NCBI GenBank assembly: GCA_004134995.1 | Contig: REGP01000002.1 | Coordinates: 682,001-746,000 of the forward strand | DNA length: 64,000 nucleotides | Source: Oxalobacteraceae bacterium CAVE-383 | GTDB lineage: Bacteria > Pseudomonadota > Gammaproteobacteria > Burkholderiales > Burkholderiaceae_D | Direction: 5' to 3' | Shown here: positions 1 through 64,000 of the stretch, in pieces | How positions within the stretch are numbered: position 1 is the first letter of the stretch | How the letters are laid out: the number at the start of each line of letters is the position of its first letter | Program-made: the position numbers and the translations under genes | The notes under the pieces: model-generated | The model's input: only the letters and a program-made list of their open reading frames with translations | What the model was told of the DNA's origin: nothing | The model's database searches: none

Positions 1-863
<863 letters not shown>

Positions 864-877
864 TTATTCTGGATATT

Positions 878-1483
878 ATGAAACTAATTGCCTCTCTCGG
901 TAGCGCGTATGTCCGTAAAGTTCGCATTGTCATGGCCGAAAAGAAGATCGATTACGATCTCGTGCTGGAAGATCCATGGAGCCCGGATACGCTGATCCAG
1001 CAATCCAATCCGCTGGGTAAGGTGCCGTGCCTGATGATGGACGACGGCGGCGCCATGTTCGATTCCCGGGTCATTGTGGAATATCTCGATATTCTGACGC
1101 CGGTCGGCAAGCTGATCCCCGTCAGCGGCCGCGAACGGGCGGAAGTCAAATGCTGGGAAGCGCTGGCCGATGGCCTGCTGGAGGCCGGTTCCCTGCTGCG
1201 CCGCGAAAAAATGCGTCCGGCCGGCAAGCAGGACGACGCCTGGATCAAGCGCCAGCAAAGCAAGATTGACGTGGCATTGAAGGCCATGTCGGAAGGCCTG
1301 GGCGACAAGCCGTTTTGCGTCGGCACCCATTATTCCTTGGCGGACGTGGCGACCGGCTGCGCGCTGGACTGGCTGAGCTTCCGTTTCCCGGATACAAGCT
1401 GGCGCGAGGATTATCCCGAATTGGCCAAATTGCTGGATAAATTGTCAGAGCGGCAATCGTTCAAGGACACTGCGCCCCAGTAG
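878..1483 (+). CDS. Glutathione S-transferase family protein
   Basis: A 201-residue soluble GST-fold protein. The N-terminal thioredoxin-like domain (about 1-80) starts MKLIASLGSAYVRKVRI. It carries the conserved cis-proline region NPLGKVPCL and the glutathione-binding FDSRVIVEYLD stretch. The remainder is the all-helical C-terminal domain with YSLADVATGCALDW. It resembles the YibF/stringent-starvation-like small bacterial GSTs; its substrate cannot be read from sequence. The frame is open 42 codons further upstream, but that part overlaps the TATAAT box and has no family similarity, so the ATG at 878 is chosen. The gene ends in a bidirectional terminator shared with bfr. Confidence 0.85.
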   Translation: MKLIASLGSAYVRKVRIVMAEKKIDYDLVLEDPWSPDTLIQQSNPLGKVPCLMMDDGGAMFDSRVIVEYLDILTPVGKLIPVSGRERAEVKCWEALADGLLEAGSLLRREKMRPAGKQDDAWIKRQQSKIDVALKAMSEGLGDKPFCVGTHYSLADVATGCALDWLSFRFPDTSWREDYPELAKLLDKLSERQSFKDTAPQ

Positions 1484-1497
1484 GCGTCGGCTGCATC

Positions 1498-1541
1498 AAT
1501 GAAAAAGGGCGCGGATCTTATGATCCGCGCCCTTTTTCATT
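1498..1541. terminator. Bidirectional intrinsic terminator between GST and bfr
   Basis: A perfect 20-bp inverted repeat (arms 1498-1517 and 1522-1541, loop TTAT). A GC-rich stem is flanked by five A on the left and five T on the right, so it can end transcription of the convergent genes on both strands. Confidence 0.9.
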
Positions 1542-1558
1542 CTTCCATGCCGGCTTGA

Positions 1559-2041
1559 TCAGCTATCGCCGCCATCGATGATTTGCGCCTGCAGGTAGTT
1601 CGGCAGGCCGATTTTTTCGATCAGGTCCAGCTGCGTTTCCAGCCAGTCGATATGTTCTTCGGTATCGTCCAGGATCTCTTTCAGCAGATCGCGCGAAATA
1701 TAATCGCCGGCTTTTTCCGCCGTGGCGATGCCTTCCTTGACGGTCAGTTGCGCCGCCTGTTCCAGCTTCAGGTCGCTGCTCAGCATTTCCGGCGTATTTT
1801 CGCCGATCATCAGCTTGTGCAGCGCTTGCAGGTTCGGCAGGCCGTCCAGCATGAGGATGCGGTCGATCAGCTTGTCGGCATGCTTCATTTCGCCGATCGA
1901 TTCTTCGTATTCTTTCTTGGCGATTTTTTCCAGGCCCCAGTGCTTGTACATCCGGGCATGCAGGAAGTATTGATTGATCGCGGAGAGTTCGTTGGTAAGC
2001 TGGGCATTGAGCAGCTTGATGACGGATGGATCGCCTTGCAT
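1559..2041 (-). CDS. bfr: Bacterioferritin
   Basis: A 160-residue 24-mer iron-storage protein of the cytosol. Ligands seen: E18, Y25, E51, H54, E94 and H130 of the ferroxidase centre, and M52, the haem ligand between subunits. The position equivalent to E. coli E127 is Thr (T127, in the stretch DDTEEH), so the usual ExxH pair is altered. An upstream in-frame start (to 2083) was rejected: [12 protein letters not shown] is the family start, and AGAGG precedes the ATG at 2041 by about 7 nt. The gene follows exbD on the same strand but is separated from it by a terminator. Its ferredoxin partner Bfd lies 2.3 kb away in the hemP-tonB operon. Confidence 0.93.
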
Positions 2042-2140
2042 GAGAGCCTCTGTGAATGTGGATGTCGGGATTCGGCGCGTCATGCGGGCCGAACAGGGAT
2101 CTTGCTGTGCAGGAATGGCGGAATCATAGCGCAGCGCCGC

Positions 2141-2160
2141 AATAAATTCATTATCAATTA
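2141..2160 (-). promoter_or_regulatory. Possible Fur-like site upstream of bfr
   Basis: On the minus strand the AT-rich stretch contains TTGATAATGAATTTAT, which holds one perfect GATAAT hexamer and a poorer second one. It lies about 100 nt before the bfr start. The match to a full Fur box is weak; the call leans on the gene being an iron-storage protein. Confidence 0.25.
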
Positions 2161-2194
2161 GCAGGAATCATTCGCAATTTCATTTCATGCAGGC

Positions 2195-2227
2195 AAAAAA
2201 ATAGCCTCCCGGTATGGAGGCTATTTT
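2195..2227 (-). terminator. Intrinsic terminator after exbD
   Basis: A 12-bp perfect hairpin (arms 2198-2209 and 2216-2227, six-base loop) is followed on the minus strand by a run of seven T (complement of 2195-2201). It lies 34 nt after the exbD stop and separates the TonB operon from bfr. Confidence 0.85.
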
Positions 2228-2260
2228 CGGTGCCGGCATGCGGATGCCTGAAACAATTGC

Positions 2261-2674
2261 TTATTTTTTCGGATCGGTCACGAAACCGATCTTGCTCAGG
2301 CCGCCGGTTTGCGCAGCCGCCATGACTTGCGCCACTTTTTCATATTGGGTGGTGCGTTCGGCGCGCAGGTGCAATTCCGGCTGCGGCTGTTTCTGCGCCG
2401 CCGTCGCGATGCGCAGGTTCAGTTGGTTCATGTCGACCACTTCGGCATCCCAGTAAATCTTGCCGTCCGCATCGATCGAAAGATTGATATTTTGCGGCTT
2501 GACTTCGTCAGGCTGGTCGCTGGCGCGCGGCAGATCGATCTTGACCGCATGGTTCATGACGGGAATGGTCATGATGAAAATGATCAGCAGCACCAGCATG
2601 ACGTCGACCAGCGGCGTCGTATTGATTTCCGGATTGAAGTCGTCTTCGCTATCCGACAATGATCCCATTGCCAT
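2261..2674 (-). CDS. exbD: Biopolymer transport protein ExbD
   Basis: A 137-residue inner-membrane part of the ExbB-ExbD proton-driven motor that energises TonB. One transmembrane helix (about 22-42) carries D24 in TTPLVDVMLVLL, the proton-carrying Asp of the family; the rest is the periplasmic domain. Its start codon overlaps the exbB stop by one base (TGATG), indicating translational coupling. It is the last gene of the hemP operon and is followed by a strong terminator. Probably iron-regulated with the operon. Confidence 0.93.
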   Translation of the reverse strand: MAMGSLSDSEDDFNPEINTTPLVDVMLVLLIIFIMTIPVMNHAVKIDLPRASDQPDEVKPQNINLSIDADGKIYWDAEVVDMNQLNLRIATAAQKQPQPELHLRAERTTQYEKVAQVMAAAQTGGLSKIGFVTDPKK

Positions 2675-3408
2675 CAGATGCCTCCGACTGCCGTCAATGG
2701 TGGATTCTTTTTGCCGCTTTTGTCATTGCCTTCTGTCGCGGCGCGCGCGCCGGTGACGAACAGCGCATGCAGATCGAAACCGAATTTATTCAGTTTGGCC
2801 ATGGTGCTTTTGTTGCCGCGCACCAGGGCGTTGTAGCCGAAGGTTGCCGGAATCGCGACCGCCAGGCCGAGCGCCGTCATGATCAGCGATTCGCCGACCG
2901 GGCCGGCCACTTTATCGATGCTGGCCTGGCCGGATGTGCCGATGGCGACCAGCGCATGGTAGATGCCCCATACGGTGCCGAACAGGCCGACGAACGGCGC
3001 GGTGGAACCGACCGAGGCCAGTACGGCCATGCCGGTCTGCAGCTTGGCGGAAGCGTCGTCGATGGCCTGGCGCAAGGACAGGGTGATCCAGTCGCTGACC
3101 GAAAGCTGGTCGTGCAGATGTCCCTGATGGGTATTGTGATGGCTCATGGCGATGATGCCGGCCTTGGCGACATCGGCAAACGGATTATCGTTTCCCAGTG
3201 TTGCAACGCCTTCGTGGACGCTGGTGGTGTCCCAGAACTGATGTCCGGCCTTCGACGCGGCGCGGTTCAGCCGCAGCAGCGAAATCGCCTTGGTCAGGAT
3301 GACGTACCACGATGCGATCGACATGCCGACCAGCAGTATCGCCACGCCTTTGGTAATGATGTCGCCTTGAACCCAGAGGCTTTCGAGGCCGTATGGACTA
3401 ACTTCCAT
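2674..3408 (-). CDS. exbB: Biopolymer transport protein ExbB
   Basis: A 244-residue MotA/TolQ/ExbB-family inner-membrane protein, three predicted membrane helices. The first is near residues 18-38. The last two are around 125-200 and contain the conserved block GTVWGIYHALV, followed by GLAVAIPATFGYN. It forms the pentameric stator around ExbD. The position between tonB and exbD, the 36-nt gap to tonB and the one-base overlap with exbD make this the standard tonB-exbB-exbD unit. Confidence 0.93.
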   Translation of the reverse strand: MEVSPYGLESLWVQGDIITKGVAILLVGMSIASWYVILTKAISLLRLNRAASKAGHQFWDTTSVHEGVATLGNDNPFADVAKAGIIAMSHHNTHQGHLHDQLSVSDWITLSLRQAIDDASAKLQTGMAVLASVGSTAPFVGLFGTVWGIYHALVAIGTSGQASIDKVAGPVGESLIMTALGLAVAIPATFGYNALVRGNKSTMAKLNKFGFDLHALFVTGARAATEGNDKSGKKNPPLTAVGGI

Positions 3409-3444
3409 AATGATTCCCTTGTGTATGTTGAATATGTGACTGTA

Positions 3445-4137
3445 TTAGTTATCCAGAAGAAATACGATCGGCACGATGACGTACACCCGTGTCGCCTTGC
3501 CATCTTCGATATTCGGCTTGAAACGCGCTCGCCGGACCGCTTGCTTGGCTGCCTCGTCGAGCCGCGGAAAATTGGACGATTTTTGAATATCCATGGTTTC
3601 GGGGCGGCCTTGCTCATCCACCAGGACGCGCAACATGACCTTCCCGGTTTCTCCCATGCGCTTCGAGGCGGCAGGGTATTCGATTTGCGGCTTCTGAATA
3701 TACTCCACACCGGAGGTAATTGTCTTGGGAGGGGCTGGCGCGGCCGGCGCCGGCGATGGATCCGGCACTGCCGCGGCGGCCGGTACTGCCGGCTGCGGCG
3801 GCGCCGGCGGGGCCGTGACGGCGGTAGGCGACGGGGTATTTGTCACCGGTACCGGCAACGGCGGGGCTACCGTTTTCTTCACGACAGGTACGGTCTTCGG
3901 CTTCGGCTGCTCCTTTGGCGGCGCCGGTTCCGGCGCACGTTCGGGCGTAATGAGTGAAGCAAATACTTCCTTCGGCGCCATCGTCGCGACTTTTTTGATC
4001 GCGCCGCTTTGCAGCGCGTAGAAAAAAGCCAGATGCAGCAAAATAATTGCACCGAGCGGGCCGATACGTTTAACTTGTTTCCAGAAATTCAGCGGCGAAA
4101 GCGGCATCTGAGCAGGCTGCATCGATATGGCGTTCAT
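3445..4137 (-). CDS. tonB: Energy-transducing protein TonB
   Basis: A 230-residue periplasm-spanning protein that passes proton-motive energy to outer-membrane receptors. One N-terminal membrane anchor (about 27-45) is followed by a Pro/Ala/Lys-rich spacer (about 65-150) and a C-terminal TonB domain (about 155-230, with YPAASKRMGETGKVMLRVLV and RRARFKPN). It lies 8 nt downstream of bfd. No strong Shine-Dalgarno is seen, so it may depend on coupling. A second TonB is encoded at 42411-43085; this one, in the haem/iron operon, is probably the general iron-uptake TonB. Confidence 0.92.
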   Translation of the reverse strand: MNAISMQPAQMPLSPLNFWKQVKRIGPLGAIILLHLAFFYALQSGAIKKVATMAPKEVFASLITPERAPEPAPPKEQPKPKTVPVVKKTVAPPLPVPVTNTPSPTAVTAPPAPPQPAVPAAAAVPDPSPAPAAPAPPKTITSGVEYIQKPQIEYPAASKRMGETGKVMLRVLVDEQGRPETMDIQKSSNFPRLDEAAKQAVRRARFKPNIEDGKATRVYVIVPIVFLLDN

Positions 4138-4145
4138 GGCGATTC

Positions 4146-4376
4146 TTATACGGGGAGGCTATTACGCGTAAATGATATGACTTGTATCGAATGATGATGG
4201 ACGGCGGCGCCCTGGCTCAGGCACTCCTTCAGAACCTGCTTCGCGCAGGAATGGCATTTGCCGCAATTGTTTGCGACGCCGAGATCGTTGCGAAGTTCCG
4301 CCATGGATGTCGCGCCATCCCGGACCGCCTGATGAATTCTTCCTTCGGATACATTATTGCAGACACAAACAATCAT
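4146..4376 (-). CDS. bfd: Bacterioferritin-associated ferredoxin Bfd
   Basis: A 76-residue [2Fe-2S] protein that reduces the core of bacterioferritin to release iron. All four cluster cysteines are present in the family arrangement: C4 and C6 (MIVCVC) and C38 and C41 (NNCGKC). C44 is additional. A longer in-frame start to 4439 was rejected because MIVCVCN is the universal start. It sits in the hemP-tonB-exbBD operon, which fits release of stored iron under starvation, while bfr is a separate unit. Confidence 0.92.
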   Translation of the reverse strand: MIVCVCNNVSEGRIHQAVRDGATSMAELRNDLGVANNCGKCHSCAKQVLKECLSQGAAVHHHSIQVISFTRNSLPV

Positions 4377-4404
4377 GACATTCCCGTTCGAAAATTTCCA
4401 ACCG

Positions 4405-4725
4405 TTATGTTGGCCGGTTGCCCGGCATGATCCGGGCAAGCAGCGTAAATTTTTCGGGCGGCGGCATCGTTCGTTCGACTACCGCCGCCCACTGATCCGA
4501 CAATTGCCGGCACGTTGTTCTCAACACCGGCGCCAGGCTGGGCAGATCCGCCAGGGCTTTCAAATGCCGCTCAATGACAGAGGCCAACTTCACGCAACTG
4601 TGCCGTTCCTGCAAATTGGCCGTGTAATGCGACATCAAATGCAACACTGCCGATACTAATAATTCCGGTCGCGCCGCTGCGTCATGCGGTTCGATGAAAG
4701 CCGGATTCATTTTGTCGATTGCCAT
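4405..4725 (-). CDS. Small conserved protein of the hemP-tonB locus, function unknown
   Basis: A 106-residue predicted cytosolic protein with no signal peptide or membrane segment. The middle (about 40-85) looks helical, with HSCVKLASVIERHLKALA and LRTTCRQLSDQW. I do not recognise a named domain. The ATG at 4725 is chosen over an upstream one because AGGAGA stands 7 nt before it. It lies between hemP (76 nt upstream) and bfd (28 nt downstream) on the same strand, so a role in haem or iron handling is likely by position only. A similar short gene between hemP and tonB exists in other Burkholderiales as I recall, but this is not checked. Confidence 0.7.
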   Translation of the reverse strand: MAIDKMNPAFIEPHDAAARPELLVSAVLHLMSHYTANLQERHSCVKLASVIERHLKALADLPSLAPVLRTTCRQLSDQWAAVVERTMPPPEKFTLLARIMPGNRPT

Positions 4726-4801
4726 CAAACTCTCCTGTTGAGCGTAAGGCTGGCTGGCTGACAAAACTGGCGACGCGCCTGGCTGGCTTTCCTGAAAATT
4801 C

Positions 4802-4987
4802 CTATGCCGTCAAAATCAATTTGTTCAATTGCGTCAGCCGCAATTTGTAAATCCGGCCGCCGTGGTCGATTTCCAGTTCACGCATTTTCTGAAACAGATC
4901 CTGGCTTTTAATGCGGTTGACAGGCGCATTGGCGGACTTTCTGGCGGATGGTGTTACACGGTCTGTTTCACGATCGGTGGACTCCAT
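4802..4987 (-). CDS. hemP: Hemin uptake protein HemP
   Basis: A 61-residue protein of the HemP family. The diagnostic C-terminal half reads SQDLFQKMRELEIDHGG followed by IYKLRLTQLNKLIL. In other proteobacteria HemP is the iron-induced first gene of haem-uptake operons and, in some, an activator of the haem receptor. AGGGAGAG gives a good ribosome site 6 nt before the ATG. It is the first gene of the six-gene operon hemP-unknown-bfd-tonB-exbB-exbD. No haem receptor gene lies next to it. Confidence 0.9.
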   Translation of the reverse strand: MESTDRETDRVTPSARKSANAPVNRIKSQDLFQKMRELEIDHGGRIYKLRLTQLNKLILTA

Positions 4988-5028
4988 GACTACTCTCCCT
5001 CAGGTAAATACGAACAATTCCTATTTAG

Positions 5029-5057
5029 ATTATTATTGATTTGAAGGTCGATTGCAA
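5029..5057 (-). promoter_or_regulatory. Predicted hemP operon promoter, probably Fur-controlled
   Basis: On the minus strand TTGCAA (5052-5057) and TAATAA/AATAAT (5029-5035) stand 16-17 bp apart, 42 nt before the hemP ATG. The -10 lies in an AT-rich stretch with repeated AATAAT units, a likely place for Fur to bind. Fur control is inferred from gene content. Confidence 0.5.
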
Positions 5058-5138
5058 GTCTTTTTATCGAAGGAGGGAAAGTAACGTTGCTGCGGAGGAA
5101 GATTGGGAAGGGGGAAGCGGCGCGCGAAAAAAAACGGC

Positions 5139-6245
5139 TCAGGAAGCCGTTTCGATGATGCCGCCGCCCAGGCAGACGTCGCCGTCGTACAACACCGCCG
5201 ACTGGCCGGGCGTGACAGCCCATTGCGGGGTATCGAAGGTCAGGGCGAAATCTTCATCCGCGTTGCGAAAGCGGCAAGGCATATCGGCCTGCCGATAGCG
5301 CGTCTTGGCGCTCAGCGCCGCAATGCCGGGGCCGGGCGCTTCGCCCGCGACCCAGCTTACCTGGGCGGCATGCAGTCCGGGCGTCAACAGCCAGGGGTGA
5401 TCGTGGCCTTGCACTATGTACAGCGTATTGGTGGCGATGTCCTTGCGGGCGACGTACCAGGGCTCGCTGCCGCCGTCGCTGTTCTGGTACGCCTTGACGC
5501 CGCCCAGGCCGATGCCCTTGCGTTGTCCCAGGGTATAAAAACTGAGTCCGATATGCTCGCCGACCACATCGCCGTCCGGCGTCTTCATCAGGCCGGGCTG
5601 ATGCGACAGATAACGATTCAGGAAATCGCGAAACGGCCGTTCGCCGATGAAGCAGATGCCGGTGGAATCCTTTTTCGCCGCATTCGGCAATTTCAGATCC
5701 TGTGCAATCTTTCGCACTTCTGTTTTATGAATCTCACCCAATGGGAATAGTGTGCGCGAAAGCTGTTTCTGATTCAGGCGATGCAAAAAATAGCTTTGGT
5801 CCTTGCTGGCGTCGAGCGCCTTGAGCAACTCGAAGCGGCCGCTGTTGTTTTGCCGCACGCGCGCATAGTGCCCGGTCGCGATCAGGTCGGCGCCGAGCGC
5901 CACTGCGTGGTCCAGAAAGGCCTTGAACTTGATTTCCGCGTTGCACAGCACGTCGGGATTGGGTGTGCGGCCGGCCTGGTATTCACGCAGAAACTCGGCA
6001 AATACACGGTCCTTGTACTCGGCGGCGAAGTTGACGGCCTCGATATCCACCCCCACCACGTCGGCCACGCTGACCGCGTCGATCCAGTCTTGCCTGGTCG
6101 AGCAGTACTCGGAATCGTCGTCGTCTTCCCAGTTTTTCATGAACAGGCCGATAACCTCGTAGCCCTGTTCCTTCAGCAGCCACGCCGAGACCGACGAGTC
6201 GACGCCGCCGGACATGCCGATGACGACGCGTTTTTTAGAACTCAT
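5139..6245 (-). CDS. mnmA: tRNA-specific 2-thiouridylase MnmA
   Basis: MnmA adds sulfur to U34 of tRNA Lys, Glu and Gln, using ATP and persulfide from the Tus relay. The 368-residue protein has the PP-loop GMSGGVDSS at 10-18 and the two catalytic cysteines C101 (NPDVLCN) and C198 (STGICFIGE), with the family spacing. It is intact, transcribed divergently from pntAA, and about 150 bp from hemP. Confidence 0.96.
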
Positions 6246-6358
6246 TTTTGAGGATCCTTTGAATGTCCGCTATTTTACCGTGCTAACGCAGTTTTTTCAG
6301 GGCTGTCAATGACGCAGGTTTTACTTTTACATAGACGGCGGAATATTTTTTCAGACCG

Positions 6359-6386
6359 TTTGATCGGGAAAAATACCGTGTAAGAT
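6359..6386 (+). promoter_or_regulatory. Candidate promoter of the pnt operon
   Basis: TTTGAT (6359-6364) and TAAGAT (6381-6386) are spaced 16 bp and end 33 nt before the pntAA ATG. Both hexamers are imperfect, so this is a suggestion only. Confidence 0.35.
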
Positions 6387-6419
6387 TCCGTCACAAGTTA
6401 AAACTAATTAGGAGCAAAG

Positions 6420-7535
6420 ATGAGGTTAGGCATACCGGTCGAGAGTCGCGAAGGCGAGACGCGCGTTGCAGCCACGCCGGAGACCATCAAGAAGCTGATT
6501 GCCGCCAGGCATCATGTATCGGTGCAGGCGGGCGCTGGTATTTCGTCCAGCATTACCGATGAGGCATTTCGTGCGGCCGGCGCCGAGATCGTCGGCGCGG
6601 CCGAGGTATTCGGCTGCGAGGCGGTACTCAAAGTGCGCGCGCCGAGCGCCGCCGAGCTGGCGCAATTGAAGCCGGGCACGGTGGTGGTCGGCATGCTCAA
6701 TCCGTTCGACGCCGACAACAACGCCGCCATGGCCGCCGCCGGCATCACGGCGTTTGCGCTGGAAGCCGCGCCGCGCACCACGCGCGCGCAATCGATGGAC
6801 GTGCTGTCGTCGCAGGCCAACATCGCCGGCTACAAGGCAGTGCTGATGGCGGCCAATACCTACCAGCGCTTCATGCCGATGCTGATGACGGCGGCCGGCA
6901 CGGTCAAGGCCGCGCGCATGCTGATCATGGGCGCCGGCGTGGCCGGCCTGCAGGCGATCGCGACGGCCAAGCGCCTGGGCGCGGTGATCGAAGCCTCGGA
7001 CGTGCGGCCGGCGGTGAAGGAACAGATCGAATCGCTGGGCGCCAAGTTTCTCGACGTGCCGTTCATCACCGATGAAGAAAAGGAAATCGCGCAAGGCGTC
7101 GGCGGCTATGCCCGCCCGATGCCGGCCGACTGGATGCGCCGCCAGGCCGAAGCCGTGCATGAACGCGCCAAGCTGGCCGACATCATCATCACCACCGCGC
7201 TGATTCCGGGGCGCAAGGCGCCGGTCCTGATCGGCGAAGAGACCGTCAAGGCCATGAAGCCAGGCTCCGTCATCCTGGACATGGCGGTCGACCAGGGCGG
7301 CAACTGCCCGCTGTCCGAACCCGGCAAGACCGTCATCAGGCATGGCGTGCACATCATCGGCGAGGGCAACCTGGCCGCGCTGGTGGCGGCCGATGCGTCG
7401 GCGCTGTATGCGCGCAACGTGCTCGATTTCCTGAAGCTGATCGTCACCGCCGAAGGCGCGCTGGCGGTGAACCGGGAAGACGACATCGTGGCGGCCACGC
7501 TGATGTGCATCGGCGGCGAAGTCACACGCAAATAA
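6420..7535 (+). CDS. pntAA: NAD(P) transhydrogenase subunit alpha part 1
   Basis: The 371-residue NAD(H)-binding domain I of proton-translocating transhydrogenase, which makes NADPH from NADH using the proton gradient. It begins MRLGIPVESREGETRVAATP, the alanine-dehydrogenase/PntA N-terminal signature, and has the Rossmann motif GAGVAGLQAI near residue 177. The alpha subunit is split here into two genes, as in Rhodospirillum and many Burkholderiales. TTAGGAG precedes the ATG. First gene of pntAA-pntAB-pntB. Confidence 0.95.
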   Translation: MRLGIPVESREGETRVAATPETIKKLIAARHHVSVQAGAGISSSITDEAFRAAGAEIVGAAEVFGCEAVLKVRAPSAAELAQLKPGTVVVGMLNPFDADNNAAMAAAGITAFALEAAPRTTRAQSMDVLSSQANIAGYKAVLMAANTYQRFMPMLMTAAGTVKAARMLIMGAGVAGLQAIATAKRLGAVIEASDVRPAVKEQIESLGAKFLDVPFITDEEKEIAQGVGGYARPMPADWMRRQAEAVHERAKLADIIITTALIPGRKAPVLIGEETVKAMKPGSVILDMAVDQGGNCPLSEPGKTVIRHGVHIIGEGNLAALVAADASALYARNVLDFLKLIVTAEGALAVNREDDIVAATLMCIGGEVTRK

Positions 7536-7604
7536 GCGGGCAAATAAGCGCGCAAATAAGCCGCGCCGATAAAAATATACTGAAAATAAGTTGAGGAGTA
7601 CGTC

Positions 7605-7931
7605 ATGGAAGTCAGTCATACCATCATCAACCTGATCATTTTCGTGCTGGCCATTTATGTCGGCTATCACGTGGTCTGGACCGTTACCCCGGCATTGCAT
7701 ACGCCGCTGATGGCGGTCACCAACGCCATTTCGGCGATCATCATCATCGGCGCCATGCTGGCCGCCGGCCTGACCGAAGGACTGGTCGGGCAAGTGGCCG
7801 GCACGCTGGCCGTGGCGCTGGCCGCGGTCAATGTGTTCGGCGGGTTCCTGGTGACGCAGCGCATGCTGGAAATGTTCAAGAAGAAAGAACCGAAAGCCAA
7901 GGCCCCGGCGGCGGACGGAGCGCACTCATGA
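7605..7931 (+). CDS. pntAB: NAD(P) transhydrogenase subunit alpha part 2
   Basis: A 108-residue membrane piece of domain II, with about three transmembrane helices (around 7-27, 33-55 and 60-85). The charged C-terminal tail is KKKEPKAKAPA. Together with the PntB membrane half it forms the proton channel. GAGGAG lies before the ATG. Its end overlaps pntB by 4 nt (ATGA), so the two membrane parts are translationally coupled. Confidence 0.93.
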   Translation: MEVSHTIINLIIFVLAIYVGYHVVWTVTPALHTPLMAVTNAISAIIIIGAMLAAGLTEGLVGQVAGTLAVALAAVNVFGGFLVTQRMLEMFKKKEPKAKAPAADGAHS

Positions 7932-9385
7932 TGAATATGGTCAGCATGAATCTGGTAACGCTGTTGTACCTGATCGCCTCGGTCTGCTTCATCCAGGCAT
8001 TGAAAGGCTTGTCGCATCCGTCCACGGCGCGCCGCGGCAACAGTTTCGGCATGATCGGCATGGCGATCGCGTTTGTGACGACGTTCGTCCTGATCCTGAA
8101 ACTCAAGGAAGCGATGACCGCGGCCGGCACCGGCAGCGGCCTGGGCTTTTATCTGGTGGCGATCGGCGTGGTGGTCGGCGGCGGCATCGGCGCCTTCCTG
8201 GCCAAGCGCGTCGAAATGACCAAGATGCCGGAACTGGTGGCGGCGATGCACTCGTTGATCGGGCTGGCGGCGGTATGTATCGCGGTGGCGGCGGTCTCGG
8301 AACCGTGGGCCTTCAACATTGCCGCGCACGGCGAAGCGCTGCCGGTGGGCAACCGCATCGAGCTGTTCATCGGCACCTTCGTCGGCGCGATTACCTTCTC
8401 CGGTTCGGTGATTGCGTTCGGCAAATTGTCGGGCAAATATAAATTCCGCCTGTTCCAGGGCGCGCCGGTAAGTTTCCCGGGCCAGCATTTCTTCAATCTG
8501 CTGCTGGCGGTGGCGATGATCGGCTTCGGCATCATGTTCGTGCTGACGCAATCCTGGCTGCCGTTCGTGCTGATGGCGGCAATCGCCTTCGTGCTGGGCG
8601 TATTGATCATCATCCCGATCGGCGGCGCCGATATGCCGGTGGTGGTGTCAATGTTGAATAGTTACTCGGGCTGGGCGGCGGCGGGCATCGGCTTTTCGCT
8701 GAACAATTCGATGCTGATCATCGCCGGTTCGCTGGTGGGTTCCAGCGGTGCGATCCTGTCCTACATCATGTGCAAGGCGATGAACCGTTCCTTCTTCAAT
8801 GTGATCCTGGGCGGCTTCGGCGGCGAGGCGGCTGCCGCGGGCGGCGCGGCGCAGGCGGCGCGTCCGGTCAAATCGGGTTCGTCCGACGATGCTGCCTTCC
8901 TGATGGGCAATGCCGAGACCGTGATCATCGTGCCGGGCTACGGCCTGGCGGTGGCCCGCGCACAGCATGCGCTGAAGGAATTGACCGAGAAGCTGACCCA
9001 TAAGGGCGTGATCGTCAAATACGCGATCCATCCGGTGGCGGGACGCATGCCGGGCCATATGAACGTGCTGCTGGCCGAGGCCGAAGTGCCGTACGACCAG
9101 GTGTTCGAAATGGAAGACATCAACAGCGAATTCGCGCAGGCCGACGTGGTGCTGGTGCTGGGCGCCAACGACGTGGTCAACCCGGCCGCGAAGGATCCGA
9201 AGTCGTCGATCGCCGGCATGCCGATCCTGGAGGCGTACAAGGCCAAGACCGTTATCGTCAACAAGCGTTCGATGGCGGCCGGCTATGCCGGCCTGGACAA
9301 CGAGTTGTTCTACATGGATAAAACCATGATGGTGTTCGGCGATGCGAAGAAGGTGATCGAGGATATGGTCAAGGCGGTCGAGTAA
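7928..9385 (+). CDS. pntB: NAD(P) transhydrogenase subunit beta
   Basis: A 485-residue protein. About nine membrane helices (residues 5-290) make up domain II. A C-terminal NADP(H)-binding domain III follows (about 305-485), with VIIVPGYGLAVARAQHAL and the loop AGRMPGHMNVLLAEA. It completes the enzyme with PntAA and PntAB. The ATG overlaps the pntAB stop. No clear terminator follows; a hairpin lies between this gene and the next. Confidence 0.95.
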   Translation: MMNMVSMNLVTLLYLIASVCFIQALKGLSHPSTARRGNSFGMIGMAIAFVTTFVLILKLKEAMTAAGTGSGLGFYLVAIGVVVGGGIGAFLAKRVEMTKMPELVAAMHSLIGLAAVCIAVAAVSEPWAFNIAAHGEALPVGNRIELFIGTFVGAITFSGSVIAFGKLSGKYKFRLFQGAPVSFPGQHFFNLLLAVAMIGFGIMFVLTQSWLPFVLMAAIAFVLGVLIIIPIGGADMPVVVSMLNSYSGWAAAGIGFSLNNSMLIIAGSLVGSSGAILSYIMCKAMNRSFFNVILGGFGGEAAAAGGAAQAARPVKSGSSDDAAFLMGNAETVIIVPGYGLAVARAQHALKELTEKLTHKGVIVKYAIHPVAGRMPGHMNVLLAEAEVPYDQVFEMEDINSEFAQADVVLVLGANDVVNPAAKDPKSSIAGMPILEAYKAKTVIVNKRSMAAGYAGLDNELFYMDKTMMVFGDAKKVIEDMVKAVE

Positions 9386-9390
9386 AATAG

Positions 9391-9423
9391 GCGGGATACA
9401 GGCAACAGAAACAAGTATCCCGC
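9391..9423 (+). other. Stem-loop just before the pseudouridine synthase start
   Basis: A 9-bp perfect inverted repeat (9391-9399 with 9415-9423, 15-nt loop) ends 3 nt before the ATG at 9427. No T-run follows, so it is not a classic terminator. The downstream gene has no visible Shine-Dalgarno and the stem occupies that position, so an effect on translation is possible. Confidence 0.5.
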
Positions 9424-9426
9424 ACC

Positions 9427-10149
9427 ATGGCAAAACTGACCTTAGACCGCATCCTGCAATCGCAGGGTGTCGGCACCCGCAAATATTGCCGGCAATTGAT
9501 CGACGACGGCGAAGTCGCGATTGCCGGCGACATCATCACCGATTACCGCGCCGCGCCCGATACCGAGGGCCTGGTATTTACGCTGTTCGATGAAGAATGG
9601 ACTTATCGCGCGCAGTTGTATATCGCGCTGAACAAGCCGGCCGATATCGAATGCTCGCGCAAGCCCAGCCATCATCCGGGCGTGCTGACCATCCTTCCTG
9701 AAGAATTCACCTGGCGCGATCTGCAGCCGGTGGGGCGGCTGGATCACGATACGACCGGCCTGCTGCTGATGTCCGACGACGGCAAGTTCATCCACGCGCA
9801 GTCGTCGCCGAAGCACCATATTCCCAAGGTATATCAAGCCGCCACGCATGATCCGGTGACGCCGGAACTCGTCGCGCAATTACTGGCGGGCGTGCAGTTG
9901 CACGACGAACCGGCGCCGCTGGCGGCGATCAGCTGCCGCCCGATAGACGGCGACGATCATCTGCTGGAAATCGTGCTGGAGCAGGGCAAATACCATCAGG
10001 TCAAGCGCATGCTGGCCGCGGCCGGCAATCATTGCACGGCGCTGCAGCGCACGGCGATCGGCAAACTGACGCTGGCGTCGCTCGATCTGGACATCGGCGA
10101 ATGGTGCTATCTGACGCCGGAACAACTGGCGTTGCTGAGCGCGGCCTGA
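9427..10149 (+). CDS. rsuA: 16S rRNA pseudouridine synthase, RsuA family
   Basis: A 240-residue RsuA/RluB-family enzyme that isomerises a uridine in rRNA, in RsuA the U516 of 16S. An S4-type RNA-binding domain (about 3-50) is followed by the catalytic domain with GRLDHDTTGLLL. D106 is the catalytic Asp, and the C-terminal motif QGKYHQVKRM is present. The domain order and length fit RsuA better than RluB, RluE or RluF, but the target uridine is inferred. It ends 10 bp before the convergent upp gene. Translation may be affected by the stem-loop at its start. Confidence 0.88.
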   Translation: MAKLTLDRILQSQGVGTRKYCRQLIDDGEVAIAGDIITDYRAAPDTEGLVFTLFDEEWTYRAQLYIALNKPADIECSRKPSHHPGVLTILPEEFTWRDLQPVGRLDHDTTGLLLMSDDGKFIHAQSSPKHHIPKVYQAATHDPVTPELVAQLLAGVQLHDEPAPLAAISCRPIDGDDHLLEIVLEQGKYHQVKRMLAAAGNHCTALQRTAIGKLTLASLDLDIGEWCYLTPEQLALLSAA

Positions 10150-10159
10150 CTCGCCGGCT

Positions 10160-10807
10160 TTAGCGGGTGCCGAAGATGCGGTCGCCCGCATCGCCCAGGC
10201 CCGGCACGATGTAGGCGTGTTCATCCAGATGCGAATCGAGCGAAGCGACATACAGTTTCACGTCCGGATGTGCATTCTGGAATACCTGAACGCCTTCGGG
10301 CGCGGCGACCAGCGCCATGAAAATAATCTGCTGGGCCGGCACGCCGCGTTTTTTCAGGACGTCGATCGCATACACGGCCGAATTGCCGGTGGCGACCATC
10401 GGATCGCACAGGATCATGGTGCGGTCCGGCAGATCCGGCAGGCGCACAAAATACTCGACCGGCTGGTGATCCGCATTGCGATAGACGCCGATGTGGCCGA
10501 CGCGCGCCGACGGAATCAGTTCCAGCAAGCCGTCGCTCATGCCGATGCCTGCCCGCAGCACCGGCACCACCGCCAGCTTGCGGCCGGCGATGACCGGCGC
10601 GTCGTAGACGCCGATCGGCGTTTCGATGGTTTCCGTCGTCAACGGCAGGTCGCGCGTGATTTCATAACCCATCAATAAGGTGATTTCGCGCAGCAGGTCG
10701 CGGAAAGTGCGCGTCGAGGTGCGCTTGTCGCGCATGTGCGTGAGCTTATGCTGGATCAGCGGATGATTCAGGATAAACAGATTGGGGAAGCGCGGATCTT
10801 GTTTCAT
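10160..10807 (-). CDS. upp: Uracil phosphoribosyltransferase
   Basis: A 215-residue enzyme that salvages uracil to UMP with PRPP. The PRPP loop [12 protein letters not shown] lies near 132-143. The uracil-binding C-terminal end reads [17 protein letters not shown]. It is intact and at the usual family length (about 208-216). It is the last gene in the minus-strand series pepP-ubiH-upp, separated from ubiH by palindromic element A. Confidence 0.96.
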
Positions 10808-10861
10808 GGCGATGGATATTCAAATAAATTGATGAAGGGAAGCCGGTTGCCGGCACTGAGA

Positions 10862-10986
10862 AGCCGTTGCAAAATGCGGCGAGGCCGGGTCTTGTACTGC
10901 GTTCGTGTCCTCCTGCGGCCTGCGGCCGCATTCCCCCTTTACCTCACTTCGCACAACACCCGGCCGCGCCGCATTTTGCAAGGGCT
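10862..10986. repeat. Palindromic variable-arm element, copy A
   Basis: A 125-bp element. The left arm (10862-10895) pairs with the right arm (10953-10986) at 31 of 34 positions. The core (10896-10952) contains a small GC hairpin (TGCGGCC/GGCCGCA) and shares most bases with the cores of copies B and C, including GCGTTCGTGTCC and CCTTTACCTCACTTCGC. The right end lies 2 nt after the ubiH stop, on the ubiH-to-upp transcript. The inner arm sequence is unlike that of B or C. Confidence 0.85.
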
Positions 10987-10988
10987 AC

Positions 10989-12146
10989 TCAGCGCCGGCC
11001 GAACATCATCTGTTCCGCCAGCAGCCGCTTGACCGGCGGCACGCCGTCGATCAGTCCCAAGCCTGCGCCCAGCAGCGTCTGCATCAGCGATCCGTCGGGC
11101 GCACGCGCAAATACCGTCGCCATCAGATCGGTCAGGCCGACCGTGGCGCGGCGATCGGCGCGCCGCTGCGCATCGAACTGCTGCAGGCTGACCGGACTGT
11201 TCTGCCGTGCCAGCAGACGCGCCAGGCTGGTGGCGTCGCGCAAGCCCAGGTTCAGGCCCTGGCCCGCGACCGGATGCAGGGTTTGCGCGGCGTTGCCGAT
11301 GGCGACGATGCGTGTCGACGGCGCCGGTTCCGCGTTCAGGCCGAGCGGAAAGGCATTGCGCGCGGAGACGGCGGTAAAACGTCCGACCCGGCCGCCGAAC
11401 GCATTGCCCAGACGCGCCAGGAAATCGGCATCGGACAATGCCAGCAGGCTGCGCGCGTGATCGGGCCGCACGCACCATACCAGGGCGTAGCCGTCGTTTT
11501 GCGGCAATAGCGCCAGCGGCCCTTCAGCGGTAAAACGTTCGAAGGCGCGCTGCGGCAACGGCGCGCTCGCCTGCACGTGAGCGACGATGGCGGTCTGGTC
11601 GTACTCGCGGCTGCGCGCCTTGGCCGATTGCTCTGTGTACAAACCGCCTTCGGCCTGCACCACGATGTCGGCCCGCAGTTGGCGGCCGTCTTCAAGACGC
11701 GCAATCACCGCATCCTGTTCTTCGATCAGCGCGCTGACGCGCGCCGGCCGCAAAATGACCGGCGCCCGCGCTTCGAGCGCGGCCGCCAGTCCCGCGACCA
11801 GCTTGCCGTAGCGCGCGACATAGCCCAGCGCGGGCAGGCCGTAATCGCCGCAGTCGATCAGCGTGCGGCCGAAATGTCCGCGGCGCGATACGTGAATCTG
11901 GCGGATGGCATTGCTCTCGATCGGCCACGCGCCGATCTCCTGCAAGATCTGCCGGCTGCCGTGCGACAGCGCGATCGAGCGCGGATCGGCCGCGGTTTGC
12001 GGCAGCGTCTTGGCGTCGATCAATACAATGCCGGACGGCGCCACGCCGCGCGCGATCAGCAGCGCGGCCGCGCCCAGCCCGACCGGCCCCGCGCCGCAGA
12101 TCAGGATATCGCAACGCATGTCCATGCCTGTGCCGGTATCAGCCAT
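10989..12146 (-). CDS. ubiH: Ubiquinone-biosynthesis FAD monooxygenase, UbiH family
   Basis: A 385-residue flavin hydroxylase of the UbiH/UbiF/VisC family. An N-terminal FAD fold has GAGPVGLG near residues 18-25. The second FAD motif reads GNAAQTLHPVAGQGLNLG (about 302-319). The GNAAQTLHP form is that of UbiH rather than UbiF/VisC. It probably hydroxylates the ubiquinone ring. It overlaps the end of pepP by 8 nt, the classic pepP-ubiH order. The exact ring position it modifies is inferred. The stop codon directly abuts palindromic element A. Confidence 0.85.
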   Translation of the reverse strand: MADTGTGMDMRCDILICGAGPVGLGAAALLIARGVAPSGIVLIDAKTLPQTAADPRSIALSHGSRQILQEIGAWPIESNAIRQIHVSRRGHFGRTLIDCGDYGLPALGYVARYGKLVAGLAAALEARAPVILRPARVSALIEEQDAVIARLEDGRQLRADIVVQAEGGLYTEQSAKARSREYDQTAIVAHVQASAPLPQRAFERFTAEGPLALLPQNDGYALVWCVRPDHARSLLALSDADFLARLGNAFGGRVGRFTAVSARNAFPLGLNAEPAPSTRIVAIGNAAQTLHPVAGQGLNLGLRDATSLARLLARQNSPVSLQQFDAQRRADRRATVGLTDLMATVFARAPDGSLMQTLLGAGLGLIDGVPPVKRLLAEQMMFGRR

Positions 12147-13491
12147 GCCGCATCAGCGCCTCGATATCGGCGACTTTGCTCGGCACGGCATTGCTCAGAA
12201 TCCGGCAGCCGTCGGGCGTGACCAGCGCGTCGTCTTCTATCCGTATGCCGATATTCCAGAATTGCTCCGGAACGTCGGCCGCCGGCCGCACATAGATGCC
12301 GGGCTCGACCGTCACCACCATGCCGGGCTCCAGCATGCGCCAGGCGCGCTCGCCATTCTCCTTGTCCTTGTCTTTGGCTTGAACCGCATCCCGGTAATCG
12401 CCGACGTCGTGCACGTCCATGCCCAGCCAATGGCCGGTGCGATGCATGTAAAAGCGCCGGAAGGCGCCGGCCGCAATGGCATCGTCCACATTGCCGACCT
12501 GGCCGGCGTCGAGCAGGCCGGTGTCGAGCATGCCCTGCGTGAGCACGCGCACGGCGGCGTCGTGGCCGTCCATGAAGCGCCGGCCGGGACGGGTCGCCTC
12601 TATGGCCGCGCTTTGCGCCGCCAGCACGATTTCGTAGAGGGTTTTTTGCGGACCGCTGAATTTGCCGTTGGCCGGGAAAGTGCGCGTGATGTCGGCCGCG
12701 TAACTGTCGAATTCGCAGCCGGCATCGATCAGCACCAGGTCGCCGTCGCGCAATTCGGCATCGCCGGCGCGGTAATGCAATACGCAGGCGTTGGCGCCGG
12801 CGGCGACGATCGATCCGTAGGCCGGCGCCTGCGCGCCGTTGTAACGGAACTCGTGCAGGATCTCGGCTTCCAGTTGATATTCGCGCAGGCCCGGGCGCGA
12901 TATGCGCATCGCGCGGCAGTGCGCCGCGGCGGAAATGTCGCCGGCGCGCTGCATCGCCGCGATTTCATCGCCGTCCTTGATCAGCCGCATCTGGTCCAGC
13001 AAACGCTGTACGTCATAGATGCCGGCCGGCGCTTCGACGCCGCTGCGCGATTGCATGCGAACGCCCTGCAGCCAGGTTTGCAGGCGGGCATCGTATTGTT
13101 CGCTCTGGCCGAGCGTATAGAAAATCGTGCCGGCGTCCGGCAGCAGGGCCGGCATTTCCTGGTCCAGCTGTTCCACCGGGAAGGCGGCGTCGAAACCGAA
13201 TTTCTCGGCGGCCACGGCCGGGCCGTAACGGAAGCCGTCCCAGATTTCACGTTCCAGGTTCTTGTCGCGGCAGAACAGGATAGTCTTGTTCTGCTTGCCG
13301 GCGACCAGCACCAGCACCGCTTCGGGTTCGGTGAAGCCGGTCAGATAATAGAAGTAACTGTCGTGGCGGTACGGATAGTCGGCATCGCGGTTGCGCATGA
13401 CTTCCGGCGCGGTCGGAATGATGGCGACGCCGCCGCCCTGCGCCTGCATTTGCGCCAATAGGCGGTCGCGTCGGATGGAATAGGGTTTCAT
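12139..13491 (-). CDS. pepP: Xaa-Pro aminopeptidase
   Basis: A 450-residue M24-family dimetal peptidase removing N-terminal residues before proline. The N-terminal creatinase-like domain occupies about 1-170. Metal ligands are visible in DAGCEFDSYAADITR (two Asp), HRTGHWLGMDVHD (His), VTVEPGIY (Glu) and IRIEDDALV (Glu). A TTG five codons upstream is in frame, but the ATG at 13491 (MKPYSIRRDRL) matches family starts better. It forms an operon with ubiH. Confidence 0.94.
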   Translation of the reverse strand: MKPYSIRRDRLLAQMQAQGGGVAIIPTAPEVMRNRDADYPYRHDSYFYYLTGFTEPEAVLVLVAGKQNKTILFCRDKNLEREIWDGFRYGPAVAAEKFGFDAAFPVEQLDQEMPALLPDAGTIFYTLGQSEQYDARLQTWLQGVRMQSRSGVEAPAGIYDVQRLLDQMRLIKDGDEIAAMQRAGDISAAAHCRAMRISRPGLREYQLEAEILHEFRYNGAQAPAYGSIVAAGANACVLHYRAGDAELRDGDLVLIDAGCEFDSYAADITRTFPANGKFSGPQKTLYEIVLAAQSAAIEATRPGRRFMDGHDAAVRVLTQGMLDTGLLDAGQVGNVDDAIAAGAFRRFYMHRTGHWLGMDVHDVGDYRDAVQAKDKDKENGERAWRMLEPGMVVTVEPGIYVRPAADVPEQFWNIGIRIEDDALVTPDGCRILSNAVPSKVADIEALMRHG

Positions 13492-13507
13492 GGCAATGTC
13501 CGGCAAA

Positions 13508-14236
13508 TTATATGGATTGATTGGGAGCGGGCGGCGCGTTCAGTTGCGCCAGTTGTTCGGCGGTGCCGACGTTGAACCATTGGCCGCGGTACACTTCGCC
13601 GCCGACCACACCGCGGTCGGCATATTGGCGCAGCAGCGGCCCCAGTTTGGCATGCGTGCCGGGCTCGATGCCGTCGAACAGCTGCGGGCGATATACGCCG
13701 ATATTGGCGAAGGTCCACAGCGGTCCGCCGTCGTTGCTGCGGTTGGCGATGCTGTAATTATGCAGCGCGAAGTCGCCTTGCGGGTGATAGTCCGGATTCC
13801 TGACCAGATACAGCCAGGCCATGTCGCGCTGTCCCTCGGGCCAGGGATTGCCCCACATGTCCTTGTCTTCCAGCGTATTGAGCACCTGCTCGTAATTGAA
13901 GTGAGGACAGAAAATATCGCCCGACAACACGACAAACGGCTCTTCGCCCAGCAAATGACGGGCCTGGGCGATGCCGCCCGCGGTTTCCAGCGCGCTGCTT
14001 TCCGGCGAGTAGCGGATCCGGGCGCCGTACTGCGCGCCGTCGCCCAGCGCATCTTCGATCATCTGGCCCAGATGCGCGTGATTGATCACGATGTCGGTAA
14101 TGCCGGCGCGCACCAAACTGAGAATCTGCCAGACGATCAACGGCCGGCCGCGCACTTTCAGCAGGGGTTTGGGGCAGGCATCGGTCAGCGGCCGCATGCG
14201 TTCGCCGCGGCCGGCGGCGAGGATCATCGCTTTCAT
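13508..14236 (-). CDS. murU: N-acetylmuramate-1-phosphate uridylyltransferase MurU
   Basis: A 242-residue nucleotidyltransferase. The N-terminal signature is MKAMILAAGRGERMRPLTD, then CPKPLLKV (the GxGxRxxPxTxxxPKP type), and a metal-binding SGDIF follows near residue 104. With AmgK it converts recycled MurNAc to UDP-MurNAc, bypassing de novo synthesis and so lowering sensitivity to fosfomycin in pseudomonads. It starts on the last base of the amgK stop (TAATG), so the two are coupled. The amgK-murU pair divergent from lptD matches Pseudomonas. Confidence 0.9.
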   Translation of the reverse strand: MKAMILAAGRGERMRPLTDACPKPLLKVRGRPLIVWQILSLVRAGITDIVINHAHLGQMIEDALGDGAQYGARIRYSPESSALETAGGIAQARHLLGEEPFVVLSGDIFCPHFNYEQVLNTLEDKDMWGNPWPEGQRDMAWLYLVRNPDYHPQGDFALHNYSIANRSNDGGPLWTFANIGVYRPQLFDGIEPGTHAKLGPLLRQYADRGVVGGEVYRGQWFNVGTAEQLAQLNAPPAPNQSI

Positions 14237-15264
14237 TAAAACGTATAGCCGACTTGCGGCGCATTGTCTTCCAGTTTTTCCAGCAAACGGACCAGCGGCA
14301 TCAGTTCGCGATAGCGGCGCGCCGTCTTCAGCGTGTATTCCATGACCAGCGGAATGTCGCGCAGATAGGCGTCCTTGCCGTCGCGATAGGCCAGCCGCGC
14401 GAAAATGCCGAGCACTTTCAGATGGCGCTGCAAGCCCATGAATTCAAAATCGCGATAGAACGAATCGATGTCGGGATTGACCGGCAGTCCGGCCTTTTTG
14501 GCGCGCTCCCAATACCGGATCATCCAGTCCAGCACCATCTCCTCGTCCCATTGCACATAGGCGTCGCGCAGCAGGGAGACCAGGTCATAGGTGATCGGTC
14601 CATAGACCGCATCCTGAAAATCGAGAATGCCGGGATTGCCGGCCGGCAGAACCATCAGGTTGCGCGAATGGTAGTCGCGATGTACATACACCTGCGGCTG
14701 CGCCAGGTTATTGGCAAGCAGGGTATCGAATACCTTGTCCAGCGAAGCGGCCTGCTCGCCGGTCAGCGTCACTTTCAGATGGCGGCCGATATACCAGTCG
14801 GGAAACAATTGCAGTTCGCGCTGCAGCAGCGCCCGATCGTAAGGCGGCAGCGCTTCCGGCTTGCTCTGGGTTTGCAACAGGACCAGGGCATCGATCGCAT
14901 CCATATACAGCTTGTGCGCGGTATCGGTATTGAGCTGATGCAGATAAGTGGTGGCGCCCAGGTCGGACAGCAGCAGGAAGCCCTGCGCCACATCCTGCGC
15001 CAGGATGCGCGGCACCGATACGCCGGTGGCGGCGAACAGATCGGCCACGTGGATGAATGGCTTGACGTCTTCCTGCGGCGGCGGGGCGTCCATGACGATG
15101 AGGCTGCCGTCCTGCTCTGTATCCACGCGGAAATAACGGCGGAAGCTCGCATCGGCCGAGGCCGGGCGCAAGGAAGCGATCGCCAGCCGCGGCGCGGCGA
15201 TGGTTTCCAGCCATTTTCGCAGCTGGGTCAATCGGAGATCGCTTGAATCGGTATTTAAAGACAT
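14236..15264 (-). CDS. amgK: N-acetylmuramate/N-acetylglucosamine anomeric kinase AmgK
   Basis: A 342-residue aminoglycoside-phosphotransferase-fold kinase. The catalytic loop reads VHRDYHSRNLMV and the metal site is LDFQDAVYGP. It phosphorylates the anomeric hydroxyl of MurNAc in peptidoglycan recycling; its product feeds MurU, encoded immediately downstream with a one-base overlap. The AmgK assignment rests on the fold plus the murU partner and the lptD neighbour. Confidence 0.9.
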   Translation of the reverse strand: MSLNTDSSDLRLTQLRKWLETIAAPRLAIASLRPASADASFRRYFRVDTEQDGSLIVMDAPPPQEDVKPFIHVADLFAATGVSVPRILAQDVAQGFLLLSDLGATTYLHQLNTDTAHKLYMDAIDALVLLQTQSKPEALPPYDRALLQRELQLFPDWYIGRHLKVTLTGEQAASLDKVFDTLLANNLAQPQVYVHRDYHSRNLMVLPAGNPGILDFQDAVYGPITYDLVSLLRDAYVQWDEEMVLDWMIRYWERAKKAGLPVNPDIDSFYRDFEFMGLQRHLKVLGIFARLAYRDGKDAYLRDIPLVMEYTLKTARRYRELMPLVRLLEKLEDNAPQVGYTF

Positions 15265-15287
15265 GAATGGCCTGCTGTTAAGGTGAT

Positions 15288-15311
15288 CTTGAAGTAATTC
15301 TTGAAGTAATT
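15288..15311. repeat. Perfect 12-bp tandem repeat in the amgK-lptD gap
   Basis: CTTGAAGTAATT occurs twice head to tail (15288-15299 and 15300-15311), between the divergent amgK and lptD starts. It could be a protein-binding site or a chance slippage product. Confidence 0.6.
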
Positions 15312-15365
15312 CGGGGTATTCGGTCCTGAGGACGGCGGAAAACGGTTAAAGGCATTGAGTTCCCA

Positions 15366-15371
15366 TATAAT
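15366..15371 (+). promoter_or_regulatory. Possible -10 box of the lptD operon
   Basis: A perfect TATAAT lies 33 nt before the GTG start of lptD. No good -35 is found at proper spacing, and none of the usual sigma-E promoter elements is clear. Confidence 0.35.
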
Positions 15372-15404
15372 AAGGGATTAACTATTTCCATGGTGTAGCG
15401 TCCA

Positions 15405-17693
15405 GTGTCATTTTCATCCCGGCGATTGTTTCGTATTTTCACCTCGTTTGTCGTGGCCACCTCGGCCTCGGCGACATTGCCGACGACCGTTTTCGCGCAA
15501 TCGATGGGCGGCGAAGGGAAATTCCGCAATGGCGCGGCCCGGGTTCCGGCCTCACCTTCGGCTTCGGCTCCCGCGCCGGCCGCGAATGAAGAAGCCACGA
15601 CCGTCAGTTCGGAGCAGATGACCGGCCGCCCGGATCGGGAAGTCGATCTCGACCGCGACGTCGAACTGGTGCGCGGCACCACCACGGTCAAGGCCGACAA
15701 GGCAATCTACCGGATCATCAAGGATGAGGTCGACGCCACCGGCAACGTCTGGATGAAGCGCCTGACCTCGCGCTATACCGGCGACCACGCCGTGCTCAAT
15801 ATCGATTCCGGCGAAGGCTACGCCACCAACCCGACGTACATCCTGGAGCCGAACGGCGGCCGCGGCAAGGCCCAGCGCGCCGATTTCCTGTCCAACGAAC
15901 GCGCCGTGCTGACGCAAAGCACCTACAGCACCTGCGAGGCGCTCGATCCGGACTGGTATATTCAATCCAGGACCCTGGACCTGGACCAGGGCCGCGATGT
16001 CGGCACCATGACCAACGGCATCGTATATTTCAAGGGCATGCCGATCTTCGGTTCGCCCTGGCTCGATTTTCCCTTGTCGGATGCGCGCAAATCCGGCGTG
16101 CTGGCGCCCACGCTCGGCGCAACCAGTACCGGCGGCATGGAGCTGGCGGTGCCGTATTATTTCAATATCGCGCCGAACCGGGATCTGACGATCACGCCGA
16201 AATACATCGCCCGGCGCGGGCTGCAGATGGGCGGCGTCGCGCGCTATATGGGCGAGGGCTATACCGGCGTTACCTCCGGCGAGCGCATCGACGACAAGCT
16301 GACCAATACCACGCGCTATACCTTCAGCACCGTGCATACCCAGCAGTTTTCCAACGGCGTCGGCTTTGGCTGGAACGTGAGCAAGGCGTCCGACAATAAT
16401 TATCCGACCGATTTTTCGAATACCCTGACCGGCGTTTCCCAGCGCCTGCTGCTGCGCAATGTATACGCTTCCTACGCCGCCACATACTGGAGCGTCACCG
16501 CGAACGTGGCGAAATACCAGGTGCTGCAGGATCCGCTATTGCCGATTACCCAGCCTTACGATCGTGTGCCGCAAGTGCTGTTCAATGCCTCGCGCCCCGA
16601 TGTCGGCGGCTTCGACCTGAGCGCGACGGGCGAATTCACGCGCTTCTCCAGTCCGAATCTGGTAGGCGGCGACCGCTCTTCGATCACGCCGAAAATTTCC
16701 TATCCTATTCTGGGCACCAGCTACTACATCACGCCCACCGTTTCGGTGGACGCAACCAACTATCGCCTGAACAACCAGGCCATCGGCCTGCCGGTCAGCC
16801 TGAACCGCGTGACGCCGACGTTTTCGGTGGACAGCGGACTGACCTTTGAGCGCGACACCACTTTCTTCGGCCGCGAGATGTCGCAGACTTTCGAGCCGCG
16901 CCTGTATTATCTGCGCACGCCATATCGCGATCAGAACCAATTCCCGGTCTTCGATACCGCCCTGGCCGATTTCAATTTCTCGCAAATCTTCAGCGACAAC
17001 CGTTTCGTCGGCCGCGACCGCATCAGCGACGCCAACCAGATCACTTTCGGCGCGACCTCTCGCTTCATCGAAAGCAACGGCGTCGAGCGCATGCGCGTAG
17101 CCGCGGCGCAGCGTTATTACTTCGCGCAGCCGCGTGTCGCGCTGCCCGATGCCGTCACCAATCTCGGCAGCAAATCCGACTTGCTGGCGGCATTGAGCGG
17201 CCAGATTACCAATGAAGTCGGGATCGATACTGCGGTGCAGTACAGCCAGTCCAATTCCCAATTCCAGCAGGCCAACTACGGCGTGCGCTGGCAGCCGGCG
17301 CCGAAGAAAGTGCTGAATCTGTCGTATCGGCTGGACCGCACCAATCCCATCATCGGCAGCAACGGCACGCTGGAGAATCTGAAGCAATACGATCTGTCCG
17401 GGCAATGGCCGCTCTCCGCGCGCTGGTACGGCGTTGGACGGATCAATTATTCGATTCCCGACAAGACCGTCACCGAAGGCCTGGCGGGACTGGAATACCG
17501 CGCCGATTGCTGGGTGTTCCGCATGGTCGCGCAACGCTTGCCGACTTCCAGCGCGCAAGCCACGACCTCTTTCTTCATTCAACTGGAGCTTAACGGCTTT
17601 GCCAAGATCGGCTCCAACCCGATGGATGCACTGACCAGCAGCATCCCAGGCTATCAGATAGTCAACAAACCTGATTCGCTTTCCCGTAACTGA
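15405..17693 (+). CDS. lptD: LPS-assembly outer-membrane protein LptD
   Basis: A 762-residue outer-membrane barrel that inserts lipopolysaccharide into the outer leaflet. A signal peptide (about 1-31, ending VFAQ) is followed by the periplasmic OstA/LptA-like domain (about 75-200) and a C-terminal barrel. I see only two cysteines in the mature protein, in STCEALDPDW (about 174) and YRADCWVF (near 690). These fit a single N-to-C disulfide instead of the four-cysteine E. coli arrangement. The start is GTG. It heads lptD-surA-pdxA-rsmA. Confidence 0.94.
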   Translation: MSFSSRRLFRIFTSFVVATSASATLPTTVFAQSMGGEGKFRNGAARVPASPSASAPAPAANEEATTVSSEQMTGRPDREVDLDRDVELVRGTTTVKADKAIYRIIKDEVDATGNVWMKRLTSRYTGDHAVLNIDSGEGYATNPTYILEPNGGRGKAQRADFLSNERAVLTQSTYSTCEALDPDWYIQSRTLDLDQGRDVGTMTNGIVYFKGMPIFGSPWLDFPLSDARKSGVLAPTLGATSTGGMELAVPYYFNIAPNRDLTITPKYIARRGLQMGGVARYMGEGYTGVTSGERIDDKLTNTTRYTFSTVHTQQFSNGVGFGWNVSKASDNNYPTDFSNTLTGVSQRLLLRNVYASYAATYWSVTANVAKYQVLQDPLLPITQPYDRVPQVLFNASRPDVGGFDLSATGEFTRFSSPNLVGGDRSSITPKISYPILGTSYYITPTVSVDATNYRLNNQAIGLPVSLNRVTPTFSVDSGLTFERDTTFFGREMSQTFEPRLYYLRTPYRDQNQFPVFDTALADFNFSQIFSDNRFVGRDRISDANQITFGATSRFIESNGVERMRVAAAQRYYFAQPRVALPDAVTNLGSKSDLLAALSGQITNEVGIDTAVQYSQSNSQFQQANYGVRWQPAPKKVLNLSYRLDRTNPIIGSNGTLENLKQYDLSGQWPLSARWYGVGRINYSIPDKTVTEGLAGLEYRADCWVFRMVAQRLPTSSAQATTSFFIQLELNGFAKIGSNPMDALTSSIPGYQIVNKPDSLSRN

Positions 17694-17709
17694 TCGGAAA
17701 TACTCACTC

Positions 17710-19155
17710 ATGAACGCTTCTTTCCCACTGCGTAACGTTGCTTCCACATTGTCCAGATTCGGCTGTTCCGCCGCACTGCTGTGCGCCGGCGTTCTGTTTG
17801 CTTCCTCCAGCCATGCGCAATACGCGACGCCGCCGGCGATGGCCAAGCCTGCCGGCCCGGTTGCCGCGCCCGTGCCTTCGCCTGCATCCGCGTCCGCGCA
17901 ATCGCGCGAACCGCAACTGGTCGATGCGATCCTGGTGGTCGTCAACGATGAAGTCATTACGCGCAAGGACCTGATCGATCGCATCATGACGGTCGAAAGC
18001 CGCATGACGGCGCAAGGCCTGCAACTGCCGCCGCGCAATCAGATGCAGGCGCAAGTGCTGGAACGGATGATCGTCGAGCGCGCCCAGGTGCAGCAGGCCA
18101 AGGAAGACGGCATCAAGGTCGACGACGCGTTGCTGGACAAGGCGATGGAATCGGTCGCCGCGCAGAACAAATTGAGCCTGGCCGAATTCCGCGCCCAGCT
18201 GGAACGCCAGGGCATGAAATTCCAGGCCTTCCGCGAACAGATCCGCAACGAAATCATGATGCAGCGCGTGCGCGAACGCGAAGTCGACAGCAAGGTCCAG
18301 GTGTCCGATTCCGAAATCGATAATTACCTGGCCGCCGAAGCCGCTGCCGGCCCTCAGGCGCAGGAAGTGGACGTCGCGCAAATCCTGATCCGCGTGCCGG
18401 ACAACCCATCGCCGGAAGTGCTGGCGCAGCGCCGCAAACGCGCCGAAGAGGTGTATCAGCAAGTGCGCACCGGCGGCGATTTCGCCAAGATCGCCGCTGC
18501 CTATTCCGACTCTTCGGATGCGACCACCGGCGGCGACCTGGGCTGGCGCACGCTGGACCGTCTGCCGCAACTGTTTGCCGATGCGGTGGTCAATCTGAAG
18601 CCGGGCGAACTGGCGCCGATCATGCGTAGCGGCAACGGCTTCCACGTGCTGCGCCTGGTGGACCGCCGCGCGGTGGCCGGCGCCAGCGCCAGTGCGCCGG
18701 CGGTTGCGCCCATCGTGCAGACGCATGCGCGCCATATCCTGATCAAGGTGACGCAAGTCGTCACGGCAACCGAAGCGCGCCGCAAGCTGGTTGAACTGAA
18801 ACAGCGCCTGGACAACCATGCCGCTACTTTCGAAGAGTTGGCCAAGTCGTTCTCGAACGACGGATCGGCATCCAAGGGCGGCGATCTCGGCTGGATCTAT
18901 CCGGGCGACACCGTGCCGGAATTCGAGCGCGCGATGAACGACCTGAAAGTGGGCGAGGTCAGCGATCCGGTTGAATCGCCTTTCGGCTTCCATCTGATCC
19001 AGGTGCTGGAACGCAAGACCGACGACATGTCGCAAGAACGTTTGCGCACCGCGGCGCGCAACGCGATCCGCGAGCGCAAGACCGAAGAAGCAACCGACGA
19101 GTGGATGCGCCAGCTGCGCGATCGCGCCTACGTCGAATACCGGCTCGACCAGTGA
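17710..19155 (+). CDS. surA: Periplasmic chaperone and peptidyl-prolyl isomerase SurA
   Basis: A 481-residue periplasmic chaperone for outer-membrane proteins, including LptD. The signal peptide ends near residue 36 (SHAQ). The N-terminal chaperone domain (about 65-195) starts [18 protein letters not shown]. Two parvulin domains follow: about 215-315 with TGGDLGWR, and about 340-440 with [12 protein letters not shown]. An Ala/Pro/Ser-rich linker after the signal peptide is longer than in E. coli SurA. It is 16 nt after lptD and overlaps pdxA by 4 nt. Confidence 0.95.
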
Positions 19156-20243
19156 TCGCACCCGGAATTTCACCTGGACCAAGGCCGGTGCTGGCCGTCA
19201 CCTGCGGCGAACCGGCCGGCATCGGCCCGGAAATCGCGCTCAGGGCGGCTTGGGACATGCGGGACAAGGCTGACTGCGTACTGATCGGCGACGCCGCCTT
19301 GCTGCGGCAGACGGCTGCGGCCTTGAATGCGGCCTTTGGCATATCGATCGAACTCGATGCGATCGCCCTGGACGCCTGGCGCCAGGACGGCGCGGCGTTG
19401 GCCACGGGAAGCGGCCATCTGACCGTTCTCGATTGCCCGCTGGCGACGCCCGCGGCGGCCGGACAATTGGATGCGCGCAACGGCATGGCGGTGCTGCAGA
19501 CGCTGGACATTGCCATCCAGGGCACGCTGGCGGCATGTTTCGATGCGATCGTCACCGCGCCGCTGCAGAAAAGCACCATCAACGACGCCGGCGTCGCTTT
19601 CACCGGCCATACCGAATACCTGGCCGAACAGACCGGCACGCCGCAAGTGGTGATGATGCTGGCTGGCACGCCGCCGGCTTCGTCCGGTTCGGCGCTGCCC
19701 TATCTGCGCGTTGCGCTGGCAACCACCCATTTGCCGCTGAAGGATGTGCCGGCCGCGATTACCGAGGAAGGACTGGCGCTCACGCTGGACATCCTGCAGC
19801 ATGACCTGCAGCGCAAGTTCGGCCTGGCGCGGCCGCGCATTCTGGTTACGGGATTGAACCCGCATGCGGGCGAAAGCGGCTATCTCGGCCGCGAAGAACA
19901 GGACATCATCGAACCCGCCATCAAGGCGGCGCAGGCGCGCGGCATCGACGCGCGCGGCCCCTATCCGGCCGACACGCTGTTCCAGGACAAATACCTGCGG
20001 GACGCCGACTGCGTGCTGGCGATGTATCACGACCAGGGCCTGCCGGTACTCAAGTTCGCCACGTTCGGCAACGGCATCAATGTCACGCTGGGCCTGCCGG
20101 TCATCCGCACTTCGGTCGATCACGGCACCGCGCTCGATCTTGCCGCGGCGGGCGTCGGCCGCGCCGATCATCAGAGCATGATCGCCGCGATCGAAGCGGC
20201 CGCCGAGATGGTCGCCGCCAGCAAAAAACCAGCCTCGCAATGA
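19152..20243 (+). CDS. pdxA: 4-hydroxythreonine-4-phosphate dehydrogenase PdxA
   Basis: A 363-residue NAD-dependent enzyme of vitamin B6 synthesis. It starts with [18 protein letters not shown] at about 14-31. The three metal-binding histidines are seen in [22 protein letters not shown] and [13 protein letters not shown]. The frame is open to 19101 inside surA, but the GTG at 19152 overlapping the surA stop (GTGA) is a natural coupled start. It overlaps rsmA by 4 nt. Confidence 0.93.
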
Positions 20244-21034
20244 AACATATTCCCCGCAAGCGCTTCGGTCAGAATTTCCTGACCGATCAACTGGTACTGC
20301 ACAACATCATTGAAGATATCGCCCCGGCCGCCGGCGATGCAATGGTCGAAATCGGCCCCGGCCTGGGCGCCATGACGCAACTATTGCTGGATTCGCTGCG
20401 GCAGCTGCATGTGGTGGAGCTCGATCGCGACCTGGTTGCGCGGCTGCAGAAAACCTTTGCGCCCGAGCGGCTGGCGGTGCATTCGGCCGATGCGCTGAAG
20501 TTTGACTTTGCATCGATCGCCGTGCCGCCCGGCCAAAAGCTGCGCGTGGTCGGCAATCTGCCGTACAACATCTCGACGCCGCTGCTGTTTCACCTGGCCG
20601 GTTTTGCGCCGCTGGTGCAGGATCAGCATTTCATGCTGCAAAAGGAAGTGGTGGAGCGGATGGTCGCCGCGCCCGGCAGCAAGGCTTTCGGCCGCTTGTC
20701 GGTGATGCTGCAGTGGCGCTATGCGATGGATTTGCGCTTTATCGTGCCGCCGACGGCGTTCGATCCGCCGCCTCGCGTGGAATCCGCGATCGTGCGCATG
20801 ATTCCGATCGCGCAGCCGCTGCCATGCGAGCAGGCTGCCTTGGAACAGGTAGTCACCAAGGCGTTCTCGCAACGCCGCAAGGTGATCCGGAACTGCGTCG
20901 CCGGCATGCTGGCGGAACAGGATCTGATCGACGCCGGCATCGATCCGCAGGACCGGCCTGAAGCGGTGCCGATGGAACGTTTCGTCGCGCTGGCCAATAT
21001 TTTCAGCCGGAATAATCCAGCCTCGCCGGCCTGA
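20240..21034 (+). CDS. rsmA: 16S rRNA dimethyladenosine transferase RsmA (KsgA)
   Basis: A 264-residue SAM-dependent methyltransferase that dimethylates two adjacent adenosines near the 3' end of 16S rRNA. The N-terminus [10 protein letters not shown] is diagnostic. SAM motif GPGLGAMT lies at about 39-46 and the catalytic NLPYNIST at about 112-119. The ATG overlaps the pdxA stop (ATGA). It is the last gene of the operon and is followed by a small hairpin. Confidence 0.96.
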
Positions 21035-21052
21035 CGGAATCCCGGCCTGCTG

Positions 21053-21072
21053 CCGCAAGCCGGAACTTGCGG
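21053..21072. terminator. Short hairpin between convergent rsmA and gloA
   Basis: A 7-bp perfect stem (21053-21059 with 21066-21072, six-base loop) in the 65-bp gap between convergent genes. There is no T-run, so terminator function is uncertain. Confidence 0.35.
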
Positions 21073-21099
21073 GACACTTATCGGCTACTTGCCCGCTGC

Positions 21100-21519
21100 T
21101 TACCAGACGCCGGTATTCGGCATCGACGCCCATGGCTCGGCCGGCGGCAGCGACCCGTTGGCCTGCAACAACTCGATGGAGATATTGTCCGGCGAACGCA
21201 CAAACGCCATGTGGCCGTCGCGCGGCGGACGATTGATCGTCACCCCATGCTGCATCAGGCGCTCGCACGTGGCGTAGATATCCGCAACCTGATAAGCAAC
21301 GTGGCCGAAATTGCGGCCGCCGGCATATTCTTCCGGATCCCAGTTGAACGTCAATTCCAGCTGCGCGTCGTGATCGCCGGGCGCGGCCAGATAGACCAGG
21401 GTAAAGCGTCCTTTTTCGTGTTCGCTTTGGCGTACCACTTCCAGGCCCAGCGCATCGCGATAGAAGCGCAGCGATGCGTCAAGGTCCGCAACGCGGACCA
21501 TTGTGTGCAGATATTTCAT
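21100..21519 (-). CDS. gloA: Lactoylglutathione lyase (glyoxalase I)
   Basis: A 139-residue enzyme turning the methylglyoxal-glutathione adduct into lactoylglutathione. Metal ligands H5, E55, H73 and a Glu in ISIELLQ lie as in E. coli GloA, which is Ni-dependent. FYRDALGL and [11 protein letters not shown] are conserved blocks. Last gene of the long minus-strand series starting at ggt or miaB. It is intact. Confidence 0.93.
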
Positions 21520-21579
21520 TGTTCGTTCCTTGTTGTTGGACGGGCCTTGGCGGGCCCTGAAAACGCATCGAGCGATGCG

Positions 21580-22521
21580 CTAAAAAATCGGCAGGGTCTC
21601 CGGCGCGCTGTCGCGCAGGGCTTTCTTGGCGCTTTCGAATTCGGGGAAAATCGATTGCACCGTGGCCCAGAATTTCGGGCCGTGGTTCATCTCGCGCAGA
21701 TGCGCAAGCTCGTGCGCGATCACATAGTCGATCATCGGCAGCGCGAAATGCATCAGGCGCCAGTTCAGGCGGATCTTGCCGTCGGCGGTGCACGAACCCC
21801 ATTGCGTGGTGGCCGACGACAGCGCGAACGAATGGTAGCTGGCGTTGAGTTTCTCGGCGTAGATCGGCAGGCGTTCGGCGAACAGCAGCCTGGCCTGGGT
21901 TTGCAGCCAGCCTTGCACGCGGTCTTTCAACTGCTGCTCGCCGGCGCCTTCGGGCAGGCAGATAGTCAGTTCCAGCGTTTGCGCATCGTACAGAATGCCG
22001 GCGTGCTGGGCGGCGCGTATGCGCAGGGTGACATCCTGTCCCAGATAAGGCAGCGTGGCGCCGTCGCGCCATTGCATCGGCGGCTGCAGGCGGCGCGCCG
22101 AACGTTCGCGGCGTTCGTGCAGCTTGGCGAAAATCCAGCGTTTCTTTTCCTGGATGACTTTTTCGATTTCGCCGATGGTGGCCCATTTCGGCGCAGTCAC
22201 GCGCAGGCCGTCGTCATTGATCATGAAGCCGATCGAACGGCGCTTGGAGCGCTGCAGCACGTAATCGAGCATGTGCTCGTCGACGTACAGGCGGCGCCAG
22301 CCGGGCGCCACCGGTGGCGGCGGCAGATCGATTTCCGGCAGCGGCGCGGTGGCCGGACCGGGAGTGCGCAGCATGCCCGGCTGGTCTTCGGCAGGCGCAA
22401 ACAGGTCGAGCTGTAGCGCTAGCTGCTCGGGACCCGGTTTCTGGCGTTTCTGACGTAATAGTTTCAAGTGTGCCGCTGCGCGTTGTTTTAAACGTTTAAA
22501 AAAACAGGACAAGAATATCAA
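21580..22521 (-). CDS. YgjP-like (M48/DUF45) metal-dependent hydrolase
   Basis: A soluble protein of up to 313 residues. Its C-terminal zinc-peptidase motif reads HELAHLREMNHGPKFW (about 268-283) and is preceded by TTQWGSC, the pattern of the YgjP-like metallopeptidase domain. The N-terminal 60-70 residues are Pro-rich and poorly conserved. The start is uncertain: the frame begins with TTG at 22521, 3 nt after the plsC stop, and no ATG occurs until about residue 50. The biological substrate of this family is unknown. Confidence 0.8.
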   Translation of the reverse strand: MIFLSCFFKRLKQRAAAHLKLLRQKRQKPGPEQLALQLDLFAPAEDQPGMLRTPGPATAPLPEIDLPPPPVAPGWRRLYVDEHMLDYVLQRSKRRSIGFMINDDGLRVTAPKWATIGEIEKVIQEKKRWIFAKLHERRERSARRLQPPMQWRDGATLPYLGQDVTLRIRAAQHAGILYDAQTLELTICLPEGAGEQQLKDRVQGWLQTQARLLFAERLPIYAEKLNASYHSFALSSATTQWGSCTADGKIRLNWRLMHFALPMIDYVIAHELAHLREMNHGPKFWATVQSIFPEFESAKKALRDSAPETLPIF

Positions 22522-22524
22522 AGA

Positions 22525-23301
22525 TTACGAAACCTTGCGGCCGCTGCGCTTGCCGACGTGGCCGGCCTGATTGCGATAGGCCGCCGGCGAAATCACGCGC
22601 ATTTCGGATTCTATCCAATTTTCGACCTGCAGCGTCAGATCGGCCGCATCAAGCCCTTCCGGCGAGATCGGCGCCCCGATCGACACCGTGATTACGCCAG
22701 GGCGCTTGATAAAGGAATTCTTGGGCCAGCATTCGCCGGCATTGACCGCGATCGGCACCACGGCGGTGCCGGTTTCGACCGCCAGGCGCGCGCCGCCATG
22801 CTTGTATTTGCCCTTCTGGCCGACCGGAATGCGGGTGCCTTCGGGAAACATGATCACCCATTGGCCGTCGGCCAGGCGCTTCCTGCCGTGTTCAACCACT
22901 TGGGCGAAGGCGTCGCGGCCCTTGCTGCGGTCGATCGGGATCATGCGCAGCAGCGCGATGCCCCAGCCGAAAAACGGCACGTAGGTCAGTTCCTTCTTGA
23001 ATACATACACCAGCGGCCGTGGCATATACATCAGATAGAAAATGGTTTCCCATGCCGATTGATGCTTCGACAGCAAAATCACCGGCGCGTCAGGCAGGTT
23101 TTCGAGGCCCTTGACGCGGTAGCGGATGCCGCAGATCGCCTTGGCCATCCAGATCACGGCAACGTTCCAGCGCGAAGTCCAGTAGTAGCGTTTCGCATAG
23201 GGCAGCGGCGCGGCCAGCAGGCAGACTGCCGCCCAGATCACGGTGAGGACAGTCATCAGTACGAAGAACAGCAGGGACCGCAGAAATAATATGAAGCGCA
23301 A
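22525..23301 (-). CDS. plsC: 1-acyl-sn-glycerol-3-phosphate acyltransferase
   Basis: A 258-residue inner-membrane enzyme making phosphatidic acid from lysophosphatidic acid. One or two N-terminal membrane helices (about 2-35) precede the acyltransferase domain. The catalytic motif reads SKHQSAWET, so the usual HX4D is HX4E; FPEGTR is intact near residue 151. No ATG fits: a TTG at 23301 with AGGAG five bases upstream is the best start. The gene follows gmhB by 8 nt. Confidence 0.88.
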   Translation of the reverse strand: MRFILFLRSLLFFVLMTVLTVIWAAVCLLAAPLPYAKRYYWTSRWNVAVIWMAKAICGIRYRVKGLENLPDAPVILLSKHQSAWETIFYLMYMPRPLVYVFKKELTYVPFFGWGIALLRMIPIDRSKGRDAFAQVVEHGRKRLADGQWVIMFPEGTRIPVGQKGKYKHGGARLAVETGTAVVPIAVNAGECWPKNSFIKRPGVITVSIGAPISPEGLDAADLTLQVENWIESEMRVISPAAYRNQAGHVGKRSGRKVS

Positions 23302-23309
23302 AATGTCTC

Positions 23310-23888
23310 CTAGGATAATGTTTCGATCGGGGCCGGCGGGGTGGTGTCGGCGCTGAGCAGCGCATCCACGACCTCGGCCAGATCGGCGTAAATCTTGGTT
23401 CCCGGCGGCAGGCCGCCCTTGCTTACGGTGTCCTGGCCTTTGCCGGTCAGCACCAGGTACGGCAAGCAGCCGACCACGAAGCCGGCCTGCAGGTCGCGCA
23501 GCGAATCGCCGACCACGATCACGCTTTCCTGCCGCAGATTGATTTCGAAACGCTTGGCGATCTCGATGAGCATGCCGGCTTTCGGCTTGCGGCAGTCGCA
23601 GTTGTCGACCTGCGTATGCGGGCAGAAAAATACCGCGTCGATATCCGCGCCGACCTGTTGCGCCGAGGTATGCATTTTCTGGTGGATGGCGTTCAGCGTC
23701 GCCATGGCGAAGAAGCCGCGTCCCACGCCGGATTGATTGGTCGAAACCACCACCCGGTAGCCGGCCTGGTTCAAGCGCGCGATCGCTTCCAGCGAACCGG
23801 GCAGCGGCACCCATTCCGCGGGCGATTTGATGAAGGAATCGGAGTCGTAATTGATGACGCCGTCGCGGTCCAGAATAATCAGCTTCAT
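23310..23888 (-). CDS. gmhB: D-glycero-beta-D-manno-heptose-1,7-bisphosphate 7-phosphatase
   Basis: A 192-residue HAD-family phosphatase in ADP-heptose synthesis for the LPS core. Catalytic motif LDRDGVIN has nucleophile D7 and acid/base D9. The family zinc loop is present as CPHTQVDNCDCRKP, and VVGDSLRDLQAG is the third HAD motif. An in-frame ATG six codons earlier (23906) is possible; MKLIILDRDG is the common family start. It sits between glyS and plsC. Confidence 0.92.
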   Translation of the reverse strand: MKLIILDRDGVINYDSDSFIKSPAEWVPLPGSLEAIARLNQAGYRVVVSTNQSGVGRGFFAMATLNAIHQKMHTSAQQVGADIDAVFFCPHTQVDNCDCRKPKAGMLIEIAKRFEINLRQESVIVVGDSLRDLQAGFVVGCLPYLVLTGKGQDTVSKGGLPPGTKIYADLAEVVDALLSADTTPPAPIETLS

Positions 23889-23908
23889 TTTGCGTTCCGA
23901 TTCCATGC

Positions 23909-26026
23909 TCAGGCCGCCAGCTTGGAAATATCGGCGACGCGATTGAGCATGCCATGCAGTTGCGCCAGCAGCGCCAATCGGTTGTTGCGCAATTTCAGGT
24001 CTTCGGCCATCACCATGACATCGTTGAAGAACGCGTCCACGCCCTCGCGCAAGCGCGCCAGCGCCTTGAGCGCGCCGGCGAAATCGTTGCGCGCGAAGGC
24101 GGCGTCGATCTCAGGCGCCAGTTTCGTCATGGCGGCGTACAGGTTTTGCTCGGCGGCTTCCTGCAGCAGACCGGCATGGACGTCGGCGGCGTCGGCGGCC
24201 GCGTCTTCGTTCTTTTTCAGGATATTGGTGATCCGCTTGTTGGCCGCCGCCAGCGCTTCGGCTTCCGGCAGCGCGGCGAAAGCCTGCACCGCGGCCAGCC
24301 GCGCGTCGATGTCGGCCAGCACGTCCGGCTGCTGCGCCACCACGGCTTCGATTTCATTCGGCGCGTAGCCGCGCTCGCGCAGCAGGCCGCGCAGGCGGTC
24401 GTAGATGAAGCTGCGCAATTCGGCGCTTGGATCCTTGAAGCTGGCATTGCCGGCGAACAGCGCCACGGCGTCGCGCAGCAATGCGGCGAGCGACAGCGGC
24501 AGGCGCTTTTCGACCAGCATGCGCAGCACGCCCAGCGCGTGGCGGCGCAGCGCGAACGGATCCTTGTCGCCGGTAGGCTGCAGGCCGATGCCCCAGATGC
24601 CGGCCAGCGTTTCCAACTTGTCGGCCAGCGCCACGGCGGTGCCGGTGGCGGTCGCCGGAAGGGCGTCGCCGGCAAAGCGCGGCTGGTAATGTTCGGCCGC
24701 GGTCCGGGCCACATCGGCGTGTTCGCCGTCATGGCGCGCATAGTAGCTGCCCATGATGCCTTGCAGTTCCGGGAATTCGCCCACCATGTCCGTCAGCAGA
24801 TCGGCCTTGGCCAGGAACGCGGCGCGTTCGGCCAGCGCGCTGTCGCCGCCGAGCGCGGCGGCGATCTTGCCGGCCAGCGTCTTGACGCGTTCGGTGCGCT
24901 GCAGCTGATTGCCGAGCTTGTTGTGATACACCACGTTGGCCAGCAGCGGCACCCGGTCCGCCAGCGTTTTCTTCTGATCCTGCTCATAGAAGAATTTGGC
25001 GTCCGACAGGCGCGGCCGCACCACGCGTTCGTTGCCTTCGATGATGTGATGCGGATCGTCGGTGGCCAGGTTGGAGACGATCAGGAAGCGCGAACGCAGC
25101 TTGCCGCCGGCATCGGTCAGGGCAAAATATTTCTGGTTGGTCTGCATCGTGAGGATCAGGCATTCCTGCGGCACCGTCAGGAACGCATCTTCGAATTTGC
25201 AGGCATATACCACCGGCCATTCGACCAGCGCCGTGACTTCGTCGAGCAGGCTTTCGGGCATCAAGACCTTGTCGTCGCCGGCGGCCTTCAGCAGCGCGGC
25301 GCGGATATGCTCCTTGCGTGCATTGAAATCGGCGATGACCTTGCCTTCGGCGGCGAGGGTCTCGCCATAGCGGCCGGGATCGCCGATCCTGATTTCTCCC
25401 TCCGAAAGGAAGCGATGGCCGATCGTGACGTCGCCGGCGTCCAGCCCCAGCAGATGCACCGGCACGACCTGCTTGCCGTGCAATGCGATCAGCTTGTGCG
25501 CCGGGCGTACGAAATGCACGGTCTGGCCGGCGTCGCGGCCGTTCTGGCGCTGATAGCTCATGACCTTTGGAATCGGCAGCTTGGCCAGCGTTTCCTCAAG
25601 CACGGGTTGCAGGCCGCTTTGCAGCGTGCTGCCCTTGGCGGTATAGGCATAGAAAAAGCTTTCGGCCTTGCCGTCCATGGCGCGTTCCAATTGGCCCGGC
25701 GTGATGACGGCGGCGCCGGTCTGGGCCGCCAGCGCGGCCAGTTTCTTGACCAGCGGCGCGGTGGGCGCGCCGGCGGCGTCGAGCGCGATCGAGACCGGCA
25801 GGACTTTTTCGCGCATCGCCTTGTCCAGCGACACGGCGCGTACGTTGGTGATGCTCACGGCCAGCCGGCGCGGCGTGGCGTAGGCGGTCGCTGTGGCGCC
25901 GGCGTCGAGGAAGCCGCGCGCCTGCAGGCCGCTCTGGATGCCGGCGGCAAATGCGTCGCCCAGCTTGGCCAGCGCCTTGGGCGGCAGTTCTTCGGTCAAT
26001 AATTCGATAAGCAGTGTTTGAGTCAT
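23909..26026 (-). CDS. glyS: Glycine-tRNA ligase beta subunit
   Basis: The 705-residue beta subunit of the alpha2-beta2 glycyl-tRNA synthetase, which binds the tRNA. It begins [18 protein letters not shown], the family signature, and continues through the HD-like and anticodon-binding regions at full length (E. coli 689). It lies 66 nt downstream of glyQ. A 682-codon open frame on the opposite strand is a GC-rich shadow. Confidence 0.96.
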
Positions 26027-26092
26027 GTTTTACTTTTGATCGTATCTGGGTACAAGCGAGTGAAGCAGAAGCGGAATGTGAAGCCGGCCCGG

Positions 26093-27028
26093 TCAGGCGG
26101 CTTCGCGCCGGTTATCTTTGCCGGCCTCCAGCATCGGAAAGCCGAGCTTCTCGCGCGACTCGAAATAAGCCTGCGCCACGGCGCGCGACAAATTGCGGAT
26201 GCGTCCCATATAGGCGGCGCGTTCGGTGACCGAAATGGCGCCGCGCGCATCCAGCAGGTTGAAGGTGTGGGCAGCCTTCAGAATCATTTCATATGCCGGC
26301 AGCGCCAGCGGGACTTCCAGCAGGCGCTTGGCTTCGGATTCGTAATTGCCGAACAGCGAAAACAGGAATTCGGTATTCGAATGCTCGAAGTTGTAGGTCG
26401 ATTGTTCGACTTCGTTCTGATGGAATACGTCGCGGTAGGTCAGGGTGCGGGTCATTGGTCCATTGATGCCGTTCTCCGTGACTTCGGTCCAGACCAGATC
26501 GTAGACGTTTTCGACGCCCTGCAGATACATCGCCAGCCGCTCGATGCCATAGGTGATTTCGCCCAGGACGGGCTTGCAGTCGAGTCCGCCGACCTGCTGG
26601 AAGTAGGTGAACTGAGTCACTTCCATGCCGTTCAGCCAGACTTCCCAGCCCAGGCCCCACGCGCCCAGGGTCGGATTTTCCCAGTCGTCCTCGACGAAGC
26701 GCACATCGTTCTGTTTCAGGTCCAGCCCCAGCGCGGCCAGGGAACCCAGATACAGGTCCAGGATGTTCTCGGGCGCCGGCTTCAATACCACCTGGTATTG
26801 GTAATAATGCTGCATGCGGTTCGGATTTTCGCCATAGCGCCCGTCTTTCGGGCGGCGCGACGGCTGCACATAGGCGGCGCGCCACGGTTCAGGCCCGATC
26901 GCGCGCAAGAAAGTGGCCGTATGGGAGGTGCCGGCGCCGACTTCCATGTCGTAGGGCTGCAATAAGGCGCAACCCTGGGCGCCCCAGTAATCTTGCAGTT
27001 TGAGGATAATCTGTTGAAATGTAAGCAT
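26093..27028 (-). CDS. glyQ: Glycine-tRNA ligase alpha subunit
   Basis: The 311-residue catalytic alpha subunit, a class II synthetase. It begins [34 protein letters not shown], shown here only as a family match in outline, and has [19 protein letters not shown] near 76-94. Upstream, between it and lnt, lies palindromic element B, so its mRNA probably carries that structure in the 5' leader if the lnt-glyQ transcript is continuous. Confidence 0.96.
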
Positions 27029-27101
27029 CGTTTTAAGATCCGGCCTGCTGATTCGCTAAAACCCTGAATTTTAGCCGCTTTTACCCCCTTCCGCCGTAAA
27101 A

Positions 27102-27247
27102 GCCGTCCGGCAAAGGCGCCCTCCGGCTGGCGTAATGGGATGTTGTACTCCGTTCGTGTCCTCCGGGGGCCTTCGGCCTCCTCCCCCTTTACCTCACTGC
27201 GCACAACATCCCATTACGCCAGCCGGAGGGCGCCTTCGCCGAACGGC
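27102..27247. repeat. Palindromic variable-arm element, copy B
   Basis: A 146-bp element. The left arm (27102-27146) pairs with the right arm (27203-27247) at 43 of 45 positions. Both mismatches become G-U pairs in the RNA read from the minus strand, the direction of lnt and glyQ. The core (27147-27202) shares TTCGTGTCC, the central GGCC hairpin and CCCTTTACCTCACT with copy A in the same orientation. The right end is 5 nt after the lnt stop. Arms are longer than in A and C, and their inner sequence is unrelated. Confidence 0.87.
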
Positions 27248-27252
27248 AAAAC

Positions 27253-28902
27253 TCATTCAAGATGCTTTGCCGGCCACCGTGCCCAGACCAGCGCCAGCAG
27301 CGCGATAGCGAGGATCAGCTTGTTGCCGGCCAGCATGTACGGCGTCCAGCCCTGGTAGCCCTGCACTTGCGTGACCAGTACGTCTGCGGTGAAGGGACGC
27401 AGTTCGGCGCCGATATGCCCTTTCGGATCGATTATGGCGGTGGCGCCGGTATTGGTGGCGCGCAGCATCGGGCGGCCGCTTTCCAAGGCGCGCATCTGCG
27501 AAATCTGCAAATGTTGCGGCAGTGCAATGGAATTGCCGAACCAGGCGATATTCGAAATATTCAGCAGAATGCTGGCCGGCGGCTTGCCGTCGAACCAGGC
27601 GCTGCCCAGTTGCGCCGCGATTTCCTCGCCGAACAGATCCTCGTAGCAGATATTCGGCATGATCCACTGATCCTTGACCGCGAACGGCTGCTGCAGCACG
27701 CCGCCGCGCGTCATGTCGCCCAGCGGGATATGCATCATGTCGACGAACCAGCGAAAACCGGGGGGAATGAATTCGCCGAACGGCACCAGATGATGCTTGT
27801 CGTAGCGGTAAGGCGCGGCCGGCACGGATACGCCGCCGGTGACGACAGGCGGCGCGAACATGATCAGGCTGTTGCTGTACGCGCCGGGCGCGTCGGACAG
27901 GGGAATGCCGAGCGCGAGATGGCTGCCGGAGGTTTCCGCGTAGCCGGCGAGGCTTTCCAGGTAATTTGCCGGCAATTGCTGCGGCAGCAGCGGAATCGCG
28001 GTCTCGGGGATGGCGATCAGGTCGGCCGGCGCGGCGCGAATGGCGGCGTCGTAGTATTCCAGGGTCGACAGCAGCGCCGATTCGGAGAATTTGGTTTCCT
28101 GCGCGATATTGCCTTGCAGCAGCCGCACGCCGATCGGCGCGCCTCGCGGCGCCGTCCAGTTGACGGCATGCAGCGCGACGCCGCCCATCAGCAGAACCAC
28201 GATGCCGGCCAATGCCCTGGCGGTGAGCGGCCGGCGGTCGGGGGCATCCGGCGCGGTCTTTTTCAGCGCGGTGGCGGCCAGCACGCAGCAGCCCGCGATC
28301 ACTGCGGCGATCCATCCCAGGCCGTAGACGCCCAGCAGCGGCGCATATCCCTTGAGCGGGCCGACGCTATGCGCATAGCCGGCGCTGAGCCACGGGAATC
28401 CGGTAAAAAGCCAGCCGCGCACCCATTCGGTCAGCGCCCACAGCGCGGGCAGCAGCAACAGCAGCATGGCGGTTTCCGGACAGCGCCAGCGCCGTTGCAA
28501 TGCGGTCGCCAGCGACAACGCGAGCGCGCTGTACAAGCCGATGAACAGCGCCAGCAGGGCCACCGCCAGCGCCGCCATCCAGCCTGCCATGCCGCCGTAG
28601 GTATGCATGCTGATGTAGAGCCAGTGCACGCCGCATGCGGTCCAGCCGAAACCGTAAATCCAGCCCAGCAGGAAATTGCGGCGGATGTCGGGCCGGCGCG
28701 CGGCTTGTCCGAACAGCCAGGCCAGGGCCAGGATTTGCAAGGGCCAGATATGGAAGGGGGCGAATGCCAGGACATTGCAGGCGCCGGCCAGCAGGGCCAG
28801 CAGCATCAGTTGCAACGGCGGCAATGAAGACAATAGCGGCAGGGACGGCAAGGGCGACGACGGGGAGGGCGGAAAGCGCTCCCCGCTTGTCGGGCGCCGC
28901 AT
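27253..28902 (-). CDS. lnt: Apolipoprotein N-acyltransferase
   Basis: A 549-residue inner-membrane enzyme that adds the third acyl chain to lipoproteins. About six to eight membrane helices (30-230) precede a periplasmic nitrilase domain (about 255-510) with the catalytic triad in IPETAIPLL (Glu), YDKHHLVPFGEF (Lys) and PNICYEDLFGE (Cys). The Ser/Pro/Leu-rich N-terminus (1-28) is unusual but plausible. It overlaps the corC stop by one base. Confidence 0.95.
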   Translation of the reverse strand: MRRPTSGERFPPSPSSPLPSLPLLSSLPPLQLMLLALLAGACNVLAFAPFHIWPLQILALAWLFGQAARRPDIRRNFLLGWIYGFGWTACGVHWLYISMHTYGGMAGWMAALAVALLALFIGLYSALALSLATALQRRWRCPETAMLLLLLPALWALTEWVRGWLFTGFPWLSAGYAHSVGPLKGYAPLLGVYGLGWIAAVIAGCCVLAATALKKTAPDAPDRRPLTARALAGIVVLLMGGVALHAVNWTAPRGAPIGVRLLQGNIAQETKFSESALLSTLEYYDAAIRAAPADLIAIPETAIPLLPQQLPANYLESLAGYAETSGSHLALGIPLSDAPGAYSNSLIMFAPPVVTGGVSVPAAPYRYDKHHLVPFGEFIPPGFRWFVDMMHIPLGDMTRGGVLQQPFAVKDQWIMPNICYEDLFGEEIAAQLGSAWFDGKPPASILLNISNIAWFGNSIALPQHLQISQMRALESGRPMLRATNTGATAIIDPKGHIGAELRPFTADVLVTQVQGYQGWTPYMLAGNKLILAIALLALVWARWPAKHLE

Positions 28903-29786
28903 CAGAACAGATCCTGGTCGGTATGCGGGCTGAAGATTCTTTCGGCCATGATCACGTGCACCTGGCGCGCATCGGCCAGCGCCACGGTGAACTGGATGCC
29001 GTCCAGTTCCAGCTGGTCGCCCTTGACCGGCACCCGGCTCAGATGATTGGCGATCAGGCCGCCGATGGTGTGGGCTTCCTCGTCGAACAGCGTGGCGCCG
29101 ATGACTTCATTGCAATGCGCGATTTCGGTCAGGCCCTTGATGCGCCAGCGCGGACCATGGGGACCGTCCTTGACCGGGACGATGTCGTCCTTGTCTTCGT
29201 CGATGTCGTATTCGTCTTCGATGTCGCCGACGATCTGCTCCAGCACGTCTTCAATCGTGATCAATCCCGCCACGCCACCGTATTCGTCGACCACGATCGC
29301 CATGTGGTTGCGGTTGGAGCGGAAATCGCGCAGCAGCACGTTGAGGCGCTTCGATTCCGGTATGAAAACCGCCGGGCGCAGGATGGCGCGCACATCGAAC
29401 GATTCGTGCGCGTAATAGCGCAGCAGGTCCTTGGCCAGCAGGATGCCGATCACATTGTCGCGCTCGTCTTCGACCGCGGGAAAGCGCGAGTGCGCGGTGC
29501 TGAGCACGCTCGGCATCCAGCTTTCGATCGGTTCGTTGATATTGATGACATCCATCTGCGAGCGCGGCACCATGATGTCGCGCACCGACAGATCGGATAC
29601 CTGGAACACGCCTTCGATCATCGACAGCGCGTCGGCGTCGATCAGGTTGCGGGCATGCGCATCCTGCAAGACGTCGAGCAGTTCGGCGCGGTTTTCCGGT
29701 TCGGGAGATATGAGGGCGGTCAGGCGTTCAAATAATGAACGATGCGGTTTTGCGTCGGATTTGATACTACTGGGAAGTTCTTGCAT
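28902..29786 (-). CDS. corC: CorC/HlyC-family CBS-domain protein
   Basis: A 294-residue cytosolic protein with two CBS domains (about 65-190, starting VRDIMVPRSQM) and a C-terminal CorC/HlyC domain (about 205-285). An acidic stretch DIEDEYDIDEDKDD lies between them. CorC is linked to magnesium and cobalt efflux in enterics, while the same protein beside lnt and ybeY is often called YbeX, with ribosome and heat-related phenotypes. Context favours YbeX. It overlaps lnt by one base. Confidence 0.88.
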   Translation of the reverse strand: MQELPSSIKSDAKPHRSLFERLTALISPEPENRAELLDVLQDAHARNLIDADALSMIEGVFQVSDLSVRDIMVPRSQMDVININEPIESWMPSVLSTAHSRFPAVEDERDNVIGILLAKDLLRYYAHESFDVRAILRPAVFIPESKRLNVLLRDFRSNRNHMAIVVDEYGGVAGLITIEDVLEQIVGDIEDEYDIDEDKDDIVPVKDGPHGPRWRIKGLTEIAHCNEVIGATLFDEEAHTIGGLIANHLSRVPVKGDQLELDGIQFTVALADARQVHVIMAERIFSPHTDQDLF

Positions 29787-29895
29787 ATGGCGCGAGCCGA
29801 TGGGACATGGTTTCGATTCGTCATAGCATACAACAAATATGTGACAAGTCTATATCCCGGGGGCCCAAGCGGCGCAGTGTTGTGAAATCGCGAAG

Positions 29896-29913
29896 CGGCC
29901 CGGATCCGGGCCG
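29896..29913. other. 18-bp perfect palindrome in the ybeY-corC gap
   Basis: A GC-rich perfect palindrome centred on GGATCC within the 200-bp gap between ybeY and corC. It has no T-run on either strand, so it is probably not an efficient terminator. The gap shows no other gene or clear promoter. Confidence 0.4.
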
Positions 29914-29986
29914 TTCCGTTTACACCCGTTTGCGCCAAAAAATGGCGTATTTCGCCAACAAATGCACCTTTGCGGCGCCGAAAGCG

Positions 29987-30463
29987 CTAAACCGATCTTG
30001 GGCCGTTGTCTTCCGTATATGGATTCGGAATGCGCAGCGCCGCCAGCAATTCGATCTCGATCTGTTCCATTTCGGCGGCTTCTTCGTCGGATTCGTGATC
30101 GTATCCCTGCGCGTGCAGCACGCCGTGCACGATCAGATGCGCCGCGTGCTGCGCGAGCGTCTTGCCCTGTTCCTTTGCTTCGCGCTGCAGCACGTCGGTG
30201 CAGAGCACGATGTCGGCCTGGGTGATCTCGCTGTCCTGATCCTCGGTATAGGCGAAGGTCAGCACGTTGGTGGCGTAATCCTTGCCGCGGTAATCGCGGT
30301 TCAGCGCCTGGCCTTCGGCGGCGTCGACGAAGCGGATCGTCAGCTCGGCCGGCGCGAACAGGGCGCTTTGCACCCAGCGCCGCACGGTGGCGCGCGGCAG
30401 CATGGCCTGCAGGCGCGGGTCGGGATATTGCACCGACAGCGAGAGCTTATTTTTTGGCGGCAT
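29987..30463 (-). CDS. ybeY: Endoribonuclease YbeY
   Basis: A 158-residue zinc endoribonuclease for 16S rRNA 3'-end processing and ribosome quality control. The diagnostic metal motif [11 protein letters not shown] lies near 118-128, and [12 protein letters not shown] is conserved. Its start lies within the last codons of phoH (17-nt overlap); an ATG two codons earlier (30469) is an equal alternative. The phoH-ybeY-corC-lnt order is the usual proteobacterial arrangement. Confidence 0.93.
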
Positions 30464-31574
30464 TGGCATTGCGCGGACGGGCCGATTTGGTGACGCCGCC
30501 GCCGGCATTGGCCGCATTGCGCGATTTCGCGCCGCCGAAATCGGCCGCGATGGCCTGCGCGCCGGCCTTGTGCGCGGACGCCGCTTCATAGGCGTCGACA
30601 ATGCGTCCCACCAGCGGATGGCGCACCACATCCTTGCTGCTGAAGTGCGAAAAGGCGATCCCGCGCACATTCTGCAATATCTGGCCGGCCTCGATCAGCC
30701 CGCTGCGCTGGCCGGAATGCAGGTCGATCTGCGTGATGTCGCCGGTAACCACGGCCTTGCTGCCGAAGCCGATGCGGGTCAGGAACATTTTCATCTGCTC
30801 GCTGGTGGTGTTCTGCGCTTCATCCAGGATGATGAATGCGTGATTGAGCGTACGGCCGCGCATATACGCCAGCGGCGCGATTTCGATGGCCTGCTTTTCG
30901 AACATTTTCTGGGTGCGGTCGAAGCCCAGCAGATCGTAGAGGGCATCGTACAGCGGGCGCAGATACGGATCGATTTTCTGCGCCAGGTCGCCGGGCAGGA
31001 AGCCGAGCCGTTCTCCGGCTTCGACCGCCGGCCGGGTCAGCACGATTTTCTTGACCGCGTCGCGTTCCAGCGCATCCACCGCGCAAGCCACCGCAAGATA
31101 GGTCTTGCCGGTGCCGGCCGGGCCGATGCCGAAGGTGATGTCGTGTTCCAGGATGGACCGGATGTACTGGCTTTGATGCGGCGTGCGGCCGCGCAGATCG
31201 TGGCGCCGGGTTTTCAGCACCGGGAATTCGATCGACGTCATTTCGACATCGTCGGCCGCATTCTCGGCTGCGGCAGCACTGCCCGGGGACAATTCATCCG
31301 GCTCGGCGCCGGCGCGCTGTTCCACCAGCGCCAGCTGGATTTCCTCGACCGAAACCGGCTTGTCGGCCAGGGCGTAGAAATGTTCCAGGATTTCGGTGGC
31401 GCGGGCGGCATTGCCGCCGCTGGCGATGAATTTTTCGCCGCGCCGGAATATGGTGACGTCCAGCGCAGCCGAAATCTGGCGCAGGTTCTCATCGAGCGGA
31501 CCGCACAAATGCGCCAGGCGCTTATTGTCGAGCGGATCCGGAATGAAGAATTGCGGGGCAGTCGATGTTTTCAA
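30447..31574 (-). CDS. phoH: PhoH-like ATPase
   Basis: A 375-residue cytosolic ATPase (PhoH/YbeZ). Walker A GPAGTGKT at 151-158 and Walker B IILDEAQN at 248-255 are intact. An N-terminal KH-like region (about 25-95) and a basic Ala/Asn-rich tail flank the core. It is thought to act with YbeY on RNA. No in-frame ATG precedes the conserved N-terminus; a TTG at 31574 is the likely start, with only a weak ribosome site. Confidence 0.92.
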
Positions 31575-31639
31575 TATGGATGCCTGAGGGGGTGCCGGTT
31601 ATCTGATGATCGAAGTATTGAAAGCAATAGATTAGCAGG

Positions 31640-32992
31640 TTATTGCCGCACGACGAGTTCGCCGCGCAGGGAATACGAATACGTCTGCAGGATATTGACG
31701 TCGAGCAGTTGGCCGACCAGGCGCCGGCCGTTCGGGCCGCCGTCGAAATTGACGACGCGGTTGTTTTCGGTGCGGCCCTGCATTTCGCCGGGATCCTTCT
31801 TCGAAGGGCCTTCGACCAGAATGCGCTGCACGCCGCCGACCATTTGTTGGCTGATGCGGTCGGCGCTTTCCTGCACCACCGCCTGCAAATGCTGCAGGCG
31901 TTTGAGCTTGACGTCGTACGGCGTATCGTCCGTCAGATTGGCCGCCGGCGTGCCGGGGCGCGGACTGAAAATGAAACTGAAGCTGCTGTCGTAGCCGATG
32001 TCGGTGATCAGCTTCATCAGCGCGGCGAAATCCGCATCGGTTTCGCCGGGGAAGCCGACGATGAAATCGCTGGAAATGGCGATATTGGGGCGTACTTCGC
32101 GCAGCCTGCGCAATACCGATTTGTATTCGAGCGAGGTATAGCCGCGCTTCATCGCCGCCAGGATGCGGTCGGATCCGTGTTGCGCCGGCAGGTACAGATG
32201 ATCGACCAGCTTCGGCACCTTGGCGTAGGTATCGATCAGGCGCTGCGTGAATTCCTTGGGATGGCTGGTCACGAAGCGGATGCGTTCGATGCCCGGGATC
32301 TCGGCGATGTATTCGATCAGCAGCGCGAAATCGGCGGTCTCGCTCAAGCCCCGGCTGTCGACCATCATGCCGCGATAGGCGTTCACGTTTTGCCCGAGCA
32401 GCGTGATTTCCTTGACGCCCTGTGCGGCCAGCCCGGCCACTTCCGTCAATACGTCGTCGAAGCGGCGCGACACTTCCTCGCCGCGCGTATACGGCACCAC
32501 GCAGTAGCTGCAATATTTGCTGCAGCCTTCCATGATCGAAACATACGCCGTGGCGCCGTCGACCTTGGCCGGCGGCATATGGTCGAATTTTTCGATTTCG
32601 GGAAAACTGATGTCGACCTGCGCCCGGCCGCTGCTGCGGCGTTCATCGATCATCTGCGGCAGGCGATGCAGGGTTTGCGGGCCGAACACCATATCGACAT
32701 ACGGCGCGCGCTTGACGATCGCATCGCCTTCCTGCGACGCCACGCAGCCGCCGACGCCGATCAGCAGATTCGGGTTCTTCAGCTTGAGTTCGCGCAGGCG
32801 GCCCAGGTCGGAAAACACTTTTTCCTGCGCCTTTTCGCGCACGGAACAGGTATTGAGCAAAATGATGTCGGCATCTTCCGGGCGGTCGGTCTTGACCACG
32901 CCATCGGACAGATTGAGCACGTCGGCCATCTTGTCCGAGTCGTACTCGTTCATTTGGCAGCCGAAGGTTTTGATGAATAACTTTTTTTGCAT
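31640..32992 (-). CDS. miaB: tRNA-2-methylthio-N6-dimethylallyladenosine synthase MiaB
   Basis: A 450-residue radical-SAM methylthiotransferase acting on i6A37 of tRNAs. The N-terminal UPF0004 domain has cluster cysteines C12, C49 and C83. The radical-SAM motif CxxxCxxC is C157, C161 and C164. A C-terminal TRAM domain ends the protein. It is the first gene of the miaB-phoH-ybeY series and is preceded by palindromic element C, which separates it from ggt. Confidence 0.95.
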
Positions 32993-33076
32993 GATAGGAG
33001 AGGGGCAGCGGGGAACGGCGGCGGCGCTCGGCCGGGCAAGCCGTTAATGCGCGATTATAGCATCGCGCCCCTATGA

Positions 33077-33200
33077 GGCCGTTGCAAAAACAGGGGCGGC
33101 GGGGTGTTGTGCGAAGTGAGGTAAAGGAGGAGACGGCCGCAGGCCGGCGGGGGACACGAACGCAGTACAACGCCCCGCCGCCCCTGTTTTTGCAATCGCC
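33077..33200. repeat. Palindromic variable-arm element, copy C (inverted core)
   Basis: A 124-bp element. The left arm (33077-33110) pairs with the right arm (33167-33200) at 31 of 34 positions, including 23 consecutive perfect pairs. The core (33111-33166) is the reverse complement of the cores of A and B, yet the left outer end GCCGTTGCAAAA is the same as in A. So core and ends are in opposite relative orientation here. The right end is 14 nt after the ggt stop. Confidence 0.85.
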
Positions 33201-33214
33201 TCCGTTTCAGGCGC

Positions 33215-34810
33215 TTAAAACCCTGCCGCAATCCCATCCGAACGCGGATCGGAAGCCGCTTCCAGCGTACCGTCCGGATAGCGCACGATGGCGCCGGCAT
33301 GGCCGAACGTGGAATCGTAGGCGCCCAGCACATCGACCTCATGGCCGCGCGCGCGCAGCGCCTCCACGGTTTCGGGCGGAAAGCGCGATTCCAGTTTCAG
33401 CGAATCCGTGCTTTCGCCCCAGGTGCGGCCCAGCAGCCAGCGCGGCGCGGCGATGGCCTGCTGCAGCGGCTGGCCGAAGATCGCGTGGCGGGTGAAGACG
33501 GCGGCCTGGCTTTGCGGCTGGCCGTCGCCGCCCATGTTGCCGTAGACCATCACGCGGCCGTCGCGCAGGCGCGCCGCGGCCGGATTGAGCGTATGGAACG
33601 GTTTTTTGCCCGGCAGCAACGCGCACAGATGCGCCGGATCCAGGCTGAACGAGGCGCCGCGGTTCTGCCAATTGATGCCGGTGCCGGGCAAGACCACGCC
33701 GCTGCCGAATTCGTGATAAATGCTCTGGATGAACGACACCGCCATGCCGTCGCTGTCGCACACGCCCATCCAGATGGTGTCGCCCGGGCCGCGGCCGGCG
33801 CCCCAGGGCGCCGCATGCTGCGCATCGATGCGCTGCGCCAACGGGTCCAGCGCCTGTGCTTCCAGCAGGCTTTGCGGATCGACCGACATGTGCGCCGGAT
33901 CGGTGATGAAGCGGTCGCGCAGGCCGAACGCCAGCTTGGTCGCTTCGACAATCAGATGCACGTGATCGGCGCTGTCGGCCTGTGCGGAAGCCAGCGCGGT
34001 GCGGTCGAGCAGGCCGAGTATGGCCAGCGAGACCAGGCCCTGGGTCGGCGGCGCCGTGTTGAACAGCGTTCCCAGGCTGTGCGCCAGTTGCAGCGGCTGC
34101 TTCAGTTCGGCGCGGTGCCGTTGCAGATCGTCCAGGGTGACCGGCGATCCCACGGCGGCCAGGTCGGCTGCGATGCGGCCCGCCAAAGCGCCGCGATAGA
34201 AACTGTCGAGGCCGTCGTCGGCCAGCGCCTGCAAGGTGCGTCCCAGCGCCGGATTGGTGAAATTTTCGCCTGCGCGCGGGATTTTTCCGCCCGGTAAAAA
34301 GGTCTCTGAAAAACCGGCCACGCCGCGCAGCTCTGCCAGTTTGGCCTGGATGATCTCGCATTGGCCGTTGGTGACCGGGAAGCCGTTGCTGGCGTAATGG
34401 ATCGCGTCGGCCAGCATATCCTGCAGGGATTGTTTGCCGCCCAGTCCGGCGGAAACCTGCAGCGCCAGTTCCCAGCCCGACACCGTGCCCGCGACGGTAT
34501 TCGCGGCCAGCGGCCCGCGCGAGGGAATTGCCGCCAGGCCGCGCGAGCGGTAGCTTTCGATATCGCTGGCGCCCGCTGCCGCGCCGCAGGCGTCGATGGC
34601 AACCGTGCTGCCGTCCGGTTTCAGGATCAGCCAGAAGCCGTCGCCGCCGATGCTGTTCATGTGCGGGTATACCACCGCGATGGTGGACGCCGCCGCGACC
34701 ATTGCTTCGATCGCATTGCCGCCCTTGCGCAATATGGCCAGCGCTGCCTGCGAAGCCGAATGATGCGGCGCGACGGCAACGCCTCTTGATGTTCTGGTAG
34801 TGTTGATCAT
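33215..34810 (-). CDS. Gamma-glutamyltransferase family protein
   Basis: A 531-residue Ntn-hydrolase precursor expected to self-cleave before T345 (GDTIWMGVCDSDG), matching the nucleophile Thr that opens the E. coli GGT small subunit. SFIQSIYHEFGSGVVLPGTG and ASDPRSDGIAAGF are conserved. No signal peptide follows the chosen start, ATG 34810 with AAGGAAA before it, so it is probably cytosolic, unlike E. coli Ggt. The substrate may be glutathione or another gamma-glutamyl compound. Confidence 0.88.
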   Translation of the reverse strand: MINTTRTSRGVAVAPHHSASQAALAILRKGGNAIEAMVAAASTIAVVYPHMNSIGGDGFWLILKPDGSTVAIDACGAAAGASDIESYRSRGLAAIPSRGPLAANTVAGTVSGWELALQVSAGLGGKQSLQDMLADAIHYASNGFPVTNGQCEIIQAKLAELRGVAGFSETFLPGGKIPRAGENFTNPALGRTLQALADDGLDSFYRGALAGRIAADLAAVGSPVTLDDLQRHRAELKQPLQLAHSLGTLFNTAPPTQGLVSLAILGLLDRTALASAQADSADHVHLIVEATKLAFGLRDRFITDPAHMSVDPQSLLEAQALDPLAQRIDAQHAAPWGAGRGPGDTIWMGVCDSDGMAVSFIQSIYHEFGSGVVLPGTGINWQNRGASFSLDPAHLCALLPGKKPFHTLNPAAARLRDGRVMVYGNMGGDGQPQSQAAVFTRHAIFGQPLQQAIAAPRWLLGRTWGESTDSLKLESRFPPETVEALRARGHEVDVLGAYDSTFGHAGAIVRYPDGTLEAASDPRSDGIAAGF

Positions 34811-34887
34811 GCGTTTCCTTAAGCAATTTTCTGCAAGGATACGCGCTTTGCGGGATGGCGGCATCCCATCGACTACTTACGGCATTG

Positions 34888-34908
34888 CTAATTTCCAGCT
34901 AATTTTCA
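34888..34908 (+). promoter_or_regulatory. Tandem response-regulator box upstream of the beta-propeller gene
   Basis: Two CTAATT hexamers, 11 bp apart (34888 and 34899), in a 21-bp block identical at 18 of 21 positions to the site at 38973-38993. The 11-bp direct-repeat form is that of OmpR/PmrA-type regulators. It ends 65 nt before the ATG at 34974. Confidence 0.65.
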
Positions 34909-34973
34909 TTTGATACATTCAAGGCTTCGATCAAAATGCATCTGTTCAGGGTGATGAAAATAAGGCGGTAAAA

Positions 34974-36029
34974 ATGGCTGGGAACAAAATAGGCGTCCTG
35001 TTGCTGGCGGCAATCGCATTGAGCGGGACTGTGCCGGCGCTTGCGGCCCCGGCCGGCAAGGACATGCAATTCGCGCGGACCAAAAAATATGCCTTGGGCG
35101 GGATCGACAGGTGGGATTATCTCGGCATCGATCCGGTGCGCCATCATCTGTTCATCAGCCGCGCCAGCCATGTGCAGGTGCTCGATACCGATACCGGCAA
35201 GCAAGTCGCCGACATCCCCGATACCGACGGCGTGCATGGCTTTGCCTTCGCGCAGGACCGCAAACTGGGCTTCATCACCAATGGCCATGCCGATACGGTG
35301 ACCGCGTTCGATCTCGATACCTTCAAAGCCGTCGCCACCATCCAGGCCGGCGGCCGCGATCCGGATGCCATCCTGTATGCGCCCGGCCTGATGCGCGCGT
35401 TCGTCAGCAATGGCGAAAGCAACAGCGTGAGCGTCATCGATGCCGCCAATGCCAGGGTCATTGCGACCATGGATGTCGGCGGCAAACCGGAATCGCTCGC
35501 CGCCGACAACGCCGGCATGGTATTTGTCGCCATCGAGGACAAGAACGAGATTGTCGCGATGAACGGAAAAACCGGCACGGTGGCCGCGCACTGGCCGCTC
35601 GCCGGATGCGACGAGCCTTCCGGGCTGGCGCTCGATGCGGCTTCGCGGCGTCTGTTTGCGGTTTGTTCCAACAAGCGCATGGCCGTGGTCGACGCCGATA
35701 GCGGCCGCATGATCACGACATTGCCGATCGGCGGAAAACCGGATGCGGCCGCCTTCGATCCGGTGTTCAATACGGTCTTCAGCGCCAACGGCGGCGACGG
35801 CACGCTGACGGTGGTGCATGAAGACGATCCGGAGCATTTCCGGGTGACGCAGAATGTATCGACGCAGGCCGGCGCGCGCACGCTCGCATTCGATGCCGAT
35901 ACGCACAGCATCTATCTCGCTTCGGCGAAACTCGGAAAGCGGCCGGCGCCGACCAGCCAGGCGCCCCATCCGCATCCCCCGGTCCAGGCCGGCTCTTTCG
36001 TGATCTTGCTGGTGCAGCCCGAACTTTAG
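34974..36029 (+). CDS. Exported YVTN/YncE-type beta-propeller protein
   Basis: A 351-residue protein with a signal peptide (about 1-25, ending LAAP) and repeated beta-propeller blades of the YVTN family, for example FVSNGESNSVSVIDAANARVI and FVAIEDKNEIVAMNGKTG. The periplasmic fold resembles YncE, which in E. coli neighbours the TonB-dependent receptor gene yncD. A good ribosome site (AAGGCGG) precedes the ATG. The tandem box upstream matches the one before the TonB receptor at 39101, so both are probably controlled by the two-component system at 36884-38864. Ligand unknown. Confidence 0.8.
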   Translation: MAGNKIGVLLLAAIALSGTVPALAAPAGKDMQFARTKKYALGGIDRWDYLGIDPVRHHLFISRASHVQVLDTDTGKQVADIPDTDGVHGFAFAQDRKLGFITNGHADTVTAFDLDTFKAVATIQAGGRDPDAILYAPGLMRAFVSNGESNSVSVIDAANARVIATMDVGGKPESLAADNAGMVFVAIEDKNEIVAMNGKTGTVAAHWPLAGCDEPSGLALDAASRRLFAVCSNKRMAVVDADSGRMITTLPIGGKPDAAAFDPVFNTVFSANGGDGTLTVVHEDDPEHFRVTQNVSTQAGARTLAFDADTHSIYLASAKLGKRPAPTSQAPHPHPPVQAGSFVILLVQPEL

Positions 36030-36094
36030 TGCAGGCGCGCGTGTCGAGTGCAATACCGGGTGAAAATTAAACTTATAAGTTAAAAGGGCGGTTC

Positions 36095-36853
36095 ATGAAC
36101 AATCAATCCCAACATATTGTCAGCAAGGTTCCGGAAATCACCCTGCTGTTCTGGATCATCAAGATTGCCGCCACCACGCTGGGCGAAACCGGCGGCGATG
36201 CCGTTTCCATGTCGATGAATCTCGGCTATCTGGTCGGGACCTTGATCTTCGCGGTCATTTTCCTGATTGCGGTCTGGGCGCAGATCAAGGCGCCGCGCTT
36301 TCATCCTTCCCTGTACTGGGCAACCATCATCGCCACCACGACCGTCGGCACCACGCTGGCCGACTTCGCAGACCGTTCGCTCGGCATCGGCTACCTGGGC
36401 GGATCGACGCTGTTGTTCGCCTTGCTGATGGCTTCGCTGGCGCTGTGGCATAAAGTGCTCGGCTCGGTCTCGGTCGATACCGTCAATTCGCCGAAAGCGG
36501 AAATGTTCTACTGGATCACGATCATGTTTTCGCAGACGCTCGGCACCGCGCTGGGCGACTGGATGGCGGACTCGGCCGGCATGGGCTACGGCGGCGCCGC
36601 GATCGTATTCGGTTCGGCGCTGCTGCTGGTAGCGGCCGCTTATTACTGGACACGGATTTCCCGCACCGCGCTGTTCTGGGCGGCCTTCATTCTCACGCGG
36701 CCGCTCGGCGCCGTGGTCGGCGATTTCCTCGACAAGCCGCTGGCCAACGGCGGGCTGGCGCTGAGCCGGTTCACCGCCTCGGCCGTCTTGCTGTTTTTCA
36801 TCATGGTCTGTATCGCCATCTTCAAGCAAAAGCCGGCGATGCAGAGGCACTGA
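36095..36853 (+). CDS. DUF347-repeat membrane protein (COG4705)
   Basis: A 252-residue inner-membrane protein with about seven to eight helices and four DUF347 repeats, seen as TTLGETGGD, TTVGTTLAD, QTLGTALGD and RPLGAVVGD. The pseudo-fourfold pattern suggests a transporter-like fold, but no substrate is established for the family. AAGGGCGG precedes the ATG. It lies 65 nt after the beta-propeller gene and may be co-transcribed with it. A 12-bp palindrome (36070-36081) lies in the gap. Confidence 0.8.
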   Translation: MNNQSQHIVSKVPEITLLFWIIKIAATTLGETGGDAVSMSMNLGYLVGTLIFAVIFLIAVWAQIKAPRFHPSLYWATIIATTTVGTTLADFADRSLGIGYLGGSTLLFALLMASLALWHKVLGSVSVDTVNSPKAEMFYWITIMFSQTLGTALGDWMADSAGMGYGGAAIVFGSALLLVAAAYYWTRISRTALFWAAFILTRPLGAVVGDFLDKPLANGGLALSRFTASAVLLFFIMVCIAIFKQKPAMQRH

Positions 36854-36883
36854 CGCACTGAGGCATCGGACGGCGGCGCGCGC

Positions 36884-38197
36884 CTATGCGGCGGCTTGCG
36901 GAAATTGCACGCTCGCCCTGAGGCCCCGCAGGCGCCGGGATTGATCGAGATGCACGCTCGCGCCATGTAAATCCGCAACCTGTTTGACGATCGCCAGCCC
37001 CAGTCCGCTGCCGGCGGCCTGGGGCTGCAGGCAGCGATAGAAGCGATCGAAAACCCGCTCCCGTTCTTCCGGCGGAATGCCGGGGCCGCTGTCTTCGATT
37101 TCAAGCATCGCTTCCTGCGCGAACGTGCGCAGCGTGACGTCCACCCGGCCGCCGGCGGGGGTGTAGCGGATGGCATTGTCGATCAGATTGCGCACCAGAA
37201 TGCTCAGGTGATGTTTCGAACCCACGACGGTGGATTCGTTCATGTACTCCACGCCCAGATTGATGTCGCGCACCTCCGCATAGGGCAGCAGATCGATAAC
37301 GACCTGGCGGATGATTTCATGTAGCGCGAGCGCGCCATGCGTGTCGTGCCGGCAGCCCGAATCGATGCGGGACACCACCAGCAATTGTTCGACCAGATGG
37401 CCGGTTCTTCTGATGCCGGCTTTCAGATCGTTCAACGCCTTCTCTTCACCGCCGGTGCCGAGCGACTGCTGCACCAATTGGGTCTGGATTTGCAGGGCCG
37501 CCAGCGGTGTCCGCAATTCATGCGAGGCGTCGGCGATGAATTTTCGCTGGCTTTCCAGAGCGATACCCAATCGATGCAGCAAAGTGTCGAGCGCATGCGT
37601 GAGCGGCCTGATCTCGACCGGCTGGTGCGCCGATGACAAGCGTCCCAGCGTTTCCGAATCCCGGCTTGCCAGTTCCCTTGACAATTGCGTCAGCGATTCC
37701 AGCCCCTTGCTGACGCTCCAGCGGATCAGCAAACCGATAATCATCAGGAAAATGCACAGCGGCAGCAAGGCGCGCGTCGCGTGCGCAATGGCGATATCGC
37801 GCCGGCCGCTCAACGATTGCGCCACCTGTATTGTGTCGTACTCGGTAACGCGGACGAATATCTGCCATTTCTCGCCATGCCATATCACCGTCGAGAGGCC
37901 TGGCGCCGAAAATCGCGGCAGAACGATTGTGGGATACGAGCGATAGCGCAAGGCGCCGTTGCGGTCCCAGATCTGCAGGATGCTGTCGTCTTTTTCATAA
38001 CGGCCCAGGGATGGCGGCTGTTGCGCATCGTCATCGGAGAAACGGGCTGGAATCGCGTAGGCGATCTGTTTCATCTGGTCATCGTAGACGTCGAGCAGCA
38101 ACGAGCGATCGGTCAGATAGTCGGCGACCACGAAGACGACGCCCAGCACCGTCAAGCCGGACAGCAGCCATATCAATAAACGATTCCTAATCGACAC
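36884..38197 (-). CDS. Sensor histidine kinase, QseC/PmrB type
   Basis: A 437-residue inner-membrane kinase. Membrane helices at about 7-27 and 144-160 enclose a 115-residue periplasmic sensor with no recognised domain. HAMP-like linker, then HisKA with phospho-acceptor H226 (SHELRTPLAAL), then the ATPase domain with NLIDNAIRY, DSGPGIPPEE and GSGLGLAIV. The start is GTG at 38197, inside the end of the response-regulator gene (11-nt overlap), so the pair is coupled. Stimulus unknown. Confidence 0.9.
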   Translation of the reverse strand: MSIRNRLLIWLLSGLTVLGVVFVVADYLTDRSLLLDVYDDQMKQIAYAIPARFSDDDAQQPPSLGRYEKDDSILQIWDRNGALRYRSYPTIVLPRFSAPGLSTVIWHGEKWQIFVRVTEYDTIQVAQSLSGRRDIAIAHATRALLPLCIFLMIIGLLIRWSVSKGLESLTQLSRELASRDSETLGRLSSAHQPVEIRPLTHALDTLLHRLGIALESQRKFIADASHELRTPLAALQIQTQLVQQSLGTGGEEKALNDLKAGIRRTGHLVEQLLVVSRIDSGCRHDTHGALALHEIIRQVVIDLLPYAEVRDINLGVEYMNESTVVGSKHHLSILVRNLIDNAIRYTPAGGRVDVTLRTFAQEAMLEIEDSGPGIPPEERERVFDRFYRCLQPQAAGSGLGLAIVKQVADLHGASVHLDQSRRLRGLRASVQFPQAAA

Positions 38198-38864
38198 GTA
38201 ATTTCTCTGCGCCGGCCAGCATGTAGCCGAGCCCGCGAATATTGCGTATCAATTCCGGCGCCAGTTTTTTTCGAAGTGCATGAATGTGCACTTCGATGGT
38301 ATTGCTCTCCACCTCGTCGTTCCAGCCATAGACCTTGTCGATCAATTGCGCGCGCGACAGAACCGCGCCGGGCTTTTCGATCAATGCCGCCAGCACCATC
38401 AATTCGCGCGCGCCCAATGGGATGCTTTTACCCTGGTAGGTCACGGTATTGCCGGCGGGATCGAACTCCAGATCGCCATGCGTGAGGACCGAACTGGCGC
38501 GTCCGCTGCTGCGCCTGAGCAAGGCGCGGATGCGCGCGGCCAGTTCATCGAGATCGAACGGTTTGCTCAGGTAATCGTCGGCGCCCGCGTCCAGTCCCTC
38601 TATGCGGTTGAGCACGCCGTCGGCGGCCGACAGAATGATCACCGGCGTGCTGTTGCGCGTCGAGCGTAATTTCTTCAGCACATCGATGCCGGATTTGCGC
38701 GGCAGCGCCAGATCCAGCAGGACGGCGGCGTAGGACTCCGTGGCCAGCGCCGCCTCCGCGGCGATGCCGTCCTGTGTCCAGTCGACGGTAAATCCATATG
38801 GATAAAAGCCGCTGCGGATGCTGTTGCCGAGCATGTAATCGTCTTCTACCAGAAGTAAGCGCAT
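38187..38864 (-). CDS. OmpR/PhoB-family response regulator
   Basis: A 225-residue regulator. The receiver domain has acidic pocket E7/D8/D9, phospho-acceptor D51 and K101. The C-terminal winged helix spans about 125-220, with HIHALRKKL and IRGLGYML. It is closest in type to QseB/PmrA. It is divergent from the TonB-receptor operon, and the tandem box at 38973-38993 lies in the shared gap, suggesting control of both directions. Confidence 0.92.
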   Translation of the reverse strand: MRLLLVEDDYMLGNSIRSGFYPYGFTVDWTQDGIAAEAALATESYAAVLLDLALPRKSGIDVLKKLRSTRNSTPVIILSAADGVLNRIEGLDAGADDYLSKPFDLDELAARIRALLRRSSGRASSVLTHGDLEFDPAGNTVTYQGKSIPLGARELMVLAALIEKPGAVLSRAQLIDKVYGWNDEVESNTIEVHIHALRKKLAPELIRNIRGLGYMLAGAEKLRVD

Positions 38865-38972
38865 GGATAGCCGTCCGCCTTCAATTTTGTCGACCTTTGA
38901 AAGTAGCAGCGATTTATGACAGCGGTGTGAATTCGACGCGTCCCGTAAATATATCCACGGTATTGCGCACAG

Positions 38973-38993
38973 ATAATTTCCACTTAATTTTCA
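38973..38993 (+). promoter_or_regulatory. Tandem response-regulator box in the regulator-receptor gap
   Basis: ATAATT and TTAATT, 11 bp apart (38973 and 38984), in a 21-bp block matching the site at 34888-34908 at 18 positions. It lies 107 nt before the TonB-receptor ATG and 108 nt before the divergent response-regulator start. The rest of the 236-bp gap shows no gene. Confidence 0.65.
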
Positions 38994-39100
38994 AAGCCTA
39001 AGCTCCGCTCCGGATTGTCGGTCTGGCCCGGCGACATGCATTGCATTCTTTCGAATTATTTTATCTTTTTAACAACGATTTTTTTCAAGGAAGCCTGGCG

Positions 39101-41272
39101 ATGAAGCATCCCAATTTGAAGACGAGCACGCTACAGATTCTGCACGCACTGGCCGCCATGTGCGTGGTCGCGCCGCTGGTGGCGCATGCGCAGCAGGCCA
39201 CCGATCTGGGCGCTGTCAATGCCAATGGGGGCGATGATGGCGCTACCAGCGCCGCGACGCCTACCGCATCCAAATCGGCGCCTTCGCAAAGCTCGCTGGA
39301 CGCGCGTTCCGCCCAGTCCGAAGTCAGCAACGAATTCGTGCGCAATTACACCTCGCCGGTCGCCGATTTCAGCCAGGTGCTGCAAATGACGCCGGGTCTT
39401 TACAGCTATAGCCCGAACGGCGTGGGACTGGGCGATACGCAGACCTTTTTCCGCGGTTTTTCGGACGGCGACTATTCCGTTTCCTTCGACGGCATTCCAT
39501 TCCAGGACACCAATAACCCGACCCACCATTCGTGGGTGTTTTTCCCGAGCCAGTTCCTCGGCGGCGCGATTGTCGATCGCAGCCCGGGAACGGCGGCAAC
39601 CATCGGGCCGGCCAATTTCGGCGGCTCGGTCAATCTGCTGTCGCGCCCACTGGATCCTGAAGCGCACGGCAGCGTCTTCGGCTCCTACGGTTCATTCAAT
39701 ACCAGAATCTACGGCGCGGAAGTGGAAACGGGCCAGTTCGGCTCGGAACATGCATCCAATTTGCTGGTCAATGCCCACGAGATGCGCTCCGACGGCTATC
39801 AGACCTTCAACAAGCAGAAGCGCGACGGTGTATCGCTAAAATTCCAGACCGCGCTGACAGATAACACCGCGCTGACCCTGTTCGCTTCCACTATCGACCT
39901 CAGGACGAATACCCCTGACGCCACAGCCGCGACACGCTCCCAGATTGCGCAGTTCGGCGACAATTACCTGATGAGCGGCAATCCCTCGGATGCGAATTAT
40001 TTCGGTTATAACTTTTATCACGTCACCTCGGAATTCGAGTACGCCGGCCTGACCTCCAACCTCGGCGACGGCTGGAAGCTCGACGACAAGATTTACATGT
40101 ATGCGTATCACAACCAGCAGAATTTCAACGGCACGACGATCACGACCACCAGCGCCATCGACAAGCTCAACAGCTATCGCACCTACGGCAATCTGCTGCG
40201 CGTCAGCCAGGAGTCCGCACTGGGCACCTTCCGCACCGGCCTGTGGAGCGAAATCGCGCATACCAGCCGCTTTCAGTTTCCATCCGATCCGCTTACCGGG
40301 ATCGATGCGGCGCTGCCGAAATTCCGCGAGCGCTTCAAGACTACGACGTTCCAGCCGTTTGCCGAATATGAATTCAAGGTCGGCGATGCCTTGAAAATCA
40401 CGCCGGGCGTCAAGTATTCGATGTATCGCCAGCAGTTGACGCAATTCCCCGACAACGGCAAGACCGTCGGCGATCTGGGCGGCGCCGACAGCGTCGAGCA
40501 TTCGGCCGACTACCGTACCGTGCTGCCGTCGATGGACGTGCATTACATGCTGCAGAAAAACTGGTCCGCCTATGTGCAATACGCGACGGGCGACGAGATT
40601 CCGCCGAGCAGCGTGTTCGACGTGCAAGGCGGCAATACCACCACCCTGCCTTCGTCGACCAAGAGCAAGACATGGCAGATCGGATCGGTCTGGAAATCCG
40701 ATAACTACACTTTCGACATCGACGTCTATCACATCAGCTTCGACAATGCCTTTTCTTCCTTCACCGACAGCAGCGGCTTCACCACCTTCTTCTCCAACGG
40801 CAAGTCCACGGCGCAGGGCATCGAGGCCGAAAGCAATATCGTGCTGGGCGGCGGTTTCAACCTGTACCTGAACGGCACATATGGCAGCAACAAGTTCGCC
40901 TCCGGGCAATGGGTGGCGAACGCGCCCAGCGATACCGAAACCGCGGTGCTCGGCTACAGCCGCCAGGGCTGGGACATCGGCTTGCTGAACAAGCGGGTCG
41001 GCCGCGTCTTCAACGATAACGGCAGCACCCATGAAGCGGTCAAGATCGATCCGTTCACGATTTCCAATCTGTTCGTCAACTACACCATTGCGCATCCTTC
41101 GAGCTTCGTGAAGCAGGCGAAGATTCAGTTCGGCATCAACAACCTGTTCGACAAGCACAGCATTGTCAACGTCGCGCCGGCCTCGACCGCCACCTCGGCG
41201 CCTTCTCCCGACGATCAGTTGACGCTGTTGCCGGCACGCAGTATTTCGCTCGCCTTGAGCGTGGATTTCTAA
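39101..41272 (+). CDS. TonB-dependent outer-membrane receptor
   Basis: A 723-residue receptor. The signal peptide ends near residue 30 (VAHAQ). An Ala/Ser/Asp-rich linker is followed by a plug domain (about 75-190, with FRGFSDGDYSVSFDGIPFQDT and FGGSVNLLSRPL) and a barrel ending in Phe (SLALSVDF), the outer-membrane sorting end. AAGGAAG precedes the ATG; an upstream in-frame start was rejected. It is followed after 9 nt by its own exbB-exbD-tonB and a PhoN-type phosphatase, so a phosphorylated ligand is possible. The substrate is unknown. Confidence 0.88.
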   Translation: MKHPNLKTSTLQILHALAAMCVVAPLVAHAQQATDLGAVNANGGDDGATSAATPTASKSAPSQSSLDARSAQSEVSNEFVRNYTSPVADFSQVLQMTPGLYSYSPNGVGLGDTQTFFRGFSDGDYSVSFDGIPFQDTNNPTHHSWVFFPSQFLGGAIVDRSPGTAATIGPANFGGSVNLLSRPLDPEAHGSVFGSYGSFNTRIYGAEVETGQFGSEHASNLLVNAHEMRSDGYQTFNKQKRDGVSLKFQTALTDNTALTLFASTIDLRTNTPDATAATRSQIAQFGDNYLMSGNPSDANYFGYNFYHVTSEFEYAGLTSNLGDGWKLDDKIYMYAYHNQQNFNGTTITTTSAIDKLNSYRTYGNLLRVSQESALGTFRTGLWSEIAHTSRFQFPSDPLTGIDAALPKFRERFKTTTFQPFAEYEFKVGDALKITPGVKYSMYRQQLTQFPDNGKTVGDLGGADSVEHSADYRTVLPSMDVHYMLQKNWSAYVQYATGDEIPPSSVFDVQGGNTTTLPSSTKSKTWQIGSVWKSDNYTFDIDVYHISFDNAFSSFTDSSGFTTFFSNGKSTAQGIEAESNIVLGGGFNLYLNGTYGSNKFASGQWVANAPSDTETAVLGYSRQGWDIGLLNKRVGRVFNDNGSTHEAVKIDPFTISNLFVNYTIAHPSSFVKQAKIQFGINNLFDKHSIVNVAPASTATSAPSPDDQLTLLPARSISLALSVDF

Positions 41273-41281
41273 GGACCCGCA

Positions 41282-41983
41282 ATGAATCTTTCACATCTGT
41301 TTGAACTGGCCAACGATTCCGGCGGCACCTTGTACCTGATGACGGTGCTGCTGCTGGTGGCGCTGACAGTCATCATTGAACGCGCGCGCTATCTGTCGAA
41401 CATGCAGCACGGCGGCGACAAAATCATCGCCATGCTCAAGCGGGGGGATTTCGCCGCGGAACAGGCATCGCTGCCGACGCAACTGGCGCGCCTGCCGCAC
41501 GGTCGGCTGTTCGATGCCTTGCAGCAGGCCTCCGCGGATGCCGATCGCAGCAAGCTCGAAGGCCATCTGGAAGAGGCGATCATGCATCAGGTGCCCACGC
41601 TCGACCGTTCGCTGTGGCTGCTCGATACGGTGATCACGCTGGCCCCGCTGCTGGGACTGTTCGGCACCATCATCGGCATGTTCAATGCGTTTCATGTTCT
41701 CGGCGACGCGCAGAACGGCGCCGCGCAGGTTACCGGCGGCATCGCGGAGGCATTGATCGCCACCGCATCCGGCCTGTTCATCGCCATGATCGGCGTGGGA
41801 TTCTTCAATGCACTGCATACCCGTGTGCGGATCGTGCTGCATCAGTTGGAGACCATCAAGATCATGCTGGTCAATCGCGACCGGCGCGATCATCAGAGCA
41901 ATCATCGCCACGATCACCAGGACGCGCCGGCCGGCGCCGGGGTATCCCGCGTGCAGACGATCGCGCATTCCGCGAGGGCCTGA
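41282..41983 (+). CDS. exbB: Second ExbB-type proton channel protein
   Basis: A 233-residue MotA/TolQ/ExbB-family protein with three predicted helices (about 18-36, 113-135 and 150-175). Conserved blocks are LLGLFGTIIGMFNAF and IAEALIATASGLFIAMIGV. The C-terminal tail is His/Asp/Arg-rich (RRDHQSNHRHDHQD), unlike the first ExbB, and could bind metal. It follows the receptor by 9 nt and precedes exbD. Confidence 0.88.
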   Translation: MNLSHLFELANDSGGTLYLMTVLLLVALTVIIERARYLSNMQHGGDKIIAMLKRGDFAAEQASLPTQLARLPHGRLFDALQQASADADRSKLEGHLEEAIMHQVPTLDRSLWLLDTVITLAPLLGLFGTIIGMFNAFHVLGDAQNGAAQVTGGIAEALIATASGLFIAMIGVGFFNALHTRVRIVLHQLETIKIMLVNRDRRDHQSNHRHDHQDAPAGAGVSRVQTIAHSARA

Positions 41984-41985
41984 GC

Positions 41986-42393
41986 ATGCGTTACATGGAA
42001 ACCAGGAAAGCGCGGATCGAAATCATTCCGATGATCGACATCATGCTGTTCCTGCTGGTCTTCTTCGCCATGCTGACGCTGCGCATGATTCCGGCCTCCG
42101 GCCATCTGACCAAATTGCCGACCAGCTCCACCGCGGCCGCCATTCCGCCGCCGAAGCTGCTGGTGGAACTGCGCGAGGACGGCATGCTGTCGGTCGACAG
42201 CAAGGTCATGACGGCTGAGCAATTGACGGCGCAGCTGCGGCAAGGCGACAACAGCAAGACGGCCGTGACGATCGCCGGCAATCAGGGCGCTTCGTTGCAG
42301 CAGGTCATGGGCGCCATCGATGCGATCAAGAAGGGCGGCGTGACGGAAATCGGCCTGGCCACGCGTAGTCCGGACAGCGGCGGCAAGGAATAA
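41986..42393 (+). CDS. exbD: Second ExbD-type protein
   Basis: A 135-residue protein with one membrane helix (about 17-37) containing D18 (MIDIMLFLLVFF), the proton-carrying Asp, and a periplasmic domain with the C-terminal AIDAIKKGGVTEIGLAT typical of ExbD/TolR. The ATG at 41986 follows the exbB stop by 2 nt, with GAGGG before it. A second ATG three codons on is possible. Confidence 0.88.
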   Translation: MRYMETRKARIEIIPMIDIMLFLLVFFAMLTLRMIPASGHLTKLPTSSTAAAIPPPKLLVELREDGMLSVDSKVMTAEQLTAQLRQGDNSKTAVTIAGNQGASLQQVMGAIDAIKKGGVTEIGLATRSPDSGGKE

Positions 42394-42410
42394 GGGTGGA
42401 GATTCCAGGC

Positions 42411-43085
42411 ATGTCCAACCGTTTTCCGACGCAGGCGTTCCTGCTGGCGCTGCTGGTCGAACTGGCGCTGGCGGCCAGCGCGGCATGGGTGCTGGCGGGT
42501 ACGGCGCCGGCCAGGCCGGCCATATCGGAGCCCGTGCCGTTGACGCTGGTCAACGAAACACCGCCGGCGCCGGAACAAAAAACCTTGCCGAAACCGCCCG
42601 AGCCGCCCAAACCGGTACAGAAGCCGACGCCGGTCAAGCCGAAGCTTGCGCCGCAAAAACCGCAGCCACCGGCTCCGGCGCCGCAGCAGCCGCAGCCTGC
42701 GCCGCAAACCGAGCCGGCGCATACGGACACGCCGACGGCCTTCACCGAACCCGCGCAAGCCGCCGCGCCGCCGCCGCCGGCGCCGAACGTCAGCGGCAAG
42801 GCCGACCGCAATGCCGAATACGCCGCCAAGGTGCGCGCGGCGGTGCAGGCGGCGGTGGTCTATCCGCCGGCGGCGGCCTCGCTGCATTTCGCCGGCCGGG
42901 TGCGGGTCGAATTCCATCTGCGCGATAGCGTTGCCGGGCAGGCCAGGGTACTGATCGCCAGCGGCATCGGCATGATCGATCGCGCCGCATTGCAATCGGT
43001 GCAGAATGCGCATTACCCTGAGCCGCCGGCCGATCTGCAGGGAAGCGATCTGGTCTATCAGGTCTGGGTCGATTTTCTGCGTTAG
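42411..43085 (+). CDS. tonB: Second TonB-family protein
   Basis: A 224-residue protein: N-terminal membrane anchor (about 9-30), Pro/Lys/Gln-rich spacer (about 45-125), and a C-terminal TonB domain with VYPPAAASLHFAGRVRVEF. A GTG five codons earlier lies almost on the exbD stop and was rejected in favour of the ATG with GGAG upstream. It probably serves the receptor at 39101, as opposed to the general TonB at 3445. Confidence 0.85.
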   Translation: MSNRFPTQAFLLALLVELALAASAAWVLAGTAPARPAISEPVPLTLVNETPPAPEQKTLPKPPEPPKPVQKPTPVKPKLAPQKPQPPAPAPQQPQPAPQTEPAHTDTPTAFTEPAQAAAPPPPAPNVSGKADRNAEYAAKVRAAVQAAVVYPPAAASLHFAGRVRVEFHLRDSVAGQARVLIASGIGMIDRAALQSVQNAHYPEPPADLQGSDLVYQVWVDFLR

Positions 43086-43138
43086 CGTGTTTTCCAGTTC
43101 CTTCGTTTTTAATGCACTTTCCATTTGAAAGCTGAACC

Positions 43139-43870
43139 ATGCGTAAATTCATCGCTTCATTATTGCTGCTGCCGGTACTGGGATTGGCCTGCAGCGGATC
43201 CGTGCTGGCGCGCGACAAGAGCCCGTTCATCACTGCCAGGGAAATCAATCTGAGCATGCTGTTGCCGCCGCCGCCGGCCAACGATTCCCTGCAAACCAAA
43301 AAGGAACTGGCGGAAGTGCTGAAACTGCAGGTCACCCGCACGCCGGAAATGGTGGCGCGGGCGCAGGCGGATGAAGCGGAGAACGTGTGGCGCTTTGCGG
43401 ATGTAATGGGGCCGAAATTCACGGCCGAGCGCATGCCCCAGGTCGCCAAATTCTTCCAGCGCATCGTCGATACCGAAGGCGCGGTGGTGGATCCGTATAA
43501 AGATGTCTGGAAGCGTCCGCGCCCGCACGTCTACAGCGATCTGGTCAAGCCGGCGGTCAAGCTGTCCAAGTCCGGATCCTATCCGTCGGGGCATGCCACG
43601 GATGCGACCCTGATGGCGATCACGCTGGCGAACATGGCGCCGGAGATGCGCGCCGCAATCATGGCGCGCGGCGCCGAGTATGCCAACAATCGCGTGGTCG
43701 GCGGCATTCATTTCCGTTCCGATATCGAAGCGGGCCGCATCGCCGGCACCGTCATCGCGGCCAGATTGCAGGCGCGCGACGATTTCAATGCGTCCTACGA
43801 TGCGGCCAAGGCGGAGCTGCGCAGCGTGATGGGACTGGGCGCCGAAGCGCCGGCCTTTATTCCGCAGTAA
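43139..43870 (+). CDS. PhoN-type class A acid phosphatase (PAP2 superfamily)
   Basis: A 243-residue exported phosphatase. The signal peptide ends near residue 25 (VLAR). The PAP2 signature is complete: K(x6)RP in KDVWKRPRP, PSGH in YPSGHATDATL, and R(x5)H(x3)D in RVVGGIHFRSD. Class A enzymes act on many phosphate monoesters in the periplasm. Coming last in the receptor-exbB-exbD-tonB series (53-nt gap), it suggests the receptor brings in a phosphorylated compound, which is an inference from position. Confidence 0.88.
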   Translation: MRKFIASLLLLPVLGLACSGSVLARDKSPFITAREINLSMLLPPPPANDSLQTKKELAEVLKLQVTRTPEMVARAQADEAENVWRFADVMGPKFTAERMPQVAKFFQRIVDTEGAVVDPYKDVWKRPRPHVYSDLVKPAVKLSKSGSYPSGHATDATLMAITLANMAPEMRAAIMARGAEYANNRVVGGIHFRSDIEAGRIAGTVIAARLQARDDFNASYDAAKAELRSVMGLGAEAPAFIPQ

Positions 43871-43946
43871 TCCCGGCCGCCTTGATGATGCGGCCCCATT
43901 TCCCGGTATCGGTGGCGGCCTCGACGCCGGTCGCAGCGATGCAATG
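43857..43946 (-). pseudogene. Remnant of a TctC/Bug-type solute-binding protein gene (C-terminus)
   Basis: On the minus strand the gap after fahA reads GVEAATDTGKWGRIIKAAGI followed by TAE and a stop, which looks like the very end of tripartite-tricarboxylate-transporter binding proteins (family ends such as KWGxVIKxAGI). The stretch between GVE and KWG is shorter than in intact members, and no upstream part is present. Its 3' end overlaps the phosphatase gene on the other strand. Confidence 0.4.
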
Positions 43947-43982
43947 ATCGCCGGGTCGCGGCATGGCCACGAAGTGGAAATC

Positions 43983-45359
43983 TCAAATATCGATATGGCG
44001 CGCCGGCAGCACGGTGCCGCTGGCCTGGCCGAAGCCGATGCGGGCAAAGCCGGGCTTCTCCGCCCAGCCGCGCATGACGACGGTGTCGCCGTCTTCCAGG
44101 AACAGCCGGCTTTCGCCGTTGCTCAAAGTGATTTGCTGCTTGCCGCCGGCGCTCAGTTCCAGCAGCGAACCGGCTTCTTCCGGCGCCGGGCCGGACTGGG
44201 TGCCGGAACCGAGCAGATCGCCCGGCCGCAGATTGCAGCCGCCCACGGTGTGGTGCGCGATCAATTGCGACGCGCTCCAATAGGCATGGCGGAAATTCGA
44301 CAGTGAAATTCGCTGCGGCGCACTGCCTTTCTGCCGCATCGCCTCGGTCTGCAACAGCACTTCCAGCTGTATGTCGAACGCGCCGCTGTCGCGCAGTTGC
44401 GGCGAATCCAGATAGGGCAGCGGCTGCGGATCGGCCGTGTCGCGGGTCCATGCGGCGCGGTAGGGCGCGAGCGCTTCCGCCGTCACGATCCAGGGCGAAA
44501 TGGTGGAAGCGAAGTTCTTCGCCAGGAACGGCCCCAGCGGCTGGTATTCCCATGCCTGCACGTCGCGCGCGGACCAGTCGTTCAACAGGCACAGGCCGAA
44601 TATATGGGACTCGGCTTGGCCGATCGGAATCGCGCTGCCGATGGCGTTGCCGGCGCCGATGAAGATGCCGACTTCCATTTCGTAATCGAGCCGTTTGCTG
44701 GCCGCCAGCGCCGGCTCGGCCACGCCCGATGTGCGTATCTGGCCGATCGGGCGCTGGAACTGCTGGCCGGATACCGCAATCGACGATGAGCGTCCGTGGT
44801 AGCCGATCGGCACCCATTTATAGTTGGGCAGCAGCGGCTCGTCGGGCCGGAACAATTTGCCGACCGCCGTCGCATGGTGGATCGACGCATAGAAATCGGT
44901 GTAGTCGCCGATGTGCGCCGGCAATGCATATTCGGCCGCGTCCTGCGCCAGCAATACCGAAGGCAGCCGCGCCGCATGCGGCGTATCGCTGCGCAATAAA
45001 TGCGACAGCGCCAGCCGCAGCGCCGACCAGGCCGGCGCGCCGAGCGCCATCAGCGGATTCAAGGTTTGGCCGCAGGCGGCCACGGCGGCGCGCGCGGTCA
45101 AGGCGTCGGCTTGCGCGAACAGGCCGCGGTCGACAGCCGCGCCCACATCCAGGATCTGGCCGCCGATGGCGACGCCGACGCGAAACGATTCATCGCTGCC
45201 GCACCGCCGGAACACGCCGAACGGCAGGTTCTGCAGCGGGAAATCGGCGCCGGGAAGATTGGCCGATTCCACCCAGCTGCGCAGTGTCGGATTGTGCGTT
45301 TCGTTCAGTGGCATGGGCGTCGCATTCAAGGCGGCCGCCGGTATTTCTCTGGTGTTCAT
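43983..45359 (-). CDS. fahA: Fumarylacetoacetase
   Basis: A 458-residue enzyme, last step of tyrosine/homogentisate breakdown: fumarylacetoacetate to fumarate and acetoacetate. Family blocks include [46 protein letters not shown] and [11 protein letters not shown]. The ATG overlaps the hmgA stop (ATGA). The same frame stays open far into hmgA, which is a GC-rich artefact. The isomerase step gene (maiA) is not adjacent, so the pathway may use another GST-type gene. Confidence 0.95.
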
Positions 45360-46681
45360 TGCTGTTCCGGATTGAAGTGTTTTTGAAGGCCGTTCCAGCA
45401 GGCCTGGTAATCGGGCTGCAATTGGGCCGATGCCAGTGCCTGCCCGGTGGGGCAGATAAGGTGTCTGGTTTCGAACATGAACGCCATGGTGTGTTCGATC
45501 TTGTGCGGCGTCCGGGTATCGGCGCTGCTGGCCTTGTCGAAGGTGGCGGCGTCCGGGCCGTGGCCGCTCATGCAGTTGTGCAGGCTGGCGCCGCCGGGTG
45601 TAAAGCCTTCGCTCTTGGCGTCGTAGCAGCCGTGGATCAGGCCCATGAATTCGCTGGCGACATTGCGGTGGAACCAGGGCGGCCGGAAGGTGTCCTCGGC
45701 CACCAGCCAGCGCGGCGGGAATACCACGAAGTCCAGCGTATCCACGCCGGGCGTGTCGCTGGGCGCATGCAGCACCAGGAAGATGGACGGGTCGGGATGG
45801 TCGTTGCCGATCGAGCCGACCGGGCTGAAATTGCGCAGGTCGTATTTGCAGGGCGCGTAGTTGCCGTGCCAGGCGACCACGTCCAGCGGCGAATGCCCGA
45901 TTCTGGCGGACCAGAGATTGCCGCCGAACTTGGCGGTCAGGGTGAAATCGCCTTCGCGGTCTTCGTAGGCGGCATGCGGGGTCAGGAAGTCGCGCGCGTG
46001 GGCCAGGCCGTTGGCGCCGATCACGCCGAGGTCCGGCAGGCGCAGCAGCGCACCGTAGTTTTCGCAGATATAGCCGCGCGCCGCGCCGTCCGGCAGATCG
46101 ACGCGAAAGCGCACGCCGCGCGGCATCACGGCGATTTCCTGGGGCGCGATGTCGATGATGCCGAACTCGGTGGCGATGTGCAGCCGGCCCTGCTGCGGCA
46201 CGATCAGCAGTTCGCCGTCGGCGCAGTAGAAGAAGCGCTTGCCCATCGGGCGGTTGGCGGCATACAAGTGAATTGCGTTGCCATTTTGCGTTTCCGGCGA
46301 GCCGTTGCCGGCCATGGTGAACCAGCCGTCGATGAAATCGGTAGGCATATCGGCCGGCGGCAAGGGTAGCGGATCCCAGCGCAACTGATTGGGCGGTGTC
46401 GGGATATCGTCGATCCGATCGAAGCGGCTGACGATGCGGCCGTTGCCGATCCGCTCGAAAGCGCCGTGCATCGCCGCCGGCCGGATGCGATACAGCCACG
46501 CGCGCCGGTTCTGGCTGCGCGGCGCGGAAAAGGCGGTGCCGGAAAGTTGTTCCGCATACAGGCCGTAGGCGGGACGCTGCGGCGAATTGCGATGCGCCGG
46601 CAGTGCGCCGGGCAATGCCTCGCTGGCGAATTCGTTGCCGAAACCGGATTGATAGCCACGCTGCTCGGTTGACGCGTTCAT
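45356..46681 (-). CDS. hmgA: Homogentisate 1,2-dioxygenase
   Basis: A 441-residue iron dioxygenase that opens the ring of homogentisate. It begins with [19 protein letters not shown] after a short variable N-terminus. Iron ligands are expected in [15 protein letters not shown] (His, Glu) and MSGHGPD (His). The frame is open upstream to 47203, but [15 protein letters not shown] with AAGG 8 nt before the ATG is the right start. It is coupled to fahA and divergent from a LysR gene that probably controls it. Confidence 0.95.
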
Positions 46682-46742
46682 GCAATTACCTTCTCGTACA
46701 TCGTCAAGACGTCCACTGTAGAGCAGGTTTATTCTTTTTACG

Positions 46743-46761
46743 ACATGAATACAAAAATGTA
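46743..46761. promoter_or_regulatory. Candidate LysR-type operator between hmgA and its regulator
   Basis: An AT-rich imperfect dyad (ACAT at 46743, ATGT at 46757, with inner TACA/TGTA) lies in the 112-bp divergent gap, where a LysR regulator would bind. It has no experimental or comparative support here. Confidence 0.3.
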
Positions 46762-46793
46762 GACTATTGATTCTGTAAATAATGGGGAAAGCC

Positions 46794-47699
46794 ATGCTGG
46801 CGCCGCGCGATATCGATCTGAATCTGCTGGTGGTGTTCCTGGAGGTGTTCCAGGAGCGCCAGATTTCTTCCGCCGCCAGGCGCCTGCAATTGACGCAATC
46901 GGCGGTCAGCAATGCGCTGGCGCGCTTGCGGCGCACGCTGGGCGACGAGCTGTTCGTGCGCACCGCGCAGGGCATGCAGCCGACGCCGCTGGCCGAACTG
47001 CTGGCCGAGCCGATCGCCGCGGCGCTGGCCGGCGTGACCCAGGCGCTGAACCGGCAGGAGCGTTTCGATCCCGCCGCCAGCGAACGCCAGTTCACGATCG
47101 CCATGACCGACGTCGGCGAGGTGTATTTCATGCCGCTGCTGATCGAGCATTGCAGCACGCTGGCGCCCGGCGTGAAGATCGCCAGCGTGCGCGCCGGCGC
47201 CATCGATCTGAAGGTGGAAATGGAAGCCGGCAGGGTCGATCTGGCCGTCGGCGCTTTCGACGACGTCTCCGGCGCGCTGTACCAGCGGCGGCTTTTCCGG
47301 CAGTCCTACGTCAGCATGTTCCGCGCCGGCCATGCGCTCGACAAGGGGGAAATGACGCTGAAACGTTTTCTGGCGGCGCAGCATCTGTTCGTGGCCTCGC
47401 AGGACAGCCCCTACGGCCGCATCAATCAGTTGCTGGAGAAGGCCGGCGTGCGCGCCTCCAGCAAATTCCAGGTGCCGCATTTCACGGCGGTGCCCTACAT
47501 CGTCAGCAGCACCGATCTGGTGGTGACGGTGCCGCAGAAACTGGCCGAGCGGGCGGCCGCGCCGTTCAGGTTGCGCTACCTGCGGCCGCCGCTGCGCCTG
47601 CCTTCGCTGCAGACCAATATTTTCTGGCACCGGCGCTTCAATCAGGATGAGGGGAATCAGTGGTTGCGCGGCCTGATCGGCACCTTGTTCGCAGAATAA
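46794..47699 (+). CDS. LysR-family regulator, probably of hmgA-fahA
   Basis: A 301-residue regulator. The N-terminal winged helix (about 4-65) reads [24 protein letters not shown], with [14 protein letters not shown] as the recognition region. An effector-binding domain (about 92-295) follows. The ATG at 46794 is favoured over one at 46782 because GGGGAA stands just before it. The divergent layout with hmgA suggests it senses homogentisate or an aromatic precursor, which is an inference from context. Confidence 0.9.
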
Positions 47700-47733
47700 G
47701 ACGCCGTAATGCAACGCAGTTCAGGATTGCCTC

Positions 47734-48375
47734 CTATGCCGCGGCTTCTGCCGCCGCCGTCGGATTCAAAATCGGCTCCCCAACCTTGCGCAAGGTATTG
47801 CGATCGGTATGCAGGAATGGCTCGGACCGGTCGGGGATGATCAGCACGGTTTCCTGATCGTAAGACCAGCTGCCGTCGTCGTTGATGGTCACGGTGATCC
47901 GGTAGCGGTCGGTGCGGAATGCATGTTCCAGGAAGGGATTGGAGATGATGCCGTTGGTGGTGGAGCCGCGCACGGCTTCCAGCGTGAAGGTTTTGGCGTC
48001 GGCGGCGGCGTTGCCGGTGGCCATCGCGGTCTGGCCGCGCGGGATCGACAAGGTCTGCATCAGCGCGCCGGTGGCCGGCTCCCACAGCCAATAACCAACT
48101 TGGTCGTGAAAGGTTTCAACCTTGTTCGGTTCGACGATGCGGATGCGGTAGCGCAGGCCGTAAAGAATCTGCGGGCCGTTGGTCTGCGCGTCGATAGGAT
48201 GGAATTCGGCGGTTTCGATGAAGGCGCGTTTTTGCGGGCCGTCGGCCTTGGGATTGATGTCGAGGCCGCGCTCGCCGCGCCAGATGCCGGCCATGCCGGT
48301 CAGCGGCCCCAGATTGCCCAGCGTATCGGGATCCGGTTCGGGTTCGGTGTAGATGTCTTTCGGATAATTTTCCAT
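47734..48375 (-). CDS. Haem-binding beta-barrel (nitrobindin-like, DUF1794) protein
   Basis: A 213-residue soluble protein of the FABP-like THAP4/nitrobindin family. GPLTGMAGIWRGERGLDINP near 23-42 matches the family's GxWxGxG opening. Regular beta-strand patterns follow, as in FHDQVGYWLWEP and FRTDRYRITVTI. Relatives bind haem or fatty-acid-like ligands; the haem-ligand His cannot be placed with certainty. It stands alone between the LysR and GntR genes. Confidence 0.75.
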   Translation of the reverse strand: MENYPKDIYTEPEPDPDTLGNLGPLTGMAGIWRGERGLDINPKADGPQKRAFIETAEFHPIDAQTNGPQILYGLRYRIRIVEPNKVETFHDQVGYWLWEPATGALMQTLSIPRGQTAMATGNAAADAKTFTLEAVRGSTTNGIISNPFLEHAFRTDRYRITVTINDDGSWSYDQETVLIIPDRSEPFLHTDRNTLRKVGEPILNPTAAAEAAA

Positions 48376-48534
48376 GGGTTCCCTGGCGTGGTTGTAATGA
48401 ATGTGGATGCAAGTAGATCAGGAAAGCGCGCTCTGCTCAAGTTCGGCGCCGCCGCTTGGGCAATGCTTCGGCGCATTACACGAGGGCGGAACCGGGAGGG
48501 GGAAGAACAGGGAGACAGGAGGAAGGGATAAATC

Positions 48535-49254
48535 TCACTGCGCAGCCGGCGCCGCCGGATCGGTCAGCACCGCATCGCGCTTTTCCAACAGGTGCCGATG
48601 CAGAACCTCGGCCAGGCGCTTGCCGTCGCGCGCTTCCAGCGCCTTGATCATTTCCTCGTGGTCATGCGCGGCCCGGTCCCATTTGTCTTGATGGAAATTG
48701 GAGCGGAAACGCAGCGCCTGCAGACGCCTGTTCAAGGTGAGATAGGTTTGATGCAGCACCGTATTGCGGGCGGCTTCATTGATCTTGTTATGGATAGCGT
48801 GGTTGCGGCTGTAATACCCGGGCAGGTCGTTTTGCGCCTTGCAGGCCAGCATCGCATAGTGGAGCGCCTTGATTTCCGCCAGTTCCAGCGGCGTGATGCG
48901 CTCGCAAGCCAGCTCGCCGGACATCGCTTCGAGTCCGCTCATCAGTTCGAAGGTTTCCCAGATTTCGGTATCCGACATCTTGGAGACCGATGCGCCGCGA
49001 TTGGGCGCTATTTCAATCAGGCCTTCGGCCGCCAGCACTTTCAGCGCTTCCCGCAACGGCGTGCGGGAGATCCCGAGCGTTTCGCATAACTCGCGTTCGT
49101 TTAATTTGGTCCCGGGCGCCAGGACCGCTTCGACGATCAAATTGCGCAGGTGCTCGACCACCGTATCGTGAAGCCTGGGACGTTCAAGCTTCGATATCGG
49201 GGTACCCGCAGGCGATTCCAATGGTTCGATCTGCCCAAATTGTGCATTTTGCAT
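48535..49254 (-). CDS. GntR-family regulator with FCD domain
   Basis: A 239-residue regulator. The winged-helix domain (about 27-95) has LNERELCETLGISRTPLREALKVLAAEGL. The C-terminal FCD ligand domain (about 100-225) has metal-site candidates in NHAIHNKI and DHEEMIKAL. The gene is divergent from the catabolic cluster at 49427-58010 across a 172-bp AT-rich gap and probably represses it until a carboxylic-acid inducer binds. The inducer is unknown. Confidence 0.9.
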   Translation of the reverse strand: MQNAQFGQIEPLESPAGTPISKLERPRLHDTVVEHLRNLIVEAVLAPGTKLNERELCETLGISRTPLREALKVLAAEGLIEIAPNRGASVSKMSDTEIWETFELMSGLEAMSGELACERITPLELAEIKALHYAMLACKAQNDLPGYYSRNHAIHNKINEAARNTVLHQTYLTLNRRLQALRFRSNFHQDKWDRAAHDHEEMIKALEARDGKRLAEVLHRHLLEKRDAVLTDPAAPAAQ

Positions 49255-49346
49255 TCAAATTCCTTGAGTTTTGGTTATTTTAGCATCGAGCCGCCTTTTT
49301 TCAGATATCTGGCACACCCCATTTTAAAAAGGTCTATGCGGGAATT

Positions 49347-49362
49347 AAAAAGTATACGTTTT
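49347..49362. promoter_or_regulatory. Candidate GntR operator in the divergent gap
   Basis: A near-perfect palindrome centred on GTATAC (four to five A on the left, four T on the right), midway between the GntR gene and the aminotransferase gene. A second looser dyad lies near 49384-49412. FCD regulators bind short AT-flanked dyads of this kind; the assignment is tentative. Confidence 0.4.
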
Positions 49363-49426
49363 CATTTTACTCTGTTAAATTATTTTGTATTCAAAATTCA
49401 AAAATACCAAACTAACGGAGAAATCG

Positions 49427-50632
49427 ATGCTTAAATTGGATTTTCATCCCGCAGGCCGCCATTTTCTGCAAATCCCTGGACCGAGTCCTGTTCCGGACCG
49501 TATTTTGCGGGCCATCAGTTATCCGACCATCGATCATCGCGGTCCCGAATTCGGCGCCTTGGGCCTGCAGGTGCTGGCCGGCATTAAAAAAATCTTCAAA
49601 ACCGAACAGCCTGTCATCATTTATCCGGCCTCGGGTACCGGCGCGTGGGAAGCCGCGCTCGCCAATACCTTGAGTCCCGGCGATACCGTTTTAATGTATG
49701 AGACCGGCCACTTCGCGACTTTGTGGAAAAAAATGGCCGAGGCTTTGGGTTTGACGCCGGAGTTTATCGGATTGCCCGGCATCGAAGGCTGGCGCCGGGG
49801 TGTAGATGCAGGCATGGTGGAGGAGCGTTTGCGCAAGGACGCGCAGCATGCGATCAAGGCGGTTTGCGTGGTGCATAACGAAACTTCGACCGGTGTGACT
49901 TCCGATATCGCCGCGGTGCGCAAGGCGATCGACGCGGCGGGTCATCCGGCATTGCTGATGGTCGATACGATTTCCGGTTTGGCGTCGGCCGATTACCGTC
50001 ACGATGAATGGGGCGTCGACGTCACCGTGTCGGGGTCGCAAAAGGGATTGATGCTGCCGCCCGGCATCAGCTTCAACGCCGTGTCGAAGAAAGCGCTCGA
50101 GGCCGCAAAAACGGCGAAACTGCCGAAGGCTTTCTGGGCCTGGGACGAAATCATCGAAATGAATGCGGCCGGCTACTGGCCATACACGCCGAATACCAAT
50201 TTGTTATACGGCCTGTCCGAAGCGCTGGAAATGATCATGGAAGAGGGGCTGGACAAGGTATTCGCACGGCACCAGCGGCTGGCGAAGGCATGCCGCGCGG
50301 CGGTCCATGCCTGGGGCCTGGAGGTGCAATGCATCGATCCGGCTGTTTATTCTCCGGTACTGACCGGCGTGATGATGCCGCCCGGATTCGACGCCGACGC
50401 GATCCGTAAAATCATTTATGACAATTTCAATATGTCCTTGGGAACCGGGCTGGGGAAAATGAAAGGCGGCATGTTCCGCATCGGCCATCTGGGCGAAGCC
50501 AACGACTTGTCGCTGATGGCCACGCTTGCCGGTTGTGAAATGGGTTTGAAATTGGCCGGCGTTCCTCTTGCCGGCAGCGGCGTGGCGGCGGCGATGAATG
50601 AACTGACTGCCGGCAAGAGAAGCCGGGATTAA
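49427..50632 (+). CDS. Class V aminotransferase, serine-glyoxylate type
   Basis: A 401-residue PLP enzyme. PLP-binding K206 (VSGSQKGLMLPPG) and D180 (LLMVDTISGLA) are present, and the N-terminal PGPSPVPDRILRA is typical of the alanine/serine-glyoxylate aminotransferase group. It probably moves an amino group onto glyoxylate or a similar oxoacid. The start is fixed by ACGGAG before the ATG at 49427. First gene of the GntR-controlled cluster. Confidence 0.85.
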   Translation: MLKLDFHPAGRHFLQIPGPSPVPDRILRAISYPTIDHRGPEFGALGLQVLAGIKKIFKTEQPVIIYPASGTGAWEAALANTLSPGDTVLMYETGHFATLWKKMAEALGLTPEFIGLPGIEGWRRGVDAGMVEERLRKDAQHAIKAVCVVHNETSTGVTSDIAAVRKAIDAAGHPALLMVDTISGLASADYRHDEWGVDVTVSGSQKGLMLPPGISFNAVSKKALEAAKTAKLPKAFWAWDEIIEMNAAGYWPYTPNTNLLYGLSEALEMIMEEGLDKVFARHQRLAKACRAAVHAWGLEVQCIDPAVYSPVLTGVMMPPGFDADAIRKIIYDNFNMSLGTGLGKMKGGMFRIGHLGEANDLSLMATLAGCEMGLKLAGVPLAGSGVAAAMNELTAGKRSRD

Positions 50633-50655
50633 GCAATCGCAAAAACAGGACATTC

Positions 50656-51420
50656 ATGGACTCTTCGACATCCGCCCACGACGCCTTGGCAAGACTGTTC
50701 AGCAAGGCCTACGATTCTTCTTCAACCGCGGAGGTGCCGCCGGCATTGGCGCCGGCCAATGCCGACGACGCCTATGCAGTCCAGCAACGTTTCCTCGAAA
50801 TCAACAAGTCGCGCATCGGGGGCTGGAAGGTCGGTTCGAAATCCGTCGACGGCCCTGTCCAGGGGGCGGCCTTGCCGCAGCGCGGAATATTGCGGCCGGG
50901 CGCAGCGGTGCAGCGCAGCAACTATCCCGTACTGGGGCTGGAGCTTGAGATCGCGTTTTGTTTCGATCGCGACTTCATGCCGCGCGCTTCGGCGATAGCC
51001 GAAGAAGAGGTCATGCAAAGCATCGGCACGATGGGCGCGTCCATCGAGATTGTCGCCAGCCGCATTGCAGGCTGGCCCAAGGCGCCGCCGTTGGCGCAAC
51101 TGGCGGATTTGCAAAATCACGGCGCGCTCATTGTCGGCGATTTCATCGACTATCGAGACGACTTCCCGTTTCAGAATCCCATGGCGCACCTGGCCTTCGA
51201 CGGCGGCGCCATTTTTGACGGCGCCGGCGCCAATCCGGCGGGCGATCCGCGCCGCCTGCTGTGCTGGGTGGTCAATCACTGCAGCCGGCGCGGCATTGCG
51301 CTTCCCGCCGGCACGGTCGTGACGGGCGGGTCGTATACCGGGGTGTATTTTGCGGAAAAGGACGGCATCGTCGCAGGCCGGATCGCGGGCCTGCCGCCTA
51401 TCTATTTCGAATTGCGTTGA
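50656..51420 (+). CDS. 2-oxopent-4-enoate hydratase-type protein (FAH superfamily)
   Basis: A 254-residue protein similar to MhpD/2-keto-4-pentenoate hydratases, seen in IGGWKVGSKS, LGLELEIAFCFDRDF with the metal-binding Glu pair, LADLQNHGALIVGD and GTVVTGGSYTGVYF. It lies 23 nt after the aminotransferase gene. In an aromatic meta-cleavage operon it would hydrate an oxodienoate, but no ring-cleavage gene is present here, so the reaction is open. Confidence 0.82.
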   Translation: MDSSTSAHDALARLFSKAYDSSSTAEVPPALAPANADDAYAVQQRFLEINKSRIGGWKVGSKSVDGPVQGAALPQRGILRPGAAVQRSNYPVLGLELEIAFCFDRDFMPRASAIAEEEVMQSIGTMGASIEIVASRIAGWPKAPPLAQLADLQNHGALIVGDFIDYRDDFPFQNPMAHLAFDGGAIFDGAGANPAGDPRRLLCWVVNHCSRRGIALPAGTVVTGGSYTGVYFAEKDGIVAGRIAGLPPIYFELR

Positions 51421-51478
51421 GCCGGAAAGCATTGTCCGAGTCTGCTTCCGTCGATCACCATTTAAAGCGAGGCATCCC

Positions 51479-54472
51479 ATGTCGTTCAAGCCCATACACT
51501 TGCTTCCATCGAACGGCAGCGCGAGGATGCCGCTTGAAGATCGCTTGCGCAGGGAACTCAAAGGCGATGTGCTTTTCAGCCGGGCCGATCGCGGTCGTTA
51601 TGCGACGGATGCATCGATTTACCAAATCATGCCGATCGGCATCGTGGCGCCGCGCGACCAGGACGATCTGGCGCTGGCGCTCGATATCGCCCGCGCCGGC
51701 CGGACCCCGATCCTGGCGCGCGGCGCGGGAAGCAGCCAGTGCGGCCAGACGGTCGGGGCGGCGCTGGTCATCGACAACAGCAAATGGCTCAACAAGATCG
51801 TCGATTTCGATCCGCTCGCACGGACTGTCACTGTCGAGCCGGGGCTCGTGCTCGACACCCTGAACGCATGGCTGAAGCCGCACGGCTTGTGGTTTCCCGT
51901 CGATGTATCGACGTCCGCGCAATGCACCATCGGCGGCATGGCGGGCAATAACTCCTGCGGTTCCCGGTCGATCGAATACGGCAACATGGTTCATAACGTG
52001 CTGGCCATCGACGCCATCCTTGAAGACGGCACGCAAGGCCGCTTCGGCCGGCTCGATGAAATGAATGAAACCCCCGGCGCGCCGCTGGCCGGCATTATCG
52101 GCGGCTTGCGGCGCATCGCGCTGCGCGAGCGCGCCGAGATTGCCGAGCGCATCCCGAAGGTATTGCGCCGCGTGGCCGGCTACAACATCGACCTCTTCGA
52201 TTGCCAAAACCCGCGCAGTTATACGGATGACGGCGTCGCCAATCTGTCGCACATTCTGGTCGGTTCCGAAGGCACGCTCGCGTACAGCCGCCAGATCAAG
52301 CTGGCGCTGGCGCCGCTGCCGGAACACAAGGTATTGGGCGTGATCAGTTTTCCGTCCTTGTACAAGGCGATGGACCTGACGCAGCACATTGTCAAGCTGG
52401 GACCGACGGCGGTGGAGCTGGTCGATCGCACGATGATCGATCTGGCGATCGGCAATCCGGCGTTCCGCAATGTGATCGAAAAGGCCCTGATCGGCCATCC
52501 CGAAGCCATTCTGCTGGTTGAATTCGCCGGCCAGGACCTGGACCTGCAACTGCAAAAACTGGCGCGGCTGGATGAATTGATGGGCGATCTGCAACTGCCC
52601 GGCTGCGTGATGAAGATGCCGCAGCCCGCCGAACAAAAGGCTTTGTGGGACGTCCGCAAAGCCGGCCTGAACATCATGATGAGCATGAAAGGAGACGGCA
52701 AGCCGGTATCGTTCATCGAAGACTGCGCGGTGCCGCTGGCGCATCTGGCGGAATACACCAGCCAGCTGACCGAGGTATTCCGTCAATTCGGCACCGCCGG
52801 CACCTGGTATGCGCATGCCAGCGTCGGCACGCTGCATGTGCGTCCGATCCTCGACATGCGGCGCGGCGGCGCGAAGGACATGCGGGCAATCGCGGAAGCG
52901 GCCGCCGCGCTGGTGCGGAAATACAAGGGCGCCTTCTCCGGCGAACATGGCGACGGCTTGTGCCGCGGCGAATGGGTGGCATGGCAGTACGGCCCGAAAA
53001 TCAATGCCGCGTTTGCGGAAATCAAGAATCTGTTCGATCCTGCCAACCGCCTCAGTCCCGACCGCATCGTGCGGCCGCCGAAAATGGACGACGCCGCCAA
53101 TTTCCGGTTCGCGCCGGGATATCGCGAGCTGCCGTACACCCCTTTGCTCGACTGGTCCGCATGGAACGTCAAGCGCAATCCGATGACGGGGGAAGAAACC
53201 ACGCCGGGCACAGGGGACGACCGCACCGGCGGTTTGGCGAAACTGGTTGAAATGTGCAACAACAACGGGCATTGCCGCAAGTTCGATGCCGACACCATGT
53301 GCCCGAGCTATCGGATCACCCGGGACGAAAAGCACGTCACGCGAGGCCGCGCCAATACGCTGCGCCTGGCCTTGTCTGGCCAGTTGGGCAGCGATGGGCT
53401 GGCAAGCGATGAAGTCAAGGATGTGCTGGATCTGTGCGTATCGTGCAAGGGATGCAAGCGCGATTGCCCCACCGGCGTCGATATGGCGAAAATAAAAATC
53501 GAGGCGCGCGCCGCCAGAGCCGGCAAGCACGGCATCGGCTTGCGCGACCGGCTGGTTGCCTTCATGCCGCGCTATGCCCCCTATGCCGGCGCCGTGGGCG
53601 GCATGCTGGCGCTGGCCGAGCGCATTCCTTTGCTCGGCAATGGGGTAAAGCGGCTGATCGGATTTGCGCCGCGGCGATCGTTGCCCCGTTTTCGCAGCGC
53701 TTTCCTGGCCGGCGCCAAGACCGTGGCCGGAACCGACCGCGAGGTGATGCTGTTCGTCGACACCTTCAACAATTACATGGAGCCGGAAAATGCGCGCGCG
53801 GCGCAGGCAGTGCTCACGGCTGCCGGCTATACGGTGCATTTCAACACGGTGCGCGGCGAGCGGCCCCTGTGTTGCGGAAGAACCTATCTGTCGGCAGGGC
53901 TGGTCGAGCAGGCCAAGGCGGAAGCGAAACGCACGCTGGAGGCGCTGATGCCGTTCGTGGACAAAGGCATTCCCATCGTGGGCCTGGAGCCTTCCTGCAT
54001 GCTGACCTTGCGCGACGAATTTCTCCAATACGGCTACGGCAGCCAGGCCAAGGCGCTGGCGCAGTCATCTTATCTGTTCGAAGAGTTTCTGGTGAAAGAA
54101 AAGAATGCGGGCAATCTCCGGCTTTCGCTGAAGCCCCTTCAGTACGGCAAGATACTGCTGCATGGACATTGCCACCAGAAGGCCTTCAATGCGTTCACGC
54201 CGGTACAGACGGTCCTGAAGTGGATTCCCGGGGCCGAGGTATCCACGATCGACTCGTCGTGCTGCGGCATGGCGGGAAGTTTCGGCTACGAGCGCGAACA
54301 CTACCAAGCATCCATTGCGATGGCCGAACAATCCTTGTTGCCGGCAGTGCGTAAAGCCGGGATGGAAAACATCGTCGTTGCGGACGGCACCAGTTGCCGG
54401 CAGCAGATCCAGGACGGTGCGCAACGGCAAGCGTTGCATGTGGCGCGCGTACTGGCTGCGTCGCTGAGCTGA
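51479..54472 (+). CDS. YdiJ-like FAD/4Fe-4S D-2-hydroxyacid dehydrogenase
   Basis: A 997-residue fusion, as in E. coli YdiJ (1018 residues). The FAD-binding domain (about 45-220) has ILARGAGSSQCGQTV. The FAD-oxidase C domain (about 250-535) has ASVGTLHVRP and GAFSGEHGDG. Two 4Fe-4S sites follow near 595-680 (CNNNGHCRKF and CVSCKGCKRDCP), and two CCG redox domains occupy the C-terminal third (PLCCGRTYLS, SSCCGMAGSFGY). YdiJ-type enzymes oxidise D-2-hydroxyglutarate and related acids into the quinone pool. The long upstream open frame was rejected; GCGAGG precedes the ATG. Confidence 0.88.
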   Translation: MSFKPIHLLPSNGSARMPLEDRLRRELKGDVLFSRADRGRYATDASIYQIMPIGIVAPRDQDDLALALDIARAGRTPILARGAGSSQCGQTVGAALVIDNSKWLNKIVDFDPLARTVTVEPGLVLDTLNAWLKPHGLWFPVDVSTSAQCTIGGMAGNNSCGSRSIEYGNMVHNVLAIDAILEDGTQGRFGRLDEMNETPGAPLAGIIGGLRRIALRERAEIAERIPKVLRRVAGYNIDLFDCQNPRSYTDDGVANLSHILVGSEGTLAYSRQIKLALAPLPEHKVLGVISFPSLYKAMDLTQHIVKLGPTAVELVDRTMIDLAIGNPAFRNVIEKALIGHPEAILLVEFAGQDLDLQLQKLARLDELMGDLQLPGCVMKMPQPAEQKALWDVRKAGLNIMMSMKGDGKPVSFIEDCAVPLAHLAEYTSQLTEVFRQFGTAGTWYAHASVGTLHVRPILDMRRGGAKDMRAIAEAAAALVRKYKGAFSGEHGDGLCRGEWVAWQYGPKINAAFAEIKNLFDPANRLSPDRIVRPPKMDDAANFRFAPGYRELPYTPLLDWSAWNVKRNPMTGEETTPGTGDDRTGGLAKLVEMCNNNGHCRKFDADTMCPSYRITRDEKHVTRGRANTLRLALSGQLGSDGLASDEVKDVLDLCVSCKGCKRDCPTGVDMAKIKIEARAARAGKHGIGLRDRLVAFMPRYAPYAGAVGGMLALAERIPLLGNGVKRLIGFAPRRSLPRFRSAFLAGAKTVAGTDREVMLFVDTFNNYMEPENARAAQAVLTAAGYTVHFNTVRGERPLCCGRTYLSAGLVEQAKAEAKRTLEALMPFVDKGIPIVGLEPSCMLTLRDEFLQYGYGSQAKALAQSSYLFEEFLVKEKNAGNLRLSLKPLQYGKILLHGHCHQKAFNAFTPVQTVLKWIPGAEVSTIDSSCCGMAGSFGYEREHYQASIAMAEQSLLPAVRKAGMENIVVADGTSCRQQIQDGAQRQALHVARVLAASLS

Positions 54473-54532
54473 AGGTATCTCGTTTTACGTTATCGCTTTA
54501 TGTTATCGATTTATCGAAAGGAGACTTTGCGC

Positions 54533-55309
54533 ATGAGCACCGGACACGTCCATCTAAGCATCAACGATCACGTCGCCGCGATCCTGATCGATCGCCGGGA
54601 AGCGCGCAATGCCATGACCTGGTCCATGTATGACGCCTTGGGAAAGGCCTGCACCGACATTGCCGGCAATCCGCGCATTCGCGTCGCCACCATTCGCGGC
54701 GCCGGCGGCGAGGCGTTTGTCGCAGGCACCGACATCGAACAGTTTCGTGCCTTTAACGGCGGAGAAGACGGCATCCGCTATGAAGAAACCATAGACGCGA
54801 TGATCGCGCAGATCGAACGGCTGCCGATGCCGACGCTGGCCATCGTGGAAGGCTGGGCGGTGGGTGGGGGCCTGGCGATTTCGGCCGCCTGCGATTTCCG
54901 CATCGCCACGCCGAGCGCGTCGTTTGGCGTGCCGATCGCCAGGACCCTGGGTAATTGCCTGTCCATGGCCAACAGCGCCCGCCTGCTCGCCGCGTTCGGT
55001 CCGGCGCGCCTGAAGAAAATGCTGCTGCTGGCGGAAAACATCGATGCGCGGGAAGCCAGGGAATGCGGATTCGTTCTGGAGATTGCCGAGGCGGCCGCGC
55101 TGGAGGAAAGAGCCGCTGCGATATGCGCCAGGCTCGCCCGGCAGGCGCCGGCCACGATGCGCGCATCGAAGGAAGCGATCCGGCGCCTGATCAGCGACGG
55201 CTTGCCGGATGGCGACGATCTGGTGCGGCTGTGCTACGGCAGCCGCGATTTCAAGATCGGCGTGGAAGCGTTCATGGAAAAAAAACGTCCGGCCTGGACC
55301 GGTGCGTGA
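54533..55309 (+). CDS. Crotonase-superfamily protein lacking both hydratase glutamates
   Basis: A 258-residue crotonase-fold protein. The oxyanion hole is kept (EAFVAGTDIEQF and GWAVGGGLAIS). By alignment the two catalytic Glu of enoyl-CoA hydratase (rat E144 and E164) are A115 and I135 here, so simple hydration is unlikely. Isomerase, hydrolase, decarboxylase or lyase chemistry on a CoA ester is possible. AAAGGAGA precedes the ATG at 54533. It lies between the dehydrogenase and CoA-transferase genes. Confidence 0.83.
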   Translation: MSTGHVHLSINDHVAAILIDRREARNAMTWSMYDALGKACTDIAGNPRIRVATIRGAGGEAFVAGTDIEQFRAFNGGEDGIRYEETIDAMIAQIERLPMPTLAIVEGWAVGGGLAISAACDFRIATPSASFGVPIARTLGNCLSMANSARLLAAFGPARLKKMLLLAENIDAREARECGFVLEIAEAAALEERAAAICARLARQAPATMRASKEAIRRLISDGLPDGDDLVRLCYGSRDFKIGVEAFMEKKRPAWTGA

Positions 55310-55364
55310 GCTGTACGGCGGATCAATCCTTCATCGTCTGGCATAAGCATAAGGAGACAATAAA

Positions 55365-56582
55365 ATGGCGGGACCACTCACAGGCATGCGCGTCATCGAA
55401 CTCACGCACATCATGTCCGGGCCGATTTGCGGCATGATGCTGGCCGATATGGGGGCCGACGTCATCAAGGTGGAAAAGACGCCGGACGGCGACGATTCGC
55501 GGCGCTTTGCCCCCATTCTGGCATGCGGCGAATCGGCGTCGTTCATGATCGTCAACCGCAACAAGCGCGGCATCGGGTTGAATCTTAAAACCGAGGGCGG
55601 CCGCGAGGTCCTGCTCAAGCTGCTGGCCGACGCCGATGCCGTGACCGAGAACTACCGCGCCGGCACCATGGAAAAATTCGGCCTGGGTTACGAGCGCTTG
55701 CGGCAAATCAATCCGGGTCTGATCTATTGCTCGATCTCTGGTTTCGGCCGTACCGGTCCGTATGCGGACAAGGGCGGCTTCGATCTGATCGCCCAAGGCA
55801 TGAGCGGCCTGATGAGCGTGACCGGCGAAGCAGGGCGCCCGCCGATCAAGGCCGGTTCGCCTGTCGCCGATATCAACGCCGGCATTCTGGCGGCGCTGGG
55901 CATCGCTGCCGCTTATGCGCAAAAGCTGCGTACCGGCCTGGGGCAGATCGTCGATACCTCGCTGTTCGAGGCGGGCCTGCAGCAAATGTACTGGCCGGCC
56001 GCGAATTATTTCGGCGACGGCACCATCCTGCCGAAAATGGGATCGGCGAATTCGACCAGCACCCCTTATCAGGCCTTTCCTTCCAAGGACGGCTGGATCA
56101 ATATCGGCGCGGCGAATCAGAACAATTACGAGCGTTTGCTGGAAGTGCTGCAGATGCCCGAACTCGCATCCGACCCGCGTTTCGCCGATAACACCGCGCG
56201 GATGCAAAACCGCGAAGCGCTGGTGCGCATATTGGCCGACCGGCTCATGACGCGCACCACGCAAGAATGGGTGGTCTTGTGCGATGCCGCAGGCTTGCCG
56301 GCCGGCGCGGTGCTGGAAATCCCGGAAGCGCTGACGCATCCGCAGGCCGTCGCGCGCGACATGATCGTGGAAACCGAACATCCGACGGCAGGCAGCGTCA
56401 AGAGCCTGGGTTTGCCGATCCGTTTTTCCGGCGGGCGCGACAATTCCCTGCGCGCCGCGCCTCTGCTCGGCCAGCACACCCATGAGGTGTTGCTTGAGCT
56501 GGGATATTCGGGACAGGAAATCGACAGGCTTACGGAAGAAAAGGCGGTGCTGATGCATGAAGCCGCGCAAGATGCGGTGTAG
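55365..56582 (+). CDS. CaiB/BaiF-type (class III) CoA-transferase
   Basis: A 405-residue family III CoA-transferase. The catalytic Asp is D169 (GSPVADINAG), the same number as in formyl-CoA transferase Frc. GMRVIELTHIMSGP and ISGFGRTGPYADKGGFD are standard blocks. It activates a carboxylic acid by taking CoA from another thioester. Formyl-CoA:oxalate activity cannot be claimed because no oxalyl-CoA decarboxylase is nearby. AAGGAGA precedes the ATG. Confidence 0.9.
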   Translation: MAGPLTGMRVIELTHIMSGPICGMMLADMGADVIKVEKTPDGDDSRRFAPILACGESASFMIVNRNKRGIGLNLKTEGGREVLLKLLADADAVTENYRAGTMEKFGLGYERLRQINPGLIYCSISGFGRTGPYADKGGFDLIAQGMSGLMSVTGEAGRPPIKAGSPVADINAGILAALGIAAAYAQKLRTGLGQIVDTSLFEAGLQQMYWPAANYFGDGTILPKMGSANSTSTPYQAFPSKDGWINIGAANQNNYERLLEVLQMPELASDPRFADNTARMQNREALVRILADRLMTRTTQEWVVLCDAAGLPAGAVLEIPEALTHPQAVARDMIVETEHPTAGSVKSLGLPIRFSGGRDNSLRAAPLLGQHTHEVLLELGYSGQEIDRLTEEKAVLMHEAAQDAV

Positions 56583-56726
56583 AGAAATGGTGTTATGCAA
56601 TAGGTAGTGAACTAAAAAAAGGGTAGGCGATGCAATACCTCCTCACGTCACAAAGATGACCGGAGACGCCTAAAAGGCAGCAATGCTTTCCAGCGACACG
56701 ACTATACATTTTGGAGACAACCAACC

Positions 56727-58010
56727 ATGAAACCCTTACGTTTTCGCGCGACCACCATCGTGCTGTTAATGCTGTGCCTGATGTACTTCATCACTTATCT
56801 CGATCGCGTCAACGTCAGTACGGCCGCGGCCGGATTCGGCAAGGACTTCAATCTTTCCAAGACCGAGATCGGCCTTGTCTTTTCCGCATTTGCTTATCCT
56901 TACCTGGTCTTCCAAATCATCGGCGGCTGGGTCAGCGACAAATTCGGCGCCAAGCGCACGCTGATTTACTGCGGCATTTTATGGGCTTGCGCGACGATTC
57001 TGACCGGCTTCGCCGGCGGCCTGGTCTCATTGCTGCTGGCGCGCCTGCTGCTGGGGCTGGGCGAAGGCGCCACGTTCCCCGCCGCAACCTCGGCGATGGC
57101 GCGTTGGATCCCGAAGGAAAGCCGGGGTTTCGCACAGGGCATCACGCATGCCTTTGCGCGCATCGGCAATGCGGTGGCGCCTCCGATTGTCGTGTTCATC
57201 ATGGTGCAATACGGATGGCGGGCTTCCTTCTATGTTTGCGGCGCGCTGAGCCTGGCGTGGATTTTAGTCTGGGCTTTCGTTTTTACCGAAGATCCCGCGC
57301 AACACCCGCGCATGACGGCAGAGGAACTGGCAGCCATGCCGCAGCAAAAAAAGATCAAGCCGCAGATCCCGTGGGGACCGCTGTTCAAGCGGATGCTGCC
57401 GGTCACCGTCGTGTATTTCTGTTACGGCTGGACGCTTTGGCTGTTCCTGAGCTGGATTCCGCAATACTTCTTGCATAGCTACGATCTGGACCTCAAAAAA
57501 TCCGCGATCTTCGCCGCCAGCGTCTTTTGCGCCGGCGTAGTCGGCGACACTCTGGGCGGCATCGTCAGCGACAAGCTGTTAAGGCGCACCGGCAATCTGA
57601 AGATATCCAGAAGCTACATGATCTCCCTGTGCATGCTGTTCACGCTTTTTTCGCTGCTGCCGCTGATGTTCACCCATAACGTTTACGTATCGATTCTGTG
57701 TCTCAGCTCCGGCTTCTTTTTTCTGGAAATGATGATCGGACCGATATGGGCCGTGCCGATGGACATTGCGCCGGAATTCGCCGGCACCGCAAGCGGCATG
57801 ATGAATACCGGTTCCGCGCTGGCGGCGATCATTTCGCCGGTATTTGGGGGATATCTGATCGATCGCTTCAACAACTGGGAATTGCCGTTCCTGGGCAGCA
57901 TCATCTTTCTGGCGATAGGCGTGCTGCTGGCTTTCCGCATGCAGCCGGAGACCAAATTTGAAGCGGCAGGCACAAGCCATGCGTCGGTGGCATCCAACGC
58001 CGGCGTGTAG
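56727..58010 (+). CDS. MFS transporter, anion:cation symporter type
   Basis: A 427-residue inner-membrane transporter with about 12 helices. The signature LDRVNVSTAA in helix 1 and GWVSDKFGAKRTLIYCGI in the 2-3 loop belong to the ACS group (galactonate, tartrate, phthalate and similar acids). It closes the cluster and probably imports its starting acid. The 144-bp gap before it suggests its own promoter or a processed leader. No terminator is seen until the hairpin at 58033. Confidence 0.88.
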   Translation: MKPLRFRATTIVLLMLCLMYFITYLDRVNVSTAAAGFGKDFNLSKTEIGLVFSAFAYPYLVFQIIGGWVSDKFGAKRTLIYCGILWACATILTGFAGGLVSLLLARLLLGLGEGATFPAATSAMARWIPKESRGFAQGITHAFARIGNAVAPPIVVFIMVQYGWRASFYVCGALSLAWILVWAFVFTEDPAQHPRMTAEELAAMPQQKKIKPQIPWGPLFKRMLPVTVVYFCYGWTLWLFLSWIPQYFLHSYDLDLKKSAIFAASVFCAGVVGDTLGGIVSDKLLRRTGNLKISRSYMISLCMLFTLFSLLPLMFTHNVYVSILCLSSGFFFLEMMIGPIWAVPMDIAPEFAGTASGMMNTGSALAAIISPVFGGYLIDRFNNWELPFLGSIIFLAIGVLLAFRMQPETKFEAAGTSHASVASNAGV

Positions 58011-58032
58011 AAACGTAAATATCGAAGGATGC

Positions 58033-58070
58033 GCCAAGCGCCCCCGCGCTCAACACGCAGGGGCCTTGGC
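58033..58070. terminator. Hairpin between convergent MFS and hydrolase genes
   Basis: GCCAAG/CTTGGC arms (58033-58038 and 58065-58070) continue inward through a GC-rich stem with two bulged bases. It lies in the 80-bp convergent gap. The T-run is weak on both sides. Confidence 0.45.
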
Positions 58071-58090
58071 TTCCTGCCAGGCGTCGAGTG

Positions 58091-59152
58091 TCAATTTGCT
58101 GTCTGCAAATCCATGCCGGGAACCGGAATGCCGGCGTACACCATCTTGGTGAACTGATCGCCATTGAACACAAAGTTGCCCCATTTGGCATCGAAGGCGG
58201 CGGTCGGCTTGGCGGCAATGATTTCATCGAGCGATTTGCCTTGTTGTTTCAGAACCGCCACGTTGTTGCGCACGGTGACCAGCATGTCGCGGAATGCGAT
58301 CAGATCGGCACGGGTACCGATCGCGCCGTGGCCGGGAACGACAATGGTATGGTCGGTGGTGCGCGCCACAGCTTTATCGGCCCATTTGATGGCGCCGTCG
58401 ATGTCGCCGCCGTCTTCGTTATCGATATACGGATAAATGCCGTTCCAGAAGGTATCGCCCAGCGCCAGCACGTCCGCCTTCTTGAAGTAGATCCACAGAT
58501 CGCCGTCGGTATGGCCGTGGCCGAAGTTTTCGACTTCGATTTTCGTTCCTGCGAAGTTGAAGGTTTTTTCGTTATCGATCAGCAGCGTGGGGCGCGCGCC
58601 TGCGGGCACCGGTTCGAAGGTCCAGTTCCAGGCATCGACATGGGTGGTTTCGGTCAGATGCTTGTAGGTATTTTTATGCGCCACGATGGTCGCGCCGGCG
58701 GCGTGCATCCAGGCGTCGCCGTCGGTATGGTCCCAGTGCCAATGCGTGTTGACCACATATTTCAGCGGCGCCGGGCTGATTTTTTCGAGCGCGGCCTGCA
58801 ATTTACTCTGTGATTTGCTGATGCCGGCGTCGACCAGGAACTTGCCTTCCTTGCCCGAGAGTACCGTGATGTTGCCGCCGGAACCCATCAGCACGGTGAG
58901 ATTGCCGCGCAGAGGCTGCACGACGATATCCGATTCGGCGCGCTTCAAATAGCGCGCGCCTGCGCCGGTGTGGAAATAGTCGTCCGGCGCGGCGTTGTCG
59001 GCCGGCGATGATTGGACGGTGGTATCGGTATCGGCGAAGGCTGCCACAGGGGGCAGCAGAGAGCCGGCGGCGATGGCGACCGATGCAAATAACAGGCTGG
59101 ATAGCAGGCCCGTTTTTCTGGCGACCGCTTCGGGTTTGATGGACGCGTTCAT
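58091..59152 (-). CDS. Exported metallo-beta-lactamase-fold hydrolase
   Basis: A 353-residue exported protein with a signal peptide (about 1-40, ending AFAD). Zinc motif THWHWDHTDGD (HxHxDH) lies near 136-146, with further ligands in FGHGHTDGD and VVPGHGAIG. It resembles the SoxH/cyclase-type MBL hydrolases rather than a true beta-lactamase; the substrate is unknown. It is convergent with the MFS gene and is the last high-GC gene before the acquired patch. Confidence 0.85.
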   Translation of the reverse strand: MNASIKPEAVARKTGLLSSLLFASVAIAAGSLLPPVAAFADTDTTVQSSPADNAAPDDYFHTGAGARYLKRAESDIVVQPLRGNLTVLMGSGGNITVLSGKEGKFLVDAGISKSQSKLQAALEKISPAPLKYVVNTHWHWDHTDGDAWMHAAGATIVAHKNTYKHLTETTHVDAWNWTFEPVPAGARPTLLIDNEKTFNFAGTKIEVENFGHGHTDGDLWIYFKKADVLALGDTFWNGIYPYIDNEDGGDIDGAIKWADKAVARTTDHTIVVPGHGAIGTRADLIAFRDMLVTVRNNVAVLKQQGKSLDEIIAAKPTAAFDAKWGNFVFNGDQFTKMVYAGIPVPGMDLQTAN

Positions 59153-59600
59153 TTCACTTTCCCTTCCGTTTGTTGAGCGAACCGTGTCGTTCGCTGCTAT
59201 GCAAATTATGGGGAGAGTGCGCGGGTTTTCCTATTGAAGCGTGGGGAGGGTTCGGGACAAAGCGGGGTGGTTTTATGCCAGGGGTGGGGGTGAGAAATTT
59301 GTGTTCAAGCGAGTGTTAATGGATTTTTATTTTGTTGTGGAAATTTGTCTTCTAAGATTTTTGAGCTTCATTGTCCGGCTTTCCTAGTCTTTTTTTAGGC
59401 CTGGCTGTCGGAGCTTTTTTGAATAAAATCAATTCTAGAAAACATGGTAATCGTTGCTGCGGCCAAGACAGTTTTGTTGCTAATCTGCAAAAATTTAGCC
59501 GTGTTCCCAATTAAATTAGCAGACATGGACACTTATGCTCGCTCTAAAAGCGAAAATGTTAGTATCGCTTAAGCAAATCTTGTATCGAAACCGCCTGAAT
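59153..59600. other. Gap at the left border of the AT-rich patch
   Basis: About 450 bp with no gene supported. The left third, upstream of the hydrolase gene, is of ordinary composition and should hold its promoter. From about 59290 the sequence turns clearly AT-rich with many T-runs, marking the left border of the acquired segment. No direct repeat, tRNA or integrase gene was found. The last 66 bases could be coding if the ImmA gene starts at 59535. Confidence 0.5.
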
Positions 59601-60740
59601 ATGGCTGAACTCCTAGAACTTTCTCCTGACGTATTAACGTGGGCCGCCGGTCAGACCGGCGAGACTCTGGGAGAGGTCGCGCGTAAGGTTTCCAAGCGCA
59701 AACCTGAATTGGTGGAAGAAGGAAAGCTGTCTCAGGCCCAAATCGTCAAGTTTGCAAAATTGACTGGCGTTCCTTTCGGGTATTTATTTTTGTCGGCGCC
59801 TCCGGCACAACGCAAACTTCCAATTGCGGATTTCCGAACACTTACAGACCCTGCGCCACTCGGTAAGGATTTCTTTGATATTTACGACGATATTGATTTC
59901 AAATTGAGTTGGTATCGAAGCATTTTAAAAGACCACCAAGCGGACCCATTGCCATTCATCGGTAAATTTGATGCGGATAGTGATCCAGCAAGTGTTGCTG
60001 CCAATATGCGCAAGACATTGGGAGTATCTCAGCAAAGTATCAGCGCCTTAAGGACTTCCGACGAGGTTTTTTCTCACATTGCCGCACGTGCTGAAGAACA
60101 AGGGATACTGATTTTCAAAAATAGCCAAGCAGGCGGCAGCTGGGCCAGGCCTCTTTCGGTCTCCGAGTTCCGTGGCTTTGTCCTCAGCGATCAATGGGCT
60201 CCTGCAGTCTTCATTAACGGAGCAGATGCGCCTGCGGCATGGGTATTTACGTTGGCGCATGAACTGGCCCATCTATGGTTCGGAGACTCTGGCGTATCCG
60301 ATGTATCTATTCGCAGTGAAAACAAGCAAGAAAGACTTTGCAATTCGGTCGCTGCGGAGTTTTTAGTGCCGGCGAATGATTTCCGTGAGCTCTGGGATCG
60401 CAGCCCCAAGGCCATCGATGAAAAACTTGGGTTGGCGAAGAAAGAATTTAAGGTGAGCGCGCTCGTGATCGCACGAAGGGCTCACGAATTAGGATTGATT
60501 ACCAATCAGAAGTATCAGGAAATATACGAATTAGTTAAGAACAATATTGCAAAGCAAAAAAAGTCTGGCGGAGATTTTTATCTCACCTTGGCTGTTCGAA
60601 ACAGCAAACGTTTTACCGATTTGGTATCCCAACTTGCCGCTAGCGGTGGGATGACATTTCGAGAGGCAGGTCAATTACTCAATATAAATCCAAATAAAGT
60701 GATGACATACCATGCCAAAAACCGACCGCTACTTGCTTGA
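59601..60740 (+). CDS. ImmA/IrrE-family metallopeptidase, antitoxin-like
   Basis: A 379-residue protein. Its N-terminus LSPDVLTWAAGQTGETLGEVARKV is the divergent XRE-like helix-turn-helix found before ImmA domains. The zinc peptidase motif HELAHLWFGDSG lies near 222-233 with a downstream Glu in AAEFLVP, and a helical C-terminal part follows. In type II toxin-antitoxin pairs with a DUF4411 partner it is the regulator/antitoxin. Start uncertain: in-frame ATGs at 59535 and 59556 also exist. It overlaps the toxin gene by 29 nt. Codon use is AT-richer than the flanking genes. Confidence 0.83.
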   Translation: MAELLELSPDVLTWAAGQTGETLGEVARKVSKRKPELVEEGKLSQAQIVKFAKLTGVPFGYLFLSAPPAQRKLPIADFRTLTDPAPLGKDFFDIYDDIDFKLSWYRSILKDHQADPLPFIGKFDADSDPASVAANMRKTLGVSQQSISALRTSDEVFSHIAARAEEQGILIFKNSQAGGSWARPLSVSEFRGFVLSDQWAPAVFINGADAPAAWVFTLAHELAHLWFGDSGVSDVSIRSENKQERLCNSVAAEFLVPANDFRELWDRSPKAIDEKLGLAKKEFKVSALVIARRAHELGLITNQKYQEIYELVKNNIAKQKKSGGDFYLTLAVRNSKRFTDLVSQLAASGGMTFREAGQLLNINPNKVMTYHAKNRPLLA

Positions 60741-61239
60741 TTCAGACGTATTAATTACTGCGAAAAATTTACATTACAACCCGAAATTTTGCGGGATGTT
60801 CTGGTCATGGGTTTCGCAGGCGCATAAATCAGGAAATATTTTCAGCATCGACAAAGTGCGCGAAGAATTGCTCGTCGGCGATGTAAAGGATCCTTTGCAT
60901 AAATGGGCAAAAGATCCGGCCTTAAATAAATTTTTCCTGAGTAGTCAGGAGTGCACAGCGCATTGGACAAAGCTTGCAAACTGGGCAAATCTTCCAGAAA
61001 AATCATTCAAAGAAGTCGCGAAGGTTAAATTTCTGGACGTCGATTCTGCCGATGCTTGGTTGATTGCGTATGCAGTCGAGCATCAAGATTGCGTGATTGT
61101 GACAAATGAGGTGTCTAGTCCGTTTAGCAAGGTTTCTATAAAGTTGCCTGATGCGGCCAAGCATATGGGTGTTAAGACGACTACCCTGTTCAGTTTATTG
61201 GAACGTCATTCGGCTGATAACTTTACCTTTCAGCTTTAA
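60712..61239 (+). CDS. DUF4411 PIN-like toxin candidate
   Basis: A 175-residue DUF4411 protein with a PIN-like pattern of acidic residues: D10 in LLDSDVLI, the Glu pair in VREELLVGD, and Asp in DVDSADAWLIAYA, followed by DCVIVTNE. PIN toxins are RNases. The 29-nt overlap with the ImmA-type gene is the standard organisation of this toxin-antitoxin pair. Transferred by composition. Toxicity is inferred from family and context. Confidence 0.82.
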   Translation: MPKTDRYLLDSDVLITAKNLHYNPKFCGMFWSWVSQAHKSGNIFSIDKVREELLVGDVKDPLHKWAKDPALNKFFLSSQECTAHWTKLANWANLPEKSFKEVAKVKFLDVDSADAWLIAYAVEHQDCVIVTNEVSSPFSKVSIKLPDAAKHMGVKTTTLFSLLERHSADNFTFQL

Positions 61240-61252
61240 GGATGGTTGGCGC

Positions 61253-61342
61253 ATGACATCAGCAGAACTTGAGAAGATTCACGTGGAAATCAGCAAACTA
61301 ATAGCCGAAACAGGCAAGCTTAATGCGGAGATCGAAAAATGA
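61253..61342 (+). CDS. Small coiled-coil peptide, 29 residues
   Basis: ATG at 61253 with AAGGA 12 nt upstream encodes a short amphipathic helix with heptad-like Ile/Leu and Glu/Lys (ELEKIHVEISKLIAETGKL). It ends in the overlapping stop ATGA of the next tiny gene. Together the two look like one coiled-coil plus membrane-anchor protein cut in two. It lies 13 nt after the toxin gene. Confidence 0.5.
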   Translation: MTSAELEKIHVEISKLIAETGKLNAEIEK

Positions 61343-61434
61343 GCCGGGAGATCTTTTGGCATCCTCTGGCTGTCAGCACAGGCTTGATCGGGGCTGTGGC
61401 AACTCTTACGGCATTGTTGCTCAAGTTGTTGTGA
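61339..61434 (+). CDS. Small single-helix membrane peptide, 31 residues
   Basis: Starts on ATGA overlapping the previous stop. SREIFWHP is followed by a hydrophobic helix (about 10-31) ending the protein. Either it is re-initiated after the upstream peptide, or a -1 slip on AAA in the run of five A (61335-61339) fuses both into a 56-60 residue protein of coiled coil plus membrane helix, a layout I associate with short hypothetical proteins in other bacteria. Confidence 0.5.
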   Translation: MSREIFWHPLAVSTGLIGAVATLTALLLKLL

Positions 61435-61541
61435 TGGGCTACGTCGGCTCATGCGCATATAGCTCACAATAGGATGCAATAACTGGCCGCTGTGCTTTTG
61501 TGAGCCCTCTATATTTCATTACATCAGGAGAACTGTGCTTT

Positions 61542-61826
61542 ATGCATTTAAGCGAGACTAGTGAAGACGTCATAGTTCCAGTGAAGTTGGCTCAATACGA
61601 GGAAGAAGCGCTTGTTTCTCGTTCGCAGGCTAAAAGCTTAACGAGACGGTTTGAGCGTTTTCAGACGGTCGTTGTGGATTTCTCTGACATAGAGCAAATC
61701 GGACAAGCGTTCGCGGACGAGATGTTTCGTGTCTTTGCGAACGCACATCCGGGACTCAATATGGTTCCTGTTCATATGACAGCCTTTGTGAAGGCCATGA
61801 TAAAGCGTGTGCAAAATCCTACGTAG
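61542..61826 (+). CDS. STAS-like (DUF4325) domain protein
   Basis: A 94-residue protein matching the STAS-like DUF4325 family: SRSQAKSLTRRFERFQTVVVDFSDIEQIGQAFADEMFRVF, given here only in outline. These domains usually accompany an ATPase or helix-turn-helix partner, and none lies beside it here. The ATG at 61542 with GGAGA about 11 nt upstream is preferred over a GTG at 61500. It is convergent with the sugar-dehydrogenase gene and marks the right end of the AT-rich patch. Confidence 0.75.
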   Translation: MHLSETSEDVIVPVKLAQYEEEALVSRSQAKSLTRRFERFQTVVVDFSDIEQIGQAFADEMFRVFANAHPGLNMVPVHMTAFVKAMIKRVQNPT

Positions 61827-61847
61827 ATATAAGGCGTTCGCCCTGAT

Positions 61848-63167
61848 CTAATTAGCCGCAGGCGTCACCCGCCACACAACATTCCCGACATCATCGGCCA
61901 CCAGCAACGCACCCGCTTTATCGACCGCAACGCCCACCGGCCGCCCAAACGCTTTTCCATCCTTGCTGACGAATCCCGTCAGGATATCTTCAGGATTGCC
62001 ATTGGGACGCCCATCGGAGAAGGGCACAAAGATCACCTTGTAACCGCTTCTCGGCTCGCGGTTCCACGACCCATGCTGGCCGACAAAGGCCCCGCCGGCA
62101 TAATGCTGGCCGAGCAAATTTCCTGAGTAAAACGTCAGGCCGAGCGATGCGGTATGCGCGCCGAGGGCATAGTCGGGAACGACAGCCTTTGCAACCAGAT
62201 CGGGGCGCTGCGGCTTGACTCTTTCATCGACATGCCCGCCGTAATAGCTATACGGCCATCCATAGAAAGCGCCTTCTTTAACCGAGGTCATATAGTCCGG
62301 CACGAGGTCGCTGCCGATTTCGTCGCGTTCATTCACGCTGGCCCACAATGCGCCGCTTTGCGGCTGCCACGAAAGGCCATTGGCATTGCGCAGGCCCGAC
62401 GCAAAAATCCGGTGGGCGCCGGAAGCGGGATCAATCTCCCATATCGCGGCGCGTCCTTCTTCCTTATCAATGCCGTTCTCGCCCGCATTGCTGTTCGAGC
62501 CTACGGAAACGTAGAGGCGTGAGCCATCGCGGCTTGCGGTAATGTCCTTGGTCCAGTGATGGTTGATGGTGCCGGCGGGCAGATCCACTATTTTTACGCC
62601 GGGCGCTGTAATTTGCGTATCGCCGGTGTGGTAGGGGAATTTCACTACCGCGTCAGTATTGGCGATATATAAATCGTTTCCCACCAGGACCATGCCGAAA
62701 GGGGAATACAGGCCGGTTAAAAAGGTGGTGCGGGTTTGCGCGCTGCCATCGGCATTGAGGCCGCGCAGCAAGGTAATGCGGTTGGCGGAAGGCGTTTCCG
62801 CGCCCGCCCGCTTCATGAAGAACTTCATGAATATTCCCCGCAATCCCTTGCTGTCGTCGGGCTTGGGCGGCGCGTTGGTTTCCGCCACCAGCACGTCGCC
62901 ATTGGGCAGCACGTATAGCCAGCGCGGATGATCGAGCCCGGAAGCGAATGCGCTAACCGTCAAGCCGGCCGCCGCGGTCGGTTTTGCGCCGTCCGGCCAG
63001 CCTTGGGCCGAGGCGATGTTTACGGTGGGTATCAAGGTTGGATTAGGCGGCGGCAATGTGGGATGCGGGCCGTATCCGGCCTGCTCCGGCAGCGTGGCGA
63101 CTTCGCCGCAGGCGTTGAGGCATAGCGGAAGCAGGCAAAAGACGATAAGGGGGAGGGGGTTGCGCAT
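61848..63167 (-). CDS. Lipoprotein PQQ-type sugar/sorbosone dehydrogenase
   Basis: A 439-residue beta-propeller of the soluble glucose/L-sorbosone dehydrogenase family. The signal ends in a lipobox LNAC (Cys at about 20), so it is probably anchored as a lipoprotein. Propeller blocks include [43 protein letters not shown] and [16 protein letters not shown]. The PQQ-contacting His and Arg are plausible in these but not proven. AAAGGAG precedes the ATG at 63167; upstream in-frame codons were rejected. Confidence 0.85.
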
Positions 63168-63244
63168 GAATGTCTCCTTTGTCATTGATAGGGACATTGG
63201 CATTTGGCGAATCGTTCATTCGGCGTTATGCGGGCCGCAGTGTA

Positions 63245-64000
63245 TTACGATATTATTTCTTGCTCAAGATTTACCAAATAATCAGCTGCCTGGGATGCCT
63301 GGTATTTTGCAACCACATCAATGTTCATTTTTTTCGCTTCATATCTCAACTCTTCTTCTACTTCTTTTGCCACGCCGTAATCCCGTTCGCTATAAATGGG
63401 GAGTCCGGGTTCGGGCAGCCAAGTAATAAGTCGTGCTGCCTCCGGGCGAAATAATGTTGCATCGCGAGCCGTGGCAATTTTCCACAGCGCGGCCTGAGCA
63501 CGGCCCAACAAATATTTTGGCGGTGTTGCGGGATTAATTGCCGTAAAACAAGCAGTAACAGCCGGAGATAAATAATCTATTCTGAACGTGGCTTGTCCCG
63601 CTCCCGATACGCTAAGTTCTTTCTCAAAAAATTGATCTAATCGAGAGTTCTTCCCCGCAACTATGGATCGCACGCCTTGGCGAAAAAGATCTTCTTCTCC
63701 GGCACTTGGTTGAGGACCATACATCAAAGGAGGAGGAGTGATCGTATTTGTATGCGCCAGCGTCGAGAAAATCAAAGATGCCTGGTTAAGCAAGTCGCTG
63801 ATATCGACCCCTTGTACTTCTCGCCATTCTGTTAAAAACATTCCAGAAAATGGAGGGACCCAATTTTTTGAAGTGCCATTTTTTTGCGCGGTAACTTTGA
63901 AATCTGCAGCGGCCAATTGACCAAAATTGAAAAGCGATGAAGTTAAATCATTGCCGACAAGGGCTCTAGCTATTCGCGGATTTACTGCAATAGAGGCGTC
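63245..64000 (-). CDS. Unidentified protein, C-terminal part (runs off right edge)
   Basis: At least 252 residues in an open minus-strand frame that continues past the window; the upstream residues DASIAVNPRIARALVGND are the first visible. No membrane segment or signal is seen. The protein is helical in its last third (AKEVEEELRYEAKKMNID). I do not recognise a family. Composition is AT-richer than the housekeeping genes, so it may belong to a second acquired stretch. It lies 77 nt upstream of the sugar dehydrogenase gene on the same strand. Confidence 0.6.
   Translation of the reverse strand, partial: DASIAVNPRIARALVGNDLTSSLFNFGQLAAADFKVTAQKNGTSKNWVPPFSGMFLTEWREVQGVDISDLLNQASLIFSTLAHTNTITPPPLMYGPQPSAGEEDLFRQGVRSIVAGKNSRLDQFFEKELSVSGAGQATFRIDYLSPAVTACFTAINPATPPKYLLGRAQAALWKIATARDATLFRPEAARLITWLPEPGLPIYSERDYGVAKEVEEELRYEAKKMNIDVVAKYQASQAADYLVNLEQEIIS

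Follow-up and report, generated by a model that had tools for sequence, protein, structure and literature searches.

A dispersed palindromic element of Burkholderiales with matched, copy-specific arms around a conserved core

REP/BIME hairpins are thought to work as end barriers, terminators or protein-binding hairpins, and ERIC and NEMIS/Correia are intergenic palindromic repeats with mobile-element traits. The accessible text of one REP study defines a REP in part by a tetranucleotide, GTAG or CGTC, that tags one of its ends (PMC3733652). In the available part of its description, the repeat BRE is counted 4 times in Rhodoferax ferrireducens and 29 times in Polaromonas sp. JS666, one copy sits in an RNA detected on Northern blots, a Bordetella pertussis copy is placed at 3605317-3605401, and ERIC, NEMIS/Correia and similar repeats are named beside it (PMC3110155). 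Template switching is described as a maker of matched stems in the portion at hand of a further study (PMC8794818).

Here we describe an element that occurs three times in a 64,000-nucleotide (nt) stretch of DNA (the window; Table 1) and that adds to such repeats one with a long, largely non-Watson–Crick core, without a match in Rfam, kept at operon sites. With about 90 natural replicates in one genome and an orthologous series in other genera, it bears on the open question of whether it is stepwise compensation or template switching that keeps stems paired; one element shows the signatures of both, in different settings.

A large family in one genome

Each of the three palindromic elements first noticed in the window was recovered in place. 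Of 15 inverted repeats listed there, their arms are the three longest, and their folding z-scores are −7.8 to −14.5. A genome-wide search with the core, proposed in the preliminary description, extends the family far beyond these three. The 4.12 Mb genome that holds the window (the window genome) has 90 strong copies at 81–123 bits among 91 matches to a covariance model, which was scored on 150 of 1,041 first-look candidates. The 91st match is a single 24-bit fragment, no decayed copies scoring between 81 and 24 bits were found among the 150 candidates scored, and 89 of the 91 matches cover all 124 model positions end to end. The exact core pattern has 82 matches in this genome, against 0 for a reversed control pattern.

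Table 1 Elements and neighbouring genes in the window. Genes were called here and throughout with a home-made gene caller; arm complementarity is from an inverted-repeat search.
Feature	Window position	Strand	Evidence and placement
Element 1, whole folded unit	10862..10986	− (folding, G-rich)	R1 99.4 bits on −, 21.7 on +; sense, between FAD-binding protein gene and upp
Element 1, left arm	10849..10895		inverted repeat I2, 47 nt, 89%
Element 1, right arm	10953..10999		inverted repeat I2
Element 1, conserved core	10900..10948	+ (pattern strand)	exact core-pattern match, contig 692900-692948
Element 2, whole folded unit	27102..27247	− (folding)	R1 109.1 bits on −, 27114-27236; sense, between lnt and glyQ
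Element 2, arms	27102-27153/27196-27247		52 nt, 90% complementary
Element 2, conserved core	27151..27198	+ (pattern strand)	core-pattern match, contig 709151-709198
Element 3, whole folded unit	33077..33200	+ (folding)	R1 120.1 bits on +; antisense to ggt and radical-SAM/TRAM gene
Element 3, arms	33075-33110/33167-33202		36 nt, 92% complementary
Element 3, conserved core	33115..33162	− (pattern strand)	core-pattern match, contig 715115-715162
upp-like uracil phosphoribosyltransferase gene, by element 1	10163..10807	−	Pfam UPRTase 2.9e-75
FAD-binding protein gene, 3′ end abutting element 1	10992..12146	−	Pfam FAD_binding_3 9.9e-18
glyQ-like glycyl-tRNA synthetase alpha gene, by element 2	26096..27028	−	Pfam tRNA-synt_2e 8.3e-147
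lnt-like apolipoprotein N-acyltransferase gene, 3′ end abutting element 2	27256..28698	−	Pfam LNT_N, CN_hydrolase; 5′ part cut off by locus end
miaB-like UPF0004/Radical_SAM/TRAM gene, by element 3	31643..32992	−	Pfam
ggt-like gamma-glutamyltranspeptidase gene, 3′ end abutting element 3	33218..34660	−	Pfam G_glu_transpept 1.1e-115; 5′ part cut off by locus end

Counting the window genome itself in both sets, 2 of 34 genomes of the genus and 7 of 200 genomes taken from the order carry the element. Combined with different arms, the core also occurs in Rhodoferax, Hydrogenophaga, Variovorax and further records (at least 80 stretches in a scan of other genomes, the genera named being a sample), where at several loci the elements lie sense inside operons. 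A plasmid set gave 2 weak matches, in Variovorax; IMG/VR held 0 exact matches to the element, and no phage match for its carriage was found. Rfam gave no match in the window at gathering score. Across seven element loci it gave three matches at E ≤ 5, of which only chrB-b exceeded its gathering score and lies elsewhere, not on the element; six matches in another search, of locus L153, were all sub-threshold. No tRNA was found in the seven element loci. The 106 proteins encoded next to elements matched 163 Pfam families, and the 25 most frequent of these included no transposase.

Arm ends in the window genome lie a median of 11.5 nt from a stop codon, with 48 of 108 within 10 nt, as placed by the home-made gene calls. 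At 79 copies the neighbouring genes are convergent (39), tandem (30) or divergent (10), and the tandem copies are sense in 17 cases and antisense in 13. A search for empty sites, also suggested in the preliminary description, found three window copies absent from matching loci of two relatives (G029 and G030; six sites). Such differences between relatives are most simply gains in the window genome. Three empty sites have diverged enough to mask any duplication of the target, which marks a MITE together with terminal inverted repeats shared with an autonomous transposon.

Matched arms and a folded core

The inner arms had been described as unrelated between copies. Across 81 copies they are indeed copy-specific and matched within a copy, but they fall into two loose types of 47 and 34 copies when sorted by the core-adjacent base (five copies so sorted into type B have type-A-like arms), and each type has a loose consensus from which copies depart on both sides together. 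Watson–Crick pairing at pair positions k = 6 to 26 is 0.85–0.99 within a copy versus 0.27–0.75 across copies of the same subfamily, and outward from k of about 38 the two are alike. Identical arms are shared by no two of the 81 copies; a few copies are close relatives, because nearest neighbours of one type differ at as few as 1, and at up to 12, of 26 inner left-arm positions. Unpaired arms and a single arm sequence common to all copies, the two outcomes at odds with the original description, were looked for in all 81 and are absent. Pairing the arms requires a gap in 5 of the 81, and asymmetric indels are also present, their classification against the family consensus being noisy, mainly in type B.

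Pairing was scored on 79 of the 90 copies (alignment A4, without L036, L046, L074 and eight copies with a changed core). In this alignment, itself fitted to the covariance model, 99.4% of modelled pair cells are formed. Its covariation score of 0.470 compares with a mean of 0.115 after shuffling and with no more than 0.088 when partners are slid. No shuffle out of 500 reached any of five measures for these copies, and the outcome was likewise 0 of 500 for the orthologous boxB–boxA set described below. Compensatory changes occur at 22 of 25 pairs in 73 sequences from many genera.

The shared core stands in part: its central blocks hardly change, an invariance that in alignment A1 is partly by construction, the rows having been found with the exact core pattern, but the whole core is not constant, with 33 distinct strings in 81 copies and a varying apical hairpin. 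Besides this hairpin and an arm stem, P1, of 22 to about 50 bp, the folded strand has a small inner helix, with tandem G–A in most copies and Watson–Crick pairs in divergent ones, and a loop rich in purines (GGRGG...GGRGG); by eye, the inner-helix bases change in pairs in divergent genomes. A two-tier G-quadruplex built from the four GG tracts was considered, and is argued against by two L234 elements in which, by eye, G51 changes to A together with G76 to T; these joint changes argue for a putative purine–purine helix instead.

One strand tolerates wobble pairs

In the window genome, with pair k = 2 omitted, mismatches on the pattern strand are A–C (equivalent to G–U on the other strand) 40 times and G–T 4 times (p = 1.7e-8), with 35 other mismatches among 2,025 pairs. 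Split by the two orientations of tandem genes, the asymmetry is 7:0 and 11:0, and 76 copies from other genera show 151 A–C versus 31 G–T, with 1,197 of 1,520 pairs Watson–Crick (ungapped). Because G·T mismatches keep to one fixed strand whichever way the genes run, the folding strand is the one that reads AGTGAGGTAAAGGRGGAG…GGRGGACACGAACG. A biased mutation process acting on an exposed strand is another possible source of G–U on one strand. Orientation is biased with respect to replication, at 58 to 32 of 90 copies (56:28 of 84 by a second rule), the leading-strand template carrying the folding strand in most cases; a role as RNA does not by itself account for this bias.

Two modes of compensation

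The element is retained at operon sites such as boxB–boxA (benzoyl-CoA oxidation) and a rubisco gene cluster. The boxB–boxA loci were found through flanking genes, not through the element, and 26 of the 30 fetched (67 genomes searched) carry it as full matches with a nearly constant core. Across 21 pairs these 26 sequences hold 69 G–U, 9 A–C and 8 other mismatched cells, and their compensated changes comprise 64 of transition type, 14 swaps and 1 other. Over the 19 pairs common to both sets there are 71 compensated cells (56 transition, 14 swap, 1 other) to 44 G–U. This is textbook, G·U-mediated compensation.

Compensation in the window genome looks different: the same 19 pairs hold 262 compensated cells (118 transition, 75 swap, 69 other) to 16 G–U, so that double changes are often of transversion type and intermediates rare, although shared descent, possible saturation and some shifts of register make this argument weaker. 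Departures from the consensus are paired and two-sided in 540 cases, one-sided and unpaired in 63, two-sided and unpaired in 19 and one-sided and paired in 14. At k = 6 the 47 type-A copies include all four pairs with 1 mismatch, and nearest relatives share the state no more than shuffled ones do (0.27 versus 0.27), the trees behind the nearest-neighbour and parsimony tests being rough and home-made. At least three copies (L058, L063 and L069) have multi-base insertions in each of their two arms, as read from the printed arms of 19 chosen copies.

Three causes had been proposed for the matched arms, and two of them gain support. The strand-fixed G–U excess and the orthologous retention with G–U-mediated compensation support selection for a hairpin; the transversion-type double changes, the few intermediates and the insertions in both arms support arm-to-arm copying in the window genome. 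The third, insertion with inverted duplication of the target, fails as a general origin.

Interpretation

We lean towards reading the family as a dispersed structured RNA (or single-stranded DNA) element of Burkholderiales that sits by stop codons and is shaped by selection on one folded strand together with template-switch copying of its arms. The folded strand would act as RNA in 3′-untranslated or intercistronic regions, with end barrier, terminator or protein-binding hairpin as candidate roles by analogy with REP/BIME hairpins, and its core may be read by a protein. In the window genome, replication template switching (quasipalindrome correction) would rewrite one arm from the other; on this proposal a change appears in both arms because one is copied onto the other. 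A strictly mRNA-borne function does not predict the antisense placement of element 3, nor the mixture of sense and antisense among the tandem copies.

Selection alone, with stepwise compensation through G–U under strong selection for the fold and no copying between arms, produces exactly the pattern at boxB–boxA, and the accessible text of a REP paper names selection for complementary mutations (PMC2817692). As an account of the whole family it is nevertheless unlikely, given that 144 of the 262 compensated cells in the window genome are not of transition type, that G–U cells are so few there and that several bases have been inserted in both arms of the same copies.

It is similarly doubtful that the folded strand is a DNA intermediate whose core is read by a single-strand-processing enzyme, the asymmetry then coming from mobility and not from RNA. 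The independence of strand asymmetry from gene orientation and the replication-related bias fit such an intermediate, as do the inverted pairs of elements in other genomes, which show a single relative order in all 14 pairs. IS200/IS605 elements, however, have the reverse of the leading-strand-template preference seen here, and of 13 genomes with the element, two (G204 and G219, with at least 17 element matches each) have no match to a Y1 (IS200/RAYT) transposase. A RAYT/IS200 partner is not supported: none of 14 Y1_Tnp loci has an element within 1.5 kb, and every genome of the genus (34 of 34) has a Y1_Tnp match, whether or not it carries the element. A speculative reading, which we regard as improbable, would make the family a bacterial counterpart of SINEs: a non-coding element spreading through its own folded strand (RNA or single-stranded DNA), with a putative enzyme reading the purine-rich core, the second arm rewritten from the first by fold-back copying, either during replication or whenever the element moves, and some copies fixed as operon regulators. 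If true, the arms would be endlessly new yet always matched.

A functionless, selfish palindromic mobile element, its arms matched by quasipalindrome correction only, would account for the presence/absence differences between relatives, the patchy spread through genus and order and the lack of orientation bias to genes in the window genome (17:13). It is distinctly unlikely in view of the full, near-constant matches at boxB–boxA loci that were located by their flanks, the lack of any scored candidate in the range from 81 down to 24 bits and the wobble fixed to one strand. Inverted duplication of the target at insertion, giving copy-specific arms at birth, is very improbable: by eye, the last codons of the adjacent gene recur in inverted form in the arms of L053 and L080, and 8 of 108 arm ends reach 6 nt or more into a called gene, so that it may have extended a few copies such as these two, but most arms follow the two consensuses, and no such arms are seen at the empty sites.

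Comparison with known systems

Like REP/BIME repeats and REPINs, the structured RNA or single-stranded DNA element that we favour is a dispersed palindrome outside genes, placed at their 3′ ends and between genes of operons, with 10 of 79 copies having divergent neighbours; its stems are compensated, and in some genomes it stands in inverted pairs. At more than 120 nt it differs from the REP of REP/RAYT systems, a palindrome of 20–40 bp in the accessible text of PMC3733652. In those systems two inverted copies flank the RAYT gene, whereas none of the 14 Y1_Tnp loci carries the present element. It differs also in its long conserved core, largely not Watson–Crick paired. The columns that are invariant over 73 sequences include neither GTAG nor CGTC, the outer limits of the element being less than sharp. 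ERIC, NEMIS/Correia and other palindromic MITE-like repeats resemble it as short intergenic palindromes with mobile-element traits, and differ from it in that here the arms are copy-specific yet matched and core blocks are common across genera.

BRE, the sole lead from a literature search for the element, is likewise a betaproteobacterial intergenic repeat, present also in Rhodoferax and other Comamonadaceae in the part of its description available (Hot et al. 2011, PMC3110155), where full-length copies measure 75–91 bp and some form tandem arrays. The present element is set apart from BRE by that published description and not by sequence, and the two may be identical. The letters of the core also occur in 19 papers, all with titles on other subjects. 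Intrastrand-triplex repeats (PMC4666352) and spaced motifs (PMC5217627) were considered as leads at the level of their published description.

As in structured RNAs, covariation here comes with G–U intermediates on one strand. A parallel for the arms is in template-switch RNA hairpins, for which the available text describes stem extension and changes of several bases that affect both strands of a stem (Monttinen and Loytynoja 2022, PMC8794818); those hairpins were traced there through ancestral histories of RNA genes, whereas here the comparison is among about 90 paralogous copies in one genome.

A dispersed palindromic repeat with copy-specific arms

The three palindromic elements located by the preliminary description were recovered at the same positions, and no other inverted repeat among the 15 listed for the window is as long. 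The 4.12 Mb genome contains 82 matches to their core pattern, CGTTCGTGTCC-N-CTTTACCTCACT, and none to the reversed control. A covariance model of the element, R1, built from 73 sequences, recovers 90 strong copies in this genome together with a single fragment, with no score between 81 and 24 bits among the 150 of 1,041 candidates scored. With filters off, the window elements score 99–120 bits on one strand and 22–29 on the other, and the best score elsewhere in the window is 23.7 bits. Among 29 long palindromes in 864 kb of the genome (the window and 40 sampled stretches), 21 contain an exact core block; we sorted the remaining eight into three further members of this family whose core is altered, four of a second family and one other. 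By eye, the two single-base linkers in GGRGG...GGRGG, between the fixed core blocks of the 82 exact-core copies, swap: in either arm type one is mostly A where its partner is G, and in L020 both are A.

Locations of the elements and neighbouring features
Feature	Location	Remarks
Element 1	window 10862-10986	
Element 2	window 27102-27247	
Element 3	window 33077-33200	
Inverted repeat	window 1498-1541	perfect, 20 bp, 4-nt loop; perhaps a terminator
Partial element copy	this genome (G000), C3:447230-447283	directly adjoins a full copy, left of the L011 core; 24.4 bits
Second-family palindrome	this genome, C3:597145-597167	
Second-family palindrome	this genome, C4:290662-290684	
Unrelated long palindrome	locus L283, 2726-2921	empty site for element 1 in G030, a relative's genome
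C6...G6 hairpin repeat	locus L153, 1880-2006	dispersed; adjoins the element at boxB–boxA, also in many surveyed genomes; recurs elsewhere at ~83–93% identity
chrB-b RNA	locus L118, 1194-1250	44.5 bits, above Rfam gathering score

Arms were compared in 81 copies (L074, which runs into a contig end, was left out), which split by the base adjoining the core into types A and B, of 47 and 34 copies; within type B, a few copies bear arms like those of type A. At arm pair positions k=6 to 26, pairing is 0.85–0.99 within a copy versus 0.27–0.75 between copies of one subfamily. Departures from the type consensus affect both sides and are Watson–Crick paired in 540 cells, with 63 one-sided and unpaired, 19 two-sided and unpaired, and 14 one-sided and still paired. 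The model alignment, which covers 79 copies, has 99.4% of its cells paired and a covariation of 0.470, compared with a shuffled mean of 0.115 and at most 0.088 for slid partners.

The second family has the core CTCTCGGCTTCAAACGTTCGTCG, found with at most three mismatches at 15 places in this genome (L319–L333). Its arms also match within copies, with pattern-strand mismatches of 26 A–C versus 3 G–T, and by eye their outer ends are similar to those of both first-family types, giving arms and cores a modular look.

The element sets its own folding strand

Because the core is not palindromic, copies can be oriented. On the strand matching the core pattern, mismatches in 2,025 pairs comprise 40 A–C, 4 G–T and 35 others (P = 1.7e-8; k=2, a position at which most copies share one fixed mismatch, was left out); read on the G-rich opposite strand, the same mismatches are 40 G–U and 4 A–C. 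This excess does not track transcription, being 7:0 where flanking genes run along the pattern strand and 11:0 where they run against it, and the folding strand, 5'-AGTGAGGTAAAGGRGGAG...hairpin...GGRGGACACGAACG-3', is therefore set by the element itself.

Placement, probable gain and distribution

Genes were called on both sides of 79 of the 82 copies, with a home-made caller that at L066 placed an open reading frame across the element: 39 copies sit between convergent genes, 30 between tandem genes (17 of them sense and 13 antisense) and 10 between divergent genes. The median distance from outer arm end to stop codon is 11.5 nt, and 48 of the 108 ends are no more than 10 nt away. Of 90 copies, 58 have the pattern strand on the G-rich replication strand (P = 0.008); assignment by a nearest-stretch rule gives 56 of 84 (P = 0.003). 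Two relatives' genomes, G029 and G030, lack the element at all three window loci, and their flanking genes there are the same, at 76–88% identity; elsewhere, core matches number at least 40 in G029 and none in G030. Several G029 contigs begin or end at an element (for example C38, C142, C172 and C100), so its copy number may be underestimated. In G030 the empty site for element 1 is taken up by an unrelated long palindrome (GGGCTTCGCCCT...), as if gene 3′ ends attracted different palindromes.

Within the GTDB genus, 2 of 34 genomes contain the exact core, this one included, and among at least 80 stretches of named genomes it was recorded in Rhodoferax, Hydrogenophaga, Variovorax, Paucibacter, Comamonas, Limnohabitans, Ramlibacter, Curvibacter, Herbaspirillum and others, its constancy there being by construction as they were found through the exact pattern. 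Arms in other genomes differ in sequence and are mostly self-complementary: among 76 copies listed, 1,197 of 1,520 ungapped pairs are Watson–Crick, 151 A–C and 31 G–T. In a sample of 200 genomes from the order, R1 matches 7, again including this one, with at most 17 matches scored per genome. In divergent cores found with R1, the inner helix by eye changes in pairs (U–A to C–G; tandem G–A to G–C and A–U), and several such genomes contain inverted pairs of elements; in all 14 pairs the folding strands diverge.

Orthologous operon sites

Flank comparison across all loci reveals orthologous series, and translated neighbours were inspected at 25 loci. The element is oriented with its folding strand sense at five sites: between boxB and boxA of benzoyl-CoA oxidation (both above NCBIfam cut-offs); between carboxyltransferase and biotin-carboxylase subunit genes, which we take to be pccB and pccA (the best NCBIfam matches fall short of the cut-off, second protein incomplete); in a rubisco cluster with a matched large-subunit gene and what we recognise as cbbS and cbbQ (the putative cbbQ has a weak GvpN match alone); between sugar-binding protein and permease genes (matches under the cut-off); and between a gene for a NarK-family transporter (likewise under it) and a gene that is presumably narG. 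Convergent genes flank other copies, and of the 24 inspected loci with a right-hand gene, 5 have that gene directed away from the element.

For boxB–boxA, the search covered 67 genomes from the genus to which a Hydrogenophaga aromaticivorans record belongs, and 30 loci were fetched, one per genome: 26 have a full R1 match, one a truncated match and three none. On the sense strand the 26 sequences contain 69 G–U, 9 A–C and 8 other mismatches, with compensated changes of 64 transition type, 14 swaps and one other. The core is nearly, not wholly, constant, although these loci were found through their flanks. At L110 the element occupies the boxB–boxA site with altogether different arms.

Compensation and proposed template switching

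Compensation in the window's genome looks different. Gapless counts of transitions, swaps and other transversions are 96/92/79 and 122/86/67 for the two arm types. Over the same 19 pairs on the model alignments, its copies have 262 compensated cells (118/75/69) versus G–U 16, A–C 2 and others 7, compared with 71 (56/14/1) versus G–U 44, A–C 9 and others 8 at boxB–boxA. At k=6, 46 of 47 type-A copies carry Watson–Crick pairs, of all four kinds; nearest relatives share the state at the shuffled-label level (0.27), with 22 changes on a rough tree against a shuffled mean of 24.4. Three copies (L058, L063, L069) have multi-base insertions in both arms, by eye absent from other copies, and the arms of L053 and L080 repeat, in inverted form, the 3′ coding end of the adjacent gene. 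Template switching yields such changes in one step (PMC8794818). Counting against it, saturation and shared descent can flatten the ratio of change types, and asymmetric indels are also present.

Comparison with known elements

Among the 163 Pfam families in 106 neighbouring proteins, the 25 commonest are ordinary metabolic, transport and regulatory ones. No Rfam family matches the element, searches of phage and viral collections did not turn it up, and REP was rejected on size, tag and RAYT partner. Our analysis leans, by a little, towards a dispersed structured element with one strand selected to fold, which would probably act as RNA in 3′ regions and whose arms, in the window's genome, template switching would additionally keep in step.
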